This document shows, piece by piece, positions 1 through 50,733 of a stretch of 50,733 nucleotides of DNA (positions are counted from its first letter, which is position 1; each line of letters starts with the position of its first letter). Under the pieces are notes generated by a model. The model searched no databases. It was given only the letters and a program-made list of their open reading frames with translations, and was not told the origin of the DNA. This stretch comes from a virus, in IMG/VR virus record IMGVR_UViG_3300042922_000711, positions 1 to 50,733 of that record, one strand, 5' to 3'. Both the position numbers and the translations under genes were made by a program.

Positions 1-99
1 ATTACAAGAATTAGATAATGCTTTAGAAAAAGGATATATAACAGAGCAAGAATACACTGAAACTTTAGCTTTAGTTTAGGGAACAAAAGAAAAATTTCG
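1..99 (+). repeat. 99-bp exact direct repeat, copy 1
   Basis: Every base of 1-99 matches 42704-42802. The match covers the XkdX-like 3' end, its stop codon and the following GGGAACAAAA stretch, then ends abruptly. The window begins inside the repeat, so its true left limit is unknown. Confidence 0.95.
2..79 (+). CDS. XkdX-like tail protein, 3' end only (prophage A)
   Basis: Only the last 25 codons are inside the window, ending in TAG. They encode the same residues as the C-terminus of the complete 68-aa gene at 42576-42782 and are identical to it at DNA level. The segment ITEQEY matches the usual C-terminal pattern of XkdX proteins, small late tail or fibre-associated proteins of PBSX-type phages whose exact role is not settled. 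The copy shows that a second phage with a related tail end lies just upstream of the window. Confidence is high for identity to the downstream copy and moderate for the family name. Confidence 0.75.
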   Translation, partial: LQELDNALEKGYITEQEYTETLALV

Positions 100-106
100 T
101 GTCGCA

Positions 107-134
107 AAAAGGATCTCTTTGAGGTCCTTTTTAT
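107..134 (+). terminator. Rho-independent terminator after XkdX-like gene
   Basis: An 11-bp stem (107-117 with 121-131, one G-T pair) has a 3-nt loop and ends in a T run. It would end the tail operon of prophage A before the lysis genes. Confidence 0.8.
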
Positions 135-158
135 ATTAAAAAATAATTGAGGTGATGT

Positions 159-476
159 ATGGATTTAACTTTTACAAGTGTCTTAACTCTTATGAGCATT
201 CCAAGCGCTTTTACAGGCTTCTGCTTTTGGGTTATTCAAAAGAGCATTAATAAAAAAGAAGAGAAAAGAGATGAGGCTGATAAGGCAAGGGAAAAAAATG
301 AAATTTTATTAATAAGAAGTGTCGGAGCTGCTATCGCCCTGGGTGAAGCAACCGCACATGCAATAAGAGATGGTAAATGTAATGGTGAAATGAGCGCAGC
401 TCTAGAATACGCGCAGAAGGTTAAGCATGAGCAAAAAGATTTTATGAGTGAGCAAGCAGTTAAAAATATGTTTTAA
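159..476 (+). CDS. Small membrane-anchored phage protein (holin-region)
   Basis: This 105-aa protein has one hydrophobic segment at about residues 8-26, then a charged Lys/Glu-rich stretch (about 31-50) likely to be helical or coiled. The SD sequence GAGGTG lies 5 nt before ATG. It sits between the tail terminator and the lysis genes, the usual place for holin or antiholin genes, and is followed at 16 nt by another membrane protein. The topology fits a lysis-regulatory or membrane-associated accessory protein, but I do not recognise the family with certainty. Confidence 0.65.
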   Translation: MDLTFTSVLTLMSIPSAFTGFCFWVIQKSINKKEEKRDEADKAREKNEILLIRSVGAAIALGEATAHAIRDGKCNGEMSAALEYAQKVKHEQKDFMSEQAVKNMF

Positions 477-491
477 GCAGGTGAAAGGCCA

Positions 492-779
492 ATGAAAAAT
501 AATATGCCTATTACAAAGATTAAATACCGCACAGAATTTTCTAAAAAGATTCTCTATGTCGTATGGATTAGCACAACAATAGTTGTAGCATTGGCGTTTG
601 TATTAATGTGGCGTACAGGTGACCTATCACCACTCAGCTACATAGTATCAGGTTTATTCGCTGAAGTTGCAGCAAGCACAGGTTTTTATTATTGGAAAGC
701 AAAAAATGAAAATATGAAGAAAATAGAAGGGAGTATAGAATATGAAAATCAACTGGAAACAGAAATTGACAAGCCGTAA
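492..779 (+). CDS. Putative holin-like protein with two membrane segments
   Basis: The 95-aa protein has two hydrophobic segments (about residues 21-41 and 49-68), a basic N-terminus and a charged C-terminal tail, a common class II holin-like layout. SD AGGTGAAAGG precedes the ATG. Its 3' end overlaps the next gene, which starts at 742, so the two are probably translationally coupled. Function is inferred from topology and from the endolysin gene downstream. Confidence 0.65.
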   Translation: MKNNMPITKIKYRTEFSKKILYVVWISTTIVVALAFVLMWRTGDLSPLSYIVSGLFAEVAASTGFYYWKAKNENMKKIEGSIEYENQLETEIDKP

Positions 780-954
780 GTTTTGGGCAGCTTTAACAGG
801 ATTTGTTACAGCCATTTTGGTGGCATTTAAGGTGCCTGATTTGACCGTTGAGCAGGTTGTTGCTATTATATCGGCCTCTGCAACAATGATTGCTTACATC
901 ATCGGTGAAGGCATGGTTGATGCTGCAAGAATCGGAAGTGATAAAGTTGAGTAA
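742..954 (+). CDS. Phage holin
   Basis: This 70-aa protein opens with a basic stretch (KINWKQKLTSRKFW), followed by two hydrophobic segments (about residues 14-30 and 36-55) and a short charged tail. The order resembles the Bacillota holins near the phi-LC3/XhlB group, which form membrane lesions that release the endolysin. It overlaps the previous gene by 38 nt, and the endolysin start lies inside its last codons, so the cassette is tightly coupled. With two or three small membrane proteins present, which one is the holin and which an antiholin cannot be told from sequence. Confidence 0.75.
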   Translation: MKINWKQKLTSRKFWAALTGFVTAILVAFKVPDLTVEQVVAIISASATMIAYIIGEGMVDAARIGSDKVE

Positions 955-1513
955 ACTTTATGAAGGTAATTGTAAAATAACATCACCATTCGGGCCAAGG
1001 GATTTGGGCAATGGAGATAAACGTGACCATAAAGGCGCTGATTATGTTGGTATAGACAGTAAGAAAATTATTGCTCCGACAAATGGAAAAATAGTTTCGT
1101 CTCAGATCATTACGAATAAAAGCAATCCAACTTGGGAATGGGGAAATTACGTCAAGATGGACGATTTAAACGGTTTTTATTTGTTCTTTTGCCACTTAGC
1201 GAATAGAAATGTAAAAGCTGGACAAACAATCGCCAAAAGTCAAATGATAGGCTTGGAGGGTGCAACCGGGTATAGCTTCGGAAGTCATTTACACTTTGAA
1301 GTGAGAAGAAAATCTGACAATGTATCAATAGATCCTGAAGAGTACTTTAAAATCCTTGCCGCTTGGGAAGAAAAACAAAAGAAATTAACAGTTACTAAAG
1401 CTACTGAATTGGTGCAGGAAAAAGCAAATTTGGATGATGGAACCATCAACTATTTGCTAAAATATCCTTATGGTGGCGACCTTATGATAAAGCTGGCCGA
1501 AGCCATTAAATAA
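947..1513 (+). CDS. M23 (LytM) metallo-endopeptidase endolysin
   Basis: This 188-aa peptidoglycan hydrolase cuts peptide cross-links during lysis. The zinc-site motifs are intact: HKGADY (HxxxD type), a second His in FFCHLAN, and HLHFEV (HxH). A short helical C-terminal domain (about the last 45 residues, ATELVQEKA...LLKYPYGGDL) resembles a repeat often found at the end of Bacillota phage lysins and may bind the wall. The TTG at 947 is chosen because GGAAG lies 8 nt upstream; GTG at 938 or an ATG at 890 inside the holin gene are alternatives. No signal peptide is seen, consistent with holin-dependent release. Prophage B has an unrelated lysin at the same place. Confidence 0.85.
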   Translation: MSKLYEGNCKITSPFGPRDLGNGDKRDHKGADYVGIDSKKIIAPTNGKIVSSQIITNKSNPTWEWGNYVKMDDLNGFYLFFCHLANRNVKAGQTIAKSQMIGLEGATGYSFGSHLHFEVRRKSDNVSIDPEEYFKILAAWEEKQKKLTVTKATELVQEKANLDDGTINYLLKYPYGGDLMIKLAEAIK

Positions 1514-1541
1514 CCGGACATAATATGTCCGGTTATTTTTT
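1511..1541. terminator. Terminator after M23 endolysin (probably bidirectional)
   Basis: A perfect 12-bp stem (TAACCGGACATA with its complement) is followed by a T run. It overlaps the endolysin stop codon and separates it from the leftward HTH gene. A near-identical ACCGGACA hairpin occupies the same place in prophage B (45609-45637). Confidence 0.9.
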
Positions 1542-1738
1542 TATTTTTTGTATTCTATCAGTTCACCTGGTTGACAATCTAACGCAGCACATATTTTGTC
1601 TATTACTTCTAATGATACGAATTTATCCGTATTCAATTTGGCCAGAGTTGCCGAAGATATTCCTGTCATTTTTTGAAGCTCTGTTTTCTTAATATTTTTA
1701 TCTATTAATATTTTTTGAAATTTTTTATAACTTATCAT
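1541..1738 (-). CDS. Small HTH (XRE/YozG-type) transcriptional regulator
   Basis: The 65-aa protein is essentially one Cro/CI-type helix-turn-helix: KTELQKMTGISSATLAKL is the HTH and LEVIDKICAALDCQPGELI the C-terminal helix pair typical of YozG-like regulators. It reads leftward toward the endolysin terminator. The DNA upstream of its start holds three spaced ACGTATGT repeats, good candidates for its own operator and perhaps for control of the divergent recombinase rec1. Prophage B has a different leftward gene at the matching position (45635-45874). Confidence 0.85.
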   Translation of the reverse strand: MISYKKFQKILIDKNIKKTELQKMTGISSATLAKLNTDKFVSLEVIDKICAALDCQPGELIEYKK

Positions 1739-1765
1739 TATTTTTAACCCCCTCTAAATTTTCAA

Positions 1766-1817
1766 TACGTATGTTAATTATTTTAATGACGTATGTGAAT
1801 TTAATTGATACGTATGT
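1766..1817. promoter_or_regulatory. Three spaced ACGTATGT repeats (candidate operators)
   Basis: (T/G)ACGTATGT occurs at 1766-1774, 1788-1796 and 1809-1817, all in the same orientation, with periods of 22 and 21 bp (two helical turns). They lie in the divergent region between the HTH gene and rec1. Phased repeats beside an HTH gene suggest cooperative repressor binding, which is an inference. Confidence 0.55.
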
Positions 1818-1836
1818 CAATTATTATATATCTATA

Positions 1837-1946
1837 TCTTTAATAAGTCAAACATTTATTTAATAAACTAAATAAAAATAACTTGACTACCCAAAAATAA
1901 TGTCATATACTTTAATAAATTAAACAAATATTTAACTTATTAAAGA
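1837..1946. repeat. 36-bp imperfect inverted repeat around the rec1 promoter
   Basis: Arm 1 (1837-1872) and the reverse complement of arm 2 (1911-1946) match at 30 of 36 positions, including 12 uninterrupted outer bases (TCTTTAATAAGT). The 38-bp centre holds the -35 box and most of the -10 box of the predicted rec1 promoter. Both arms are very AT-rich, which raises the chance-match rate. They may be recombinase or repressor binding sites. Confidence 0.5.
1883..1911 (+). promoter_or_regulatory. Sigma-70-type promoter for rec1
   Basis: TTGACT (1883-1888) and TATACT (1906-1911) are separated by exactly 17 bp, about 50 bp before the rec1 start. This is a near-consensus vegetative promoter, so rec1 can be transcribed apart from the phage late operon. 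Confidence 0.7.
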
Positions 1947-1960
1947 AAGGGGACGTTATA

Positions 1961-2962
1961 TTGGAAGACAACAAGGAATTGGTTATAATCAAAATTTTAT
2001 CCGAATTACAGGAAAAATATGAAATTAATAATGTAGATGTGAAAAACATTCTGGACAGAAATCTATGTGACTATACATTGATTTCCAATGAAACTTCCCT
2101 GATGGCGACAGATCTGCCGGAAAAGATAACTTTCTTTCTAGGCTTAAAAGGCTTAGAGGGGCTTTCCAAACAATCAATCAGCAGATATAAAGATGAATTA
2201 ACTATGTTTCATAGATACGTGATTAAACCTACAAGTCAAATCACAATCAACGATATCAGGCGATATTTCGCGATTATACAATCGGAACGTTCATACTCGA
2301 AAGTCACTATTAACGGCAAAATGAGTGTGCTTAAAAGCTTCTTTGGGACGTTGTACAAGGAAGAAATTATTGAAAAGGATCCGACCGTCCGATTGAAGAA
2401 CATAAAAGTTGATGTGAAATCACTCAGAGAACATTTATCGGTTGAAGAATTAGAAATTATAAGAAATGTTTGTGAAAACATAAGGGAAAAGGCTATTGTT
2501 GAATTTTTAGTTAGTACTGGTGTTAGGGTTTCAGAATTGGTCGAAACAAAACTATCAGATATAAACTGGAATGAAAATTCTCTTGTTGTTCACGGTAAAG
2601 GTGACAAGTACAGGACCGTTTATTTCAGTGTTAAATGTAAATTATTTTTAAAAGAGTATTTAAGAACTAGAAAAGATATACACGATTCATTATTTGTCGG
2701 CGAAAGATTTCCATATGATCCATTGGCCAAGACCGGGGTAGAGAAGCTTATAAAAAGAATTGGTAATCGAACCGCCATAACAAAGAGTATAAGCCCTCAC
2801 GTCTTCAGACATACATACGCAACTTTAGCACTTGCACGAGGCATGGATATAACCATGATTCAACAGTTGCTTGGCCACGAGCAAATAAACACAACTCAGA
2901 TCTACGCGAAAACTAATACCAGGCAATTACAAATTGCATATGAAAAATATATTGCATCATAA
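1961..2962 (+). CDS. Tyrosine recombinase rec1 (XerC/D-like), end of prophage A
   Basis: This 333-aa site-specific recombinase has an N-terminal SAM-like core-binding domain (about residues 50-145) and a C-terminal catalytic domain with the expected residues: Arg in TGVRVSE, Lys in HGKGDKYR, HxxR in HVFRHT, His in LLGHEQ and the nucleophile Tyr in TTQIYAK. The start is TTG with SD AAAGGGG. It has its own promoter and terminator and is a close paralogue of rec2 (46431-47432): same length, alignable end to end, roughly three quarters identical by eye. It has no AP2-like arm-binding domain, unlike the integrase at 3283, so it looks more like a Xer or invertase-type enzyme. Its target is unknown. 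Confidence 0.93.
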   Translation: MEDNKELVIIKILSELQEKYEINNVDVKNILDRNLCDYTLISNETSLMATDLPEKITFFLGLKGLEGLSKQSISRYKDELTMFHRYVIKPTSQITINDIRRYFAIIQSERSYSKVTINGKMSVLKSFFGTLYKEEIIEKDPTVRLKNIKVDVKSLREHLSVEELEIIRNVCENIREKAIVEFLVSTGVRVSELVETKLSDINWNENSLVVHGKGDKYRTVYFSVKCKLFLKEYLRTRKDIHDSLFVGERFPYDPLAKTGVEKLIKRIGNRTAITKSISPHVFRHTYATLALARGMDITMIQQLLGHEQINTTQIYAKTNTRQLQIAYEKYIAS

Positions 2963-2963
2963 T

Positions 2964-2991
2964 AAAACAGCTTGAAAATCAAGCTGTTTTT
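2964..2991 (+). terminator. Terminator of rec1
   Basis: A perfect 12-bp stem (AAAACAGCTTGA with its complement) with a 3-nt loop leads into a T run directly after the rec1 stop codon. Confidence 0.9.
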
Positions 2992-2998
2992 GCGTTTC

Positions 2999-3300
2999 GG
3001 TTGGCAATGTCTACGATTTGCCGACCATGTAGAAGTTTTTGAATATGATTTAAAATAATGATAAATATCAATACGTAAAACAGTTTCCAAAGTATGTTGA
3101 TTTCTCAATTATTTCACGTTATAATAAATAACGTGAAATAACACAAAGTAATTTTAATCAAGTTTATTTCTATAAACGCCGCACGTCGAGACAGTTTTAC
3201 TACTAACGCGTAATTTTAAATGATTTAGGGTAAAAAAATAATTATTTATGTTTGACTTGCCTACCATCTGCCAACGATGATTTTATTTGGTTGGCAAGTC
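2999..3300. other. Junction region with GGTTGGCAA half-sites (candidate attL)
   Basis: This gap between rec1 and the integrase has no convincing gene. It holds GGTTGGCAA at 2999-3007 and 3289-3297, inverted partners TTTGCCGACC (3017-3026) and CTGCCAAC (near 3268), and a 14-nt direct repeat with two mismatches, GATTTGCCGACCAT (3015-3028) and GACTTGCCTACCAT (3254-3267). GACTTGCC (3254-3261) also pairs with GGCAAGTC (3293-3300). The cluster abuts the 3' end of int, the usual place for a phage attachment site, but no identical core was found on the right side, so attL is a candidate only. Confidence 0.45.
3110..3140. repeat. Perfect 13-bp inverted repeat, 5-nt loop
   Basis: TATTTCACGTTAT (3110-3122) and its exact complement (3128-3140) flank AATAA. 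No T run follows, so it is unlikely to be a terminator. It may bind a protein at the prophage A/B junction. Confidence 0.55.
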
Positions 3301-4506
3301 ATTATTAACTGCTCGTTCAAAAATATCAACAGTGTCTCTTGACATTTTTTCGGTAACATGCGAATAAGTGTCCATCGTAGTTGCCAATCTGGAATGTCCA
3401 AGTCTGGTTTGAACGTCTTTCATATTAGCACCATTTTCAATTAATGTTGTCGCATGTGTGTGCCTGAGAGCATGGAAGTTGAATTGGATCATCAGCTCAT
3501 AATTTATTATCCTGCTGCAATAACGGATTGTTTCAGGTGTGACATGCCTTCCATCTTGAGCTGTACAAATAAAGTTTATTTTCTCATCCATCGGTTTATA
3601 ATCAGCTGTTCCATCCAGGCAATATATGCGTTGAGTGGATTCTTCAAGGTAATATATTTTATAATATTGCCCAGTTTTAAGCTTGTTTATCATCTGGTCC
3701 TTTTGGTGTTTCTTGAGGATATTGGCCAATGTATCACCAATGGCTATTTTACGAATTGATGTTTGTGTTTTTGTCGTTGAAAAATACCATTGCTTTTTAT
3801 CTTTCTTAATTACCTGTTTATTTACATACACAAATTTATTCTCCAGATCCACATCATCCCATGTCAAAGCGCAGCATTCACTCACTCTGGTTCCGGTATG
3901 GTACGCAATCTGCAAAGGAATATAAAAACTATTGCCTTCCGGGAAGCGCTCAACGATCCTGGCAAAGTCGTCTTGAGTGAGTACCTTTCTGTCTGTTTCA
4001 GCTTTGATATTTTCATTTTTAGGCATCTTCACATATTGCATAGGATTTTCTTTAATAAATTGATATGGGTAGACTGCCGCTTTAAATGATCCAGATAATA
4101 TACCCATCATGTTTTCCAAATAACTTTTAGTAAAACCTCTATTTGATTTTTCATTCATGAATTCCTGAAGAACAAGCGGAGTTATTGATTTTAATTTATA
4201 TGTTCCGATGATTGGTTTGATGTGATTTTCAATAACTTGTTTATATCCTTCCTGGGTGTTGTATCGGCAATTCACTTCAACATAATTTTTCAACCAATAA
4301 TCCATATAGTCTGCAACAGAAATCTCACTTGGTTCAAAGTGAAGTCCGGCATTTTCATACTCGCTGAGCGCTTTTCTTAAAGCAGCTTCAGCTTCTTTTT
4401 TGGTATTACCGCCAACTCTTTCAATTCTTTTTCTTTTACCTTCGACTTTCCCGGTTTCAAAACTATAGTACCACTTATCTCCTCGTTTTCTCACATGACC
4501 TTCCAT
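3283..4506 (-). CDS. int: Phage integrase (tyrosine recombinase), prophage B
   Basis: This 407-aa integrase has the three domains of Tn916/phage-type enzymes: an N-terminal arm-binding AP2-like domain (RKRGDKWYYSFETG at about residues 5-18), a SAM-like core-binding domain (about 65-160) and a catalytic domain with Arg in TGTRVSE, Lys in TTKTQTSIRK, HxxR in HALRHTH, LGHSR and the Tyr nucleophile in MDTYSHV. It catalyses integration and excision of prophage B. ATG at 4506 is preferred over 4518 because AAAGGATGG lies 8 nt upstream. The gene reads leftward off the phage edge, so its 3' end should abut attL. Its upstream region is the GGTTCAAGAT array, a likely point of control. Confidence 0.93.
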   Translation of the reverse strand: MEGHVRKRGDKWYYSFETGKVEGKRKRIERVGGNTKKEAEAALRKALSEYENAGLHFEPSEISVADYMDYWLKNYVEVNCRYNTQEGYKQVIENHIKPIIGTYKLKSITPLVLQEFMNEKSNRGFTKSYLENMMGILSGSFKAAVYPYQFIKENPMQYVKMPKNENIKAETDRKVLTQDDFARIVERFPEGNSFYIPLQIAYHTGTRVSECCALTWDDVDLENKFVYVNKQVIKKDKKQWYFSTTKTQTSIRKIAIGDTLANILKKHQKDQMINKLKTGQYYKIYYLEESTQRIYCLDGTADYKPMDEKINFICTAQDGRHVTPETIRYCSRIINYELMIQFNFHALRHTHATTLIENGANMKDVQTRLGHSRLATTMDTYSHVTEKMSRDTVDIFERAVNNDLPTK

Positions 4507-4534
4507 GTTTTTTACCATCCTTTCTTATACTTTT

Positions 4535-4820
4535 GTTGAAAATTGAACAAAATACGCGGTTCAACTTGCGGTTCAAGTTAAAATATATCTTGAACCGCAT
4601 ATTTTATTGATATTTGAACATTTTCCATTTTGCGGTTCAAGTTCAACATTAAATTTCTATTATATATTATATTTTTGAAAAACATTAAATTTTAATGATT
4701 ATTTTCTTAATGCATTAAGAAATAGCATTTCATCTTGAACCATCTTGAACCGCGTTGCAATTACTACATTTCATCTTGAACTTTATCTTGAACCCAAGTT
4801 GAACTCATCTTGAACCAATC
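4535..4820. repeat. GGTTCAAGAT array, left copy
   Basis: Exact GGTTCAAG or CTTGAACC octamers lie at 4570, 4589, 4634, 4734, 4744, 4787 and 4809, with one-base variants at 4558 and 4775 and GTTGAACT at 4798. Neighbouring sites are often 10-12 bp apart. The array fills the int-immA gap and runs into the last codons of immA. It is a diverged inverted copy of 22420-22745: 4661-4700 matches the reverse complement of 22564-22603 at 39 of 40 bases, and 4627-4647 matches that of 22617-22637 at 20 of 21, with the same 13-nt gap between the blocks. A palindrome CATTAAATTTTAATG lies at 4683-4697. Confidence 0.9.
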
Positions 4821-5232
4821 TCAATCTAATTAATTTCTCATGACAACCAAATATCATTGATAATTGACAAATAGTATAGTCTTTATACTCGGCCAGCTCT
4901 TCATCACTTATTAAAAGATTTACAGCAAACTTATTGGCTTCAACCTCTAATTTATCAACGGATAAAAAGGTATTTTCTTTTAAAAAAGGTGTATTTGATT
5001 TTGGATGTAATAAAGCATGGCCGAGCTCATGAGCAGCAGTAAACATTTGCTTATGTTCAGGTAAATTCTCATTAATATGAATAAATTTCTGTCTGAATGC
5101 AGTGTTGTAATAACCATTAATACTTCCAAGATTTTCATATAGTACCATGATCCCGAGGTTATTAGCAATTTTAAGTGGATTTCTTGTTTCATGCTTTTTG
5201 ATTAATTTAGATATAATTGTCAATTCTGTCAT
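4783..5232 (-). CDS. immA: ImmA/IrrE-type metallo-protease
   Basis: The 149-aa protein carries the zinc-protease motif HELGH at residues 68-72 and a downstream Glu in VEANKFAVNLL (about 96-106), as in ImmA of ICEBs1 and IrrE-like proteins, which cleave or inactivate their cognate repressor on induction. It lies directly downstream of the CI-like repressor and reads the same way, the usual repressor-protease pair. Its last residues (VQDEFNLGSR) are encoded by the GGTTCAAG repeats, so the array has replaced or reshaped the 3' end. The repressor as substrate is inferred from context. Confidence 0.9.
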   Translation of the reverse strand: MTELTIISKLIKKHETRNPLKIANNLGIMVLYENLGSINGYYNTAFRQKFIHINENLPEHKQMFTAAHELGHALLHPKSNTPFLKENTFLSVDKLEVEANKFAVNLLISDEELAEYKDYTICQLSMIFGCHEKLIRLRLVQDEFNLGSR

Positions 5233-5254
5233 TATTCCCCCTAAAATAGTGTAT

Positions 5255-5710
5255 CTACATCTTATTTTTGTTTGGGTTATATTTACTCTTAGCGACTACT
5301 TTCGCTATTTTTATACTGTTCTCAATGCTGTCCTTTAACAACTCCCTGGTTTCATCGTCTAAAGCTTCTCCATCAAACATTAAAGCGTCCTGAAAGTTGT
5401 CAAGCTGCTCCAGCATGAAATTCATAGTTTTTGCAATATCCCTCTTATCTCTTTTTGAAAATTCTTCATTTCTTTTCACATCATTAGCAAGTTCCTGTTC
5501 ATTTGGAAGATTTCTAAATTCAGTATTTCCCAATAGCCAATCGATGGAAACATCAAAATACTCAGCAATTTTTTGAAGTATATCACCGCTTGGTGATGAT
5601 TTTACCCATTTGGACGTTGCACCATTTCCCAATTTAAGTTCACTTTCCAACCTTCTTTGTGAAATTCCCTTTTCTTTACATAGTGCTTTTACTCGTTCTA
5701 GTAAAGTCAT
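5255..5710 (-). CDS. CI-like phage repressor
   Basis: The 151-aa protein has an N-terminal XRE helix-turn-helix (about residues 5-60; SQRRLESELKLGNGATSKW, then LQKIAEYFDVSIDWLLG). The rest is charged and helical, with no LexA-type Ser-Lys protease domain, which fits inactivation by the neighbouring ImmA-type protease rather than self-cleavage. ATG at 5710 is chosen for AAGGAGG 7 nt upstream; an upstream in-frame ATG at 5752 lacks this. It faces the small HTH gene at 5945 across the operator region and most likely keeps prophage B silent. Confidence 0.88.
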   Translation of the reverse strand: MTLLERVKALCKEKGISQRRLESELKLGNGATSKWVKSSPSGDILQKIAEYFDVSIDWLLGNTEFRNLPNEQELANDVKRNEEFSKRDKRDIAKTMNFMLEQLDNFQDALMFDGEALDDETRELLKDSIENSIKIAKVVAKSKYNPNKNKM

Positions 5711-5758
5711 TGATTTTCCTCCTTTAAAAAATATATAGAAAATTTTCAGCAAAAACTA

Positions 5759-5786
5759 TTGACATGCAGAAAATATTCTGTATAAT
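5759..5786 (+). promoter_or_regulatory. Rightward early promoter
   Basis: TTGACA (5759-5764), a 16-bp spacer and TATAAT (5781-5786) form a consensus promoter that would drive the cro-like gene at 5945 and the early operon. The spacer is itself an operator copy, so repressor binding would block it. Confidence 0.75.
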
Positions 5787-5861
5787 AAAGGATAAGTACA
5801 GAAAATAATCAGCAGACAAAATGAAATGTGCAGAAAATATTCAATTAAGTGTGGTGCTTAT

Positions 5862-5890
5862 ATAATAGAATATTTTCAGTGAATTGTCAA
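5862..5890 (-). promoter_or_regulatory. Leftward repressor promoter
   Basis: On the minus strand TTGACA (5890-5885), a 17-bp spacer and TATTAT (5867-5862) form a strong promoter for the repressor at 5710. It points at the rightward promoter, so the two transcripts overlap by roughly 60-100 nt. Confidence 0.7.
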
Positions 5891-5944
5891 TATATCTGCT
5901 GAAAATTTTCCTTAAATTTAGAAAAAAGGAAGGAAGTGATCTAA

Positions 5945-6142
5945 TTGTATAAGAAAATCAAAGAATTGTGTCGAAACAAGGGAATTTCGATTTACCACTT
6001 AGAAAAGGTTTTGAAGCTTTCTACAGGAAGCATATGCAAGTGGGATAAGTCTGTACCAAGAGCAGATACGTTACAAAAAGTAGCGGAATATCTTGGAGTT
6101 CCGATCAGTTATCTTTTAGATGAAGATAAGCAGCACGATTAA
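5945..6142 (+). CDS. Cro-like HTH regulator
   Basis: This 65-aa protein is a single XRE helix-turn-helix (NKGISIYHLEKVLKLSTGSI, then TLQKVAEYLGVPISYLL), similar in pattern to the N-terminus of the divergent repressor. It is the first gene rightward of the switch region, the usual Cro position. The start is TTG, preceded by GGAAGGAAGTGAT. It probably competes for the same operators and promotes early expression; this role is inferred from position. Confidence 0.85.
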   Translation: MYKKIKELCRNKGISIYHLEKVLKLSTGSICKWDKSVPRADTLQKVAEYLGVPISYLLDEDKQHD

Positions 6143-6171
6143 ATGGTGAAGTCATAAGTGAAAGGTGGCGA

Positions 6172-6396
6172 GTGAAGAACTTGGAAGACGTATTATACAC
6201 AGTAACAGAAGTTTCAAAATTAATTAAATCAAATCCAGCGTATGTGTATGAGCTTATCAAAGCTGGTTTGCTTCCAGTCATTAAACTTGGCAGCTATAAA
6301 GTAAGAAAAACAGCATTACTGAGTTTTCTGGAAAAGTACGAAGGTAAGGACCTTACTGATCCAAGTAATGTTACGGACTTAAAAGTAGGTGATTAA
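6172..6396 (+). CDS. Excisionase-like / helix-turn-helix DNA-binding protein
   Basis: The 74-aa protein has a winged-helix pattern of the MerR/Xis type: YTVTEVSKLIKSNPAYVYELIKAGLLPVIKLGSYKVRKTALLSFLEKY. Such proteins bend DNA at att sites or act as small regulators. GTG at 6172 follows GAAAGGTGGCG; TTG at 6181 is an alternative. It is second in the early operon and its stop overlaps the start of the helicase gene. It could be the directionality factor for the integrase at 3283, though early regulators share this fold. Confidence 0.75.
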   Translation: MKNLEDVLYTVTEVSKLIKSNPAYVYELIKAGLLPVIKLGSYKVRKTALLSFLEKYEGKDLTDPSNVTDLKVGD

Positions 6397-7756
6397 AATA
6401 ACAGAATTAAAGTTATTCCCGCACCAGGAGAAGGCGCTGCAAACAACCAAAGATAAAAATCGTGTAGCTTACTATTTGGATATGGGCCTCGGTAAGACGT
6501 TTGTTGGCTCTGAAAAAGTAAAAGAACTCGGAAATAAAATGAACTTGCTGGTGTGTCAAAAATCAAAAATTGATGACTGGATAAATCATTTCAAAACTTA
6601 TTATTCAGATTATGACATTTGTGATTTGACTTCAAAAAATGGAATGAAAAGCTTTATGTCGTGTGACAGCATGGTTCAAAGTGGACGGTTCAAAATAATT
6701 GGTGTTATCAATTATGAATTAGCCTGGAGAAGACCGCAGCTGTTGAAGTTAAGTGACTATACGTTAATGTTGGATGAATCAAGCTTAATTCAGAATGACA
6801 GCACTAAGCAAACAAAATTCATTCTTCAATTAAATCCTGAAAATGTGATTTTGCTTTCCGGAACACCAACTTCAGGAAAATATGAAAACCTGTTAACACA
6901 GATGAGCTTGCTGGGATGGAGTATCAGTAAAGAACTTTATAACAAGCAATATGTAAATTGGACAAAAATTGATGTAGGCGGTTTTCCTTTAAAAATAGTT
7001 GATAAAGAAGATCCTTACAAGAATGTGGATCGGCTCAAACAAAAGTTGCGCAATCATGGGGCAGTATTCATGAAGACAGAAGAAGCGTTTGAACTTCCTG
7101 AACAAATTGTGGTTCCAATGATGATAAAGACATCTAAAGAATATAAAAAATTTGATAGAAAGTCTTACATAGTCTTTGACACCTGCAATCTACATGAATT
7201 TAAAGATGACAGCGATTTTGAAGGTAATGACATAACGCCGAGAATTGAATTGATTGGAGATACAACCTTTACAAAAAGATTGTACTCAAGGCAATTATGC
7301 GGCCAATACAGCAAAGACAAGTTGGAAGCGTTTGAAGATTTGGCATCGAGCACCCAGGATAGATTGATTGTTTTCTATAACTTCAATGATGAACTGGCAT
7401 CTCTCAGTAAAATCGCAAAGAAATTAGAAAGAGAAGTATCATTTGTGAATGGTTCAGGTAGGTCAATGTATGGTTATGAATATATTGATAACTCAATAAC
7501 ATTTGTTCAGTACCAGGCAGGAGCCATGGGATTGAACCTTCAGAAAGCGAATAAGATTATTTACTTTACGCTTCCGGAAAGGTCGGAGCTATTTGAACAA
7601 AGCAAGAAAAGGATCCACAGGATAGGCCAAGAAAAAACATGTTTTTATTACTTGATGATATGTAAAGACAGCGTGGAAGAAGACATCTATGAAAATCTAA
7701 AGATGAGGAGGGATTACACGGATGAACTATTCAAGGAATACGAGGAGAAGGCTTAA
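6389..7756 (+). CDS. SNF2/SWI2-type DEAD-like helicase
   Basis: The 455-aa protein has the ordered SF2 motifs: motif I MGLGKT (about residues 32-37), a motif II variant LDESS where DEAH-type proteins have DE.H, motif III LSGTP, and in the second RecA domain QAGAMGLNLQKA and RIHRIGQ. This pattern is typical of the short SNF2-like ATPases of Bacillota phages, usually found with a VRR-NUC nuclease (here 9457-9870) and thought to act in phage DNA replication or recombination. It starts with GTG, overlaps the gene before it, and its 3' end overlaps the 3D-domain gene. Confidence 0.9.
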   Translation: MIKITELKLFPHQEKALQTTKDKNRVAYYLDMGLGKTFVGSEKVKELGNKMNLLVCQKSKIDDWINHFKTYYSDYDICDLTSKNGMKSFMSCDSMVQSGRFKIIGVINYELAWRRPQLLKLSDYTLMLDESSLIQNDSTKQTKFILQLNPENVILLSGTPTSGKYENLLTQMSLLGWSISKELYNKQYVNWTKIDVGGFPLKIVDKEDPYKNVDRLKQKLRNHGAVFMKTEEAFELPEQIVVPMMIKTSKEYKKFDRKSYIVFDTCNLHEFKDDSDFEGNDITPRIELIGDTTFTKRLYSRQLCGQYSKDKLEAFEDLASSTQDRLIVFYNFNDELASLSKIAKKLEREVSFVNGSGRSMYGYEYIDNSITFVQYQAGAMGLNLQKANKIIYFTLPERSELFEQSKKRIHRIGQEKTCFYYLMICKDSVEEDIYENLKMRRDYTDELFKEYEEKA

Positions 7757-8300
7757 GTTCGAAAGAAACCTATTGATGTCAATGTTGATTGTTTGCCTGG
7801 TTGCTCTTGTAATAAGCGGCTTATCAGAAAAGAAAGCTTACGCTGAAGTTGAGAAATTAAAGACCGAAGTATTGCTGTTGGAAACGGACAACAATAATTT
7901 AGGAAGATGGAATGCGATTTTAGAAGTAGACAACGATATTATGGGCCGACGAATGAATCAATACGAAGAGATACTTCCATACATGTTTTTTTATGAGGGA
8001 GAGTTTGAGATCACATATTACACTTCTGGTCCAGAATCAACCGGTAAAACATCGAGTCACCCAGCGTATGGGGTAACTGCATCCGGAGCAAGTGTTAAAG
8101 AGGGACAAACTGTTGCTGCTGATTGGGATGTGCTTCCTCCAGGCACCAAAGTATTTATCGAAGGTGTTGGGATTAGAACTGTAGAAGACAAAGGCGGGCT
8201 GATAAAAGGAAATTGTATAGACGTCTATGTTGAGGATGTGGAAGTTGCTAGAGAACTAGGCAGACACAAAGCAACAGTCTATGTTTTAGAGGAAAATTAA
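7722..8300 (+). CDS. Membrane-anchored 3D-domain protein
   Basis: The 192-aa protein has a basic N-terminus, one membrane segment (about residues 18-36), a helical linker (about 40-75) and a C-terminal 3D domain with the conserved Asp pattern: Asp in EDKGG and Asp in CIDVYV. 3D domains share the MltA-type barrel and are mostly cell-wall-acting, probably on glycan strands. SD GAGGAGG precedes ATG. Its place inside the early operon, overlapping the helicase, is unusual for a wall enzyme; it might act at the envelope in early infection, but no role can be assigned. Confidence 0.82.
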   Translation: MNYSRNTRRRLKFERNLLMSMLIVCLVALVISGLSEKKAYAEVEKLKTEVLLLETDNNNLGRWNAILEVDNDIMGRRMNQYEEILPYMFFYEGEFEITYYTSGPESTGKTSSHPAYGVTASGASVKEGQTVAADWDVLPPGTKVFIEGVGIRTVEDKGGLIKGNCIDVYVEDVEVARELGRHKATVYVLEEN

Positions 8301-8321
8301 ACTTGTAAAGAGGAGGAAAAT

Positions 8322-8531
8322 ATGGACCAATATCAAAGTGAATATCACACGACAAACGGTAAGCAGAATTTTTACGTTGGTGAAAATATTGAGGTTGAGT
8401 TGAAGGATGGAAGCAGGGTTTCCGGGAAGGTGCAGTTCATAAGCGGAAGAGGTATTTACTTCCACACTGATGCAAAGAAACCGCTGTATTGCAGGAATGA
8501 TTCGATTAAGTTAATAGCAAGGTTAGGATGA
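8322..8531 (+). CDS. Small hypothetical protein, SH3/KOW-like pattern
   Basis: The 69-aa protein has the pattern ENIEVELKDGSRVSGKVQFISGRGIYFHT, suggestive of a small beta-barrel (Sm or SH3-like). SD AGAGGAGG is strong. No family was recognised. It is co-transcribed with the early genes. Confidence 0.7.
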   Translation: MDQYQSEYHTTNGKQNFYVGENIEVELKDGSRVSGKVQFISGRGIYFHTDAKKPLYCRNDSIKLIARLG

Positions 8532-8535
8532 TTGG

Positions 8536-8676
8536 ATGGACGTAATTTATAAAAATGAGGATAAAAAGTGTGAGTGCTGGAAATGCGAGCTAAAAAATAC
8601 TTGTCAGTACAAAGACAAGTATCAGAGACTTCCAAGAACTTCACCTGGTGCTTTAGGCTTATGTAAAAAACTATAA
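8536..8676 (+). CDS. 46-aa Cys-rich protein
   Basis: A short ORF starting at ATG 8536, 5 nt after the previous stop, encodes five cysteines (CECWKC and two more), suggesting a zinc or metal knuckle. It fits the gap between two early genes exactly. Function is unknown. Confidence 0.6.
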   Translation: MDVIYKNEDKKCECWKCELKNTCQYKDKYQRLPRTSPGALGLCKKL

Positions 8677-8697
8677 AAATTAAATAGGAGGCATTGA

Positions 8698-9156
8698 ATG
8701 TTTAAATGTACAATGGGCGGTTGCCCTCAAGGTAAAGACATTTGTTGCGTTAGCTGCAGCAAAAATAATTGTGAATCCAAATGCGAAGAAACCGATAACG
8801 TTTTAAGTTGTGGGTTTGCCAAAGAAATAATCGAAGAAGGTCAAACTGAAGTACAAATTTTTGAAAACCGGTATTTGCAAGTTTTCAAACAAGTAGCAGA
8901 CGTTACAAAAGCTAAAAAAGACCTGGAAGACCAAGAAAAGAAAGTTAAAGAGCAGCTCGAAAAAGCAATGAACGAGTACGGTATTGATTCTATTGACAAT
9001 CAATATTTAAAAATTACAAGAGTTAAAGCAAGTTCATCTGAATCAGTTGACCTAAAAAAGATGGAAGAAAAAGAACCACAGTTATACGCTGAGCTGCTTG
9101 CGGATTATAAAAAAGTTACAAATAAGAAAGCTTACTTGATGTTTAAGGTTAAATAA
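8698..9156 (+). CDS. Early phage protein with Cys-rich N-terminus and coiled coil
   Basis: The 152-aa protein starts with a Cys cluster (CTMGGCPQGKDICCVSCSKN) and continues into a long charged helix (about residues 60-95), then a beta-rich tail. SD AGGAGG is present. The C-terminal two thirds recall the helical, host-nuclease-inhibitor or Gp157-like proteins that sit beside recombination genes in Bacillota phages, but the match is not secure. It is followed at 1 nt by the next gene. Confidence 0.7.
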   Translation: MFKCTMGGCPQGKDICCVSCSKNNCESKCEETDNVLSCGFAKEIIEEGQTEVQIFENRYLQVFKQVADVTKAKKDLEDQEKKVKEQLEKAMNEYGIDSIDNQYLKITRVKASSSESVDLKKMEEKEPQLYAELLADYKKVTNKKAYLMFKVK

Positions 9157-9157
9157 T

Positions 9158-9457
9158 ATGAATAAAAAACTTATAAAAAAGATGATTAAGAAAAATCAAG
9201 CATTTGATGGCGTTATTTATGCAGATGGAAACAATGGTGGTGATATATTAGAAATTCACGACAACATGAACGGTACACTTCATCTTACTTCAGGTCATTG
9301 TTGCGTGATGACTATTAACAAAACTGTTCCAGTAGAATTTATAACTGCAATTTTATCAAAAGTGATGTTGGAAAATGATAATGATATTAATAAAGTTATT
9401 GATTCTTTCGATTGGCCAGAGCAGTTTAAACAGAAATTAAAGGATAAGGTTAAGTAA
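9158..9457 (+). CDS. Hypothetical early phage protein
   Basis: This 99-aa protein is basic at the N-terminus and shows no motif that I recognise. It fits between the preceding stop (1 nt gap) and the nuclease gene (1 nt overlap), which supports a real gene in a coupled operon. Confidence 0.7.
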   Translation: MNKKLIKKMIKKNQAFDGVIYADGNNGGDILEIHDNMNGTLHLTSGHCCVMTINKTVPVEFITAILSKVMLENDNDINKVIDSFDWPEQFKQKLKDKVK

Positions 9458-9870
9458 TGGCATCGGAAAAATTATTCGAAAACCAGGTTAAAAAGTTTCT
9501 TCATGGCGTAGGGATTTATGCGGCAGGAACACCAATTCAAAAAATGACAGTTGAGCAGCGTGGATGGTACTTCAAGGAATGGGGTGGTGGTTACTCAAAG
9601 AGTGGTATTCCGGACTTAATAATTTGCGCTAATGGGTTTTTCATAGCATGTGAGTTAAAAGGTCCAACAGGTAAGCCATCAGAACTTCAAGGTTTAAACG
9701 TGATGAGAATAAACCAGTCAAACGGAATTGCAATGATCCTTTACCCTGAAGGCTTTGAGAACTTTAAAAATATAGTGAAAGGGGTGATGAAGTGCAATTC
9801 TCACATTCAAGAATTGATGTATTTAAAAACTGCAAATACAAGTACAAGCTGCAATATATTGACAAGCTAA
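9457..9870 (+). CDS. VRR-NUC domain nuclease
   Basis: The 137-aa protein has the PD-(D/E)xK nuclease core of the VRR-NUC family: an N-terminal Glu helix (SEKLFENQVKKFL), GIPDLI (catalytic Asp) and ACELKG (ExK), followed by LQGLNVMRINQSNGIAMI. Stand-alone VRR-NUC enzymes in phages cut branched or Holliday-type DNA and are usually encoded with an SNF2 helicase, as here. Its last 26 codons overlap the next gene, which is unusually long for this operon. Confidence 0.9.
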   Translation: MASEKLFENQVKKFLHGVGIYAAGTPIQKMTVEQRGWYFKEWGGGYSKSGIPDLIICANGFFIACELKGPTGKPSELQGLNVMRINQSNGIAMILYPEGFENFKNIVKGVMKCNSHIQELMYLKTANTSTSCNILTS

Positions 9871-11693
9871 AAGTTTTGCCAAATACGGACGCAATAAACG
9901 CATTATTTCTTGGAACTGCTGTTCATACAGGTGTTGAGAAAGACGCGGAGACAGCAGTAAAAGAATATTACATGTCATATCCAATAATAACGGATGAGCA
10001 TGTAAACGAGGCTATAAAGCTTGAATACTTAATACCAATAGTTAAAGAAATGCTTCCTAAAGGTAAGCATGAGCTTCAGATAATGTCATCTGATTTCATA
10101 GGATACATGGACCTTTTAGTATCAGCAACCGTATTTGAACGAGGTGTTGAATTACCAAATACATATGATTTATATGATTTCAAGTATTCCAACAACGTTA
10201 AAAATTATATGGATTCAGGGCAGCTGCACGAATACAAATACTTCTGGGAGAAACAGAATCCAGGGAAGAAAATAAGAAATATGTACTTTGTGTTTGTTCC
10301 CAAGGTTCAAATTAAACAGAAGAAAACAGAAGATCTATATCAATTCAGGCAAAGAATATTAGCCGAATTACAAAAGACAGAAGTGAAAATTGTCCAGATT
10401 GAATATGATCCAAACAAAGTTATTGAATTTGCGCTTGAAATGAAACACGTATTGGAAACGAAGGAGTTTTCAATGGAAAAAAACTATCTATGTAACTGGT
10501 GTGATTACCAGGCATATTGCGAAAAAGGAGAAGATTACATGATATTACCAAAGAATGAACGAAGAACTGTAGGAAAAATTAGCAAAAAGGTTATATGGTT
10601 ATATGGTGCGCCTTTCAGTGGAAAGACATTCCTGGCCAACAAGTTTCCTGATCCGTTAATGCTAAACACTGATGGAAATATAAAATTCGTCGATTCACCT
10701 TATATTCCAATCAAAGATGTGGTTACCGTTGAAGGCAGAATTACAAAGAGAACCCTGGCGTGGGCAGTTTTGAAAGATACAATTTCAGAGCTTGAAAAGA
10801 AACAAAATGATTTCAAAACAATAGTTGTAGACTTACTTGAAGACACATATGAAGCTTGCCGATTGTTCATGTATGACCAAATGGGAATTACTCATGAATC
10901 AGATGACAGCTTCAGGGCATGGGATAAAGTAAGAACAGAGTTCCTATCAACCTTGAAGAGATTAATCAACATGGATTATGAGAACATCATCCTGATCAGC
11001 CACGAAGACACATCTAAAGATATTACTAAAAAGGGTGGGGACAAGGTTACAGCAATTAAACCGAATCTTCAGGAAAAAACAGCAAATAAAGTTGCAGGCA
11101 TGGTTGATATCGTAGCAAGAGTAATTGCTGATGATAATGTGAGAACTCTAAACTTTAAAACAAATGAAGTCATATTTGGTGGTGGCAGGTTAAATGTAAC
11201 AGCAAACACAATTCCACTTAATTATGACGAACTGATGAAAGTTTATGAAGAAGCCAATTCTGGTGCCAAAGCTGAACCGGAGCAGCCAAGAGAAAAAACT
11301 TCAAGAACCAAAAAAGCTGAAAAAACTGAAGCTGAAAAGGCTGATAAAGAAGTTTTCCAGGAAGATACCTATTTCTATCACCCGGAAAGTGACGCATACT
11401 TCATGTGTAAGAAAGGCGATGAAGTTCCAACAGACGCTGATTTCCAATTATCCAATGAGATAACAAAAGAAGTGTATGAAAATGCAATTGAAAAACTAAA
11501 AGAGATACCGGCTGTAACAGATGAGCCTAAACAGGAAGAAGCTCCAAAAACTAGAACGAGAAGACAAAGAACAGAAGAAGCTGCTCCTGAAGAACAAAAG
11601 ACAGAAGAAAAAGCGCCTCAGGAAGAACAGAAACAAGATACCACTCCTGAGGAACAACCTAAAACGAGAACACGTAAAAAACGTGAGGCGTAG
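9792..11693 (+). CDS. Cas4-like Fe-S nuclease fused to Sak4-type RecA-like ATPase
   Basis: This 633-aa protein has two clear domains. Residues 1-250 form a PD-(D/E)xK nuclease with D107 (GYMDLL), D129-x-K131 (YDFKY) and four cysteines (C14, C234, C237, C243) in the Cas4/AddB arrangement that binds a 4Fe-4S cluster. Residues 265-490 form a RecA-like ATPase with Walker A GAPFSGKT (272-279) and a Walker B-like IVVDLLED, like phage Sak4 annealing proteins. The last 130 residues are a charged Lys/Glu/Pro tail ending in basic repeats. The start is GTG after GGGGTGATGA. It probably resects DNA ends and promotes strand pairing in phage recombination, next to a single-strand-binding candidate (DUF669). 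Confidence 0.87.
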   Translation: MQFSHSRIDVFKNCKYKYKLQYIDKLKVLPNTDAINALFLGTAVHTGVEKDAETAVKEYYMSYPIITDEHVNEAIKLEYLIPIVKEMLPKGKHELQIMSSDFIGYMDLLVSATVFERGVELPNTYDLYDFKYSNNVKNYMDSGQLHEYKYFWEKQNPGKKIRNMYFVFVPKVQIKQKKTEDLYQFRQRILAELQKTEVKIVQIEYDPNKVIEFALEMKHVLETKEFSMEKNYLCNWCDYQAYCEKGEDYMILPKNERRTVGKISKKVIWLYGAPFSGKTFLANKFPDPLMLNTDGNIKFVDSPYIPIKDVVTVEGRITKRTLAWAVLKDTISELEKKQNDFKTIVVDLLEDTYEACRLFMYDQMGITHESDDSFRAWDKVRTEFLSTLKRLINMDYENIILISHEDTSKDITKKGGDKVTAIKPNLQEKTANKVAGMVDIVARVIADDNVRTLNFKTNEVIFGGGRLNVTANTIPLNYDELMKVYEEANSGAKAEPEQPREKTSRTKKAEKTEAEKADKEVFQEDTYFYHPESDAYFMCKKGDEVPTDADFQLSNEITKEVYENAIEKLKEIPAVTDEPKQEEAPKTRTRRQRTEEAAPEEQKTEEKAPQEEQKQDTTPEEQPKTRTRKKREA

Positions 11694-11822
11694 TTTTATA
11701 GAAGCATACGTTAATAAAAAAGCTCAGTACCTATAAAACACACAGTTAAATATATAGATTATACATCACGTTAATTCGAAGATACGTGAAAAAAATAAAA
11801 TGATAAGAGGAAGGTAAGAAGA

Positions 11823-12287
11823 ATGGCAGACGTAAAAAACATATGGGACAAATTTGACGAGGCGATAGACACAGAAGGTTTACAAGCTGATGTCAAAGAA
11901 GCGGCAGAAAACGGCAGTGGTAATTACAAAGAGGTTCCCCATGGAACTTATGAAGTTGAAGTTAACAAAATGGAATTGATTGCCTCTAAAAAAGGTGATC
12001 CGATGGTTTCAATCTGGTTTAAGGTACTCGCCGGTGAATATAAAGGCAGCTTAATATTCTTTAACCAGGTAATCACTAAGGGCTTCCAGATTCACATTGT
12101 AGACGAGCTATTAAGAAGCATGGACACAGGTGTTGAGATTGAGTTTGTTAGCTATAAACAGTATGGAAACATGCTTATGGATGTTATGGAAGCGATAGAT
12201 GGACAGCTTGAATTTGCACTTAGTTATCAAGAAGGTAAAAAAGGCTTCAGCACTTATGAAGTAGAAGAAGTATTCGAAGTTGAGTAA
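11823..12287 (+). CDS. DUF669 protein (candidate single-strand DNA-binding protein)
   Basis: The 154-aa protein has the DUF669 pattern: VPHGTYEVEVNKMEL, then a beta-rich region and an acidic C-terminus (YEVEEVFEVE), as in many SSBs. DUF669 genes almost always lie between Sak4-type ATPase and polymerase genes in Bacillota phages. A 129-nt non-coding gap with a weak hairpin precedes it. Single-strand binding is inferred from family context. Confidence 0.82.
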   Translation: MADVKNIWDKFDEAIDTEGLQADVKEAAENGSGNYKEVPHGTYEVEVNKMELIASKKGDPMVSIWFKVLAGEYKGSLIFFNQVITKGFQIHIVDELLRSMDTGVEIEFVSYKQYGNMLMDVMEAIDGQLEFALSYQEGKKGFSTYEVEEVFEVE

Positions 12288-12341
12288 TTGTTGAATAGGG
12301 GGATGAAACAATCCCCCTACAATCAAAACAGGAGGCTTTAA

Positions 12342-12872
12342 ATGATTGATTTAACCAAGTTACCAAGAGCATTGAGGAAATCATCAAGAGTGAGATGGAT
12401 AAGAAAAAATAGTAAAAACATCATTATGACGGACTACTTCATATTGGAAACTGACAAAGAAGTAAAGGGTGCAGCTCTCACGACGCTGATTACTATATTG
12501 GGTAGAAAGCCTGGAGAGGGTGAAGGTCTTGAAGAATATTTAGGCACAAGATGTGGAATGAGCGAAAAAGATATTGAGTTCACCATGGAACTACTAAAAC
12601 CGCGCGTTGACAAAAAGCTCACATATACGGAACTAACATATGAAGCAAGTGAACTTTCAATGACCATATTCGAAGTAGACAAAAATTATGTTTATGTTAA
12701 CAAAATTTACACAGATTTAGTTAATTTATATATTCCAAAAGCTGAGATGTATGGTCGAGATTCAATGAGCCCAGTTTATATCGAAACCGAGAATGAAAAA
12801 ATAATGATTACTCCAATAAGATTGGTCGAAAATCCAAGTTACCTTAAAGTAAAAACAGTAAATTTTTGGTAG
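12342..12872 (+). CDS. Hypothetical replication-module protein
   Basis: This 176-aa protein is mixed alpha/beta with no motif I recognise. SD AGGAGG lies 6 nt before ATG. Its position between the DUF669 gene and the DNA polymerase suggests an accessory replication role. Confidence 0.7.
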   Translation: MIDLTKLPRALRKSSRVRWIRKNSKNIIMTDYFILETDKEVKGAALTTLITILGRKPGEGEGLEEYLGTRCGMSEKDIEFTMELLKPRVDKKLTYTELTYEASELSMTIFEVDKNYVYVNKIYTDLVNLYIPKAEMYGRDSMSPVYIETENEKIMITPIRLVENPSYLKVKTVNFW

Positions 12873-12881
12873 GTGATATTG

Positions 12882-14582
12882 ATGTTATTCCTAGATTTTG
12901 AAGTATTTAAGCATGATTGGCTTGTTGTGATTGTTGACATGAACAAGAGACAAGAATATGTCATCATTAATGATCCTGAAGAATTAGAAAGAATTCACAA
13001 GCAGAATATAGACGACATTTGGGTTGGATTTAATATCAGACATTATGACCAATACATATTTAGAGGTATACTTTGTGGATTTGATCCGAAGAAAATTAAT
13101 GATTACATAATAGTACAAGGCAGGCCGGGTTGGAAATTTTCATCATTGTTCAAAAACATTAAACTAATAACTTATGACGTTATGCTGGGCAATGACAGAG
13201 GTTTAAAAGCGTTTGAGGGCTTTATGGGTAACAACATTAAAGAATCAAGTGTACCTTTCGATATAGACCGTAAATTGACTCCAGAAGAGATTGCAGAAAC
13301 AGTTAAGTATTGTCGGCATGACGTTGACCAACTCATTGAAGTGTTCATTGAAAGAAAAGAAGAGTTCGAAGCCACAAGAGAGTTGGTCAAGATTTTCAGA
13401 TTACCAATAGAATCATACGGTAAAACAAAGGCTCAGCTTGTAGCTGAAATATGTGGCGGCATGGGTAAGAGATTTGAAGATGATGAATTTGAATTCCCGG
13501 TTGTCCAATGTGTTCAAGAAAATTTGAAAAAATACAGATTTGTTCTTGAGTGGTATAGGAATCCTGAAAACCATGATTATACAAAAAGCCTTGACTGCAT
13601 AATTGCGGGTGTGCCCCACGTGTTTGGCTGGGGTGGAATACATGGAGCTGAAAAGAAAAACACGGTATTTGGTGACCTGCTGAACGTCGATGTTACAGCT
13701 TATTACCCGGCAATACAGTTGCGATATAAGTTTGGTTATAGAAATATGTCAAAGCCTGAGAACTTTGAAAAAATCCACAATGAGAACTTACGGCTGAAAG
13801 CTTCAGGCGATAAAAAGGCAAGATTACCTTTTAAGATTGCAGACAATAGTATATCCGGACAGCTCAAGGATCCAATGAGCAAACTGTTTGATCCACTGAT
13901 GAATAACGCGGTTTGCGTTAATGGACAATTAATGCTCCTGCTCCTGATTGAAATGATTGAACCACATGCGCAGCTCATTCAGTCAAATACAGATGGTATT
14001 CTGATGAAGCTGAATGACATTGATGATTACGGTTTGATTGATGATATCGTCTACGAATGGGAATGTTTGACCGGAATGAAAATGGAATTTGAACTGTTTA
14101 AGAAAGTGTTCCAGAAGGATGTTAATAATTACATTCTCATTGATGAAAAAGGAAAAGTTAAAACAAAAGGTGGATATGTTAAGAAGCTCAGCAAGATAGA
14201 TTATGATTTGCCAATTATCAACAAAGCGCTGGTTGAGTACATGGTTAATAACGTGCCGGTTGAGAAGACAATTAATGAATGTGATGACTTAAAAGAGTTT
14301 CAGTTGGTTTCAAAGATTACAAGTAAATATACTCACATACTGCACGGCGATAAAGTTTTAAAAGAGAAATGCATAAGAATATTTGCTTCAAAAGATAAAT
14401 CGGATGCAGGAGTTCAAAAGGTTCACGCCATAACCGGAAGACCGGCCAAGATATCAAACTCACCGTTAAGCTGCTTCATACACAATGATGAAGTCAATGG
14501 TGTAAAAGCGCCGAAGAAACTGGATAAGGAATGGTATATAAACATGGCAACAAAGAGATTACAAGATTTTGGGGTGATGTAA
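12882..14582 (+). CDS. Family B-like DNA polymerase with 3'-5' exonuclease
   Basis: The 566-aa polymerase is short, near the length of phi29-type enzymes. The exonuclease motifs are DFE (Exo I), NIRHYD (Exo II) and YCRHD (Exo III). Polymerase motif A is DVTAYYPAIQ, motif B KIADNSISGQ, and motif C SNTDGI, in which the first Asp of the usual DTD is Asn while the second, metal-binding Asp is kept. ATG at 12882 is chosen because TAGGTG lies 6 nt upstream; GTG 12873 is possible. No terminal-protein gene is seen, and a primase-helicase follows, so primer-dependent synthesis is likely. Its stop overlaps the next start (TAATG). Confidence 0.87.
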   Translation: MLFLDFEVFKHDWLVVIVDMNKRQEYVIINDPEELERIHKQNIDDIWVGFNIRHYDQYIFRGILCGFDPKKINDYIIVQGRPGWKFSSLFKNIKLITYDVMLGNDRGLKAFEGFMGNNIKESSVPFDIDRKLTPEEIAETVKYCRHDVDQLIEVFIERKEEFEATRELVKIFRLPIESYGKTKAQLVAEICGGMGKRFEDDEFEFPVVQCVQENLKKYRFVLEWYRNPENHDYTKSLDCIIAGVPHVFGWGGIHGAEKKNTVFGDLLNVDVTAYYPAIQLRYKFGYRNMSKPENFEKIHNENLRLKASGDKKARLPFKIADNSISGQLKDPMSKLFDPLMNNAVCVNGQLMLLLLIEMIEPHAQLIQSNTDGILMKLNDIDDYGLIDDIVYEWECLTGMKMEFELFKKVFQKDVNNYILIDEKGKVKTKGGYVKKLSKIDYDLPIINKALVEYMVNNVPVEKTINECDDLKEFQLVSKITSKYTHILHGDKVLKEKCIRIFASKDKSDAGVQKVHAITGRPAKISNSPLSCFIHNDEVNGVKAPKKLDKEWYINMATKRLQDFGVM

Positions 14583-14956
14583 TGAGCCTTATAGAAAAAT
14601 GCTGCAAGTACTGTCATCATTTTATAGATGGATCTTGCAGATTAAAAATCATTGCTGAAGCTGAATCAAATATTGATAACGTAATTGAAGATGGTTATTT
14701 AGCTGAAGCAGTCCAAGAAGGTTTTACGGACAAGGAATTTGACGAATTGGACTTAGCACTGCGCGGCTCAGGTCTAAGTGGTACAAAGATAAAAGAAGTA
14801 AAAAGAACATTTTACGATGAATTGGAAAGAATTAAAAATTTATGGATTGAAGATATTTCATACAACGTTGAAACAATGTTACAGAATAAGCTAGAAACTG
14901 AAATTAACTTCATTCCGAAAGACAAGGATGAATTTTATTGCAGATATTGGGAATGA
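14582..14956 (+). CDS. Cys-rich small phage protein
   Basis: The 124-aa protein has an N-terminal cluster (CCKYCHHFIDGSC) and a C-terminal Cys (FYCRYWE), a split metal-site pattern seen in small Bacillota phage proteins. The middle is helical and acidic. ATG overlaps the polymerase stop (TAATG), a sign of coupled translation; upstream in-frame ATGs lie inside the polymerase gene. Function unknown. Confidence 0.75.
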   Translation: MSLIEKCCKYCHHFIDGSCRLKIIAEAESNIDNVIEDGYLAEAVQEGFTDKEFDELDLALRGSGLSGTKIKEVKRTFYDELERIKNLWIEDISYNVETMLQNKLETEINFIPKDKDEFYCRYWE

Positions 14957-14971
14957 AGGCGGTGATAGAAA

Positions 14972-16861
14972 TTGTTTTTCAAGGGTTATGTAGAAACAAA
15001 AGATAAAAAATGCATTGAAAAATTTAAGAATAGAACTGACTTCAAGAATTATGAGCAAGTTAAATCATTACCTGAGTTCGCTGGAATACTTTACGCAGAT
15101 ACGATATTAATTGATATCGACGATGCGGAGCAGAGTGACATTTTGTTTAAGATAGTCAAAGACCTGAAGCTTAAATGCAGAGTTTACAAGACAACCAGGG
15201 GGAAGCATTTCTTATTTAAGAATAAAGGCGTAGAGACAAATAAAACAAAGACACCATTGGCGATAGGTATAACATCGGACATCAAGATTGGAGCAAGAAA
15301 TTCATATTCGGTTCTGAAGTTTGACAACAAGGAAAGAAAAATAATATATGACACGGCCAAGAATGAAGAAGCCCAGGACCTTCCAAAATGGTTATTACCC
15401 ATAAGAACAAAAATGGACTTCTTGAACATGGAAGCAGGTGACGGAAGAAACCAGTCATTATTCAATTATATTTTGACACTACAAAGTAATGATTTCAGCG
15501 TAGAAGAATCCAGGGAATGTATTCGTATTATCAATCAACATGTGTTGAAAACACCATTAAGTGAGTCGGAGCTTGAGATAATACTGAGAGACGATGCGTT
15601 TGCAAAACCTGTATTCTTTAAAGGTACAGCTTTTCTGTTTGATAAGTTCGCAACGTATTTGAAGAATAATAATCACATACTGAAGATTAATAATCAGCTG
15701 CACCTTTACAGAGACGGAATATATGAGAATGGTCAAGAAGAAATTGAATGCGAAATGATTAAGCACATTCCAAACTTAAACAGAACTAAACGGTCGGAGG
15801 TAATGGCGTATTTGAACATTATGATTAGGCACAACACACCAGCTACGACAGCAAACTTAATAGCATTCAGAAACGGTGTTTACAACATAACTGATGATTC
15901 GTTTAGTGAATTTAAGCCGGAACACATAATCACGAATAAGATTGACTGGGATTATAACTCAAACACATATTCAGAGCTTGTTGATAAAACTTTGGACAAG
16001 ATAGCATGTAAGGATCCTGATGTTCGAATGCTGCTGGAAGAGGTAATCGGTTATTGTTTTTACAGGAGAAATGAGCTCGGCAAAGCGTTCATACTGATAG
16101 GTGATAAGTCAAATGGTAAATCGACATTCCTGGACATGGTTAAGACGCTGCTGGGAGAAAACAACATTGCAGCACTGGACCTTAAGGAGCTTGGAGACAG
16201 ATTTAAAACAGCTGAACTTTTCGGAAAGCTGGCCAACATCGGTGATGATATTGGTGATGAGTTTATAGCGAATGCAGCAGTATTTAAAAAGCTTGTTACT
16301 GGGGACAGATTGAACGTTGAAAGAAAAGGACAGAATCCATTTGATTTTAACAATTATTCTAAGATGTTATTTTCGGCCAACAACATTCCAAGAATTAAGG
16401 ACAAGACCGGCGCAGTACTCAGGAGATTAACCATCATACCTTTTGACGCTAAGTTCTCAGTTGATGATCCTGATTACAGACCATATATCAAATATGAATT
16501 AAGGGACCAGGAGTGCATGGAGTATTTAATCCTTCTTGGTATCAAAGGCTTAAAAAGGATACTTGCCAATCAGAAGTTTACACAGTCAACCAGGGTTGAA
16601 AGAGAGCTACAGGAGTACGAAGAAACAAACAATCCTGTTGTTGGATTCCTTAAGGATACGGATGAAGATGAGATTGATAATGAGCCAACAAAAAATGTTT
16701 ACAAGAAGTACCAGGAGTATTGTGTAGCAAATAATCTTCAACCTGTATCGCATATTGAATTTTCAAAACAGATTAACAGGATATTGAACCTTGAAATAGT
16801 GGACAAGAAGATAGATGGCAAAAAGTTCAGAATCTTCATAAAGAAAGAAGAGGAAGCATGA
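14972..16861 (+). CDS. Bifunctional primase / SF3 helicase (D5-type)
   Basis: The 629-aa protein joins an N-terminal AEP-type primase domain (about residues 1-160; IDIDD acidic pair, His in TTRGKHFLF, basic IKIGARN) to a C-terminal D5/SF3 helicase with Walker A GDKSNGKST (about residues 377-385), a Walker B-like NIGDDIGDE and sensor SANNIP. It would open the origin and prime for the neighbouring polymerase. The start is TTG after AGGCGGTGAT. It is the main candidate replication initiator of prophage B. The 3' end overlaps the next gene by 4 nt. Confidence 0.9.
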   Translation: MFFKGYVETKDKKCIEKFKNRTDFKNYEQVKSLPEFAGILYADTILIDIDDAEQSDILFKIVKDLKLKCRVYKTTRGKHFLFKNKGVETNKTKTPLAIGITSDIKIGARNSYSVLKFDNKERKIIYDTAKNEEAQDLPKWLLPIRTKMDFLNMEAGDGRNQSLFNYILTLQSNDFSVEESRECIRIINQHVLKTPLSESELEIILRDDAFAKPVFFKGTAFLFDKFATYLKNNNHILKINNQLHLYRDGIYENGQEEIECEMIKHIPNLNRTKRSEVMAYLNIMIRHNTPATTANLIAFRNGVYNITDDSFSEFKPEHIITNKIDWDYNSNTYSELVDKTLDKIACKDPDVRMLLEEVIGYCFYRRNELGKAFILIGDKSNGKSTFLDMVKTLLGENNIAALDLKELGDRFKTAELFGKLANIGDDIGDEFIANAAVFKKLVTGDRLNVERKGQNPFDFNNYSKMLFSANNIPRIKDKTGAVLRRLTIIPFDAKFSVDDPDYRPYIKYELRDQECMEYLILLGIKGLKRILANQKFTQSTRVERELQEYEETNNPVVGFLKDTDEDEIDNEPTKNVYKKYQEYCVANNLQPVSHIEFSKQINRILNLEIVDKKIDGKKFRIFIKKEEEA

Positions 16862-17049
16862 GAAAAATAGATTTTGTAAATTACAGATATGCAATTATAA
16901 TTGACGGCTATGTTTACAAAGATTATGCGTCCATTGAAGAGCTCAAACGAGGTATTGATAGATTCTACCAAAGAAGGTACAAGCCAGTTCCATTTAGGCT
17001 TGCTAAGTTACAAATAACTACAGTTGAGGTTGAAAATATAAATTTATAG
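16858..17049 (+). CDS. Hypothetical protein, 63 aa
   Basis: A small basic protein whose ATG overlaps the helicase stop (ATGA), with SD GAAGAGGAAG. No motif recognised. Confidence 0.65.
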   Translation: MRKIDFVNYRYAIIIDGYVYKDYASIEELKRGIDRFYQRRYKPVPFRLAKLQITTVEVENINL

Positions 17050-17058
17050 GAGGTTCCG

Positions 17059-17256
17059 ATGAAAAAGTATGTTGTAGAAATGAGTTATATTTTAGGAGTA
17101 ACTTTAAATGTGAAAGCAGAAAACAAAGAGTATGCGATAGAAAAGGCAAAGGAAATTGTTAGAAATGATATTACTGTTATTGATACAGGTTGCGACATCG
17201 AAGATGTTGGGGATATAGAGTTTGAACAAGTTAACTTTGTAAAAGAGGTGAAATAA
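17059..17256 (+). CDS. Hypothetical protein, 65 aa
   Basis: SD AGGAGG is strong. The sequence has an alternating beta pattern followed by a helix (NKEYAIEKAKEIV), like small DpnD/PcfM-type phage proteins, but the assignment is not secure. Confidence 0.65.
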   Translation: MKKYVVEMSYILGVTLNVKAENKEYAIEKAKEIVRNDITVIDTGCDIEDVGDIEFEQVNFVKEVK

Positions 17257-17257
17257 G

Positions 17258-17839
17258 ATGGAAAAAGCTTTTATCATATCAAAAGACAGTAAGTATCACA
17301 AGGACTTAGATAATTACATTGAGTTATGTAATCAGCAGAAGGATTTTATAAATAAGTATTTCGGTGAAAAAGGAATTGAAGCCAACACATATAGAATTAG
17401 TGGGAACGGCAGTGTAAACTCACCATTTGAAGACTGGGAAAAAGATGAAATAAGTCTTAGCATTGGAGCTACAAATAATGATTCAACCAAGTTCGGAAAA
17501 GCACTTTGTAAGAAAAATGAGCATGGATTATGCAGTTTTAACAAAAAGTCTGAAATAAGTAAGGATTTTGCAAAGAGATGTATTGAAGAAAAAGTTGTCA
17601 TAAATTTATGGGAACCGAGGATATCAAATTATTTTGAAAGTATCAGCTTTAGAGGGTGCCGTTATCACAGAATCATTCATCAGGACATAATGTACATGAA
17701 AATCGATAGCAATCACCTGGATGATAAAGAAGTTCCGGACGGATTTACAGAAATTAAACTAAGTGAATTTTACACCAAGTTAGAAGAATATAACGAATCT
17801 ACGAAGGGGGATAACGATGAAAGTAAAAATAATAAATAA
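17258..17839 (+). CDS. Hypothetical protein, 193 aa
   Basis: It begins 1 nt after the previous stop with SD AGAGGTG. The protein is mixed and charged and ends in an Asp/Glu/Lys-rich tail. Its last 23 nt overlap the dUTPase gene. No family recognised. Confidence 0.68.
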   Translation: MEKAFIISKDSKYHKDLDNYIELCNQQKDFINKYFGEKGIEANTYRISGNGSVNSPFEDWEKDEISLSIGATNNDSTKFGKALCKKNEHGLCSFNKKSEISKDFAKRCIEEKVVINLWEPRISNYFESISFRGCRYHRIIHQDIMYMKIDSNHLDDKEVPDGFTEIKLSEFYTKLEEYNESTKGDNDESKNNK

Positions 17840-18248
17840 TAGCGGTTTTCCGCTTCCAAAATATGAGACACCTGGTGCAGCTGGATTTGACATAAAAGCT
17901 TCGATAAAAAATGAGGATGTAATCAAGCCCAGGGAAACTGTAATTGTGCCAACTGGTTTATATGTGGCCATACCGCAAGGTTATGAGCTTCAGATAAGAG
18001 GTAGAAGTGGATTAGCAATGAAATATGCTATAGGTATTACGCATGGCGTGGGCACTGTGGATTCGGATTATAGAGGTGAAATAAAAATCTTTTTAACAAA
18101 TCATGGAGCTTTACCTTTTGAAATAAAACCAGGCGACAGAATAGCCCAAGGGATAATTGCTCCAGTAATTCAGGCCGAATGGGAAGAAGTTGAAACACTT
18201 GATGAAACAAAGAGAGGAGCTGGTGGATTTGGAAGCACAGGAAAATAA
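17817..18248 (+). CDS. dut: dUTP diphosphatase
   Basis: The 143-aa trimeric-type dUTPase has all five motifs: GAAGFDIKA (I), GRSGLA (II), GTVDSDYRG (III), PGDRIAQGI (IV) and RGAGGFGSTG (V). It hydrolyses dUTP to dUMP and pyrophosphate, keeping uracil out of phage DNA. SD GGGGGAT precedes ATG inside the previous gene. Some phage dUTPases also act as derepressors of mobile islands; nothing here shows that. Confidence 0.96.
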   Translation: MKVKIINNSGFPLPKYETPGAAGFDIKASIKNEDVIKPRETVIVPTGLYVAIPQGYELQIRGRSGLAMKYAIGITHGVGTVDSDYRGEIKIFLTNHGALPFEIKPGDRIAQGIIAPVIQAEWEEVETLDETKRGAGGFGSTGK

Positions 18249-18534
18249 AGCTATTGAGATAATTAACGATGTCACATGGCAAGATGGTGGTAGGCATTAT
18301 GGCGAAGTTGAAGAAGCTAGACGGTTAGCCATATCGGCACTTGAAAAGCAGATACCTAAAAACCCTATTAAGAAAGAAGAGCAGTATAAAAAAATAACAG
18401 TTGAGATTTATTATTGTCCAATTTGTAATGAAGAGGTTAGCAGGCGGTCAAAGTCTTCGTATTTATGCAAAACACCATATTGCGATGAATGTGGTCAAAA
18501 AATAGATTGGTCGGAGGCTCAAAATGCAGAATGA
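18229..18534 (+). CDS. Small phage protein with C-terminal zinc ribbon
   Basis: The approximately 101-aa protein has an N-terminal helical part (ARRLAISALEKQ) and a zinc ribbon (CPICNEE...CDECGQKIDW). This architecture is common in Bacillota phage early regions and has no known role. The start is uncertain: TTG 18229 with GGAG 9 nt upstream is preferred; GTG 18223 and ATG 18190 are in frame inside dut. Its end overlaps the next gene. Confidence 0.72.
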   Translation: MEAQENKAIEIINDVTWQDGGRHYGEVEEARRLAISALEKQIPKNPIKKEEQYKKITVEIYYCPICNEEVSRRSKSSYLCKTPYCDECGQKIDWSEAQNAE

Positions 18535-18829
18535 TCAGTTTACTGAAGTAGTTCAAGAGCAAATAACAAGATGTTTAACAACGTTAGATTGTAAAAACAA
18601 TGAGTACGGAACAGAAGACAGATTACATAATTTTAAAGTTGCAGCAGTTCTCCAGGATGTTATACCAACTCAAGCCCTGGCAGGCATGATGGCGAAGCAC
18701 ACGGTTAGTGTTTATGATATGTGCCGGGACGGAAGCAGAGATTTAGCATTATGGAATGAGAAAATAACCGACAATATTAATTACTTATTGCTGCTCAGGG
18801 CGTTGGTTGAAGAGGAAGGAGTGGATTAA
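18524..18829 (+). CDS. DUF1599-like (Nmad1-type) protein
   Basis: The 101-aa protein has the pattern KNNEYGTEDRLHNFKVAA, then ALAGMMAKHTVSVYDM and a helical end, matching small phage DUF1599 proteins, which have been linked by comparative genomics to nucleotide modification. No activity has been shown for this type as far as I know. It overlaps the preceding gene by 11 nt. Confidence 0.75.
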   Translation: MQNDQFTEVVQEQITRCLTTLDCKNNEYGTEDRLHNFKVAAVLQDVIPTQALAGMMAKHTVSVYDMCRDGSRDLALWNEKITDNINYLLLLRALVEEEGVD

Positions 18830-18831
18830 GC

Positions 18832-19062
18832 GTGAAAAATACATTAGGGGATTTGAATAATCATTTGTTTGCTCAACTTGAGCGTCTCGGGGATGAGGAT
18901 CTAAAAGGTGAAGCTCTTAAAGAAGAAATGGATAGAGCTAAATCAATTGGCTATGTGGCCAAGCAGATTATAGATAACGCATCTTTAGTTTTAGAAGCGC
19001 AAAAGATGATGGATGATAAAATGAACGCCGATTTAAAATTGCCTAAGATGTTGGAGGGATAG
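18832..19062 (+). CDS. Conserved small phage protein, 76 aa
   Basis: A helical protein starting MKNTLGDLNNHLFAQLERL, a pattern I recall from many Bacillota phages between nucleotide-metabolism genes. It has no known function. GTG start, 2 nt after the previous stop, with SD GAAGGAG. Confidence 0.72.
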   Translation: MKNTLGDLNNHLFAQLERLGDEDLKGEALKEEMDRAKSIGYVAKQIIDNASLVLEAQKMMDDKMNADLKLPKMLEG

Positions 19063-19065
19063 AAA

Positions 19066-19665
19066 TTGCATTTCTACACAACAAATGAAATCGAGTATCT
19101 TAGAGAAATTACGCCAAGAAGAACGAACAAAGAAATCACTGAAATGTTCAATAAGAAATTCAATTTGAATTTATCCAGAAAAGCTATCTCCGGAACTAGG
19201 AAAAGATTTGGATTCTTAACAGGTTCAGATGGGCGTTTCGAAAAAGGTCACGTACCCGCCAACAAAGGATCTAAAGGGCTCTGGAAAGGTGGTGAGAAAA
19301 CTCAATTTGCTAAAGGTCATAAACCTCACAACTGGGTACCGATTGGATCCGAGAGAATAACCAAAGACAATTACATCCAAGTCAAGATTCAAGAGGGTAA
19401 ATTTCAAAAGAACTGGAAAGGTAAGCATATCTTAATCTGGGAAGAGCATAACGGTCCGGTACCGCCGGGCCACGGTGTAATATTTGGGGATGGGAACAAT
19501 CGTAATTTTAATATTGATAATTTAATTCTAGTTTCCAGGCACCAGCTATTAGAATTAAATAGAAATAATCTCATTCAAAAGGATGCTGACCTGACGAGAA
19601 CTGCTTTATTAATAACAGACTTAAACATAAAAATGAATGCGCGAAAAAAGAAGGCGGTGAAGTGA
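19066..19665 (+). CDS. HNH endonuclease (phage, homing-type)
   Basis: The 199-aa protein has an N-terminal HTH-like part (about residues 5-50), a linker with KGH.P repeats (EKGHVP, AKGHKP), and a C-terminal HNH nuclease core (HILIWEEHNGPVPPGHGVIF, then NRNFNIDNL). This is the usual layout of free-standing phage HNH enzymes, many of which are homing endonucleases. TTG start after GGAGGG. It lies in a run of small genes and may be a late insertion; no intron was seen. Confidence 0.88.
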   Translation: MHFYTTNEIEYLREITPRRTNKEITEMFNKKFNLNLSRKAISGTRKRFGFLTGSDGRFEKGHVPANKGSKGLWKGGEKTQFAKGHKPHNWVPIGSERITKDNYIQVKIQEGKFQKNWKGKHILIWEEHNGPVPPGHGVIFGDGNNRNFNIDNLILVSRHQLLELNRNNLIQKDADLTRTALLITDLNIKMNARKKKAVK

Positions 19666-19832
19666 TGAAATATTGCAGATTTACCAATGATGAATGTATC
19701 TTTAAAGATACTGATATTGATTGCAAAAGGTGTGCCTGGCGTGTTGATACCTGTATAATGTGCGGTGAAGTTATTCCTGAAGGTAGACAAGTTTGTATCA
19801 ATTGTGAAGAGAAGGTGAAAAATGGCAAATAA
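19665..19832 (+). CDS. 55-aa Cys-rich zinc-ribbon protein
   Basis: A short ORF in the gap between two early genes. It overlaps the HNH gene stop by 1 nt, has SD AAGGCGGTG, and encodes CKRC, CIMC and CINC pairs (eight cysteines in all). It overlaps the next start by 11 nt. Probably a zinc-binding early protein. Confidence 0.65.
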   Translation: MKYCRFTNDECIFKDTDIDCKRCAWRVDTCIMCGEVIPEGRQVCINCEEKVKNGK

Positions 19833-20034
19833 GAATCCAAGACTTAATGACAGCGGATTACCTGATCCAACGGCATATGAAGCATTAAAGCCGATAATCA
19901 AGAACGATAATGACGTGGATAAAACAGCGCACAGCTTGATTAATACTTTGAAGTTTATTGTTGACTGGGCCGGGTTCGAGTTCATCGGAAGAATAAGAGT
20001 TAAACATAAGAAAACAGGAAGGGAATTCAAATAA
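19822..20034 (+). CDS. Conserved small phage protein, 70 aa
   Basis: The sequence NPRLNDSGLPDPTAYEAL recalls a small protein common in Bacillota phages. SD GAAGGTG is present, and its stop overlaps the next start. Function unknown. Confidence 0.7.
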   Translation: MANKNPRLNDSGLPDPTAYEALKPIIKNDNDVDKTAHSLINTLKFIVDWAGFEFIGRIRVKHKKTGREFK

Positions 20035-20216
20035 TGAAAAAACTGATAGAAGAATTCCTCATAATATGCGGTTTGTGTGTAGTAGTTTTAATATTCTGGC
20101 AAAGGCTAGAATTGTCAACGATGGGTGAAATAACATACAGAAAAGTGGATGACATAATAGCTTCAATTTTAACTTTCTCGTTGTATATAAATCTCAAAAA
20201 TTGGAAAAGGGGATAA
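20034..20216 (+). CDS. Small membrane protein, 60 aa
   Basis: Two hydrophobic segments (about residues 8-22 and 42-54) flank a polar stretch. It is coupled to the gene before it by a 1-nt overlap. No family recognised. Confidence 0.65.
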   Translation: MKKLIEEFLIICGLCVVVLIFWQRLELSTMGEITYRKVDDIIASILTFSLYINLKNWKRG

Positions 20217-20223
20217 GAGGATT

Positions 20224-20754
20224 ATGGAAGAAAGATTTGAAAAGTTTGAAGGTTTGATGGGAAATAAAGTAACAGATAAATTCAAGGAATGGCTCATTGA
20301 AAATGGTTTTTTCACAGCTCCAGCTTCGGCAGGACATCATGGAGCATATGAGGGCGGATTGTTTGACCACTCTTACGCGGTAACTGAAACCTTGGTCAAG
20401 CTAACAAAGGATTTGAACTTACACTGGAATGTTCCAAGCTCACCTTATATTGTGGGAATGTTTCATGACTTATGTAAAATAGACGCATATAAACGTAAGT
20501 TATTCCCACTCAATAGTAGCGAGTTTGAGTATAACAAAGATGTTTTACTTCCTGGCCATGGTGAGAAATCAATAATATATCTTCAACAGCAAATGACCAT
20601 CACCGAAGAAGAGATAATGTGTATCAGGTGGCACATGGGGGCATTTGACGATAAAGAAAACTGGAAGTATTACTCAGCAGCTGTCAACAAATATCCAAAT
20701 GTTTTATATACTCACACTGCTGATATGATTGCTTCACAGATCCTGGGAGTTTAA
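20224..20754 (+). CDS. HD-domain phosphohydrolase
   Basis: The 176-aa protein has the HD-type metal residues: DHS near residue 49, FHDLCK at 80-85, PGHGEKS (about 111-117), RWHMG and a later Asp in HTADMI. HD proteins hydrolyse phosphomono- or diesters, often nucleotides. Together with dut and the PP-loop gene that follows, it suggests nucleotide-pool or modification chemistry in the early operon. The substrate is unknown. Confidence 0.87.
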   Translation: MEERFEKFEGLMGNKVTDKFKEWLIENGFFTAPASAGHHGAYEGGLFDHSYAVTETLVKLTKDLNLHWNVPSSPYIVGMFHDLCKIDAYKRKLFPLNSSEFEYNKDVLLPGHGEKSIIYLQQQMTITEEEIMCIRWHMGAFDDKENWKYYSAAVNKYPNVLYTHTADMIASQILGV

Positions 20755-20759
20755 AGCAA

Positions 20760-21593
20760 GTGAAGATATTAAGTTGCGGGGCAGGAATGCAGTCAACAGC
20801 GTTGGCGTTGATGTCGTGCGAGAATAAATCAAAAGGAAATATTCATCCACTTGTTCCAATCTATGATGCAATTATATTTTGCGATCTCGGGAAAGAACCA
20901 CCTTGGGTTTATGACCAGGTCAAATTCATAATGAATGCATGTGACGCGGTTGGAATTCCATTCTATATTTTGGACACCCATCTTTATGATGATTATGTCG
21001 ATAATTTTGGAAAGAACAGAGTGGTTTCAATACCATTTTGGACAGTTGATGAAGATGGAAAGAAAGGAAAGATGATGCGAAACTGCACATTGGATTATAA
21101 AATTAATGCTATTCAGAAGTTTGTGAAACATGAACTGTTGGGTTACAAGAAGTATGAAAGAATTAAGCCACACGATATTAAAGCACATGAAATGCACATT
21201 GGTTTCAGCGTGGAAGAAAAAAGCAGGTGTAGCGAAAACCCACATAAAATGTTCGTTAATAAATTTCCATTGATTGAGCTTCAACATGAACGAAAACATA
21301 ACTTTGCATACATCAAGGATGTTTGGGGATTAGAAACAAAAGCAAGTGCTTGTAACATTTGTCCGTTTCATAGGAATTATTTCTTCAAACATCTAAAAGA
21401 GAATCATCCGAAAGAGTATCAAGAAGTTATTAAACTGGATCATATCCTTGAAGAAAGACAGCCTGATACAAAAATTAGAAGTAAACTTTATATTTCGAGA
21501 TCAAGAAAGAGAATCAAAGATTTGACAGATGAAGAATGTAATGATGTAGAGACATTTCTTTACAAAGAGCAAATAATTTGGAATGGATTTTGA
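20760..21593 (+). CDS. PP-loop ATPase (PAPS-reductase-like)
   Basis: The 277-aa protein begins with a PP-loop signature (SCGAGMQSTALA, about residues 5-16) and carries NCTLDYKINAIQKF and a CNICPFH Cys pair, as in phage and Dnd-type relatives of PAPS reductase. These enzymes activate a substrate by adenylation; roles include sulfur transfer and base modification. It starts with GTG 5 nt after the HD gene. Whether it modifies DNA, tRNA or a small molecule is not visible here. Confidence 0.82.
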   Translation: MKILSCGAGMQSTALALMSCENKSKGNIHPLVPIYDAIIFCDLGKEPPWVYDQVKFIMNACDAVGIPFYILDTHLYDDYVDNFGKNRVVSIPFWTVDEDGKKGKMMRNCTLDYKINAIQKFVKHELLGYKKYERIKPHDIKAHEMHIGFSVEEKSRCSENPHKMFVNKFPLIELQHERKHNFAYIKDVWGLETKASACNICPFHRNYFFKHLKENHPKEYQEVIKLDHILEERQPDTKIRSKLYISRSRKRIKDLTDEECNDVETFLYKEQIIWNGF

Positions 21594-21609
21594 TAAGGGG
21601 AGTGTAATT

Positions 21610-21726
21610 ATGAAAAAGCTTAAATATTATTACCAATGCGCGAAGTGGTTGTGGAAGAACAGAAATTGGACGGGCTCCAGACAGAAGTACAGAGCAATGG
21701 AAAGGGAGTTGAAGAAGTATGAATAA
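21610..21726 (+). CDS. 38-aa basic peptide
   Basis: A short ORF with SD GGGGAGTG, rich in Lys, Tyr and Trp (YYYQCAKWLWKNRNW). It overlaps the next start by 8 nt, which supports translation. Function unknown. Confidence 0.55.
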   Translation: MKKLKYYYQCAKWLWKNRNWTGSRQKYRAMERELKKYE

Positions 21727-21931
21727 CAGTGTAGTGTGCGTGCCAAGTAAATCAGTTAAATATTTAGAAAATATAATGCTTGTAAATGAGATGCTGCGTG
21801 AAAGCGTTGAGAAACAAAACACATATAGAGCGTTCAACAAGCTTAAAAAACGCACCGTTAAAAAGTCAGCTAACCCTAAAAAGAAGGCCAAGAGGAAAAT
21901 TAAGCAAGCAAGTCAGAAAAGGAATAGGTGA
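21719..21931 (+). CDS. Small very basic protein, 70 aa
   Basis: The C-terminal half is nearly all Lys and Arg (KKRTVKKSANPKKKAKRKIK), suggesting nucleic-acid binding. It overlaps the previous ORF. No family recognised. Confidence 0.6.
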   Translation: MNNSVVCVPSKSVKYLENIMLVNEMLRESVEKQNTYRAFNKLKKRTVKKSANPKKKAKRKIKQASQKRNR

Positions 21932-21935
21932 CACC

Positions 21936-22217
21936 ATGACGCGTGAAGACATAATAAGCATTATAAGGCAGGCAATGGACCTTCTTGACCTAAGAGTCAA
22001 AGGAAGAGTGATAATAACACCTTGCGCAGTTGGTGATTACATCAGGACAAAATACGACGATGAAGTTTTAAGAGTTGACGGATTCACAACATATGGTGAT
22101 GACTTAAAAGTTTGGTGCGAAGGTGAAAGCGAAAATGAAGATTATACAGAATTTGAGCTTAGTGAAATAACAGAATTTATTCCAAGGGAGAAATATAATG
22201 AAACCAATAAGAACTAA
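21936..22217 (+). CDS. Hypothetical protein, 93 aa
   Basis: The chosen ATG follows GGAATAGGTG; upstream in-frame ATGs overlap the previous gene. The protein is acidic toward the C-terminus. Its end overlaps the next gene by 20 nt. Confidence 0.68.
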   Translation: MTREDIISIIRQAMDLLDLRVKGRVIITPCAVGDYIRTKYDDEVLRVDGFTTYGDDLKVWCEGESENEDYTEFELSEITEFIPREKYNETNKN

Positions 22218-22464
22218 TACAGCAAACAGGACTTACACCGGGGAAGGCTGCATACCATTACCAGCTACAGCGATACAATACAGTGATGGAAAGGTAGGGG
22301 TAGAGACGTGCTTTGAACTCACAGATGAGGAATTGGAGCAGGTGCAGAAGTCAAAGCACATATATGTAACCTTTGCCGGACAGTCAATTATACCGTTTAT
22401 GGTGCATACCGAAACTCACACAGCGGTTCAAGATGAGTTCAAGATGGTTCAAGATGAAAAATAG
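22198..22464 (+). CDS. Conserved early phage protein, 88 aa, 3' end made of repeats
   Basis: SD AGGGAGA precedes ATG. The body (TYTGEGCIPLPATAIQYSDGKVGVETCFELT) recalls a small conserved Bacillota phage protein without known function. The last 12 residues (VQDEFKMVQDEK) are encoded by three GGTTCAAGAT-type repeats, so the gene runs into the right array. The immA product ends in the same VQDEF for the same reason. Confidence 0.7.
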   Translation: MKPIRTNTANRTYTGEGCIPLPATAIQYSDGKVGVETCFELTDEELEQVQKSKHIYVTFAGQSIIPFMVHTETHTAVQDEFKMVQDEK

Positions 22465-22745
22465 TCATCTTGAACCGGTTCAAACGAAGTAGCAGTAATG
22501 GTTGTGTGTCTCGGGTTCAAGATGGTTCAAGATACTTTTGAGTTCTTTATATATAGGGTGTAAAATCATTAAAATTTAATGATTTTCAAAAATATAATAT
22601 ATAGTATAAAAACTAAGTTGAACTTGAACTGCAAAATTTAACAATCAGCAAGCATATTGAAATTTAAACAAAATTAGCGGTTCAAGATTAAGTTTAAAAA
22701 TAGGGTTGATCTTGAACCCATCTTGAACCAAGTTGAACCTGTTGA
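22420..22745. repeat. GGTTCAAGAT array, right copy (inverted)
   Basis: Exact GGTTCAAG or CTTGAACC octamers lie at 22425, 22446, 22469, 22514, 22524, 22679, 22711 and 22722, with variants at 22436, 22477, 22623 and 22732. The order and spacing mirror the left array, including the pair 10 bp apart (22514/22524 against 4734/4744), the palindrome CATTAAAATTTAATG (22567-22581) and the shared 40-bp block (22564-22603). It covers the 3' end of the preceding gene and the space up to the ArpU-like gene. Confidence 0.9.
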
Positions 22746-22782
22746 AATTTCAACAAATATCAATAGAAAGGGTATTGAATTA

Positions 22783-23349
22783 ATGTCGAAAAAATCAAAA
22801 ATTATAGAAAAAGACGATAAAACAATAGAGAATTACATAGATGAAACGGTGAAAAAAACTGTAGCAGAAATTAAGCGACAAAGCATGTTGAAAAACAACA
22901 GACAAACACCATTTCAGAAGACAGAAACGCTTTTATATAATTATAACAATTATAAATCGGCCATAAAAGACAAGTACGAGCAGATTAATAGTATTCAATG
23001 CTTAGGTATTTCGAAGAAGTCTTCGAGTATAACATCATATTCATCAGGTCCAATATACGATATTAAAGATGATGATGATAAAGCAGAAGAGCAAATTATT
23101 TCAATAATAAACAGCATAAGAATTACTGAGAACTTTATCAAAATAATTGATTATGCAATTGATACTCTGAAGGATGATGAGTATTCGGACATAATAAGGC
23201 TAAAGTACTTTGAAGAAAAGAGCCGGGAAGAAATTGCAGAAATATTTGATTGTGATCCTTCGACAATCAGCAGAAATAAAAATAGGCTTATAAATTTGTT
23301 GCAGATCAGATTATTTTCAGATGAGGTTATCTGTCAATTATTTAATTAA
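22783..23349 (+). CDS. ArpU/sigma-region-4-like late transcription regulator
   Basis: The 188-aa protein has a helical, coiled middle and a C-terminal sigma-70 region 4-like HTH: YFEEKSREEIAEIFDCDPSTISRNKNRL. This is the pattern of ArpU/RinA-type regulators, which lie between early and packaging genes and switch on late transcription. ATG at 22783 follows AGAAAGGG; an in-frame TTG at 22723 would add repeat-encoded residues. Its upstream region is the right GGTTCAAGAT array, so the array may control when this gene is made. Confidence 0.82.
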   Translation: MSKKSKIIEKDDKTIENYIDETVKKTVAEIKRQSMLKNNRQTPFQKTETLLYNYNNYKSAIKDKYEQINSIQCLGISKKSSSITSYSSGPIYDIKDDDDKAEEQIISIINSIRITENFIKIIDYAIDTLKDDEYSDIIRLKYFEEKSREEIAEIFDCDPSTISRNKNRLINLLQIRLFSDEVICQLFN

Positions 23350-23376
23350 TGCACAAACCGTGCAATATTGACGCAC

Positions 23377-23405
23377 TTGACGTGTATTAATATTAATTAT
23401 AAAAT
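23377..23405 (+). promoter_or_regulatory. Candidate late promoter
   Basis: TTGACG (23377-23382), 17 bp and TAAAAT (23400-23405) lie just after the ArpU-like gene. A second TTGACG starts 9 bp earlier. The position fits the start of the late operon, but two terminator-like hairpins follow before terS. Confidence 0.5.
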
Positions 23406-23453
23406 GTTATTAGTTAATATTATAAATAATATTATAAATAATATTAAATTTCA

Positions 23454-23521
23454 AAACACCCGTGAGGGTGTTTTTTCTGTTTGAAAGAGCGCACGCCTCC
23501 TAAAATAAAGATGCGCTCTTT
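23454..23521 (+). terminator. Two tandem terminator-like hairpins before terS
   Basis: ACACCC-GTGA-GGGTGT followed by T's (about 23456-23478) and AAAGAGCGCA with its complement TGCGCTCTTT (about 23484-23521) stand in tandem. They either end the early operon or form part of a leader where late transcription must read through. Confidence 0.75.
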
Positions 23522-23523
23522 TA

Positions 23524-23557
23524 ATATTACCCTCTGCATCGATGCAGAGGGTAATAT
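23524..23557. repeat. Perfect 34-bp palindrome upstream of terS
   Basis: Each 17-nt half (23524-23540 and 23541-23557) is the exact reverse complement of the other, centred on ATCGAT. It lacks a loop, unlike a normal terminator. About 15 nt on, GGGAGC occurs twice (near 23574 and 23588). It is a candidate terminase or packaging recognition site. Confidence 0.6.
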
Positions 23558-23640
23558 ATATCATTGAGGCTAGGGGAGCGTAAGCGTGGGAGCTGATATA
23601 TTAAAGATTATAGTTTAAAATAGAAAGGTAGGTGAGCCGA

Positions 23641-24174
23641 ATGGCTAAAGGCAAGTACGAATACTGGTTAACACCTGAAGGCTTGCTTAAACTTGAAGCC
23701 TGGGCTAGAGACGGGTTAACTGATGAACAAATAGCGTCAAATATGGGTATAACAAGAAAAACATTGTTTAATTGGAAAGAGAAGTATTTACCCATTTTAC
23801 ACACCCTAAAAAGGGGTAAAGATGTTGTTGATATCGAAGTTGAAAATGCACTGTTAAAACGTGCTTTAGGTTATTCGTATGAAGAAAAGACTTGGGAACC
23901 AGTGACAACATACAGAAAAGAGTTTGATGATGACGGAAATGAAATACAGATTCCTGAAATAAGAGAAGTACTCACAAAGAGAGTCTTAAAACATCAGGTC
24001 CCGGATACAACAGCACAAATCTTTTGGTTGAAGAATAGGAAACCTAAAGAATGGAGAGATAAACAAGAGTTACAATATTCAGGCGAAGTGAACATTACTG
24101 ATCCATACGATGAGTTGACAGTTGATGAATTAAAAAAATTAGTAAAATTATGTGATGAGAATGAAGAAGCCTAA
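23641..24174 (+). CDS. terS: Terminase small subunit
   Basis: The 177-aa protein has an N-terminal HTH (GLTDEQIASNMGITRKTLFNWK) for DNA recognition, a central oligomerisation region (ALLKRALGYSYEE) and a C-terminal part common to clostridial phage small terminases (FWLKNRKPKEWRDK). It binds the pac or cos site and presents DNA to the large subunit. SD AGGTAGGTG sets the ATG at 23641. It overlaps terL by 20 nt. Confidence 0.88.
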   Translation: MAKGKYEYWLTPEGLLKLEAWARDGLTDEQIASNMGITRKTLFNWKEKYLPILHTLKRGKDVVDIEVENALLKRALGYSYEEKTWEPVTTYRKEFDDDGNEIQIPEIREVLTKRVLKHQVPDTTAQIFWLKNRKPKEWRDKQELQYSGEVNITDPYDELTVDELKKLVKLCDENEEA

Positions 24175-25561
24175 TGGTATAAAAATTAAGAAGTCATTAG
24201 CAAGAAAAGATTTTTTTTCGTATTGCAACATTAAAGCGCCTGATTTTTATAAAGATAATAGAAAATACCTCATTGAGTTCTGCAAGGACCTCCAGGAGTT
24301 TTATGAATCCGATGATGAGGTCGGTATAATTAATTTACCGCCTCGACATGGTAAGTCAAGAACGGCAGGGCTGTTTGTTGAATGGATCCTGGGGAATCAC
24401 CCGGAAGAAAAAATAATGACAGGCTCATACAATGAAACACTGTCAACTATGTTTTCGAAGAGTGTTAGAAATAACATCCAGGAAGAGAAAGCAGATGAAG
24501 ATAAAATTGTTTATTCTGATATCTTCCCGGAAACAAAGATAAAACGTGGTGATGGAGCCATGAACTTATGGAGCTTGGAAGGTGGATATAATAATTACCT
24601 GGCCACATCTCCAACCGGTACAGCTACAGGATTTGGTTGTTCACTGATGATTATAGATGACTTAATTAAATCAGCTCTGGAAGCAAACAACGCTGATGTG
24701 CTTGAAAAGCACTGGGAATGGTTTACTAATACAATGCTGTCACGTCTTGAAGAAGGTGGCAAGATACTCATTGTAATGACCAGGTGGCACAGTTTAGATT
24801 TAGCCGGAAGAGCTTTAAAGCACTTCACTGAAGTTGGTGCAAAGATTAAGCACATAACCATGAAAGCAATCCAGGATGATGGTTCAATGCTTTGTCCTGA
24901 AATACTCTCCAAGAGATCTGCTGAGAATAAGAAAAAAGCCATGGGGCTTGATATATTCAGTGCCAACTACCAGCAGGAGCCAATTGACATTAAAGGTCGA
25001 TTATATACAAGCTTCAAGACTTACAAAGAGCTGCCTAAAGATGAAAAGGGTAACTTGGTATATACAGCAATTAAGAACTACACAGATACAGCTGACACAG
25101 GCGATGACTTCTTGTGCAGCGTTGATTATATAGAATACAGAAAAGAAGCTTATGTTATTAACGTGCTTTACACGAAAGACGGCATGGAAATAACAGAGCC
25201 GGCAACTGCTAAGATGCTCCATGAAGACAATGTGGATATAGCTGACATTGAATCAAATAATGGTGGTAGAGGGTTCGCGCGTTCGGTGGAACGCATACTG
25301 AAAGAAAAACATAAGAGTAATAAAACAAGAATTCAACCTTTCCATCAATCTAAGAATAAACAATCAAGGATCCTTTCCAATGCAACCTGGGTAATGGATC
25401 ATATTTATTTTCCGATAAATTGGGCTGATAAGTGGCCTGAATATTATGAAGCAATGAGCAAGTACCAGAAGGAAGGTAAGAACCTTCACGATGATGCTCC
25501 GGACTGTACAACCGGCATTGCTGAAAAGATAGGACAAGGTAATACATTTAGTTTTGACTAA
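24155..25561 (+). CDS. terL: Terminase large subunit
   Basis: The 468-aa packaging motor has Walker A PPRHGKSRT (about residues 63-71), Walker B LMIIDDLI, and a C-terminal RNaseH-like nuclease ending in HDDAPDCTTGIAE, with other acidic residues near SVDYIE and ADIESN. It pumps DNA into the procapsid and cuts the concatemer. The start is uncertain among GTG 24152, ATG 24155 and ATG 24161 because all lie inside terS. Confidence 0.93.
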   Translation: MRMKKPNGIKIKKSLARKDFFSYCNIKAPDFYKDNRKYLIEFCKDLQEFYESDDEVGIINLPPRHGKSRTAGLFVEWILGNHPEEKIMTGSYNETLSTMFSKSVRNNIQEEKADEDKIVYSDIFPETKIKRGDGAMNLWSLEGGYNNYLATSPTGTATGFGCSLMIIDDLIKSALEANNADVLEKHWEWFTNTMLSRLEEGGKILIVMTRWHSLDLAGRALKHFTEVGAKIKHITMKAIQDDGSMLCPEILSKRSAENKKKAMGLDIFSANYQQEPIDIKGRLYTSFKTYKELPKDEKGNLVYTAIKNYTDTADTGDDFLCSVDYIEYRKEAYVINVLYTKDGMEITEPATAKMLHEDNVDIADIESNNGGRGFARSVERILKEKHKSNKTRIQPFHQSKNKQSRILSNATWVMDHIYFPINWADKWPEYYEAMSKYQKEGKNLHDDAPDCTTGIAEKIGQGNTFSFD

Positions 25562-25595
25562 CAAATAAAAATACTCTTGCAAGAGGTGAAAAACA

Positions 25596-27065
25596 ATGTT
25601 TGATTTCAATATATTCAACATTAAGAATGCTGCTAAGACTTCAATGACAAGATTGGAATTCTTTGAAGCTGAAATAAAGAAGTTTAAGAGCTCACAAAAG
25701 AGAAAAGATATGTTTACCGGGGAAAGGTATTACAGTGGTGAACATGATATCTTGAACAGAAAAAGAGAGATAATTGGTGAAGATGGTTCGCTCGTTGAAG
25801 TTTATAATCTTCCTAACAACAGGATAGTGGACAATCAGTATGCCAAGATGGTTGACCAGAAGACTAATTATTTTCTGGGTAAGCCTATAACCTTTAAGAC
25901 CGATAATAAAGAATATTCTAAGCAGCTGGAAGTTATATTCAATAAAAAGTTCCAAAGAACACTTAAGAACTTGGGTGAAAGCTCATTCAATGGTGGTATT
26001 GCTTATTTATATCCATATTATAACGATAAGGGCGATATAGCATTCAAAATATTCTATCCGAATGAGGGGCTACCGTTCTGGAAGGATGCAGAGCATACAG
26101 AGCTTGACTGCTTCATTCGTATTTATCCGGTAGAAGCTTATGAGGGTGCAAGAGATGTTATAATTGAAAAGGTTGAAATATATACTACTGAGGGAATTGA
26201 AAGATATGTCTTAAAGGACAACAAGTTAATTGCTGATGTGGAAGAACCTTCATCCACTCATTTCAAGGTTGAAGATACTGAAGGTAAAGAGTCCGGATTG
26301 AACTGGGAAAGAGTTCCAGTTATAGCTTTCAAATATAACAACAAAGAAATTCCATTAATCAAACGTGTTAAATGCTTGCAAGATGGTATCAACACAATTA
26401 TTTCCGACTTTGAAAACAACATGCAGGAAGATGCACGAAATACAATACTGATTCTTAAGAACTATGATGGAACTAACTTAGGTGAGTTCAGACGTAACCT
26501 GGCACAGTTCGGAGCTGTTAAAGTTAAGACAGTTGATGGTGCCGATGGAGCAGTTGACACGTTAGAAATTAATGTTAATGCTGAAAACTACAAAGTAATT
26601 CTTGATATATTTAAAAAGGCATTGATTGAGAATGCCAGGGGTTATGATGCTAAAGATGAAAGGATGAACAACAATCCTAACCAGATGAATATCCAATCAA
26701 TGTATAGTGATATTGACCTGGATGCAAATGGTATGGAAACAGAATGGCAAGCGTCGTTTGAAGAACTATTATGGTTCATTAGCGTACACTTAACTAATTC
26801 CGGAAAAGGTGACTTCACTAACGAACAGGTGGAGGTAATATTCAACCGTGATGTTTTAATCAATGAATCTGAAGCAATTACAAACTGTAAAAACTCAGTT
26901 GGCGTTATCTCAAATGAGACTATTGTTTCTCAACATCCATGGATCAATGACAATGAAGAAGAGTTAAAACGTATCAAAGAGGAAAAGCAAGATGAGATTG
27001 ATAAACTTTATGGTCAAACTCTAATTGATCCTTTAGGCGGTGATGAAGGTGGCCAAGAAGACTAA
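25596..27065 (+). CDS. Portal protein (SPP1 gp6-like)
   Basis: The 489-aa protein has the portal pattern of SPP1 gp6-like proteins: RYYSGEHDILNRKR and NNRIVDNQYAKMVDQKTNYFLGKP near the N-terminus and RNTILILKN in the crown region, with an acidic C-terminus. Twelve copies form the channel for DNA entry. SD AAGAGGTG precedes ATG. It follows terL and overlaps the minor head gene. Confidence 0.92.
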   Translation: MFDFNIFNIKNAAKTSMTRLEFFEAEIKKFKSSQKRKDMFTGERYYSGEHDILNRKREIIGEDGSLVEVYNLPNNRIVDNQYAKMVDQKTNYFLGKPITFKTDNKEYSKQLEVIFNKKFQRTLKNLGESSFNGGIAYLYPYYNDKGDIAFKIFYPNEGLPFWKDAEHTELDCFIRIYPVEAYEGARDVIIEKVEIYTTEGIERYVLKDNKLIADVEEPSSTHFKVEDTEGKESGLNWERVPVIAFKYNNKEIPLIKRVKCLQDGINTIISDFENNMQEDARNTILILKNYDGTNLGEFRRNLAQFGAVKVKTVDGADGAVDTLEINVNAENYKVILDIFKKALIENARGYDAKDERMNNNPNQMNIQSMYSDIDLDANGMETEWQASFEELLWFISVHLTNSGKGDFTNEQVEVIFNRDVLINESEAITNCKNSVGVISNETIVSQHPWINDNEEELKRIKEEKQDEIDKLYGQTLIDPLGGDEGGQED

Positions 27066-28095
27066 TAAGTACTGGCAGCGTAGATTTTTAATGATTAAAG
27101 AAGCTCAAGAGAAAAAAGATAAAAAGCTTTATAATGATATTATCCATGAGTTCAAGCTCACATCGAGAAAGATTGATGATGAAATAAATAAGTGGTATGG
27201 CCGATTTGCGGTCAATAATGAAATATCATTTACCGAAGCTAAAAAGATGCTCAATATTGATGAGCTTGAAGAGTTTCACTGGACGGTTCAAGAATACATA
27301 AAACTTGGTAAAGAAAATGCCATGAATCAACAGTGGATGAAAGAGCTCGAAAATGCTTCAGTTAAGGTCCATATATCAAGATTGCAGGTGCTTAAATTTC
27401 AAGTGCAACATCACATCGAAGTGCTTCATGATAAGCAGCTTAAGGATGTTGATATTCTTTTAAGAAATACATTTGAAGACACCTATTATCACACAGCGTA
27501 TGAAATACAACGCGGTTTTAATTTAGGATGGAATCTTCATCAGTTCAGTAATGAAGAGCTGTCAAACGTCATATTTAAGCCCTGGACAGTAGATAACAAA
27601 ACATTCAGTGATAGAATATGGGTGAATAAGCAGGACCTGATAAGCACACTGCACAGGGAAATGACTCAAAGTATAATCCGGGGTGAAGGTCCTAAAAACA
27701 TAATAGCAGCCGTGAGGGAATTACTTGGAGCTGAAGACAAAAGGAAAGCAACATACAAAGCTGGAAGATTAGTAATGACTGAATCAGCATTCTTCTCAAG
27801 CGCAGCTCAACAGAAATGCTTTAATGATCTTGACGTGGAAAAGTTTGAAGTTGTTGCAACCTTGGATGGCCGTACTTCTGAAATATGCCAGGACATAGAC
27901 GGTGACATATTCGACATGAAAGATTATGAAATTGGTGTTACTGCACCGCCATTTCATGTTTGGTGCAGGACAACAACTGTTCCATACTTTGAAGATAACT
28001 ATACTGAAAGAGCTGCCAGAGGAGTTGACGGAAAAGTATATTATGTAGACGGAAACATGAAATATGCTGAATGGAAAGAATTATTTGTAATATAG
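27049..28095 (+). CDS. Minor head protein with MuF domain (SPP1 gp7-like)
   Basis: The 348-aa protein is helical in its N-terminal two thirds and ends in a phage Mu F-type domain (LDGRTSEICQDIDGDIF, then PPFHVWCRTTTVPYF) with the conserved Cys and His pairs. Such proteins bind the portal inside the procapsid. GTG at 27049 gives a start MAKKTNKYW with suitable SD spacing; ATG 27043 is the alternative. It overlaps the portal gene. Confidence 0.9.
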   Translation: MAKKTNKYWQRRFLMIKEAQEKKDKKLYNDIIHEFKLTSRKIDDEINKWYGRFAVNNEISFTEAKKMLNIDELEEFHWTVQEYIKLGKENAMNQQWMKELENASVKVHISRLQVLKFQVQHHIEVLHDKQLKDVDILLRNTFEDTYYHTAYEIQRGFNLGWNLHQFSNEELSNVIFKPWTVDNKTFSDRIWVNKQDLISTLHREMTQSIIRGEGPKNIIAAVRELLGAEDKRKATYKAGRLVMTESAFFSSAAQQKCFNDLDVEKFEVVATLDGRTSEICQDIDGDIFDMKDYEIGVTAPPFHVWCRTTTVPYFEDNYTERAARGVDGKVYYVDGNMKYAEWKELFVI

Positions 28096-28105
28096 GAGAC
28101 AGTTT

Positions 28106-28192
28106 ATGTTGAATGTTATATCGTCTGGTTTAATAATTTTAGTTTTTATACTTTGGGCAATTGCTGCTATAATTGTAATTCTAAAATATTGA
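28106..28192 (+). CDS. 28-aa hydrophobic peptide
   Basis: A short ORF with SD TAGGAGA 6-7 nt before ATG encodes a peptide that is almost all one membrane segment (LIILVFILWAIAAIIVIL). It lies between head genes, where a membrane peptide is not expected. Confidence 0.45.
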   Translation: MLNVISSGLIILVFILWAIAAIIVILKY

Positions 28193-28244
28193 TTTGTAAT
28201 ATAGTTAAATATTGGCTATAATATTACCAAAGGGAGGTAATATT

Positions 28245-28589
28245 ATGAATTACGTTATAGCTGGGGATTATCCGGGATGGTTGATACAACCTGGTGGATT
28301 TAAAGGTGGTATTGTATTGGCACAAGGATTTAAGAAAATCAGAGTTAACAAAGAAACTGTTGAATCATATGAACTTGTAACGGACGAACATAGAAGGTCG
28401 GCTGCAAGCGGAGCCGTTAAAGGCCTCATTGGTGGAGCGTTGCTTGGTCCAGTGGGAGCTTTAGCCGGTGGGCTTAGTGCCAAGGAAAAAGGAACTTATC
28501 AGGTGGCTGTACAGTTCAAAGATGACAAGAAAAGCTTATTCAACATGGATGAAAAACTATATAAATTATTAATACAAACTATGTTTTAA
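28245..28589 (+). CDS. Glycine-rich conserved protein, 114 aa
   Basis: SD AAAGGGAGG sets the start. The protein has a central Gly/Ala-rich hydrophobic stretch (ASGAVKGLIGGALLGPVGALAGGLSA, about residues 60-85) between polar beta-rich ends (VAVQFKDDKKSLF). I recall similar proteins in Bacillota genomes and phages without known function. A possible promoter and gene boundary upstream, plus a terminator downstream, suggest a moron-like unit inside the head operon. Confidence 0.65.
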   Translation: MNYVIAGDYPGWLIQPGGFKGGIVLAQGFKKIRVNKETVESYELVTDEHRRSAASGAVKGLIGGALLGPVGALAGGLSAKEKGTYQVAVQFKDDKKSLFNMDEKLYKLLIQTMF

Positions 28590-28645
28590 ATTAAATAAGA
28601 ATAGTCCCTGCAAAGCCTCTCATTGAAGCGTAACAGCGCAGGTCT

Positions 28646-28676
28646 GACTCCGGAGCAATCCGGGGTTTTTTATTAC
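28646..28676 (+). terminator. Terminator after the Gly-rich gene
   Basis: ACTCCGG and CCGGGGT form a 7-bp stem (one G-T) with a 6-nt loop, then a T run. The rest of the 288-nt gap (28590-28877) has an unused SD (AGGAGGTGAAG), a weak AAGAC/GTCTT hairpin near 28750 and a CGTGG/CCACG hairpin near 28830, but no convincing gene. Confidence 0.65.
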
Positions 28677-28877
28677 AATAATATAGGAGGTGAAGTTAAC
28701 GTTGAAGAAAATACTAAAGAAAGGTTAGGTGATCCTCTTATCTCCCTGAAGACTTGGGTTAAAGGTCTTATTTTTATGTTTAAAATTCGTCACTTTGGTA
28801 TTACGGACGTTAACTGTTAAGACAAATAACGTGGACTGAACCACGAAAAAATAATGTATTTGAAAGGATGAAAGAAA

Positions 28878-29486
28878 ATGAGAAAAGAAGAATTAATAGC
28901 ATTAGGACTTGATGAAGCTACAGCAGTAAAAGTTGAAAAAGCTTCAACAGAGGAATTAAAGACATTTATTCCTAAGACGAGATTTGACGAAGTAAACACA
29001 GAGAAAAAGAAGCTTGAAGATGATGTCAAAGACAGAGATAAACAACTTGAAACTTTGAAGACTTCAACAGGGGATGTAGAAGCTTTAAAAACACAAATCA
29101 CAACTCTTCAGGCTGAGAACAAGACAAAAGATGAAACTCACGCTGCTGAATTAAAACAGCTTAAAGCTGAAAATGCAATTAGCGCAGCACTTGCAACATC
29201 AAAAGCTAAGAATCCAAAAGCAGCAAGAGCGCTTCTCGATATTGATTTAAAAAAAGTTGAATTCAACGATGATGGAACAATCAAAGGCCTTGATGATCAG
29301 ATTAAGAAGTTGACTGAAGCAGAAGATTCTAAGTTCTTATTTGACACTGAATCTAAACCAGGTAAACCAAAATTTAAAGGTGTTAATCCAGGTGAAGGAA
29401 AAGGCGGAGCTGGAGCTGGAACAGAAGGCGAACCTACTTCACTTGCCGAAGCAATTAAGCTTAAACTATCCAGCAACAACGAATAA
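28878..29486 (+). CDS. Scaffolding protein (GP20-like)
   Basis: The 202-aa acidic, helical protein (coiled coil at about residues 40-100; KKKLEDDVKDRDKQLETLK) lies directly before the capsid gene, the standard scaffold position. A helical C-terminus follows a Gly-rich hinge (GEGKGGAGAG). It should guide procapsid assembly and then leave. SD GAAAGGATG is present. Confidence 0.88.
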   Translation: MRKEELIALGLDEATAVKVEKASTEELKTFIPKTRFDEVNTEKKKLEDDVKDRDKQLETLKTSTGDVEALKTQITTLQAENKTKDETHAAELKQLKAENAISAALATSKAKNPKAARALLDIDLKKVEFNDDGTIKGLDDQIKKLTEAEDSKFLFDTESKPGKPKFKGVNPGEGKGGAGAGTEGEPTSLAEAIKLKLSSNNE

Positions 29487-29518
29487 AAAATATAAAAGAG
29501 TGAAGGGAGAACACTTAT

Positions 29519-30475
29519 ATGGCAGTAACATTGGCGCAAGCTAAACTTAACGTTCAAGACGATTTACAATCAATGGTTATAGACGAATTTGCGAAAAGCA
29601 ATTTCTTGTTTAATAACATGACATTTGATGATGTTGTATCACCTACAGGTGGAGGGGCAACTCTCACATACGGTTATACCAGATTAATTACACAACCAAC
29701 GGCAGACTTCAGAGCTGTAAATACTGAATATGCTCCTCAGGAAGTAACAAAACAAAGATACACTGTTGACCTTAAGGTGTTTGGTGGAAGCTTCCAGGTT
29801 GACCGTGTTATCGCAAACATGGGTGGTATTGTTGATGAAGTAGCACTTCAAATGCAACAGAAAATTAAAGCTGCTGCTGCCTTGTTTAACGACACAGTTA
29901 TCAATGGAGACTCTGCTATTGACGTGGATGCATTTGACGGCCTTGAAAAAGGACTTACAGGATCATCAACTGAATACAATACAGTGGCAGCAATAGACCT
30001 TTCTACTTCTGCTCTTGTAACAGCAAACTACATGTATTTTCTTGACATGCTTGATGAGTTCATTGGTGGACTGGACGGAACACCTTCTTTCCTTGGTGGT
30101 AACACTAAGATGATTGCTAAGTTAAGAGCAATTGCAAGAAGAGCAGGAATGTACCAGGTAACAAAAGACAACTTCGGACAGCAGGTTGAATACTATGGAA
30201 ATATTCCATTTGTAGACTTCGGAGCCAAAGCAGGCTCAAATAATCCTGTTGTTACTGTAGATGGCGTTTCAGGTGAGACTTCATTGTTTGCTGCAAGATT
30301 AGGGCTTGATGGTTTCCATGCTGTTTCAATGGCTGGTGTGGCACCTGTTCAATCCTGGTTGCCTGATTTCAAAACTTCAGGAGCAGTTAAGACTGGTGAA
30401 GTTGAAATGGTTGCAGCTGTAGCATTGAAAGCTACTAAAGCAGCTGGTGTTTTCAGAAAAATTAAAGTTCAATAA
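29519..30475 (+). CDS. Major capsid protein
   Basis: The 318-aa protein follows the scaffold gene and has features of HK97-fold capsids of Bacillota phages: an N-terminal helix, FLFNNMTFDDVV, KVFGGSFQVDRVIANMGG and a C-terminal domain with beta-hinge segments. SD GAAGGGAG precedes ATG. Codon use looks strongly biased, as expected for the most abundant virion protein. The terminator at 30481-30512 follows. Confidence 0.87.
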   Translation: MAVTLAQAKLNVQDDLQSMVIDEFAKSNFLFNNMTFDDVVSPTGGGATLTYGYTRLITQPTADFRAVNTEYAPQEVTKQRYTVDLKVFGGSFQVDRVIANMGGIVDEVALQMQQKIKAAAALFNDTVINGDSAIDVDAFDGLEKGLTGSSTEYNTVAAIDLSTSALVTANYMYFLDMLDEFIGGLDGTPSFLGGNTKMIAKLRAIARRAGMYQVTKDNFGQQVEYYGNIPFVDFGAKAGSNNPVVTVDGVSGETSLFAARLGLDGFHAVSMAGVAPVQSWLPDFKTSGAVKTGEVEMVAAVALKATKAAGVFRKIKVQ

Positions 30476-30480
30476 TCTAT

Positions 30481-30512
30481 GAACCAGTCAACTTATGTGA
30501 CTGGTTCAATTT
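30481..30512 (+). terminator. Terminator after the capsid gene
   Basis: GAACCAGTCA and its exact complement form a 10-bp stem with a 7-nt loop; the following T run is short, so read-through into the connector genes is likely. Confidence 0.75.
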
Positions 30513-30533
30513 CTTTATGAAAGGATGAGAGTA

Positions 30534-30914
30534 ATGGCAAAGATATATAGTCCAAATAAACAGTATGTTGGTATTTCAGCAGGTGTTACATTCGTTAAAG
30601 GTGTAGGTGAAGCCACAGATGAATACCTGATAGACTGGTTTAAGAAACACGGTTATGAAGTTGAAGAAGATTTAAAAGTTCCTGATCCAGATGATAGTGA
30701 TCCAGATGACCATGATCCAGGCGCTCCGGGAGAAGTAAATGAAGGTGACTTAAATCCTGATGTTACCAGCCCAGGGACCATTGATTTAGAAACTTATTCA
30801 GTTGAAGAATTAACCAAATTTGCTGAAGATAACGGCATCGACATTGGAAAGGCGACTTCAAAAGAAGGAATACTGAAGAAGATACAAGAAGCAGCTGAAA
30901 AAATAGAAGAATAG
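30534..30914 (+). CDS. Capsid-associated protein with C-terminal HeH/Rho-N-like motif
   Basis: The 126-aa protein has a short beta-rich N-terminus (YVGISAGVTFVKGVGEAT), an Asp/Pro-rich linker and a small helix-extended loop-helix domain at the C-terminus (YSVEELTKFAEDNGIDIG...KKIQEA). Proteins of this form follow capsid genes in many phages and may be decoration or head-joining proteins. ATG 30534 is set by AAAGGATGAG. Confidence 0.72.
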   Translation: MAKIYSPNKQYVGISAGVTFVKGVGEATDEYLIDWFKKHGYEVEEDLKVPDPDDSDPDDHDPGAPGEVNEGDLNPDVTSPGTIDLETYSVEELTKFAEDNGIDIGKATSKEGILKKIQEAAEKIEE

Positions 30915-30927
30915 GATGTGATAATCA

Positions 30928-31323
30928 ATGTTAACTGATATCACAGAAAGATTATTGTCGCTCGGTTACACAGTTGTTCAGGGTGATAGTTGGGTACTCG
31001 ACTATATAAGCAGCAAGGTTGAAAGTAGCATAAAAGGTGATTGTGGTGTTTATGATCCTTTAACGCTGGCAATAAAAATACCTGATGAATTACATCAAAT
31101 TGCAGTTGATAGGGTTTGCGGAGAGTTCTTGCATAGTAAAAAGGCATCCGGAGCTCTTGTTGGATTTGATTTGACTGCTGCTGTTAAAACAATTCAGGAA
31201 GGCGATATAAAGGTTGATTTCGGCGGTTCATTAACACCTGAACAAAGGTTGGACGCATTGATTAATTATTTGTTAAATCAAGGGAAGGGCGATATCGCTT
31301 CGCATAGGAAAATAAAATGGTAA
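30928..31323 (+). CDS. Head-tail connector protein
   Basis: The 131-aa helical protein sits first after the capsid genes, where gp6/gp15-like adaptors that dock on the portal are encoded. It overlaps the next gene by 7 nt. Role by position (about XkdH). Confidence 0.7.
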   Translation: MLTDITERLLSLGYTVVQGDSWVLDYISSKVESSIKGDCGVYDPLTLAIKIPDELHQIAVDRVCGEFLHSKKASGALVGFDLTAAVKTIQEGDIKVDFGGSLTPEQRLDALINYLLNQGKGDIASHRKIKW

Positions 31324-31697
31324 TACCTGAAAAGACAGTTACTGCTGTAAGAGCAGCTATCGAATCAATGTATGATGGTAAATGCACCGTAACAGAATAT
31401 AACCCTGTCACGGATCCCGTCACCAAGATTACCAAACATGTTGAAGATAATGTTCATACCGATAAACCTTGTCACTTATCTTATAAAAATATAATCAATG
31501 CAAATTCAACTGCGACAGGCTCAATTTTGACTCAAATAATAAAATTATTCATTGCACCTGAGGTGGCAATTAAACCAGGTTCAAAGATTACCGTGACACA
31601 AAACGGTATCACAACGGAATATAAGGATAGTGGTGAGCCTGCTATATATAGCACTCATCAGGAGATTGTTCTTAAATTGTTTGATGGGTGGTCTTAA
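31317..31697 (+). CDS. Head-closure (stopper) protein
   Basis: The 126-aa beta-rich protein (CTVTEYNPVTD, KPCHLSYKNI, FIAPEVAIKPGSKITV) matches the pattern of head-closure proteins such as SPP1 gp16, which seal the portal after packaging. It is coupled to both neighbours. Confidence 0.72.
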   Translation: MVIPEKTVTAVRAAIESMYDGKCTVTEYNPVTDPVTKITKHVEDNVHTDKPCHLSYKNIINANSTATGSILTQIIKLFIAPEVAIKPGSKITVTQNGITTEYKDSGEPAIYSTHQEIVLKLFDGWS

Positions 31698-31699
31698 CA

Positions 31700-32206
31700 A
31701 TGGCTAAGTGGGGAAAGGTTGATTATAAGCAGCTTAAAAGGCTCCAGAAGAACCTTGATAAGCTTGCCGGTGTAGACCTGGATAAATTCATTAACGACAT
31801 AGCGAAAGAACTGGCTGCAAGGCTTCTTGCAAAAGTTATTAAAAGAACACCTGTTGGTGAATATTCTGATACTGGTATGATGGGTGGAACCTTAAGACGT
31901 GGGTGGACCTCTGAAACTGAACAGGAAGCTGAAGCAACTGCCGTATTTGGTGGTGGAAATGCTGCTAAAACATATGCGAACTCACTTAAAGTTGAGCGGG
32001 TTGGAAATGTATATCAGATTGAAATAGTAAATCCGGTTCACTATGCGTCCTATGTTGAGTTTGGCCACAGAACAAGGAATCATAAAGGCTGGGTAAATGG
32101 CAGATTTATGTTGACCGTATCTGAGCAGGAACTTGAAGCACAGGCGCCACAGATCATAGAAAAGAAATTAATAAAATACTTAGGGGAGGCATTCGATGTT
32201 AAATGA
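31700..32206 (+). CDS. HK97 gp10-type tail-joining protein
   Basis: The 168-aa protein has the gp10 pattern: LAARLLAKVIKRTPVG, GGTLRRGWT, and VHYASYVEFGHRTR near the C-terminus. It joins head and tail or caps the tail. ATG 31700 follows GGGTGG. It overlaps the next gene by 11 nt (XkdI position). Confidence 0.88.
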   Translation: MAKWGKVDYKQLKRLQKNLDKLAGVDLDKFINDIAKELAARLLAKVIKRTPVGEYSDTGMMGGTLRRGWTSETEQEAEATAVFGGGNAAKTYANSLKVERVGNVYQIEIVNPVHYASYVEFGHRTRNHKGWVNGRFMLTVSEQELEAQAPQIIEKKLIKYLGEAFDVK

Positions 32207-32624
32207 TATTATAATTGCAATTTCAAAGAAGCTGAACCTTGAATTTGGCGACACTTATAAAATTCACGATGAATCAGTAAAGCAGGGTTTGACTGAACCT
32301 TGTTTTTTTATTGTGCTTTTAAACACAGCACAAACGCAAGTAATTGGAAAAAGGTATTTCAGAACACAGCCATTTGACATTCATTATTTTCCAAGTACAG
32401 CTGATAAGAACACAGAAATGAATGATGTTGCTGACAGATTGAATGATGCCATGGAATTTATAACGCTTGGGAATGGTGACAAGCTTCATGGCACAGGTAT
32501 TAATCATCAGATTGTTGATGAGGTTCTGCATTTCTTTGTTAGTTATAATATGCACGTTCACAAAGTGGAAATTCCTTCTGATTACATGGAAAATGTAGCA
32601 GTCAATAACGAGGTGATCCAATGA
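32196..32624 (+). CDS. Tail terminator protein
   Basis: The 142-aa protein lies between gp10-like and sheath genes and has the tail-terminator pattern (PCFFIVLLNTAQTQVIGKRYF, FDIHYFP). It ends tail polymerisation and binds the head (XkdJ position). Confidence 0.8.
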   Translation: MLNDIIIAISKKLNLEFGDTYKIHDESVKQGLTEPCFFIVLLNTAQTQVIGKRYFRTQPFDIHYFPSTADKNTEMNDVADRLNDAMEFITLGNGDKLHGTGINHQIVDEVLHFFVSYNMHVHKVEIPSDYMENVAVNNEVIQ

Positions 32625-32785
32625 AAGAGATAGAAACAAAATTTACAAAAGAGCAGTTGCTTAAAAGCAAAAAATATACTGACAGAAAAGACATTGTAAA
32701 TGTTCTTTTGAAAGATGGCCAAACGTACAGCTTCAGTGAAGTTGACGCATTAATTAAAAAATACATGAAAGGTAAGGTGAAATAA
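32621..32785 (+). CDS. 54-aa conserved phage protein before the sheath gene
   Basis: A short ORF with SD AACGAGGTGAT overlaps both neighbours (ATGA and TAATG). The pattern FTKEQLLKSKKYTDRKDIVNVLL and ...IKKYMKGKVK recalls a small protein conserved just before sheath genes in contractile Bacillota phages. Function unknown. Confidence 0.75.
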   Translation: MKEIETKFTKEQLLKSKKYTDRKDIVNVLLKDGQTYSFSEVDALIKKYMKGKVK

Positions 32786-34092
32786 TGGCATTAGGTGGCG
32801 GAACTTTTGTGACTCAAAATAAAGTACTTCCGGGTGCTTACATCAATGTTATTTCAGCAGCAAGAGCCTCAGCTTCAATTTCTGACCGTGGTATTGCTGC
32901 AATGGGATTGGAACTTGATTGGGGACCTGATGGAGAAATATTTGAAGTTACTAACGGAGACTTCCAAAAAGACTCCTTGAAAATCTTTGGTTATGCTTAC
33001 ACTGATCCAAAGATGAAAGGCCTTAGAGATTTATTCAAATACACTAAAACTCTTTTCGCCTATAAACTGACAGGCGGAGGAGCTAAAGCAACAAATACTT
33101 TTGCCACTGCTAAATACGCAGGGGTGAGGGGTAATGATTTAAAGATTGCTATATCGGCAAATGTTGATGTGCCGACTGATTTCGATGTAAAAACTTACAT
33201 TGGAACACAGCTGATTGACACCCAAACGGTGACCACAGCAGCTGAACTTGTATCAAATGACTTTGTTGACTTTAAACCGGCAGCAGTGCTCGCTGTTACA
33301 GCTTCAACACCACTGGCAGGTGGAACAAACTTGGCAGTTGACGGAACGGCCCATCAAGCATTCCTTGATAAAGTTGAATCATATTCATTCAATGTATTAG
33401 GCGTTGTTTCGGTTGACTTGGTTACTAACCAATTATATTCTGCTTTCTGCAAGAGATTGAGAGATGAGCAGGGCATTAAATTCCAGGTTGTAACTTATTC
33501 TAATCCGGTAGATTATGAAGGCAACATCAACGTTAAAAATATGGTCACTGATGTTGGTGCGAGTGCAGCTTCACTTGTTTACTGGGTAACTGGTATAAGC
33601 GCAGCATGTGAAGTCAATAAATCGAACTTAAACAAGAAATATGATGGTGAATATACAGTTGATACTAATTACACTCAAGCGCAGCTTGAAACGGCAATTA
33701 AGGCTGGAGAATTCACTTTCCATAAGGTTGGCACGGATGTTCGTGTATTGAGTGACATAAATTCACTTGTGACAACTTCGGACACCAAGGGTGACATCTT
33801 CAAAGAGAACCAAACAATCAGGGTGGTTGACCAGATAGCAAATGACATTGCTTTATTGTTCAACACCAAATATCTTGGAACTGTACCGAATGACGCTTCC
33901 GGACGTATTTCATTCTGGAATGATGTTGTAACTCATCATAGAGAACTTCAAAGAATCAGAGCTATTGAAGACTTTGAAGCAGATCATGTGACAGTTGAAC
34001 AGGGGTTAACTAAAAAAGCTGTAGTAGTTAATGGCGTTGTAACCATTGTAAATGCAATGGCTCAATTGTACATGACTGTTGTAGCTCAATAA
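32785..34092 (+). CDS. Tail sheath protein
   Basis: The 435-aa protein has the sheath pattern: LPGAYINVIS at the N-terminus, DWGPDGEIFEVT, and a C-terminal fold with VRVLSDINSL and RVVDQIANDIALLFNTKYLGTVPND. It forms the contractile sheath, so phage B is a myophage or, less likely, a contractile tailocin-like particle; intact head genes favour a phage (XkdK equivalent). Confidence 0.93.
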   Translation: MALGGGTFVTQNKVLPGAYINVISAARASASISDRGIAAMGLELDWGPDGEIFEVTNGDFQKDSLKIFGYAYTDPKMKGLRDLFKYTKTLFAYKLTGGGAKATNTFATAKYAGVRGNDLKIAISANVDVPTDFDVKTYIGTQLIDTQTVTTAAELVSNDFVDFKPAAVLAVTASTPLAGGTNLAVDGTAHQAFLDKVESYSFNVLGVVSVDLVTNQLYSAFCKRLRDEQGIKFQVVTYSNPVDYEGNINVKNMVTDVGASAASLVYWVTGISAACEVNKSNLNKKYDGEYTVDTNYTQAQLETAIKAGEFTFHKVGTDVRVLSDINSLVTTSDTKGDIFKENQTIRVVDQIANDIALLFNTKYLGTVPNDASGRISFWNDVVTHHRELQRIRAIEDFEADHVTVEQGLTKKAVVVNGVVTIVNAMAQLYMTVVAQ

Positions 34093-34109
34093 GGAAGGAG
34101 TTGTAAAGT

Positions 34110-34577
34110 ATGCAGACAATGAACGCTAAAGATGCAGTAAGCGCTTCCCTTGCCGAATGTTTTGTAACAATAGACGGTAATAGATATAACTTCATGCAAG
34201 CTATAAACCTTGAAGCAAACATGGAAAAGGTAAAGAGTCAAGTTCCGATATTGGGAAAGACCGGAAAAGGCAATAAAGCAACTGGTTGGACTGGTTCAGG
34301 TAATGCGACATTCCATTATAACACCTCTATATTCAGGGAATTATTGTACAGATACAAAAACACAGGCGAAGAAATATATTTCGATATCCAGGTTACAAAC
34401 GAAGATCCTTCTTCAGCTGTTGGAAGACAGACAATAATTTTGAAAGATTGCAATATAGACGGTGGATTGTTGACAAGGTTTGACGCAGACGCAGAATATC
34501 TTGATGAAAGTCTTGATTTCACGTTTGAGGACTGGGAAATGCCTGAAAAATTTACTAATTTGGCAGGTATGCTATAA
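34110..34577 (+). CDS. Tail tube protein (XkdM-like)
   Basis: The 155-aa beta-rich protein follows the sheath gene, as tube proteins do, and has the XkdM pattern (AECFVTIDGNRYNFMQAINLEA, GWTGSGNATFHYNTSIFRELL, ILKDCNIDGGLL, EDWEMPEKF). It forms the rigid inner tube. SD AAGGAAGGAG. Confidence 0.92.
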   Translation: MQTMNAKDAVSASLAECFVTIDGNRYNFMQAINLEANMEKVKSQVPILGKTGKGNKATGWTGSGNATFHYNTSIFRELLYRYKNTGEEIYFDIQVTNEDPSSAVGRQTIILKDCNIDGGLLTRFDADAEYLDESLDFTFEDWEMPEKFTNLAGML

Positions 34578-34598
34578 AATTTGAAAGGATGATGAATA

Positions 34599-35027
34599 AT
34601 GAGTAATTTAAGTGCTTTCTTGGCGGGTAACGCGTTAAAGAATGAAAATGTAAAATATGCAGCTTCTAACAGGTTTGTCGATGAAAACGGCAAACCTATG
34701 TTATGGGAAATTAAATCTATAACAAGTGAAGAAGATGAAATCATAAGAAAACAATACACGAAGCAAGTTCCTGTTCCTGGTGCCAAGAATCGATTTATGC
34801 AAGATTTCGATGCTAACGGATATCTGGGAGTTATGGCTGCAAGATGTACTGTATTTCCTAATCTTAACGATGCAGAGCTTCAGGACAGTTATAAGGTAAT
34901 GGGAGCAGAAAAGCTTTTGAAGGTGATGTTGAAGCCTGGCGAATATCAAGACTATTTGAAAAAAATACAAGCAGTTAACGGCTTTGATGTGCCAATGGAT
35001 GAGGTTATAGAAGAGGCAAAAAACTAA
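34599..35027 (+). CDS. Tail assembly chaperone, short form (XkdN-like)
   Basis: The 142-aa protein between the tube and tape-measure genes has the chaperone pattern of XkdN-like proteins (MLWEIKSITSEEDEIIRKQYT). It binds the tape measure during tail assembly. The gene ends GCA AAA AAC TAA, a perfect -1 slippery site at its stop, so a longer form is also made (next entry). Confidence 0.9.
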   Translation: MSNLSAFLAGNALKNENVKYAASNRFVDENGKPMLWEIKSITSEEDEIIRKQYTKQVPVPGAKNRFMQDFDANGYLGVMAARCTVFPNLNDAELQDSYKVMGAEKLLKVMLKPGEYQDYLKKIQAVNGFDVPMDEVIEEAKN

Positions 35028-35224
35028 TACGTGAAGGTGATGCTGACGCTATTGTAGCTCACTATTGCCTTCACAAATTACATATGCTTCCGAGCAAATA
35101 CGAAAGTTTGCCACGTCGTGAGAAAGCATTTATAATTGCTTCTATTCAAGTCAAGAGTGATGACGAGAAAAAAGAAAATGACAAAATTAATAAAGAAAAA
35201 AGAAAGACTAGAAAAAGAAGATAG
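34599..35224 (+). CDS. Tail assembly chaperone, -1 frameshift form
   Basis: The heptamer AAAAAAC (35018-35024) is in the right phase (A AAA AAC) just before the TAA at 35025. Slipping back one base opens a frame of 66 more codons to TAG 35222-35224, giving a 208-aa fusion whose extension starts LIREGDADAIVAHYCLHKLH and ends very basic. This matches the widespread programmed frameshift in tail chaperone genes. The extension has no good start of its own, which supports frameshifting over a separate gene. Confidence 0.87.
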
Positions 35225-35256
35225 GGTTTAGATCATGATTTAAACCCTGTTTTTAT
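35222..35256 (+). terminator. Terminator-like hairpin before the tape measure gene
   Basis: AGGGTTTA and TAAACCCT pair around a short loop and lead into a T run, between the frameshift stop codon and the tape measure start. It may lower expression of the tape measure protein, needed in few copies. Confidence 0.65.
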
Positions 35257-35274
35257 TTAAAGGTAGGTGAGACA

Positions 35275-37098
35275 GTGGCAACAATAAGAACCGCTATTCA
35301 AATACAAAATGGTATGACACCTGCATTGAAAAGCATGAACAGTGCTTTAAACATGGTTTTAAGTAGCTTTGAATCTCTTCAAAGTGTAAGTGGTAATTCC
35401 ATAGATACTGCCAGTATTAAAGCTGCAAGAGCTGAACTTAATAAATCCGAAATTGCAATAAATTCGGTTGAACAGGAAATAAGAGAAGCTGCTGAAGCAC
35501 AGAATCAATTAAACGATAAAATGAATCACGGTTCAAGTGCGGCGAACAATCTGTTAAGGGGCATTGGTAGAATTGCCGGAGCTGCTGGAGTTGCATTTGG
35601 TATAAAAGGTATTACAAACTTATCTGACACAATGACTTCGACAACAGCAAGACTCAAGATGATGAATGACGGCTTGCAGACTACCGAAGAACTTCAACAA
35701 ATGATATATCAGTCTGCTGATAATTCAAGGGCTAAATATGTTGATACGGCTGCAGCTGTTGCTAAACTTGGTGTGCTTGCCGGAGATGCTTTTGGTTCAA
35801 CAGAAGAAATTGTTGCATTTGCTGAACAGATGAATAAACAGTTTGTTATTGGTGGCGCAAGTGTTCAGGAACAAACATCTGCAATGTATCAATTAACACA
35901 AGCCATGGCAGCTGGTAAGCTACAAGGTGATGAATTTAGGTCCATTATGGAAAATGCTCCAATGTTAGCTCAAAGTATTGCTGATTATATGGATATACCT
36001 AAAGGCGAATTAAAAGAAATGTCATCAGATGGTGTTATAACAGCGGATATTATAAAAAATGCTCTATTCAGCGTAGCAGATGAAACAAATGCTAAGTTTG
36101 AAGAAATGCCAATGACCTGGGCGCAGGTGGGAAACGAAGTTGCAAATACGATGCTTCAGGTATTTGATCCGGTCATCCAAGGAATTGGTGAAGGTGCTCA
36201 ATGGGTAGGTGACAATTGGGAAAATCTTCAACCTTTGTTTTTCGGTGTTGCTGCTGGTGTCACTGCTTACGCTGTGGCAATGGGTATCAGTAACGCTGTA
36301 ACGTGGTTGGGGGTGGCAGCAAATAAGGCATTGATAGTAACTATGCTCACAAATCCATATACATGGGTTGCGGTAGGAATAGGACTTGTTGTGGCAGCAA
36401 TATATAAATGGGTTCAATCCGTAGGTGGTATTTCAATTGCCTGGATGATTGCAAAGGACAAAATTTTATACGCCTGGGACTTAATTGGAGTGGGTGTTAT
36501 GACCGGTGTTTATGGGATAGCTGACTTCATGGGCTTCATGAAGGTTGCTGTTTTGACTGAGCTTCAAGGAATGGTGAATGATGCTATTGATATTGTTAAC
36601 ACGTTCATAACCGCAGTTAATAAAATACCTGGCGTCGCGTTTGATACTCTGGACCACATGACTTTTGCAACCACAGCTCAAGTTGAGTTTGAAGCAGAAC
36701 AGCGTGGAAGAGCTGACGCGCTTAAAAATTTAAAGTATGATGCCAATCTGAATCATTCCATGAGACAGATGGAAATTGACATAGCAAGAGAGAACGCAGC
36801 TGCTCAGGCTAATAACTCAGGGATAGACTATGCAGGCCTTTACAATAATACTTATGATACAGCTGAGAACACTTCCAAAATAGCAGACAGCATGGAGATA
36901 TCTGAAGAAGAGTTAAAATATATAAGAGATATGGCCGAACGTGAGACTGTAAATAGATTCACAACTGCTGAAGTAAAAGTTGAAATGACCAACAATAATA
37001 ATATTAATTCTGATATGGACATCGACGGCATTATAGACCAATTTGCGGAAAAATTAGAAGAAAGTATAACCACAATAGCTGAGGGGGTGCATGAATAA
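35275..37098 (+). CDS. Tape measure protein
   Basis: The 607-aa protein has a helical N-terminus, the conserved tape-measure core (DTMTSTTARLKMMNDGL, QLTQAMAAGKLQGDEFRSIMENAPML), two hydrophobic segments (about residues 325-375) that could enter the host membrane, and a charged C-terminus. It sets tail length; 607 residues would fit a fairly short tail. GTG start with SD AAAGGTAGGTGAG. It overlaps the next gene (XkdO equivalent). Confidence 0.92.
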   Translation: MATIRTAIQIQNGMTPALKSMNSALNMVLSSFESLQSVSGNSIDTASIKAARAELNKSEIAINSVEQEIREAAEAQNQLNDKMNHGSSAANNLLRGIGRIAGAAGVAFGIKGITNLSDTMTSTTARLKMMNDGLQTTEELQQMIYQSADNSRAKYVDTAAAVAKLGVLAGDAFGSTEEIVAFAEQMNKQFVIGGASVQEQTSAMYQLTQAMAAGKLQGDEFRSIMENAPMLAQSIADYMDIPKGELKEMSSDGVITADIIKNALFSVADETNAKFEEMPMTWAQVGNEVANTMLQVFDPVIQGIGEGAQWVGDNWENLQPLFFGVAAGVTAYAVAMGISNAVTWLGVAANKALIVTMLTNPYTWVAVGIGLVVAAIYKWVQSVGGISIAWMIAKDKILYAWDLIGVGVMTGVYGIADFMGFMKVAVLTELQGMVNDAIDIVNTFITAVNKIPGVAFDTLDHMTFATTAQVEFEAEQRGRADALKNLKYDANLNHSMRQMEIDIARENAAAQANNSGIDYAGLYNNTYDTAENTSKIADSMEISEEELKYIRDMAERETVNRFTTAEVKVEMTNNNNINSDMDIDGIIDQFAEKLEESITTIAEGVHE

Positions 37099-37748
37099 TG
37101 TATAGTTTTTATTTAGACGGCGTACAATTACCGATTGCACCTTCTAAGCTTACCATAAAAATCAAGAACCAAAATAAGACGTTAAACCTCATAAACGATG
37201 GTGAAGTTAATCTGCTAAAAACAGCCGGATTGACTGAAGTCAATTTTGACGCAAGATTCCCTCAGGTGAGATATCCTTTTGGCGTATATCCAAATGGTTT
37301 TAGAACGGCAGAATTTTTCTTAAATAAACTTGAAACGCTGAAACAAGGTAGGGAGCCTTTTCAATTTGTCGTTTCTAGGATGTCCCAGGGCGGAGATCTT
37401 CTGTTTGATACGAATTTAAGGGTGTCGATTGAAGATTATGACATTGAAGAAAGTGCAGCTGAAGGCCTGGATGTAATAGTATCAATTAAGTTGAAACAGT
37501 ACAAGTATTTCGGAAAGAAAACACCGATTATAAAGACCACACCAACAAAGACAACCCTATCGGTTACAGATAAAAGAACTGTCACAAGAGCAATACCCAA
37601 GACTTATACAGTCCAGCCGGGAGACTCTCTTTGGAAGATATGTAAAAAAGAATTGGGTGATGGTTCAAAGTATAATGAAATAGCTTCACTGAACAGCATT
37701 GCCAACGCCAATTTGATTTATCCAGGGCAGGTGATACGTTTTGGATAA
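37098..37748 (+). CDS. LysM-domain baseplate protein (XkdP-like)
   Basis: The 216-aa protein has a beta-rich N-terminal part (YSFYLDGVQLPIAPSKLTIKI) and a C-terminal LysM domain (TYTVQPGDSLWKICKKEL, then LIYPGQVIRFG, about residues 168-216). LysM binds peptidoglycan; in XkdP-like proteins it is part of the baseplate hub. It overlaps the next gene by 8 nt. Confidence 0.92.
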   Translation: MYSFYLDGVQLPIAPSKLTIKIKNQNKTLNLINDGEVNLLKTAGLTEVNFDARFPQVRYPFGVYPNGFRTAEFFLNKLETLKQGREPFQFVVSRMSQGGDLLFDTNLRVSIEDYDIEESAAEGLDVIVSIKLKQYKYFGKKTPIIKTTPTKTTLSVTDKRTVTRAIPKTYTVQPGDSLWKICKKELGDGSKYNEIASLNSIANANLIYPGQVIRFG

Positions 37749-38703
37749 GATAGATTTAATAATTCAAAATGGTAACTCAATACAAATACCAGCCCTGGAA
37801 GAGCCTATTGCTTGGGAAACTACAAGAGCTGGCGCACCTGGTAAATTGACTTTTACAGTAGTCAAGGATCCTACTCTTAACTTCCAGGAAGGTAATCCGG
37901 TATCTTTTAAAAAAGACGGTAAAGATGTGTTTTATGGCTTCATCTTCACCAAGAAAAGAAATAAAGGTCCAACAATCGAAGTCACGGCTTATGATCAGCT
38001 CAGGTATTTTAGGAATAAAGATATATATATAATTGAGAATGAGACTGCTAGTGATTTCCACAAGAGGCTTATATCCGACTTCCAACTAAGAGCTGGCACC
38101 ATTGAAGACACGAAATATGTTATTCCTTCAAGGACGGAAGCCAACAAGACATTGTTTGATATGTCTCAAAACACATTGGATATAACTCTCACGAATACAA
38201 AAGAGATGTTTGTATTGTATGATGACTTCGGCAAGCTGGCGCTTAAAAATATCAATTCTATGAAGGTTGATTTTCTTGTTGACGATGAAACAGGTGAAGA
38301 TTTTGATTATACTTCATCAATTGATTCTCAAACTTATAATAAAATTAAATTAGCTTATGACAACACGAAAACGGGAAAAAGAGAAATTTATATTGCCAAC
38401 GAACCAAATAATATAAATAACTGGGGCGTGCTGCAATATTTTGAAATGATCGAAGAGCAAACAAACGGACAAGTAAAAGCCGATGCGCTATTATCCCTTT
38501 ACAACCGAAAAACAAGACATTTGAAGCTTAAAAATATAATAGGGGATGTAAGAGTCAGGGGTGGTAGTTTGATTGTCGTAAATCTCAATTTAGGGGATAT
38601 AACTGTCAAGAATTACATGATGGTTGAGAACGCAAAGCATAATTTCAAACACGGCGAACACTTCATGGATTTGACTGTTAGAGGCGGTGATTTTATTGCG
38701 TAA
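37741..38703 (+). CDS. Baseplate hub protein (XkdQ-like)
   Basis: The 320-aa protein fits the XkdQ/gpD hub position and pattern (WETTRAGAPGKLTFTVVKDP, GNPVSFKKDGKDVFYGFIF, ITLTNTKEMFVLYDDFGKLALKN). It should form the ring at the end of the tube. TTG start inside the previous gene. Confidence 0.9.
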   Translation: MDKIDLIIQNGNSIQIPALEEPIAWETTRAGAPGKLTFTVVKDPTLNFQEGNPVSFKKDGKDVFYGFIFTKKRNKGPTIEVTAYDQLRYFRNKDIYIIENETASDFHKRLISDFQLRAGTIEDTKYVIPSRTEANKTLFDMSQNTLDITLTNTKEMFVLYDDFGKLALKNINSMKVDFLVDDETGEDFDYTSSIDSQTYNKIKLAYDNTKTGKREIYIANEPNNINNWGVLQYFEMIEEQTNGQVKADALLSLYNRKTRHLKLKNIIGDVRVRGGSLIVVNLNLGDITVKNYMMVENAKHNFKHGEHFMDLTVRGGDFIA

Positions 38704-38704
38704 C

Positions 38705-39136
38705 ATGAATGATGTGACTAAATTATTTAAACGTGCTGCCGTTGACGCAACTATGGCATCTGATCCAATGGCACTCGTGGTCGGTACTGTATTAAGTATT
38801 GCACCTCTTAAAGTGAATATTGAACAGAAGTTAACTTTAGGGGCAGCACAATTGCTTTTAACGAACAATGTTGTTGACCATGATGTAAGTGTAACAATTG
38901 ACTGGTCAACTGAAGAAATAACGCATAATCACGGCTATAGTGGCGTAACCGGTACGAGTGATTTGCACACCCATAGTTACAGTGGAGCAACTCAGGACAA
39001 CACTCATGGCCACGCTGTAACCGGCACTAAGATAATAAAAGTACACAATGCGTTAAAAGCTGGTGATATGGTGATGCTCTTGAGAATGCAGGGTGGACAA
39101 AAATATTTAGTAATTGATAAGGTGGTGGTAGCTTGA
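38705..39136 (+). CDS. DUF2577 baseplate protein (XkdR-like)
   Basis: The 143-aa protein has the DUF2577 pattern (VVGTVLSIAPLKVNIEQKLTL, LKAGDMVMLLRMQGGQKYLVIDKV) with an inserted His-rich segment (HNHGYSG...LHTHSYSG...HGHAV) that may bind metal. It probably forms part of the spike or hub. ATG 38705 or TTG 38696 are possible starts. Confidence 0.87.
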   Translation: MNDVTKLFKRAAVDATMASDPMALVVGTVLSIAPLKVNIEQKLTLGAAQLLLTNNVVDHDVSVTIDWSTEEITHNHGYSGVTGTSDLHTHSYSGATQDNTHGHAVTGTKIIKVHNALKAGDMVMLLRMQGGQKYLVIDKVVVA

Positions 39137-39531
39137 TTCCAGTAGTTGATGATCTACAACCTGATTTTGAAATAGAAACACAGCCTAGTAAGGCTTTTAA
39201 AATAAATTTTGATAAGCATAGGATGATTGGCTTCACAGATGGAATTGAAGCTGTCATACAGGCCATATTTTTAATTTTAAACACAGAAAGATATGAACGT
39301 GTAATATTCTCTTGGGATTATGGAATTGAGCTTGTTGACCTATTTGGACAGCCGATTCCTTTTGTTTTACCTGAGCTTAAAAGACGTATTACAGAAGCGC
39401 TCCTGCAAGATGACAGAATTGAATCTGTTGATAATTTTAACTTTGAAATTAGCAAAAGACAGGTCAATGTTAACTTTAATGTGGGGACGATATTTGGCAC
39501 CATAAACACAGAAAAGGTGGTGAACGTGTAA
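39133..39531 (+). CDS. DUF2634 baseplate wedge protein (XkdS-like)
   Basis: The 132-aa protein has the gp25-like/DUF2634 pattern (TKAFKINFDKHR-like FKINFDKHRMIGFTDGIEAV, YERVIFSWDYGIELVDLFG). It is a wedge component that anchors the sheath. TTG start, 4-nt overlap with the gene before. Confidence 0.9.
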   Translation: MIPVVDDLQPDFEIETQPSKAFKINFDKHRMIGFTDGIEAVIQAIFLILNTERYERVIFSWDYGIELVDLFGQPIPFVLPELKRRITEALLQDDRIESVDNFNFEISKRQVNVNFNVGTIFGTINTEKVVNV

Positions 39532-40587
39532 ATGTTCGAAAATAAAACTTTTGATAGTATATTACAAGATATGCTCTCCAAGGTTAACAATTCTTTTGAT
39601 AAAAGAGAAGGCTCACCAATATACTTGGCTCTTGCTCCGGCTGCGGTAGAGCTTCAACAAACTTATATTAACCTGGATGCGCTGCTTGCAGAAACTTTTG
39701 CAGATACAGCTTCAAGACGGTATTTGATTAAAAGAGCAGCGGAAAGAGGACTTGCTCCTGAGTCTGCTACAAAAGCAGTGTCAAGAGCAACTTTCAATAT
39801 GGACGTGCCAATAGGTTCAAGATTTAGCCTGGACAATTTAACCTTCGTGGCCATTGAAAAAATAGACAACTATAATTATAAGTTACAGTGTGAAACAGCA
39901 GGAGCACAAGGAAATATACTCGGAAGACTGTTGCCGATTGATTACATTGCCGGCTTAACGACAGCAGAGTTGGTTGAAGTGCTGATACCTGGCGCCGATG
40001 AAGAAGAAACTGAAGTATTCAGGCAGCGTTATTATGACGATTTAGAAACTCAGGCATTTGGGGGGAACCAAGCTGACTACAAACAAAAAACAAAAGAACT
40101 CGCTGGTGTTGGTGGAGTTAAAGTTTATCGTGCTTGGAACGGTGGTGGTACAGTTAAGCTTGTGATTATTGACAGTGTATTTAATAAGCCAACTGTTGAA
40201 TTAGTGGATGCGGTACAAACAGAAATGGATCCTGTTGTTAATCAAGGAGCCGGATTAGGTATTGCACCAATTGGTCATGTTGTTACAATTGAAGCAGTAT
40301 CCGAATTAATAATAAATGTTAGCTCTACAATAACCCTGGCTTCAGGATATGTTTGGGTGGATGTTGAAACTTACATTCAAGACGCGATTAATAGTTACTT
40401 CTTGGACCTCAAGAAGACCTGGGAAAATGAAAATGCACTTGTTGTTAGAATAAGTCAAGTTGAAAGTGCTATCCTTAAAGTAACAGGGGTTGTTGATGTT
40501 ACCGGAACAACTTTAAATGCTGGTTCCATTAATCTTATATTAACTGATGTTCAAATACCGGTATTAGGGGCGGTGACTAACATATGA
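39532..40587 (+). CDS. Baseplate J-like protein (XkdT-like)
   Basis: The 351-aa protein has the baseplate J pattern: KREGSPIYLALAPAAVEL near the start, RRYLIKRAAERGL, VLIPGADEETE-like GADEEETEVFRQRY and AWNGGGTVKLVIID. It forms baseplate wedges. It follows the DUF2634 gene directly and overlaps the YmfQ-like gene. Confidence 0.93.
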   Translation: MFENKTFDSILQDMLSKVNNSFDKREGSPIYLALAPAAVELQQTYINLDALLAETFADTASRRYLIKRAAERGLAPESATKAVSRATFNMDVPIGSRFSLDNLTFVAIEKIDNYNYKLQCETAGAQGNILGRLLPIDYIAGLTTAELVEVLIPGADEEETEVFRQRYYDDLETQAFGGNQADYKQKTKELAGVGGVKVYRAWNGGGTVKLVIIDSVFNKPTVELVDAVQTEMDPVVNQGAGLGIAPIGHVVTIEAVSELIINVSSTITLASGYVWVDVETYIQDAINSYFLDLKKTWENENALVVRISQVESAILKVTGVVDVTGTTLNAGSINLILTDVQIPVLGAVTNI

Positions 40588-41120
40588 GTTTAAAAGATTA
40601 TTGGATTGACGAAATACAAAAGGTTCAAGAATTCCAGGCCATAGCTGATGCAATAGATCCTGAAATAACTGATATAAATACTGAGACTGAAAATCTTCTT
40701 GATGATCAGTTTATCCAGGACGCAACTGAGAACGGAATAGCTAGAAGAGAAAAAATGTTAAATATTCAGCCATTCGCTGATGATACTTTAGAAACTCGGC
40801 GCTTCAGAGTGGGTGTAAAGTGGAATAATCAGCTTCCATATACGTATAGACAGTTAGAAAAGAAACTTACAGATTTAGTTGGTTTAAATGGCTATACTAT
40901 TGTTTTAGATAATGGAGCTTATACTTTAACTGTTAGAGTTAGTTTAGGACAAAAGAGAATGTTACAAGATGCTGAACGTATGGTAGATAACATGTCACCA
41001 CAAAATTTAGTTTTAACGGTTGACTTGTTATATAACAAATATAGTGATTTAGCCGGTTATACCTATAATTATTTAGCAACAAAGACATATGACCAATTAA
41101 GAAATGAGGTGTTATATTGA
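40584..41120 (+). CDS. YmfQ/DUF2313 tail protein (XkdU-like)
   Basis: The 178-aa protein has the DUF2313 pattern (GIARREKMLNIQPFADDTLETRRFRV, YTYRQLEKKLTDLVG). It links baseplate and fibres. Overlaps both neighbours by 4 nt. Confidence 0.9.
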   Translation: MSLKDYWIDEIQKVQEFQAIADAIDPEITDINTETENLLDDQFIQDATENGIARREKMLNIQPFADDTLETRRFRVGVKWNNQLPYTYRQLEKKLTDLVGLNGYTIVLDNGAYTLTVRVSLGQKRMLQDAERMVDNMSPQNLVLTVDLLYNKYSDLAGYTYNYLATKTYDQLRNEVLY

Positions 41121-42256
41121 ATTATACAACTAAAGGATTTAAGCTCCCGGAAGGCTCTGAATTTTATGAGTTAGATCATGCAAATTTCAATGCTCAAAAA
41201 TCAAATGATTTGATAGTTGAATTGGAAAATTCGAGACCTAAAAAAACATTAGATAATATTTCTTATTATGTTGATGCGGTAAACGGTAGTGACGCAAATG
41301 ACGGTTTAACTCAGGCTACGGCATTTCAGCATATTTACAAAGCAATCGGAATGCTGCCACAGGTAATAAACAATGATGTTGCTATTTACGTTTATGGCGG
41401 AACGTATAATGAAATAGTATCTTTAAAAGGAATTGTGGGCGGTGGTAAAGTTACTTTACAGAGTATGAATGGTCCTATTATCACTCAAGTCCTATGGGTT
41501 ACTAATTGTACTGTAGAAGTAAGTATCGCAGGTATTACAGTGAATAGTGCTGGTTATTTATCGGAGTGTGTGCTAATAAAAAATTGTACAAGTGTTTCAT
41601 TATCAAATACTACTATTAATGGTGTAAATGTAACTCATCCAAGCGCAGTAGGTATTTTGTGCTATAAAGCGCAAGTAGGACTGTTGAATTGTACAATTAG
41701 CAACATGACAAATTGCGGTGTATTCGCACATATGAACTCGTTTGTTTCCTCACAGAGCTGTTCAGGGGTCGGAAATGCGGTAGGACTTAAAGCTTCTGAT
41801 GGGATAATCTTCAAATTAGGAACACAGCCAAGCGGCACAACTGCCCAAGAAACATTTAACGCAGGACAGATTTTCAGTCAAGATGTTGAGGAACGAATTA
41901 ACTCTTTGGATGCCAATAAAGCTAATAAAGTACAAGAAGATTGGATTACAGCTACTTTGCAAAATGGATGGACAACAGTTGACATGTATACGGCTAAATA
42001 TATGAAAGATGAATTTGGCTTTGTGCATTTGAAAGGCGAGGTCAAAGATGGTGCACTAGCTACAACAATATTGACATTACCGCCTGGATACAGACCTGAA
42101 GAGGGGGCTTTCTCTATTGGAATATTTTGCAAAAGTGGCACATCTAAAATGCTTACAGATGTTAACATTTATGCGGATACAGGCGAATTGAAAATTTGGA
42201 CAGGTGGAACAACACAAGTAATTTTAAATGGTATAACGTTTAAGGCAGGTGCTTAA
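41117..42256 (+). CDS. Tail fibre / receptor-binding protein with beta-helix
   Basis: The 379-aa protein has a short N-terminal attachment part, a DUF1565-like right-handed beta-helix (about residues 50-235; YYVDAVNGSDANDGLTQATAFQHIYKAI, then repeated beta turns with Asn and Cys), a helical neck and a C-terminal beta domain (VHLKGEVKDG, ILTLPPGYRPE). Beta-helix fibres bind or cut surface glycans. TTG start. It is the most likely host-range determinant of phage B. Confidence 0.87.
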   Translation: MNYTTKGFKLPEGSEFYELDHANFNAQKSNDLIVELENSRPKKTLDNISYYVDAVNGSDANDGLTQATAFQHIYKAIGMLPQVINNDVAIYVYGGTYNEIVSLKGIVGGGKVTLQSMNGPIITQVLWVTNCTVEVSIAGITVNSAGYLSECVLIKNCTSVSLSNTTINGVNVTHPSAVGILCYKAQVGLLNCTISNMTNCGVFAHMNSFVSSQSCSGVGNAVGLKASDGIIFKLGTQPSGTTAQETFNAGQIFSQDVEERINSLDANKANKVQEDWITATLQNGWTTVDMYTAKYMKDEFGFVHLKGEVKDGALATTILTLPPGYRPEEGAFSIGIFCKSGTSKMLTDVNIYADTGELKIWTGGTTQVILNGITFKAGA

Positions 42257-42258
42257 AA

Positions 42259-42561
42259 ATGAAAAAAGAAGTGTTTGAAGTAGATACAAACGGTTATATA
42301 TCAAAAAAATATATTAAAGTGTTTGATGAGCAAGGAAATTGCTTAGAAGAGTTAGCAGAAAATACTATTGTAACTGAAATACCAGAGGGTTTATATCGAC
42401 CAAAATGGACAGGTATAGAATGGATTGAAGATATGTCACAAGAAGAAATTGACATATTGAACAATCAACCACATGAACCAACAGAAACAGAAAAGCTACA
42501 ACAAGAATTAGCGAGCACTAATGCTATGCTACTTGAATTTATGGAATCTATGTTGATGTAG
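42259..42561 (+). CDS. Small fibre-associated protein (XkdW-position)
   Basis: The 100-aa acidic protein (VFDEQGNCLEELAENTIVTEIPEGLYRPKWTGIEWIED) resembles the small fibre-assembly proteins that follow Xkd-type fibre genes. It has a helical C-terminus. It begins 2 nt after the fibre stop. Confidence 0.75.
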   Translation: MKKEVFEVDTNGYISKKYIKVFDEQGNCLEELAENTIVTEIPEGLYRPKWTGIEWIEDMSQEEIDILNNQPHEPTETEKLQQELASTNAMLLEFMESMLM

Positions 42562-42575
42562 AAGGGAGAAATAAA

Positions 42576-42782
42576 ATGGCAATAAACAATTTATTAGTAA
42601 AGGCTTATGCAGTAAATATTTACAAATACGGAAACAGGAAATTTGCAACAATTCCAACAGAATACATTGAACCTGTAAAACAGTATGCAGCTACAAATTT
42701 CACATTACAAGAATTAGATAATGCTTTAGAAAAAGGATATATAACAGAGCAAGAATACACTGAAACTTTAGCTTTAGTTTAG
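42576..42782 (+). CDS. xkdX: XkdX-like tail protein
   Basis: The 68-aa protein ends ALEKGYITEQEYTETLALV, the XkdX signature position. SD AAGGGAGA is present. It is the last structural gene of phage B. Its last 25 codons are identical at DNA level to those at the left edge of the window (2-79). Confidence 0.8.
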   Translation: MAINNLLVKAYAVNIYKYGNRKFATIPTEYIEPVKQYAATNFTLQELDNALEKGYITEQEYTETLALV

Positions 42783-42802
42783 GGAACAAAAGAAAAATTT
42801 CG
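42704..42802 (+). repeat. 99-bp exact direct repeat, copy 2
   Basis: Identical to 1-99, same orientation. Recombination between the copies would remove 42,703 bp, the span of almost all of prophage B. Confidence 0.95.
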
Positions 42803-42825
42803 GTGTGGAAATATGTGTAAACGTG

Positions 42826-42861
42826 TGGTAATATAAATACATAAGCACATAGGGAACAAAA
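42826..42861 (+). promoter_or_regulatory. Extended -10 promoter candidate with GGGAACAAAA site
   Basis: TG-G-TAATAT (42826-42834) is an extended -10 box without a good -35. GGGAACAAAA (42852-42861) follows where an operator could block it; the same 10-mer lies at 42782-42791 and, inverted, at 43404-43413 inside the RHH gene promoter. Confidence 0.45.
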
Positions 42862-42874
42862 CGAGGTGGATTAA

Positions 42875-43189
42875 GTGAATTATAAAAAATCATGTGATAT
42901 AAAAATTTGGTATTGGAATTACAGAGATAAAGACAATAGGTATTCACAAGATAATAAGAAAATACATTTTGAAATACTGCAAAATAATGAAAGACAAATG
43001 CTGTTAAATTACCAGATACCAAAGTTTTTAGATGGCAATAAGTTGGTAGATGAATTTTTAGCAAGCAAATTTGCAACACTAAGTTTCTTGCCGTCACTTA
43101 ATTATAATCAAGATTTTAATACGTACAGCTTAAAAGAAGAATTAATAAATTTAATCAAGGGCGATTGTGACTACAGGGTTTTTGATTAG
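42875..43189 (+). CDS. Hypothetical protein, 104 aa
   Basis: GTG start after AACGAGGTGG. The protein is rich in Asn, Lys and aromatic residues (IWYWNYRDKDNRY) and unlike the tail genes; it shows no motif I recognise. It has its own promoter candidate and a terminator shared with the convergent RHH gene, so it looks like an independently expressed accessory (moron) gene carried between tail and lysis genes. Confidence 0.7.
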   Translation: MNYKKSCDIKIWYWNYRDKDNRYSQDNKKIHFEILQNNERQMLLNYQIPKFLDGNKLVDEFLASKFATLSFLPSLNYNQDFNTYSLKEELINLIKGDCDYRVFD

Positions 43190-43190
43190 A

Positions 43191-43218
43191 AAAAAGAGGG
43201 CTTAATTAGTCCTCTTTT
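43191..43218. terminator. Convergent terminator
   Basis: AGAGGGC and GTCCTCT form a 7-bp stem (one G-T) flanked by A and T runs, so it can act for both the gene at 42875 and the leftward RHH gene, whose stop lies inside it. Confidence 0.7.
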
Positions 43219-43373
43219 TCATGTGTTGACAGGTATTCTTTAAGTGCTAAAGAGATAAGAGAAGACATGGTACGTTCTTCTTTCTGGCAGAATTTAATCA
43301 TTCTGTCCTGAAGCTCCTCATCCATAGTTATGTTCATTTTAAGTTTTTTCTTATCTTCTGTAAGTTTAGCCAC
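43206..43373 (-). CDS. Ribbon-helix-helix (CopG/Arc-like) regulator, 55 aa
   Basis: A short leftward ORF encodes a basic strand (KKLKMNITMDEELQDRMIKF) followed by two helices (TMSSLISLALKEYL), the RHH DNA-binding fold. GTG start with SD GGGGGTGAT; a good promoter lies upstream (43420-43392). RHH proteins of this size usually repress their own promoter. The GGGAACAAAA copy inside that promoter and the copies before the gene at 42875 are natural operator candidates. Confidence 0.75.
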   Translation of the reverse strand: MAKLTEDKKKLKMNITMDEELQDRMIKFCQKEERTMSSLISLALKEYLSTHEKED

Positions 43374-43391
43374 AAAATCACCCCCGTACTT

Positions 43392-43420
43392 ATTATGGTG
43401 GTATTTTGTTCCCTTGTCAA
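43392..43420 (-). promoter_or_regulatory. Promoter of the RHH gene
   Basis: On the minus strand TTGACA (43420-43415), 17 bp and CATAAT (43397-43392). The spacer begins with AGGGAACAAAA, the proposed operator. Confidence 0.7.
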
Positions 43421-43481
43421 TAAAAAGTTATACAAACGTTGATATTTCAACAATTTTAGAAATAGAATAATTTCGTTTACT

Positions 43482-43510
43482 AGAGACTTTAATATGAGGT
43501 CTCTTTTTTA
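43482..43510 (+). terminator. Terminator-like hairpin before the lysis cassette
   Basis: AGAGAC and GTCTCT pair around a 10-nt loop, followed by six T's. It insulates the lysis genes from the accessory genes upstream. Confidence 0.6.
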
Positions 43511-43552
43511 ATACAAAATAATAGTCCATGAGACTTAAAAAGGAGAGTGAAC

Positions 43553-43819
43553 ATGAATATAGCAGCAGTAAAACAAGCTTTTACATCAAAGTATGATGAA
43601 CAGATCCGCACAATAAGCAAAGAAAAAGAAGTTGACATGAGTGTTGCAATGGACATTCTTGTTGCTCATGTGAGAAATAGAAATAAGTCGGAAGAACAAT
43701 TATCAAACACTGCGTACTACTATAACTTCACAGGATGTGAAAATTTGAATTATGAAGAACTGGATGAGGAAATCAAGGCTTTAGAAGACAATTTCATAAT
43801 TCCTAAGGTAGTAGAATAA
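43553..43819 (+). CDS. Hypothetical lysis-region protein, 88 aa
   Basis: ATG 43553 follows AAAGGAGAG. The protein is helical and soluble (AAVKQAFTSKYDEQIRTISKEKEVDMSVAMDILVAHV). No family recognised. A hairpin (AAGAGGG with ACCCTCTT, about 43821-43840) follows. Confidence 0.65.
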   Translation: MNIAAVKQAFTSKYDEQIRTISKEKEVDMSVAMDILVAHVRNRNKSEEQLSNTAYYYNFTGCENLNYEELDEEIKALEDNFIIPKVVE

Positions 43820-43853
43820 AGAGGGGAAACCCTCTTTTAATTTGAGGTGACTA

Positions 43854-44075
43854 ATGAATAGTGAAATCATAGTTGCACTTATTGCCTTGTTTGGCACAGC
43901 ACTAGGTACAGGTGGAGGTATTGTTGTATCTAGCAAATTAACTAACTATCGAATAGAGCAGCTTGAAAAAAAGGTTGATAAGCATAATACGATAATAGAA
44001 AGAACATTTGTACTTGAAGAGCAGATAAAAGTTGCTAATCATAGGATTTGTGATTTAGAGGAAAAGGAGAAATAG
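43854..44075 (+). CDS. Holin-associated protein (XhlA/Bhl-like topology)
   Basis: The 73-aa protein has one N-terminal membrane segment (about residues 5-26, Gly-rich) followed by a coiled coil (NYRIEQLEKKVDKHNTIIERTFVLEEQ), a pattern common next to phage holins in Bacillota. It may be a holin partner or pinholin. SD TGAGGTGA. It ends 1 nt before the holin gene. Confidence 0.8.
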   Translation: MNSEIIVALIALFGTALGTGGGIVVSSKLTNYRIEQLEKKVDKHNTIIERTFVLEEQIKVANHRICDLEEKEK

Positions 44076-44076
44076 T

Positions 44077-44307
44077 ATGAGTGAAATAAAAGAAGAAACA
44101 TTAGAAATGCTTCAGCCAGTCGAAAGAGAATTAACATTTTTACAAAGGCTTGCAAGACTTTTAAGCGTAAAAAGTTTAGTAACTGTAATTTTAACAAGTG
44201 TATTTGCTTATTTATCAATCATAGGCAAAGTAGAACCTCAACAGTTTATGACTATTTTTACTACAATTATAGCTTTTTACTTTGGGACTCAAGCAAAGAA
44301 GGAGTGA
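44077..44307 (+). CDS. Phage holin
   Basis: The 76-aa protein has a charged N-terminus and two membrane segments (about residues 33-48 and 54-71) with a short turn and a Lys-rich end (TQAKKE), typical of class II holins. SD AAAGGAGA. It directly precedes the lysin. Confidence 0.82.
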   Translation: MSEIKEETLEMLQPVERELTFLQRLARLLSVKSLVTVILTSVFAYLSIIGKVEPQQFMTIFTTIIAFYFGTQAKKE

Positions 44308-44311
44308 TATT

Positions 44312-45565
44312 ATGAATTACTTAGTAATATTGGATGCTGGCCATGGCTTGGATACATCAGGTAAGAGAACGCCTCTCTTTCCTGATGGCTCTTTCATGCG
44401 TGAAAATGAATTTAATCGTTCAGTCGTAAGAAAGATAGATGCTATTTTGGAAAAGTTTGAAAATATAGATGTGGTATTTACAACAACAGAAAAAAGAGAA
44501 ATTGGCTTACAAGAGAGAGTAATTAGAGTCAATGACTTGTATGACAAAGTAAAGAGCCTATATGATAAAATCGTCTTGGTATCGGTACATGCAAATGCAC
44601 TAACCGGATCATGGGGAACACAAAACGGAACATCAACATATCATTATCCCGGCAATCAAGTTGATAAAGAATTTGCTACAGTGATTAATAATAATTTAAT
44701 TGCTAAGACAAAGTTATTTAACAGGGGAGTATTGGAAGGTAATTTTCAAATAGTAAGGGAAGTCAAAATGCCTGCTTGCCTTTGCGAATGTGCTTTTATG
44801 GATAATTTGACAGAGGCAAAATTATTATTAACTGATGAATTCAGACAAGCATGTGCAGAAGGCATTAAAAGCGGTTTAATCGAATATTTTGGAATGAACA
44901 AGCAAATAGTCAATGTTGAATATTCTGCAACTACAAACGGCCCATATCAACTTAAGGGTAATGCAGAAGACTTTGGTGTAAAGATAGTTAATAAAAAAAA
45001 TACTGCTATTGAAGAACCCTTTTGCACAAATGGTACTTTCTTTTGGAATGATACTTTAGGAGCAAAGTATTCAACAAGTATTTTATATGCAGACGGTGTA
45101 ATTTATCAAAACTATGCAAATCACCTTCCTTGTGCTCAAAACGTATTTATAGTTTTTAAAGACGGCAGAGTAAAAATGATGAAGCTAAGAAATCTAAGCG
45201 AATTAAACTTAGATACTGTTCGTATTGCAATAGGCGGTATTGGGTTAAGGAATACGCAAGATGCTACATTCAAATATGATCCAGCAGCAGAAGGATTTGC
45301 CGGTGCCTACTCAGATGTGCTGAGAAGAACCAATAAGACGGTTATAGGATATAATGTTAAAGAAAATAAAATATGTTTGATGTGCCGAAAAAATATTATA
45401 CATAGTAGCACACTATATGATTTATTGGAACTTGTAAAAGATTGCGAATTTGATATTGCTTTATCAGTAGATGGTGGAGGCTCATCATTCATGAACAATG
45501 CTGATGAAATGGTCCTTAGTGGGGATGGAAGGGTTATTCATAATATAATTGGCTTTGGACTTTAG
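44312..45565 (+). CDS. Endolysin: amidase fused to phosphodiester glycosidase domain
   Basis: The 417-aa protein has an N-terminal N-acetylmuramoyl-L-alanine amidase of the Ami_3 type (about residues 1-195) with zinc residues in DAGHG, RENEFN (Glu), VSVHANA (His) and catalytic Glu in CECAFMD, and a C-terminal NAGPA/phosphodiester glycosidase domain (about 205-417) with FCTNGTFFW, IGGIGL and SVDGGGSS. The first cuts the stem peptide from MurNAc; the second may act on a sugar-phosphodiester such as a wall polymer linkage. ATG 44312 has SD GAAGGAGTG. No signal peptide is seen. Confidence 0.9.
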   Translation: MNYLVILDAGHGLDTSGKRTPLFPDGSFMRENEFNRSVVRKIDAILEKFENIDVVFTTTEKREIGLQERVIRVNDLYDKVKSLYDKIVLVSVHANALTGSWGTQNGTSTYHYPGNQVDKEFATVINNNLIAKTKLFNRGVLEGNFQIVREVKMPACLCECAFMDNLTEAKLLLTDEFRQACAEGIKSGLIEYFGMNKQIVNVEYSATTNGPYQLKGNAEDFGVKIVNKKNTAIEEPFCTNGTFFWNDTLGAKYSTSILYADGVIYQNYANHLPCAQNVFIVFKDGRVKMMKLRNLSELNLDTVRIAIGGIGLRNTQDATFKYDPAAEGFAGAYSDVLRRTNKTVIGYNVKENKICLMCRKNIIHSSTLYDLLELVKDCEFDIALSVDGGGSSFMNNADEMVLSGDGRVIHNIIGFGL

Positions 45566-45608
45566 GAGGTGATCCTATATCTAGTATGGTGATGCTGCCA
45601 TAAATATA

Positions 45609-45637
45609 ACCGGACATTCTGTGTCCGGTCTTTTTTA
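45609..45637. terminator. Terminator after the endolysin (bidirectional)
   Basis: ACCGGACA and TGTCCGGT form an 8-bp stem with a 5-nt loop and a T run. It shares its stem sequence with the terminator at 1511-1541, so this joint is conserved between prophages A and B although the lysins differ. Confidence 0.88.
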
Positions 45638-45874
45638 TTTTTTGTACATATACCAGGTGTTAGTCTTAACCCCATACTTTAATTCGTAAATGGCACTGCC
45701 TTTATGCTGACATACAAACATAATATTGTTATTCCCAAAATTTTTGTCTTCGTATACTTTCAAAATCTTTTCTACCATTACCGGCTCATCTTCATACCAG
45801 AATTTGACCGGCTCAATTTTTCCGTCAGAGTGGAAGATGGCCATAACTTTAATAGGTTCATTTATAATTTTCAA
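45635..45874 (-). CDS. Small hypothetical protein, 79 aa
   Basis: TTG at 45874 is chosen for GAGGTGA 7 nt upstream; GTG 45883 is in frame. The beta-rich sequence (IKVMAIFHSDGKIEPVKFWYEDEPVMVEKIL) recalls small Bacillota proteins sometimes encoded beside UvrX-type repair genes, but no function is known. It takes the place held by the HTH gene in prophage A. Confidence 0.75.
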   Translation of the reverse strand: MKIINEPIKVMAIFHSDGKIEPVKFWYEDEPVMVEKILKVYEDKNFGNNNIMFVCQHKGSAIYELKYGVKTNTWYMYKK

Positions 45875-46430
45875 AATAATCACCTCAAAAATATATTATC
45901 ATATAATCGCAAAAACTCCAGTAGAAAATCTAAAAACCTATCGAATAGTATAGCCATATAATAACAAAACTAAACTGTTAATATAAATAATCGACAACAT
46001 AAATAACGTTGCGTAAAACTCGATTTGTGACTTACAGATATAAAAACGTCATTTTAGAAACCACGTTCTATACGGAAAACTAAAAAGATAATGAAATATA
46101 GAAAATATACCCTCTGGGTGGTTCCTGTAGAGAAACGATTTTAATTCCATTTATTCAAATCCATTTAAAATAAATCCATTTTATCAATTCTATTTCATTT
46201 TCATTAAAATCTTTCTCGGAATGGTTAAGCCAAGGGGCCATCGGCGATTCTATAATCACTTCTTTTACAGAAATCCGTTTCTTTTTCAATTTTTTCTGGA
46301 TTTTTTAAAAAATTTCTGAAATGTGGTAAGCTTGCTTACCCATGATTACCCATGAAAAAATTATTTAAAAAATACTTGATTTGTAATTCTATTTTTCCTT
46401 AAAATGCCTGAAACAATTAAGGAGGCATTG
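45875..46430. other. AT-rich gap between lysis region and rec2
   Basis: No gene is convincing here. It holds a palindrome GGTAAGC-TT-GCTTACC (46325-46340), a tandem 10-mer TTACCCATGA x2 (46336-46355), repeated AATCCATTT motifs near 46160-46180, and a GC-richer patch around 46222-46250 of unknown nature. No strong promoter was found before rec2. Confidence 0.5.
46330..46355. repeat. Recombinase-site candidate upstream of rec2
   Basis: CTTGCTTACCCAT (46331-46343) recurs exactly at 47464-47476 on the other side of rec2. It overlaps the palindrome and the 10-mer tandem repeat noted here. Confidence 0.55.
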
Positions 46431-47432
46431 ATGGAAGATAGTAAGGAATTAATCATCATAAAAATTTTGAGTGAATTGCAGGAAAAGTATCAGATAAACA
46501 ATATTGATGTGAAAAACATTTTGGAAAGAAATTTGGAAAATTATAGCCTGATTTCTAATGAGACTGCATTGATGGTGTCAGATCTGCCGGAGAAGGTAAG
46601 GTTCTTCATCGGCTTGAAATCACTGGAAGGATTGTCGAAGTTGTCACTGAAGAGATACCAGGAAGAACTGGCCATGTTTCAAAGGTATGTCAAAAAGCCG
46701 GTAAGCCAGATAACTGTTAATGATATCAGAAGATATTTTGCGATGATTCAAAGCGAAAAAGAATATCAGAAAATAACTATTAATGGAAAACTGAGTATAT
46801 TGCGAAGTTTTTTCGGGACACTATATAAAGAAGAAATGATTGAAAAGGATCCTACTATTAGACTGAAAAATATCAAAGTTGATGTGAAGTCTTTGAGGGA
46901 CCATCTCACAGCGGAAGAGTTGGAGATAGTAAGGAACGCCTGCAGCAATATCCGGGAGAAGGCAATAGTTGAATTTCTTTATAGTACCGGCTGCAGGGTG
47001 TCGGAAGTCACTAATACGAAGATTTCAGATTTAAACTGGAATGAGAACAGTCTTATGGTCCATGGCAAGGGAGACAAATTCAGAATTGTTTATTTCTCGG
47101 TTAAGTGCAAAATTTATTTGAAAGAATATCTTGAAAAAAGGAATGGAGAAAGCGAATTGCTTTTCGTTGGTGAAAGAAAACCGTACATCCCACTTAACAA
47201 ATCCGGCATTGAAAAGATTATCAAGAAGATTGCTGCCAGGACAAACATAAAGAAAAGCATTTATCCGCACATCTTCAGGCACACATTCGCAACTCTGGCA
47301 CTACAAAGAGGCATGGATATCACGCTCATTCAGCAATTATTGGGCCATACCGAAATCAATACAACGCAGATTTATGCTAAGACAAGCACTAAGCAGTTGC
47401 AAATTGCGTACGAAAAATTCATTGCAGCATAA
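46431..47432 (+). CDS. Tyrosine recombinase rec2 (XerC/D-like), end of prophage B
   Basis: This 333-aa enzyme is the paralogue of rec1: same length, same domains, and intact catalytic residues (Arg in TGCRVSE, Lys in HGKGDKFR, HIFRHT, LLGHTE, Tyr in TTQIYAK). ATG 46431 is preferred to 46404 because AAGGAGG lies just upstream and the start then matches rec1 (MED.KEL.IIK). It has its own terminator. It lies after the lysis genes, as rec1 does, and is bracketed by exact 13-bp direct repeats. Its role is unknown; candidates are a second integration system, resolution of multimers, or inversion of nearby DNA. Confidence 0.93.
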   Translation: MEDSKELIIIKILSELQEKYQINNIDVKNILERNLENYSLISNETALMVSDLPEKVRFFIGLKSLEGLSKLSLKRYQEELAMFQRYVKKPVSQITVNDIRRYFAMIQSEKEYQKITINGKLSILRSFFGTLYKEEMIEKDPTIRLKNIKVDVKSLRDHLTAEELEIVRNACSNIREKAIVEFLYSTGCRVSEVTNTKISDLNWNENSLMVHGKGDKFRIVYFSVKCKIYLKEYLEKRNGESELLFVGERKPYIPLNKSGIEKIIKKIAARTNIKKSIYPHIFRHTFATLALQRGMDITLIQQLLGHTEINTTQIYAKTSTKQLQIAYEKFIAA

Positions 47433-47455
47433 AGCCGGGGATTCCGGCTTTTTTT
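47431..47455 (+). terminator. Terminator of rec2
   Basis: AAAGCCGG and CCGGCTTT form an 8-bp stem with a 5-nt loop and a T run directly after the stop codon. Confidence 0.88.
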
Positions 47456-47463
47456 ATGGCTGT

Positions 47464-47476
47464 CTTGCTTACCCAT
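47464..47476. repeat. Recombinase-site candidate downstream of rec2
   Basis: Exact copy of CTTGCTTACCCAT at 46331-46343, same orientation, 31 nt after the rec2 stop. It may mark the right boundary of prophage B or of a rec2 cassette. Confidence 0.55.
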
Positions 47477-47485
47477 TATTTCTCA

Positions 47486-47908
47486 CTATTTTTCTATCCC
47501 ATATAATCGCTTTCCGAATTTCTTTTTACTCATAGGATAAAGAATTTGCACCTTTCCATTTGTAAGATCACCAAGTATATGCGATAAAAATCCAAGAGTG
47601 AAGCCTGCCAAAATCGCATTAATTCCCCACAACAAAGTTGCAATAATAAACATAATTGTCATTATAAAGATACTGTGAGTTATAGTTCTATGACCGATAC
47701 ATTCGAAAATGGGCTCACTTATAAAATTAAATCTATGGCCAAGAAAACTATTTGGTGTGTCAATGTCCGGATATAATGCTCCCAAGAGCAAAGCAGGGTA
47801 AAATAGTATCAATTCAACTAGAGCAAAGTCAAGCAAGAAATAGTCTAATGCTATACCTATTATTAAAGCAACTGATAAGTGCTCTTGATAGTTGTCGAAA
47901 ACAATCAC
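47486..47908 (-). CDS. YdjM-like membrane metal-dependent hydrolase
   Basis: The 140-aa protein has several membrane segments and the conserved polar residues of this family: GALYPDIDTPNS (Asp pair), GHRTITHS (His) and HILGDL. Members are inner-membrane proteins, some induced by the SOS response in other bacteria; their substrate is unknown. It may be a cargo gene of the right-hand element or a host gene. The GTG start has a poorly spaced SD, so the N-terminus is uncertain. Confidence 0.82.
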   Translation of the reverse strand: MIVFDNYQEHLSVALIIGIALDYFLLDFALVELILFYPALLLGALYPDIDTPNSFLGHRFNFISEPIFECIGHRTITHSIFIMTIMFIIATLLWGINAILAGFTLGFLSHILGDLTNGKVQILYPMSKKKFGKRLYGIEK

Positions 47909-48006
47909 CTTCTTTTAATATTAATTAATATTTTTTATGTAACATTTCCAAATAGCAGTCATATTATACACTATGATTTAATATTATTTACCAAGGAGGT
48001 GTAAAT

Positions 48007-48180
48007 ATGGCAAAACCTATATATCTAACTTTTAAGAGAGAAGAAGAAATAATATATGATTGGATATGTTCGCATTCTAATAAAGGAGGTTATATCAAAG
48101 ATTTAGTCAAGGCTGATATGGAAAAGCAAAAAAAGAGCAATCAGAAAGTTATGAAAGGTTTTTTAACATTAGAAGAATAA
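48007..48180 (+). CDS. 57-aa protein of the right-hand element (possibly RHH-like)
   Basis: SD AAGGAGGTG is very strong. The sequence PIYLTFKREEEIIYDWICSHSNKGGYIKDLVKADMEK has a strand followed by helices, as in small RHH regulators found near plasmid replication genes. It precedes the structured leader. Confidence 0.65.
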   Translation: MAKPIYLTFKREEEIIYDWICSHSNKGGYIKDLVKADMEKQKKSNQKVMKGFLTLEE

Positions 48181-48290
48181 TAAATGCTCCCCAACCGCCT
48201 GCAAGCTGATATAGGGAGCAAACACAAGAGTGTGTTTTTATTATGCTATCAAAAAGGCGGTTCAATGTCTGTCGAATTCTAGGAGGAAAT
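48181..48290 (+). promoter_or_regulatory. Structured leader with terminator and alternative pairing
   Basis: TGCTCCC (48185-48191) pairs with GGGAGCA (48214-48220). Then AACACA-AGAG-TGTGTT and a T run (48221-48241) form a terminator. AACCGCCT (48193-48200), in the first loop, can pair with AGGCGGTT (48255-48262) beyond the terminator. Such alternatives suggest attenuation or antisense-RNA control of the genes that follow. Confidence 0.55.
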
Positions 48291-48509
48291 ATGAGAAATG
48301 GAAAATATTATGAAAGACTAGAGAAAAAACAAGATAAATTATATAAACAAATGGATGCTGAATTTAAAAATATAATGAAAAAATATGGAGAAGAAACAGA
48401 AGACGGCATTCTAATTGATTTTAAAAGCATTGATAAGGAAAGTTTGCAAAATTTTAAAAATAAATATGGCAAGTATTATAAGAAATGGCATGGCGATATC
48501 TTAAAATAA
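48291..48509 (+). CDS. Hypothetical protein, 72 aa
   Basis: ATG 48291 follows AGGAGGAAAT. The protein is helical and Lys-rich (YYERLEKKQDKLYKQMDAEFK). It is first after the structured leader. Function unknown. Confidence 0.65.
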   Translation: MRNGKYYERLEKKQDKLYKQMDAEFKNIMKKYGEETEDGILIDFKSIDKESLQNFKNKYGKYYKKWHGDILK

Positions 48510-48537
48510 AATTTAACATTAATATTGGGAGGCAAAG

Positions 48538-48726
48538 ATGGGATTTTTATACAAGACTTTTGAAAATGCGTGCTATAAAGGAATACATGAGGCCAACAAG
48601 GAAGGTATCAGACAGTTAAGAGAACAGGTCGCAGAGGGAAATATATCCAAGGAATACTTTAATAACCTAGTTTACGGTACAAACGATAAAGAGGAAATTA
48701 GAAGAAAAAGGAAAAACATCTGGTGA
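48538..48726 (+). CDS. Hypothetical protein, 62 aa
   Basis: SD GGGAGGC precedes ATG. Helical and charged (GIHEANKEGIRQLREQVAEG). The 159-nt gap after it has no convincing gene. Confidence 0.62.
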   Translation: MGFLYKTFENACYKGIHEANKEGIRQLREQVAEGNISKEYFNNLVYGTNDKEEIRRKRKNIW

Positions 48727-48885
48727 TAAAACACGCGGCACAGAACTGCATTCCGCTCACGCTTCATATGTTCTTACAAGTTATAATTTAACTTGTCCAA
48801 TAGTTACAATATATCGCAAGAACAGGTTCTTTGGCCATGAACAAATCAAAGAACAAATTATGGAACACTTATAAGGAGGTTTAAT

Positions 48886-50091
48886 ATGTTAGAATTAGTT
48901 ACAATGGCTGCTGTCAGTTTTGCAGGAGGATACATTATTGATGATTACTTAAGCAGAAGAAATTGGATGGCAATATTTAAAAGTACAGGATTATATATTG
49001 AAAATAAATATCCGGAAGTTAAGAGAACTGAAAATAATAAAATAGGCAAGAGATACATTTTCAAGGTACCATATGGCTTATGCTTGAGTGATTTTGAAAA
49101 GAGAATAGAAGAATTAGAAATGGCTTTACATGAACCTATAAAGTGCGATTTAACGAACGATTATAATATTGCCATACAAATATACCACCTTGCATATAAA
49201 AAGATTTACAAACTAGTAAGCAACTTGTTAAAGACTAATGATTTAGTATTCCCTATAGGTATGACTTTAACCACAGAAGGAGAGGAAAATGTTAGTTTAG
49301 AATTCAATAGAAGTAATAGTCACATGTTAGTTTGTGGAGGTACTGGTAAGGGAAAAACAGCATTTATGCAAAATTTAATAGCACAAGCAATGCTAAAAAG
49401 AAATCTGGAAGTCTACATATGTGATTTAAAAGCAACTGGATCCTATAATGTATTTAAGAACTGTTTTAATTTGAAAGAGCTTGTTAAAAGTGACACTGAG
49501 ACTGTAAGAATATTAAAAAAGATTTTAAACATTATGCAGCAACGGTACAAAAAACTTGATGAGCACAATTTAAATGATGCAGGTGAATATAACGAAAAAT
49601 TCAAAAATGAAAAAATGAATCGAATTATACTTGTTATTGAAGAATTTGTTATATTGAGCAAAAACAAAAAGGTAATAGATCTATTAAATATATTGTTGGC
49701 TCAGGCTTCAGGAGCAGGAATTCATATATTTCTAACAGTTCAAAGACCAGATGCAAAGACACTTGATACCAGGCTGAAAAATAACTTATCTTACACAGTA
49801 GCATTTAAGGCTAAAAATTCAAGCAGTTCAGAAACCTATCTTGATAAAGGCGATTATAGAGCAGCCACTGATCTTCGCAAACCAGGTGAAGCAATTCTAG
49901 TAAAAGACGATGAAGATATCTATTTTAAATCTTATTTTTCCACTAATGAAGAAATTGAAAATTTAGTTAAAAAGACATATGTAAAAAAGAAAACTGAAAG
50001 CAATGTTATTGAACTGCCAAAAGCCGAGCCTCAAAAGGAAGAACCGGATGAAGCACCTGGCGATCCAGAGCCGGAGGATGATGTTTTATGA
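48886..50091 (+). CDS. FtsK/SpoIIIE-type ATPase of a mobile element
   Basis: The 401-aa protein has an N-terminal hydrophobic segment (about residues 5-18), Walker A GGTGKGKTAF (151-160), Walker B RIILVIEEF (246-254) and LTVQRPDA in the FtsK-like core, ending in an acidic Pro/Glu tail. Short FtsK-like ATPases of this kind act as coupling proteins or DNA pumps in integrative conjugative elements and rolling-circle mobile elements. SD AAGGAGG. It overlaps the next gene by 4 nt, as expected for this pair. Confidence 0.87.
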   Translation: MLELVTMAAVSFAGGYIIDDYLSRRNWMAIFKSTGLYIENKYPEVKRTENNKIGKRYIFKVPYGLCLSDFEKRIEELEMALHEPIKCDLTNDYNIAIQIYHLAYKKIYKLVSNLLKTNDLVFPIGMTLTTEGEENVSLEFNRSNSHMLVCGGTGKGKTAFMQNLIAQAMLKRNLEVYICDLKATGSYNVFKNCFNLKELVKSDTETVRILKKILNIMQQRYKKLDEHNLNDAGEYNEKFKNEKMNRIILVIEEFVILSKNKKVIDLLNILLAQASGAGIHIFLTVQRPDAKTLDTRLKNNLSYTVAFKAKNSSSSETYLDKGDYRAATDLRKPGEAILVKDDEDIYFKSYFSTNEEIENLVKKTYVKKKTESNVIELPKAEPQKEEPDEAPGDPEPEDDVL

Positions 50092-50600
50092 CAGAAAGAG
50101 ATTTGCAAATAGTTGATTTTGTTTCAAAATGTCCCTGCAACTCGGCAACTTTACATAAGATTTTCTTTCCCGGTAAGAGTATGAGAATGGCAAATAAGCG
50201 ACTGTTTAAACTGTTCCAATATGGATATATAAACAGAACAAGAGACAGTAGCTGGGATAATTATACTTACTTTCTTAGTAAGAAACCAACGCAGTTAATT
50301 CATTCTGATTGCATGGCCAGAAGTTATTTATGGCTGCTTGAAAAAGGGTACACAATTTATAGTTATGAATTTCAAAAACAATACGGAAAAGTAAGACCAG
50401 ATTTAACAGCAGATATTGAGAAAAACGGCAAAAGGGGAATCGTTGCTGTTGAAGTGGAGTTATCAAATAATGATTTTAATAAGAAAATTAAAAGTTATGA
50501 AGAGCAAGAATTTTTTAAGAGTATGATATTAGTAAGTAACTATAACAGAAAAAGTGAGCATGTTAAAATCACTAATGTAAATATAAAAGAGCTGCCTTAG
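50088..50600 (+). CDS. Replication-relaxation-like protein
   Basis: The 170-aa protein has an N-terminal winged-helix part (LQIVDFVSKCPCNSATLHKIFF, then RMANKRLFKLFQYGYI) and a nuclease-like alpha/beta part (VRPDLTADIE, GIVAVEVELSN). This fits Replic_Relax proteins, which are encoded beside FtsK-like ATPases in ICEs and plasmids and may help start transfer or replication. The RPD...EVE order also resembles a PD-(D/E)xK core. Confidence 0.8.
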   Translation: MTERDLQIVDFVSKCPCNSATLHKIFFPGKSMRMANKRLFKLFQYGYINRTRDSSWDNYTYFLSKKPTQLIHSDCMARSYLWLLEKGYTIYSYEFQKQYGKVRPDLTADIEKNGKRGIVAVEVELSNNDFNKKIKSYEEQEFFKSMILVSNYNRKSEHVKITNVNIKELP

Positions 50601-50733
50601 AGCAATAATAGGTATCATTTAACTAGATATACGTACCTGCTGGTTGCAGGAGACAGTATGGTATTTCTCATGGGTCCGCTGTTTCCTACGGCTGCAACAA
50701 CTATGAAGTTGTTGTCTATAGCCCTGTTTGCAG
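50601..50733. other. Structured non-coding end of window
   Basis: Hairpins CCTGC-TGGTT-GCAGG (50636-50650) and CAACAAC-TATGAA-GTTGTTG (50695-50714) lie after the replication-relaxation gene. The base composition is more GC-rich than around it. It could be a transfer or replication origin, or the leader of the next gene; the window ends here. Confidence 0.4.

Follow-up and report, generated by a model that had tools for sequence, protein, structure and literature searches.

Two arrays of the iteron GGTTCAAGAT lie 17.9 kb apart in the window (the whole stretch of DNA analysed, an IMG/VR virus record of 50,733 bp), a left array (L) between the integrase gene (int) and the ImmA/repressor genes and a right array (R) at the early/late junction. 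The data as a whole are best explained if both arrays are replication origins of the SaPI/PICI type that are read by the wing of the phage primase-helicase, with R as the primary origin and L as a second site, and we consider this very likely. This explanation draws on features computed from the genomes: the architecture of the arrays, their paired occurrence in related phages, the iteron common to both arrays of a genome, the covariation of the iteron with the wing, and the homology of the primase-helicase to that of SaPI5. Physical binding, melting, origin firing, assembly of a double ring and a division of labour between L and R are what these features would predict.

Position and architecture of the two arrays

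The arrays, their cores and the neighbouring genes in the window are as follows.

4540..4816, no strand: left array (L), A+T-rich core flanked by 12-13 copies or near-copies of GGTTCAAGAT; int on one side, the ImmA/repressor genes on the other
4650..4731, no strand: A+T-rich core of L, a putative DNA unwinding element; best 60-bp stretch 92% A+T, top 0.1% of the record
22425..22739, no strand: right array (R), A+T-rich core with 13 copies or near-copies of GGTTCAAGAT arranged as a dyad, at the early/late junction
22534..22614, no strand: A+T-rich core of R; best 60-bp stretch 88% A+T, top 0.2%
3283..4518, minus strand: tyrosine integrase (int), pointing outward from L
4783..5232, minus strand: ImmA/IrrE-type metallopeptidase (Peptidase_M78)
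5255..5752, minus strand: CI-type HTH repressor
22723..23349, plus strand: phrog_36/sigma-like (ArpU-type) late regulator, pointing outward from R; the likely real start is the ATG at 22783

The number of sites per array (12-13) includes degenerate copies within 4540-4816 and 22425-22739. The right end of L overlaps the 3' end of immA, and R begins 5.56 kb downstream of the primase stop codon. The exact octamer GGTTCAAG/CTTGAACC occurs 7 times in 4530-4830, 8 times in 22400-22760 and only 4 times in the remaining ~50 kb, placing 15 of the 19 copies in the whole window inside the two arrays. With up to one mismatch allowed, GGTTCAAGAT has 26 matches, compared with 3.98 ± 2.16 in 100 dinucleotide shuffles, none of which reached 26. 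The two arrays and the octamer counts given for them in the original prediction are thus reproduced, far above the shuffled background. In a BLASTN search with L as the query, R was matched on the opposite strand at 73% over 185 nt (E 5e-27). This alignment of L with the reverse complement of R bears out the earlier description of the arrays as diverged inverted copies, and the two blocks named there were recovered exactly: 4661-4700 matches the reverse complement of 22564-22603 at 39 of 40 bases, and 4627-4647 that of 22617-22637 at 20 of 21. The longer block is part of the A+T-rich core and contains no iterons.

Each array is a dyad of about 12 sites, with the ideal order >>><>>, A+T-rich core, <<><<<. 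The dyad is near-perfect in well-preserved relatives, with spacings of about 10, 11, 20, 46 and 10 bp on either side and an A+T-rich centre of ~95-115 bp. The cores of L and R belong to the top 0.6% A+T of their own genome in all 28 phages with paired arrays, and nearly all of them to the top 0.2%. A palindrome or near-palindrome, GTTGAAATTTCAAC, stands at the outer edge of both arrays in the window (4535-4550 and 22741-22754).

The window contains terminase, portal, capsid, sheath and tape-measure-like genes. A comparison of 2801-3300 with the sequence right of 42 kb gave no att core of at least 14 bp. Two similar XerC-like tyrosine recombinases (1961-2962 and 46404-47432) are located one on either side of the prophage, and cell-wall hydrolase genes lie beside them at both window ends, as if similar elements stood in tandem. 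ARAGORN placed a tRNA-Asp (anticodon ATC) at 47531-47619, inside a minus-strand ORF (47486-47908); it is probably spurious.

Paired arrays in related phages

A scan for two adjacent sites returned many contigs with two arrays, and the whole contigs were fetched. For each genome, a motif model was learned only from the array downstream of the primase gene (R) and then used to scan the same contig. In each of 28 IMG/VR phages, all of which encode a related P4-family primase-helicase, these R-only models detect one additional main array, close to the beginning of the early region and by the lysogeny genes. Column-shuffled models gave 1 cluster in 920 scans. One contig (G022) was left out of the pair count, its single array having been split by the gap threshold. 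The distance from L to R through the early region is 13.4-20.4 kb in the 28 phages.

The iteron differs between phages. Variants include GGTTCAAG, TGTTCAAG, AATTCAAG, GGTTACGG, TGTTACGG, GGTAACGG, GGTAGCGG, TGTAACGG, TGTGACGC and TGTTCCGC, among others, and phages with iterons as different as TGTTACGG, GGTAGCGG, TGTGACGC and TGTAACGG are found among those with paired arrays. Within one genome, L and R carry the same genome-specific iteron; therefore, one protein serves both arrays. The original prediction of a cis element shared through one protein is supported to this extent, but nothing ties the arrays to int or the late regulator.

The inverted orientation of the pair aligns better in 20 of the 28 phages (in two of them marginally) and the direct orientation in 7, with a tie in 1. 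Inversion is common, not obligatory, so the mirrored arrays expected in related phages recur as pairs, though not always as mirror images. The early/late-junction array is near-universal, whereas the lysogeny-side array is frequent but not universal: it is absent in three relatives (G042, G046 and G065) and in the named Paenibacillus phage Wanderer, where the primase-side array alone is present. R is thus the more basic of the two, and its occurrence without L in these natural cases disfavours a strict need for both arrays. An R-type array is found 34-212 bp 3' of the primase gene in L322, L333, L327, L056 and G042, and up to 7 kb from it in other relatives.

The position of L between int and the immA/repressor genes, together with its loss from some relatives in which R persists, would fit an alternative with R as the only origin. 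L would then serve regulation, with the same initiator repressing or timing the int and repressor genes from there and so coupling excision or lysogeny to replication. However, L too is a dyad built like that of R, with an extreme A+T-rich core of its own (top 0.1% of the window), and a repressor site needs no melting element. L is also kept in phages such as G005 and G009 without an int homologue found nearby. We regard the regulatory role for L as unlikely, and prefer to view L as a second site of the origin type.

The arrays are also present in relatives with tail, portal, int or regulator genes that show no detectable relationship, and R persists in G034 and G048 despite different portal and other late genes. 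At the DNA level, the R array showed no similarity to named phages. A scan of a genome collection with the paired pattern returned mostly unrelated tandem repeats and a few matches in Firmicutes and MAGs, of which L230, L260, L274, L290 and L291 look like true arrays. Many relatives carry a different tandem array, with units of ~15 nt (AACAGCGGT or AACAGTGGT), a short way upstream of their SNF2 helicase gene; it was not seen in the window. Examples are:

G001, 26438-26606: tandem array of ~15-nt units
G002, 1-319: tandem array of ~15-nt units
G009, 13228-13410: tandem array of ~15-nt units
G014, 5088-5405: tandem array of ~15-nt units

Covariation of the primase-helicase wing with the iteron

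The proposed initiator and the parts of it discussed below are encoded as follows.

14972..16861, plus strand: P4-family primase-helicase, proposed initiator for both arrays (D5_N, DUF5906, Pox_D5; phrog_864; TIGR01613)
16688..16858, plus strand: C-terminal winged helix of the primase-helicase, residues 573-629, from AlphaFold2 models
16802..16804, plus strand: codon of Asp611; residue 611 is compared with iteron base 4
16808..16810, plus strand: codon of the wing residue Lys613, the position that matches iteron base 1

The protein scores 216.5 bits against TIGR01613, the P4 primase family, with a cut-off of 108.7. Its only sequence relative among solved structures is the SaPI5 primase-helicase (7ola; hmmsearch E 5e-59), which is also the best fold match of the full model. 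In the AlphaFold2 models the wing is formed by strands 607-614 and 617-624, and residue 613 is located in the first of them. The nearest solved folds of the winged helix are RFX DNA-binding domains and Orc1/Cdc6 on origin DNA, both weak matches (E about 0.05-0.3). RFX DNA-binding domains read DNA with the wing.

The natural variation of the iteron was compared with that of the protein in 73 unique primases with a clear array, in 64 of which the first iteron base is unambiguous. Two phages (G027 and L327) were left out of the statistics, since their automatic iteron register was wrong; by eye both fit the rule that emerged. Residue 613 and iteron base 1 agree in 64 of 64 primases without exception: Lys with G in 44, Arg with T in 17, and Thr or Phe with A in 3. 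The window is of the K613 type, and contig G023 is an example of the R613 type. The normalised mutual information of residue 613 with base 1 is 0.96, and that of the next primase column is 0.19. A tree was built from residues 1-540 only, leaving the winged helix out, and on it residue 613 and base 1 each changed 12 times independently. Residue 611 pairs with base 4, where all 38 scored cases with Asp have T and all 7 with Gln have A, and it also ranks with the best columns for base 5. How far the C-terminus of the primase had diverged overall did not predict the iteron; the signal sits in a few wing residues.

The rule was then fixed and applied to 36 new unique primases from two further scans, 20 of which have an array. 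It was right in all 16 scorable cases and wrong in none; the other 4 carry Trp613, which is outside the rule. It therefore holds in 80 of 80 scorable related phages (64 plus the 16 new ones). Two of the four Trp613 primases (L457, L478, L505 and L518) have iterons that begin with C (CATTCAAGAT and CnTTCAACAT), while the other two are not clearly registered. Pairing of Trp613 with C is a possible fourth entry of the residue-base code. In a distant Staphylococcus epidermidis prophage (44% identity), iterons of the TGTCTTATG type lie on the 3' side of the primase, and a manual alignment of the wing puts an Arg at the place of residue 613. No description of a wing residue that corresponds almost one to one with an iteron base was found in the literature searched, and we know of none.

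Since residue 613 tracks base 1, and no other primase column or tested phage protein comes close, the reader of both arrays is very probably the primase-helicase. The covariation strongly supports recognition of the iterons by its C-terminal domain. The best columns of seven other proteins (SNF2, polymerase, SSB, AAA_24, ArpU, portal and tail protein; int was left out) reach only 0.15-0.39. These data bear on the earlier suggestion that one protein sets both excision and late timing at the arrays, which we abandoned: arrays are found without a detectably related int or regulator, and the iteron co-varies with the primase-helicase and with none of the seven others. In its general form, a transcription regulator, either a late activator or a repressor, would act on both arrays and time int and the late genes together, as might be expected from their location upstream of outward-reading genes in the window. 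Base 1, however, tracks one primase residue perfectly, and the best ArpU column reaches 0.33 (n=20). R also persists beside different late genes in G034 and G048, and the CI/Cro operator region (5752-5945) contains no GGTTCAAGAT site. Such a regulator is very improbable. Control of the late regulator or the integrase was rejected as the reason for the arrays, as the iteron tracks the primase wing only, among the proteins scored, and a CI-type operator or stoperator was rejected for want of a matching site in the CI/Cro region. Clusters of short repeats at two places could also be partition (centromere) sites for a ParB-like protein, but the iteron follows the primase-helicase wing, and no ParA/ParB-like protein was found among the window proteins that were profile-searched (some small early ORFs lay outside the search). 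We give partition almost no credence.

One contig counts against the primase-helicase as the reader. G043 (L190) is 26 kb long and contains no P4-family primase, yet it carries an orphan GGTTCAAGAT array. It encodes a DUF927/HTH_56 helicase replicase (SCCmec Cch1-like) with its own AGGTAAG iteron array 3' of that gene. The palindrome GTTGAAATTTCAAC also stands at the edge of this DUF927-type array.

G043, 14945-15220: AGGTAAG array 3' of the replicase gene
G043, 5190-5422: orphan GGTTCAAGAT array beside the repressor

The orphan array could be a passenger, a decoy, or a site to borrow the initiator of another phage.

Candidate origins and related replicons

The homology of the initiator to the SaPI5 primase-helicase and the architecture of the arrays suggest that each array is a replication origin of the SaPI/PICI type. 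Of the alternatives offered in the original prediction, paired replication sites is the one that gained support, from the shared iterons, the A+T-rich cores and the SaPI5-like initiator. In the proposed mechanism, the primase-helicase would bind both arrays through its C-terminal winged helix, with the wing reading the iteron and Lys613 contacting or selecting the G at iteron base 1. The self-loading helicase would form two head-to-head rings, on the two sets of iterons, to melt the A+T-rich core and then prime DNA synthesis. At the end of the early operon, R would be the near-universal primary origin; L, beside the lysogeny module, would be a frequent second site for the same protein, either another origin or a partner of R in replication control or as a fork barrier.

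SaPI Rep recognises iterons 3' of its gene through its C-terminal domain and appears to bind as two hexamers (PMC7581432), and PICI origins consist of two iteron sets around an A+T-rich stretch (PMC6092414). The phages described here share with these elements a homologous primase-helicase and two iteron sets flanking an A+T-rich stretch (PMC6092414, PMC7581432), and the C-terminal DNA-binding domain of their initiator, homologous to SaPI Rep, is modelled as a winged helix. The SaPI origin is directly 3' of rep; R is 5.56 kb downstream in the window and 34-212 bp downstream in some relatives. SaPIs and PICIs are helper-dependent satellites without a full structural set, whereas the window phage and its relatives are full-size temperate phages with terminase, portal and tail genes. 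In addition, the phages here usually have two such origins, 13-20 kb apart. SCCmec Cch2, an SCC relative of SaPI5 Rep, is similar in that its C-terminal domain, on its own, binds repeats lying 3' of the gene (PMC7581432). The Cch2/Cch systems differ in belonging to chromosomal cassettes, and their putative origin is one short site with three 5-nt iterons.

Two separate cis regions with the same iterons, combined with a P4-family primase-helicase, are also a feature of the P4 replicon. Phage P4 is an 11.6-kb satellite of enterobacteria, and its alpha protein acts with ori and crr, which share iterons, are about 4.5 kb apart and are not mirror copies. Its cis regions are thus closer together and not mirrored, and the phages here are not satellites; their system is at most a relative of the P4 replicon. 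With ori and crr in mind, the earlier statement that no described system has such a layout was too strong. The same is true in view of phage SPP1, which has two origins (oriL/oriR) ~13 kb apart in the circularised genome, both bound by gp38 (PMC6316719). SPP1 resembles the phages here in having two loci of repeats and A+T-rich DNA and, if the primase-helicase binds as proposed, one phage origin-binding protein (PMC6316719). It differs in using gp38, a loader and a DnaB-type helicase; it has no winged-helix-tailed primase-helicase fusion and no homologous initiator. Among the window proteins that were profile-searched, no gp38, no loader and no DnaB-type helicase was found. The literature searched describes no paired iteron origins for this type of phage.

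The reason for having two arrays could be two working origins, an origin with a helper site, or an origin with a fork barrier that starts concatemers. Stalling at oriR has been proposed to start concatemers in SPP1 (PMC6316719). By analogy, one array would fire and the other would block the fork, switching replication from theta to concatemer. The ~13 kb between the gp38-bound SPP1 origins compares with 13.4-20.4 kb here (PMC6316719). GC skew at four-fold sites falls across R from +0.23 to +0.06 (28 related contigs) and is higher in early than in late genes in 23 of the 28 phages. This step at R would fit forks running mostly rightward from L. Against a firing and a blocking array, R is the more conserved of the two and adjoins the initiator gene in relatives, and we find this arrangement possible but somewhat unlikely. 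The skew step could come from the direction of the forks or from the class of the genes. It gives no support to R as the sole bidirectional origin, and as the skew falls there we dropped it as evidence for an origin at R.

A wider proposal is that a large, undescribed group of full-size temperate phages has a two-origin replicon of the SaPI type. For firing or control, the two arrays would have to cooperate through one primase-helicase. The residue 613 code, with nearly one residue per base, would be K-G, R-T, T/F/N-A and perhaps W-C, so that the origin would be predictable from the protein and the two arrays would evolve in concert. We hold this proposal tentatively, leaning slightly against all of it being right. 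To our knowledge, few temperate phages have a known origin. In these phages, the origin, its reader and one specificity-setting residue may be readable from sequence across a whole phage group, with a rule that held on new scorable cases. A doubled SaPI-type origin with a homologous initiator in full-size phages would link satellites and phages, and prompts the question of whether the two compete at one another's origins. Binding tests could start from the natural K-type and R-type primase variants, and with the paired layout the reason for keeping two origins in some phages becomes open to test.

Directly 3' of the gene for an unrelated P4-type primase of 827 aa (L199, contig G032), at 6318-6574, ATGAGTT iterons form a 5+5 dyad of their own. 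Iteron dyads 3' of the gene may be general for P4-family primases.
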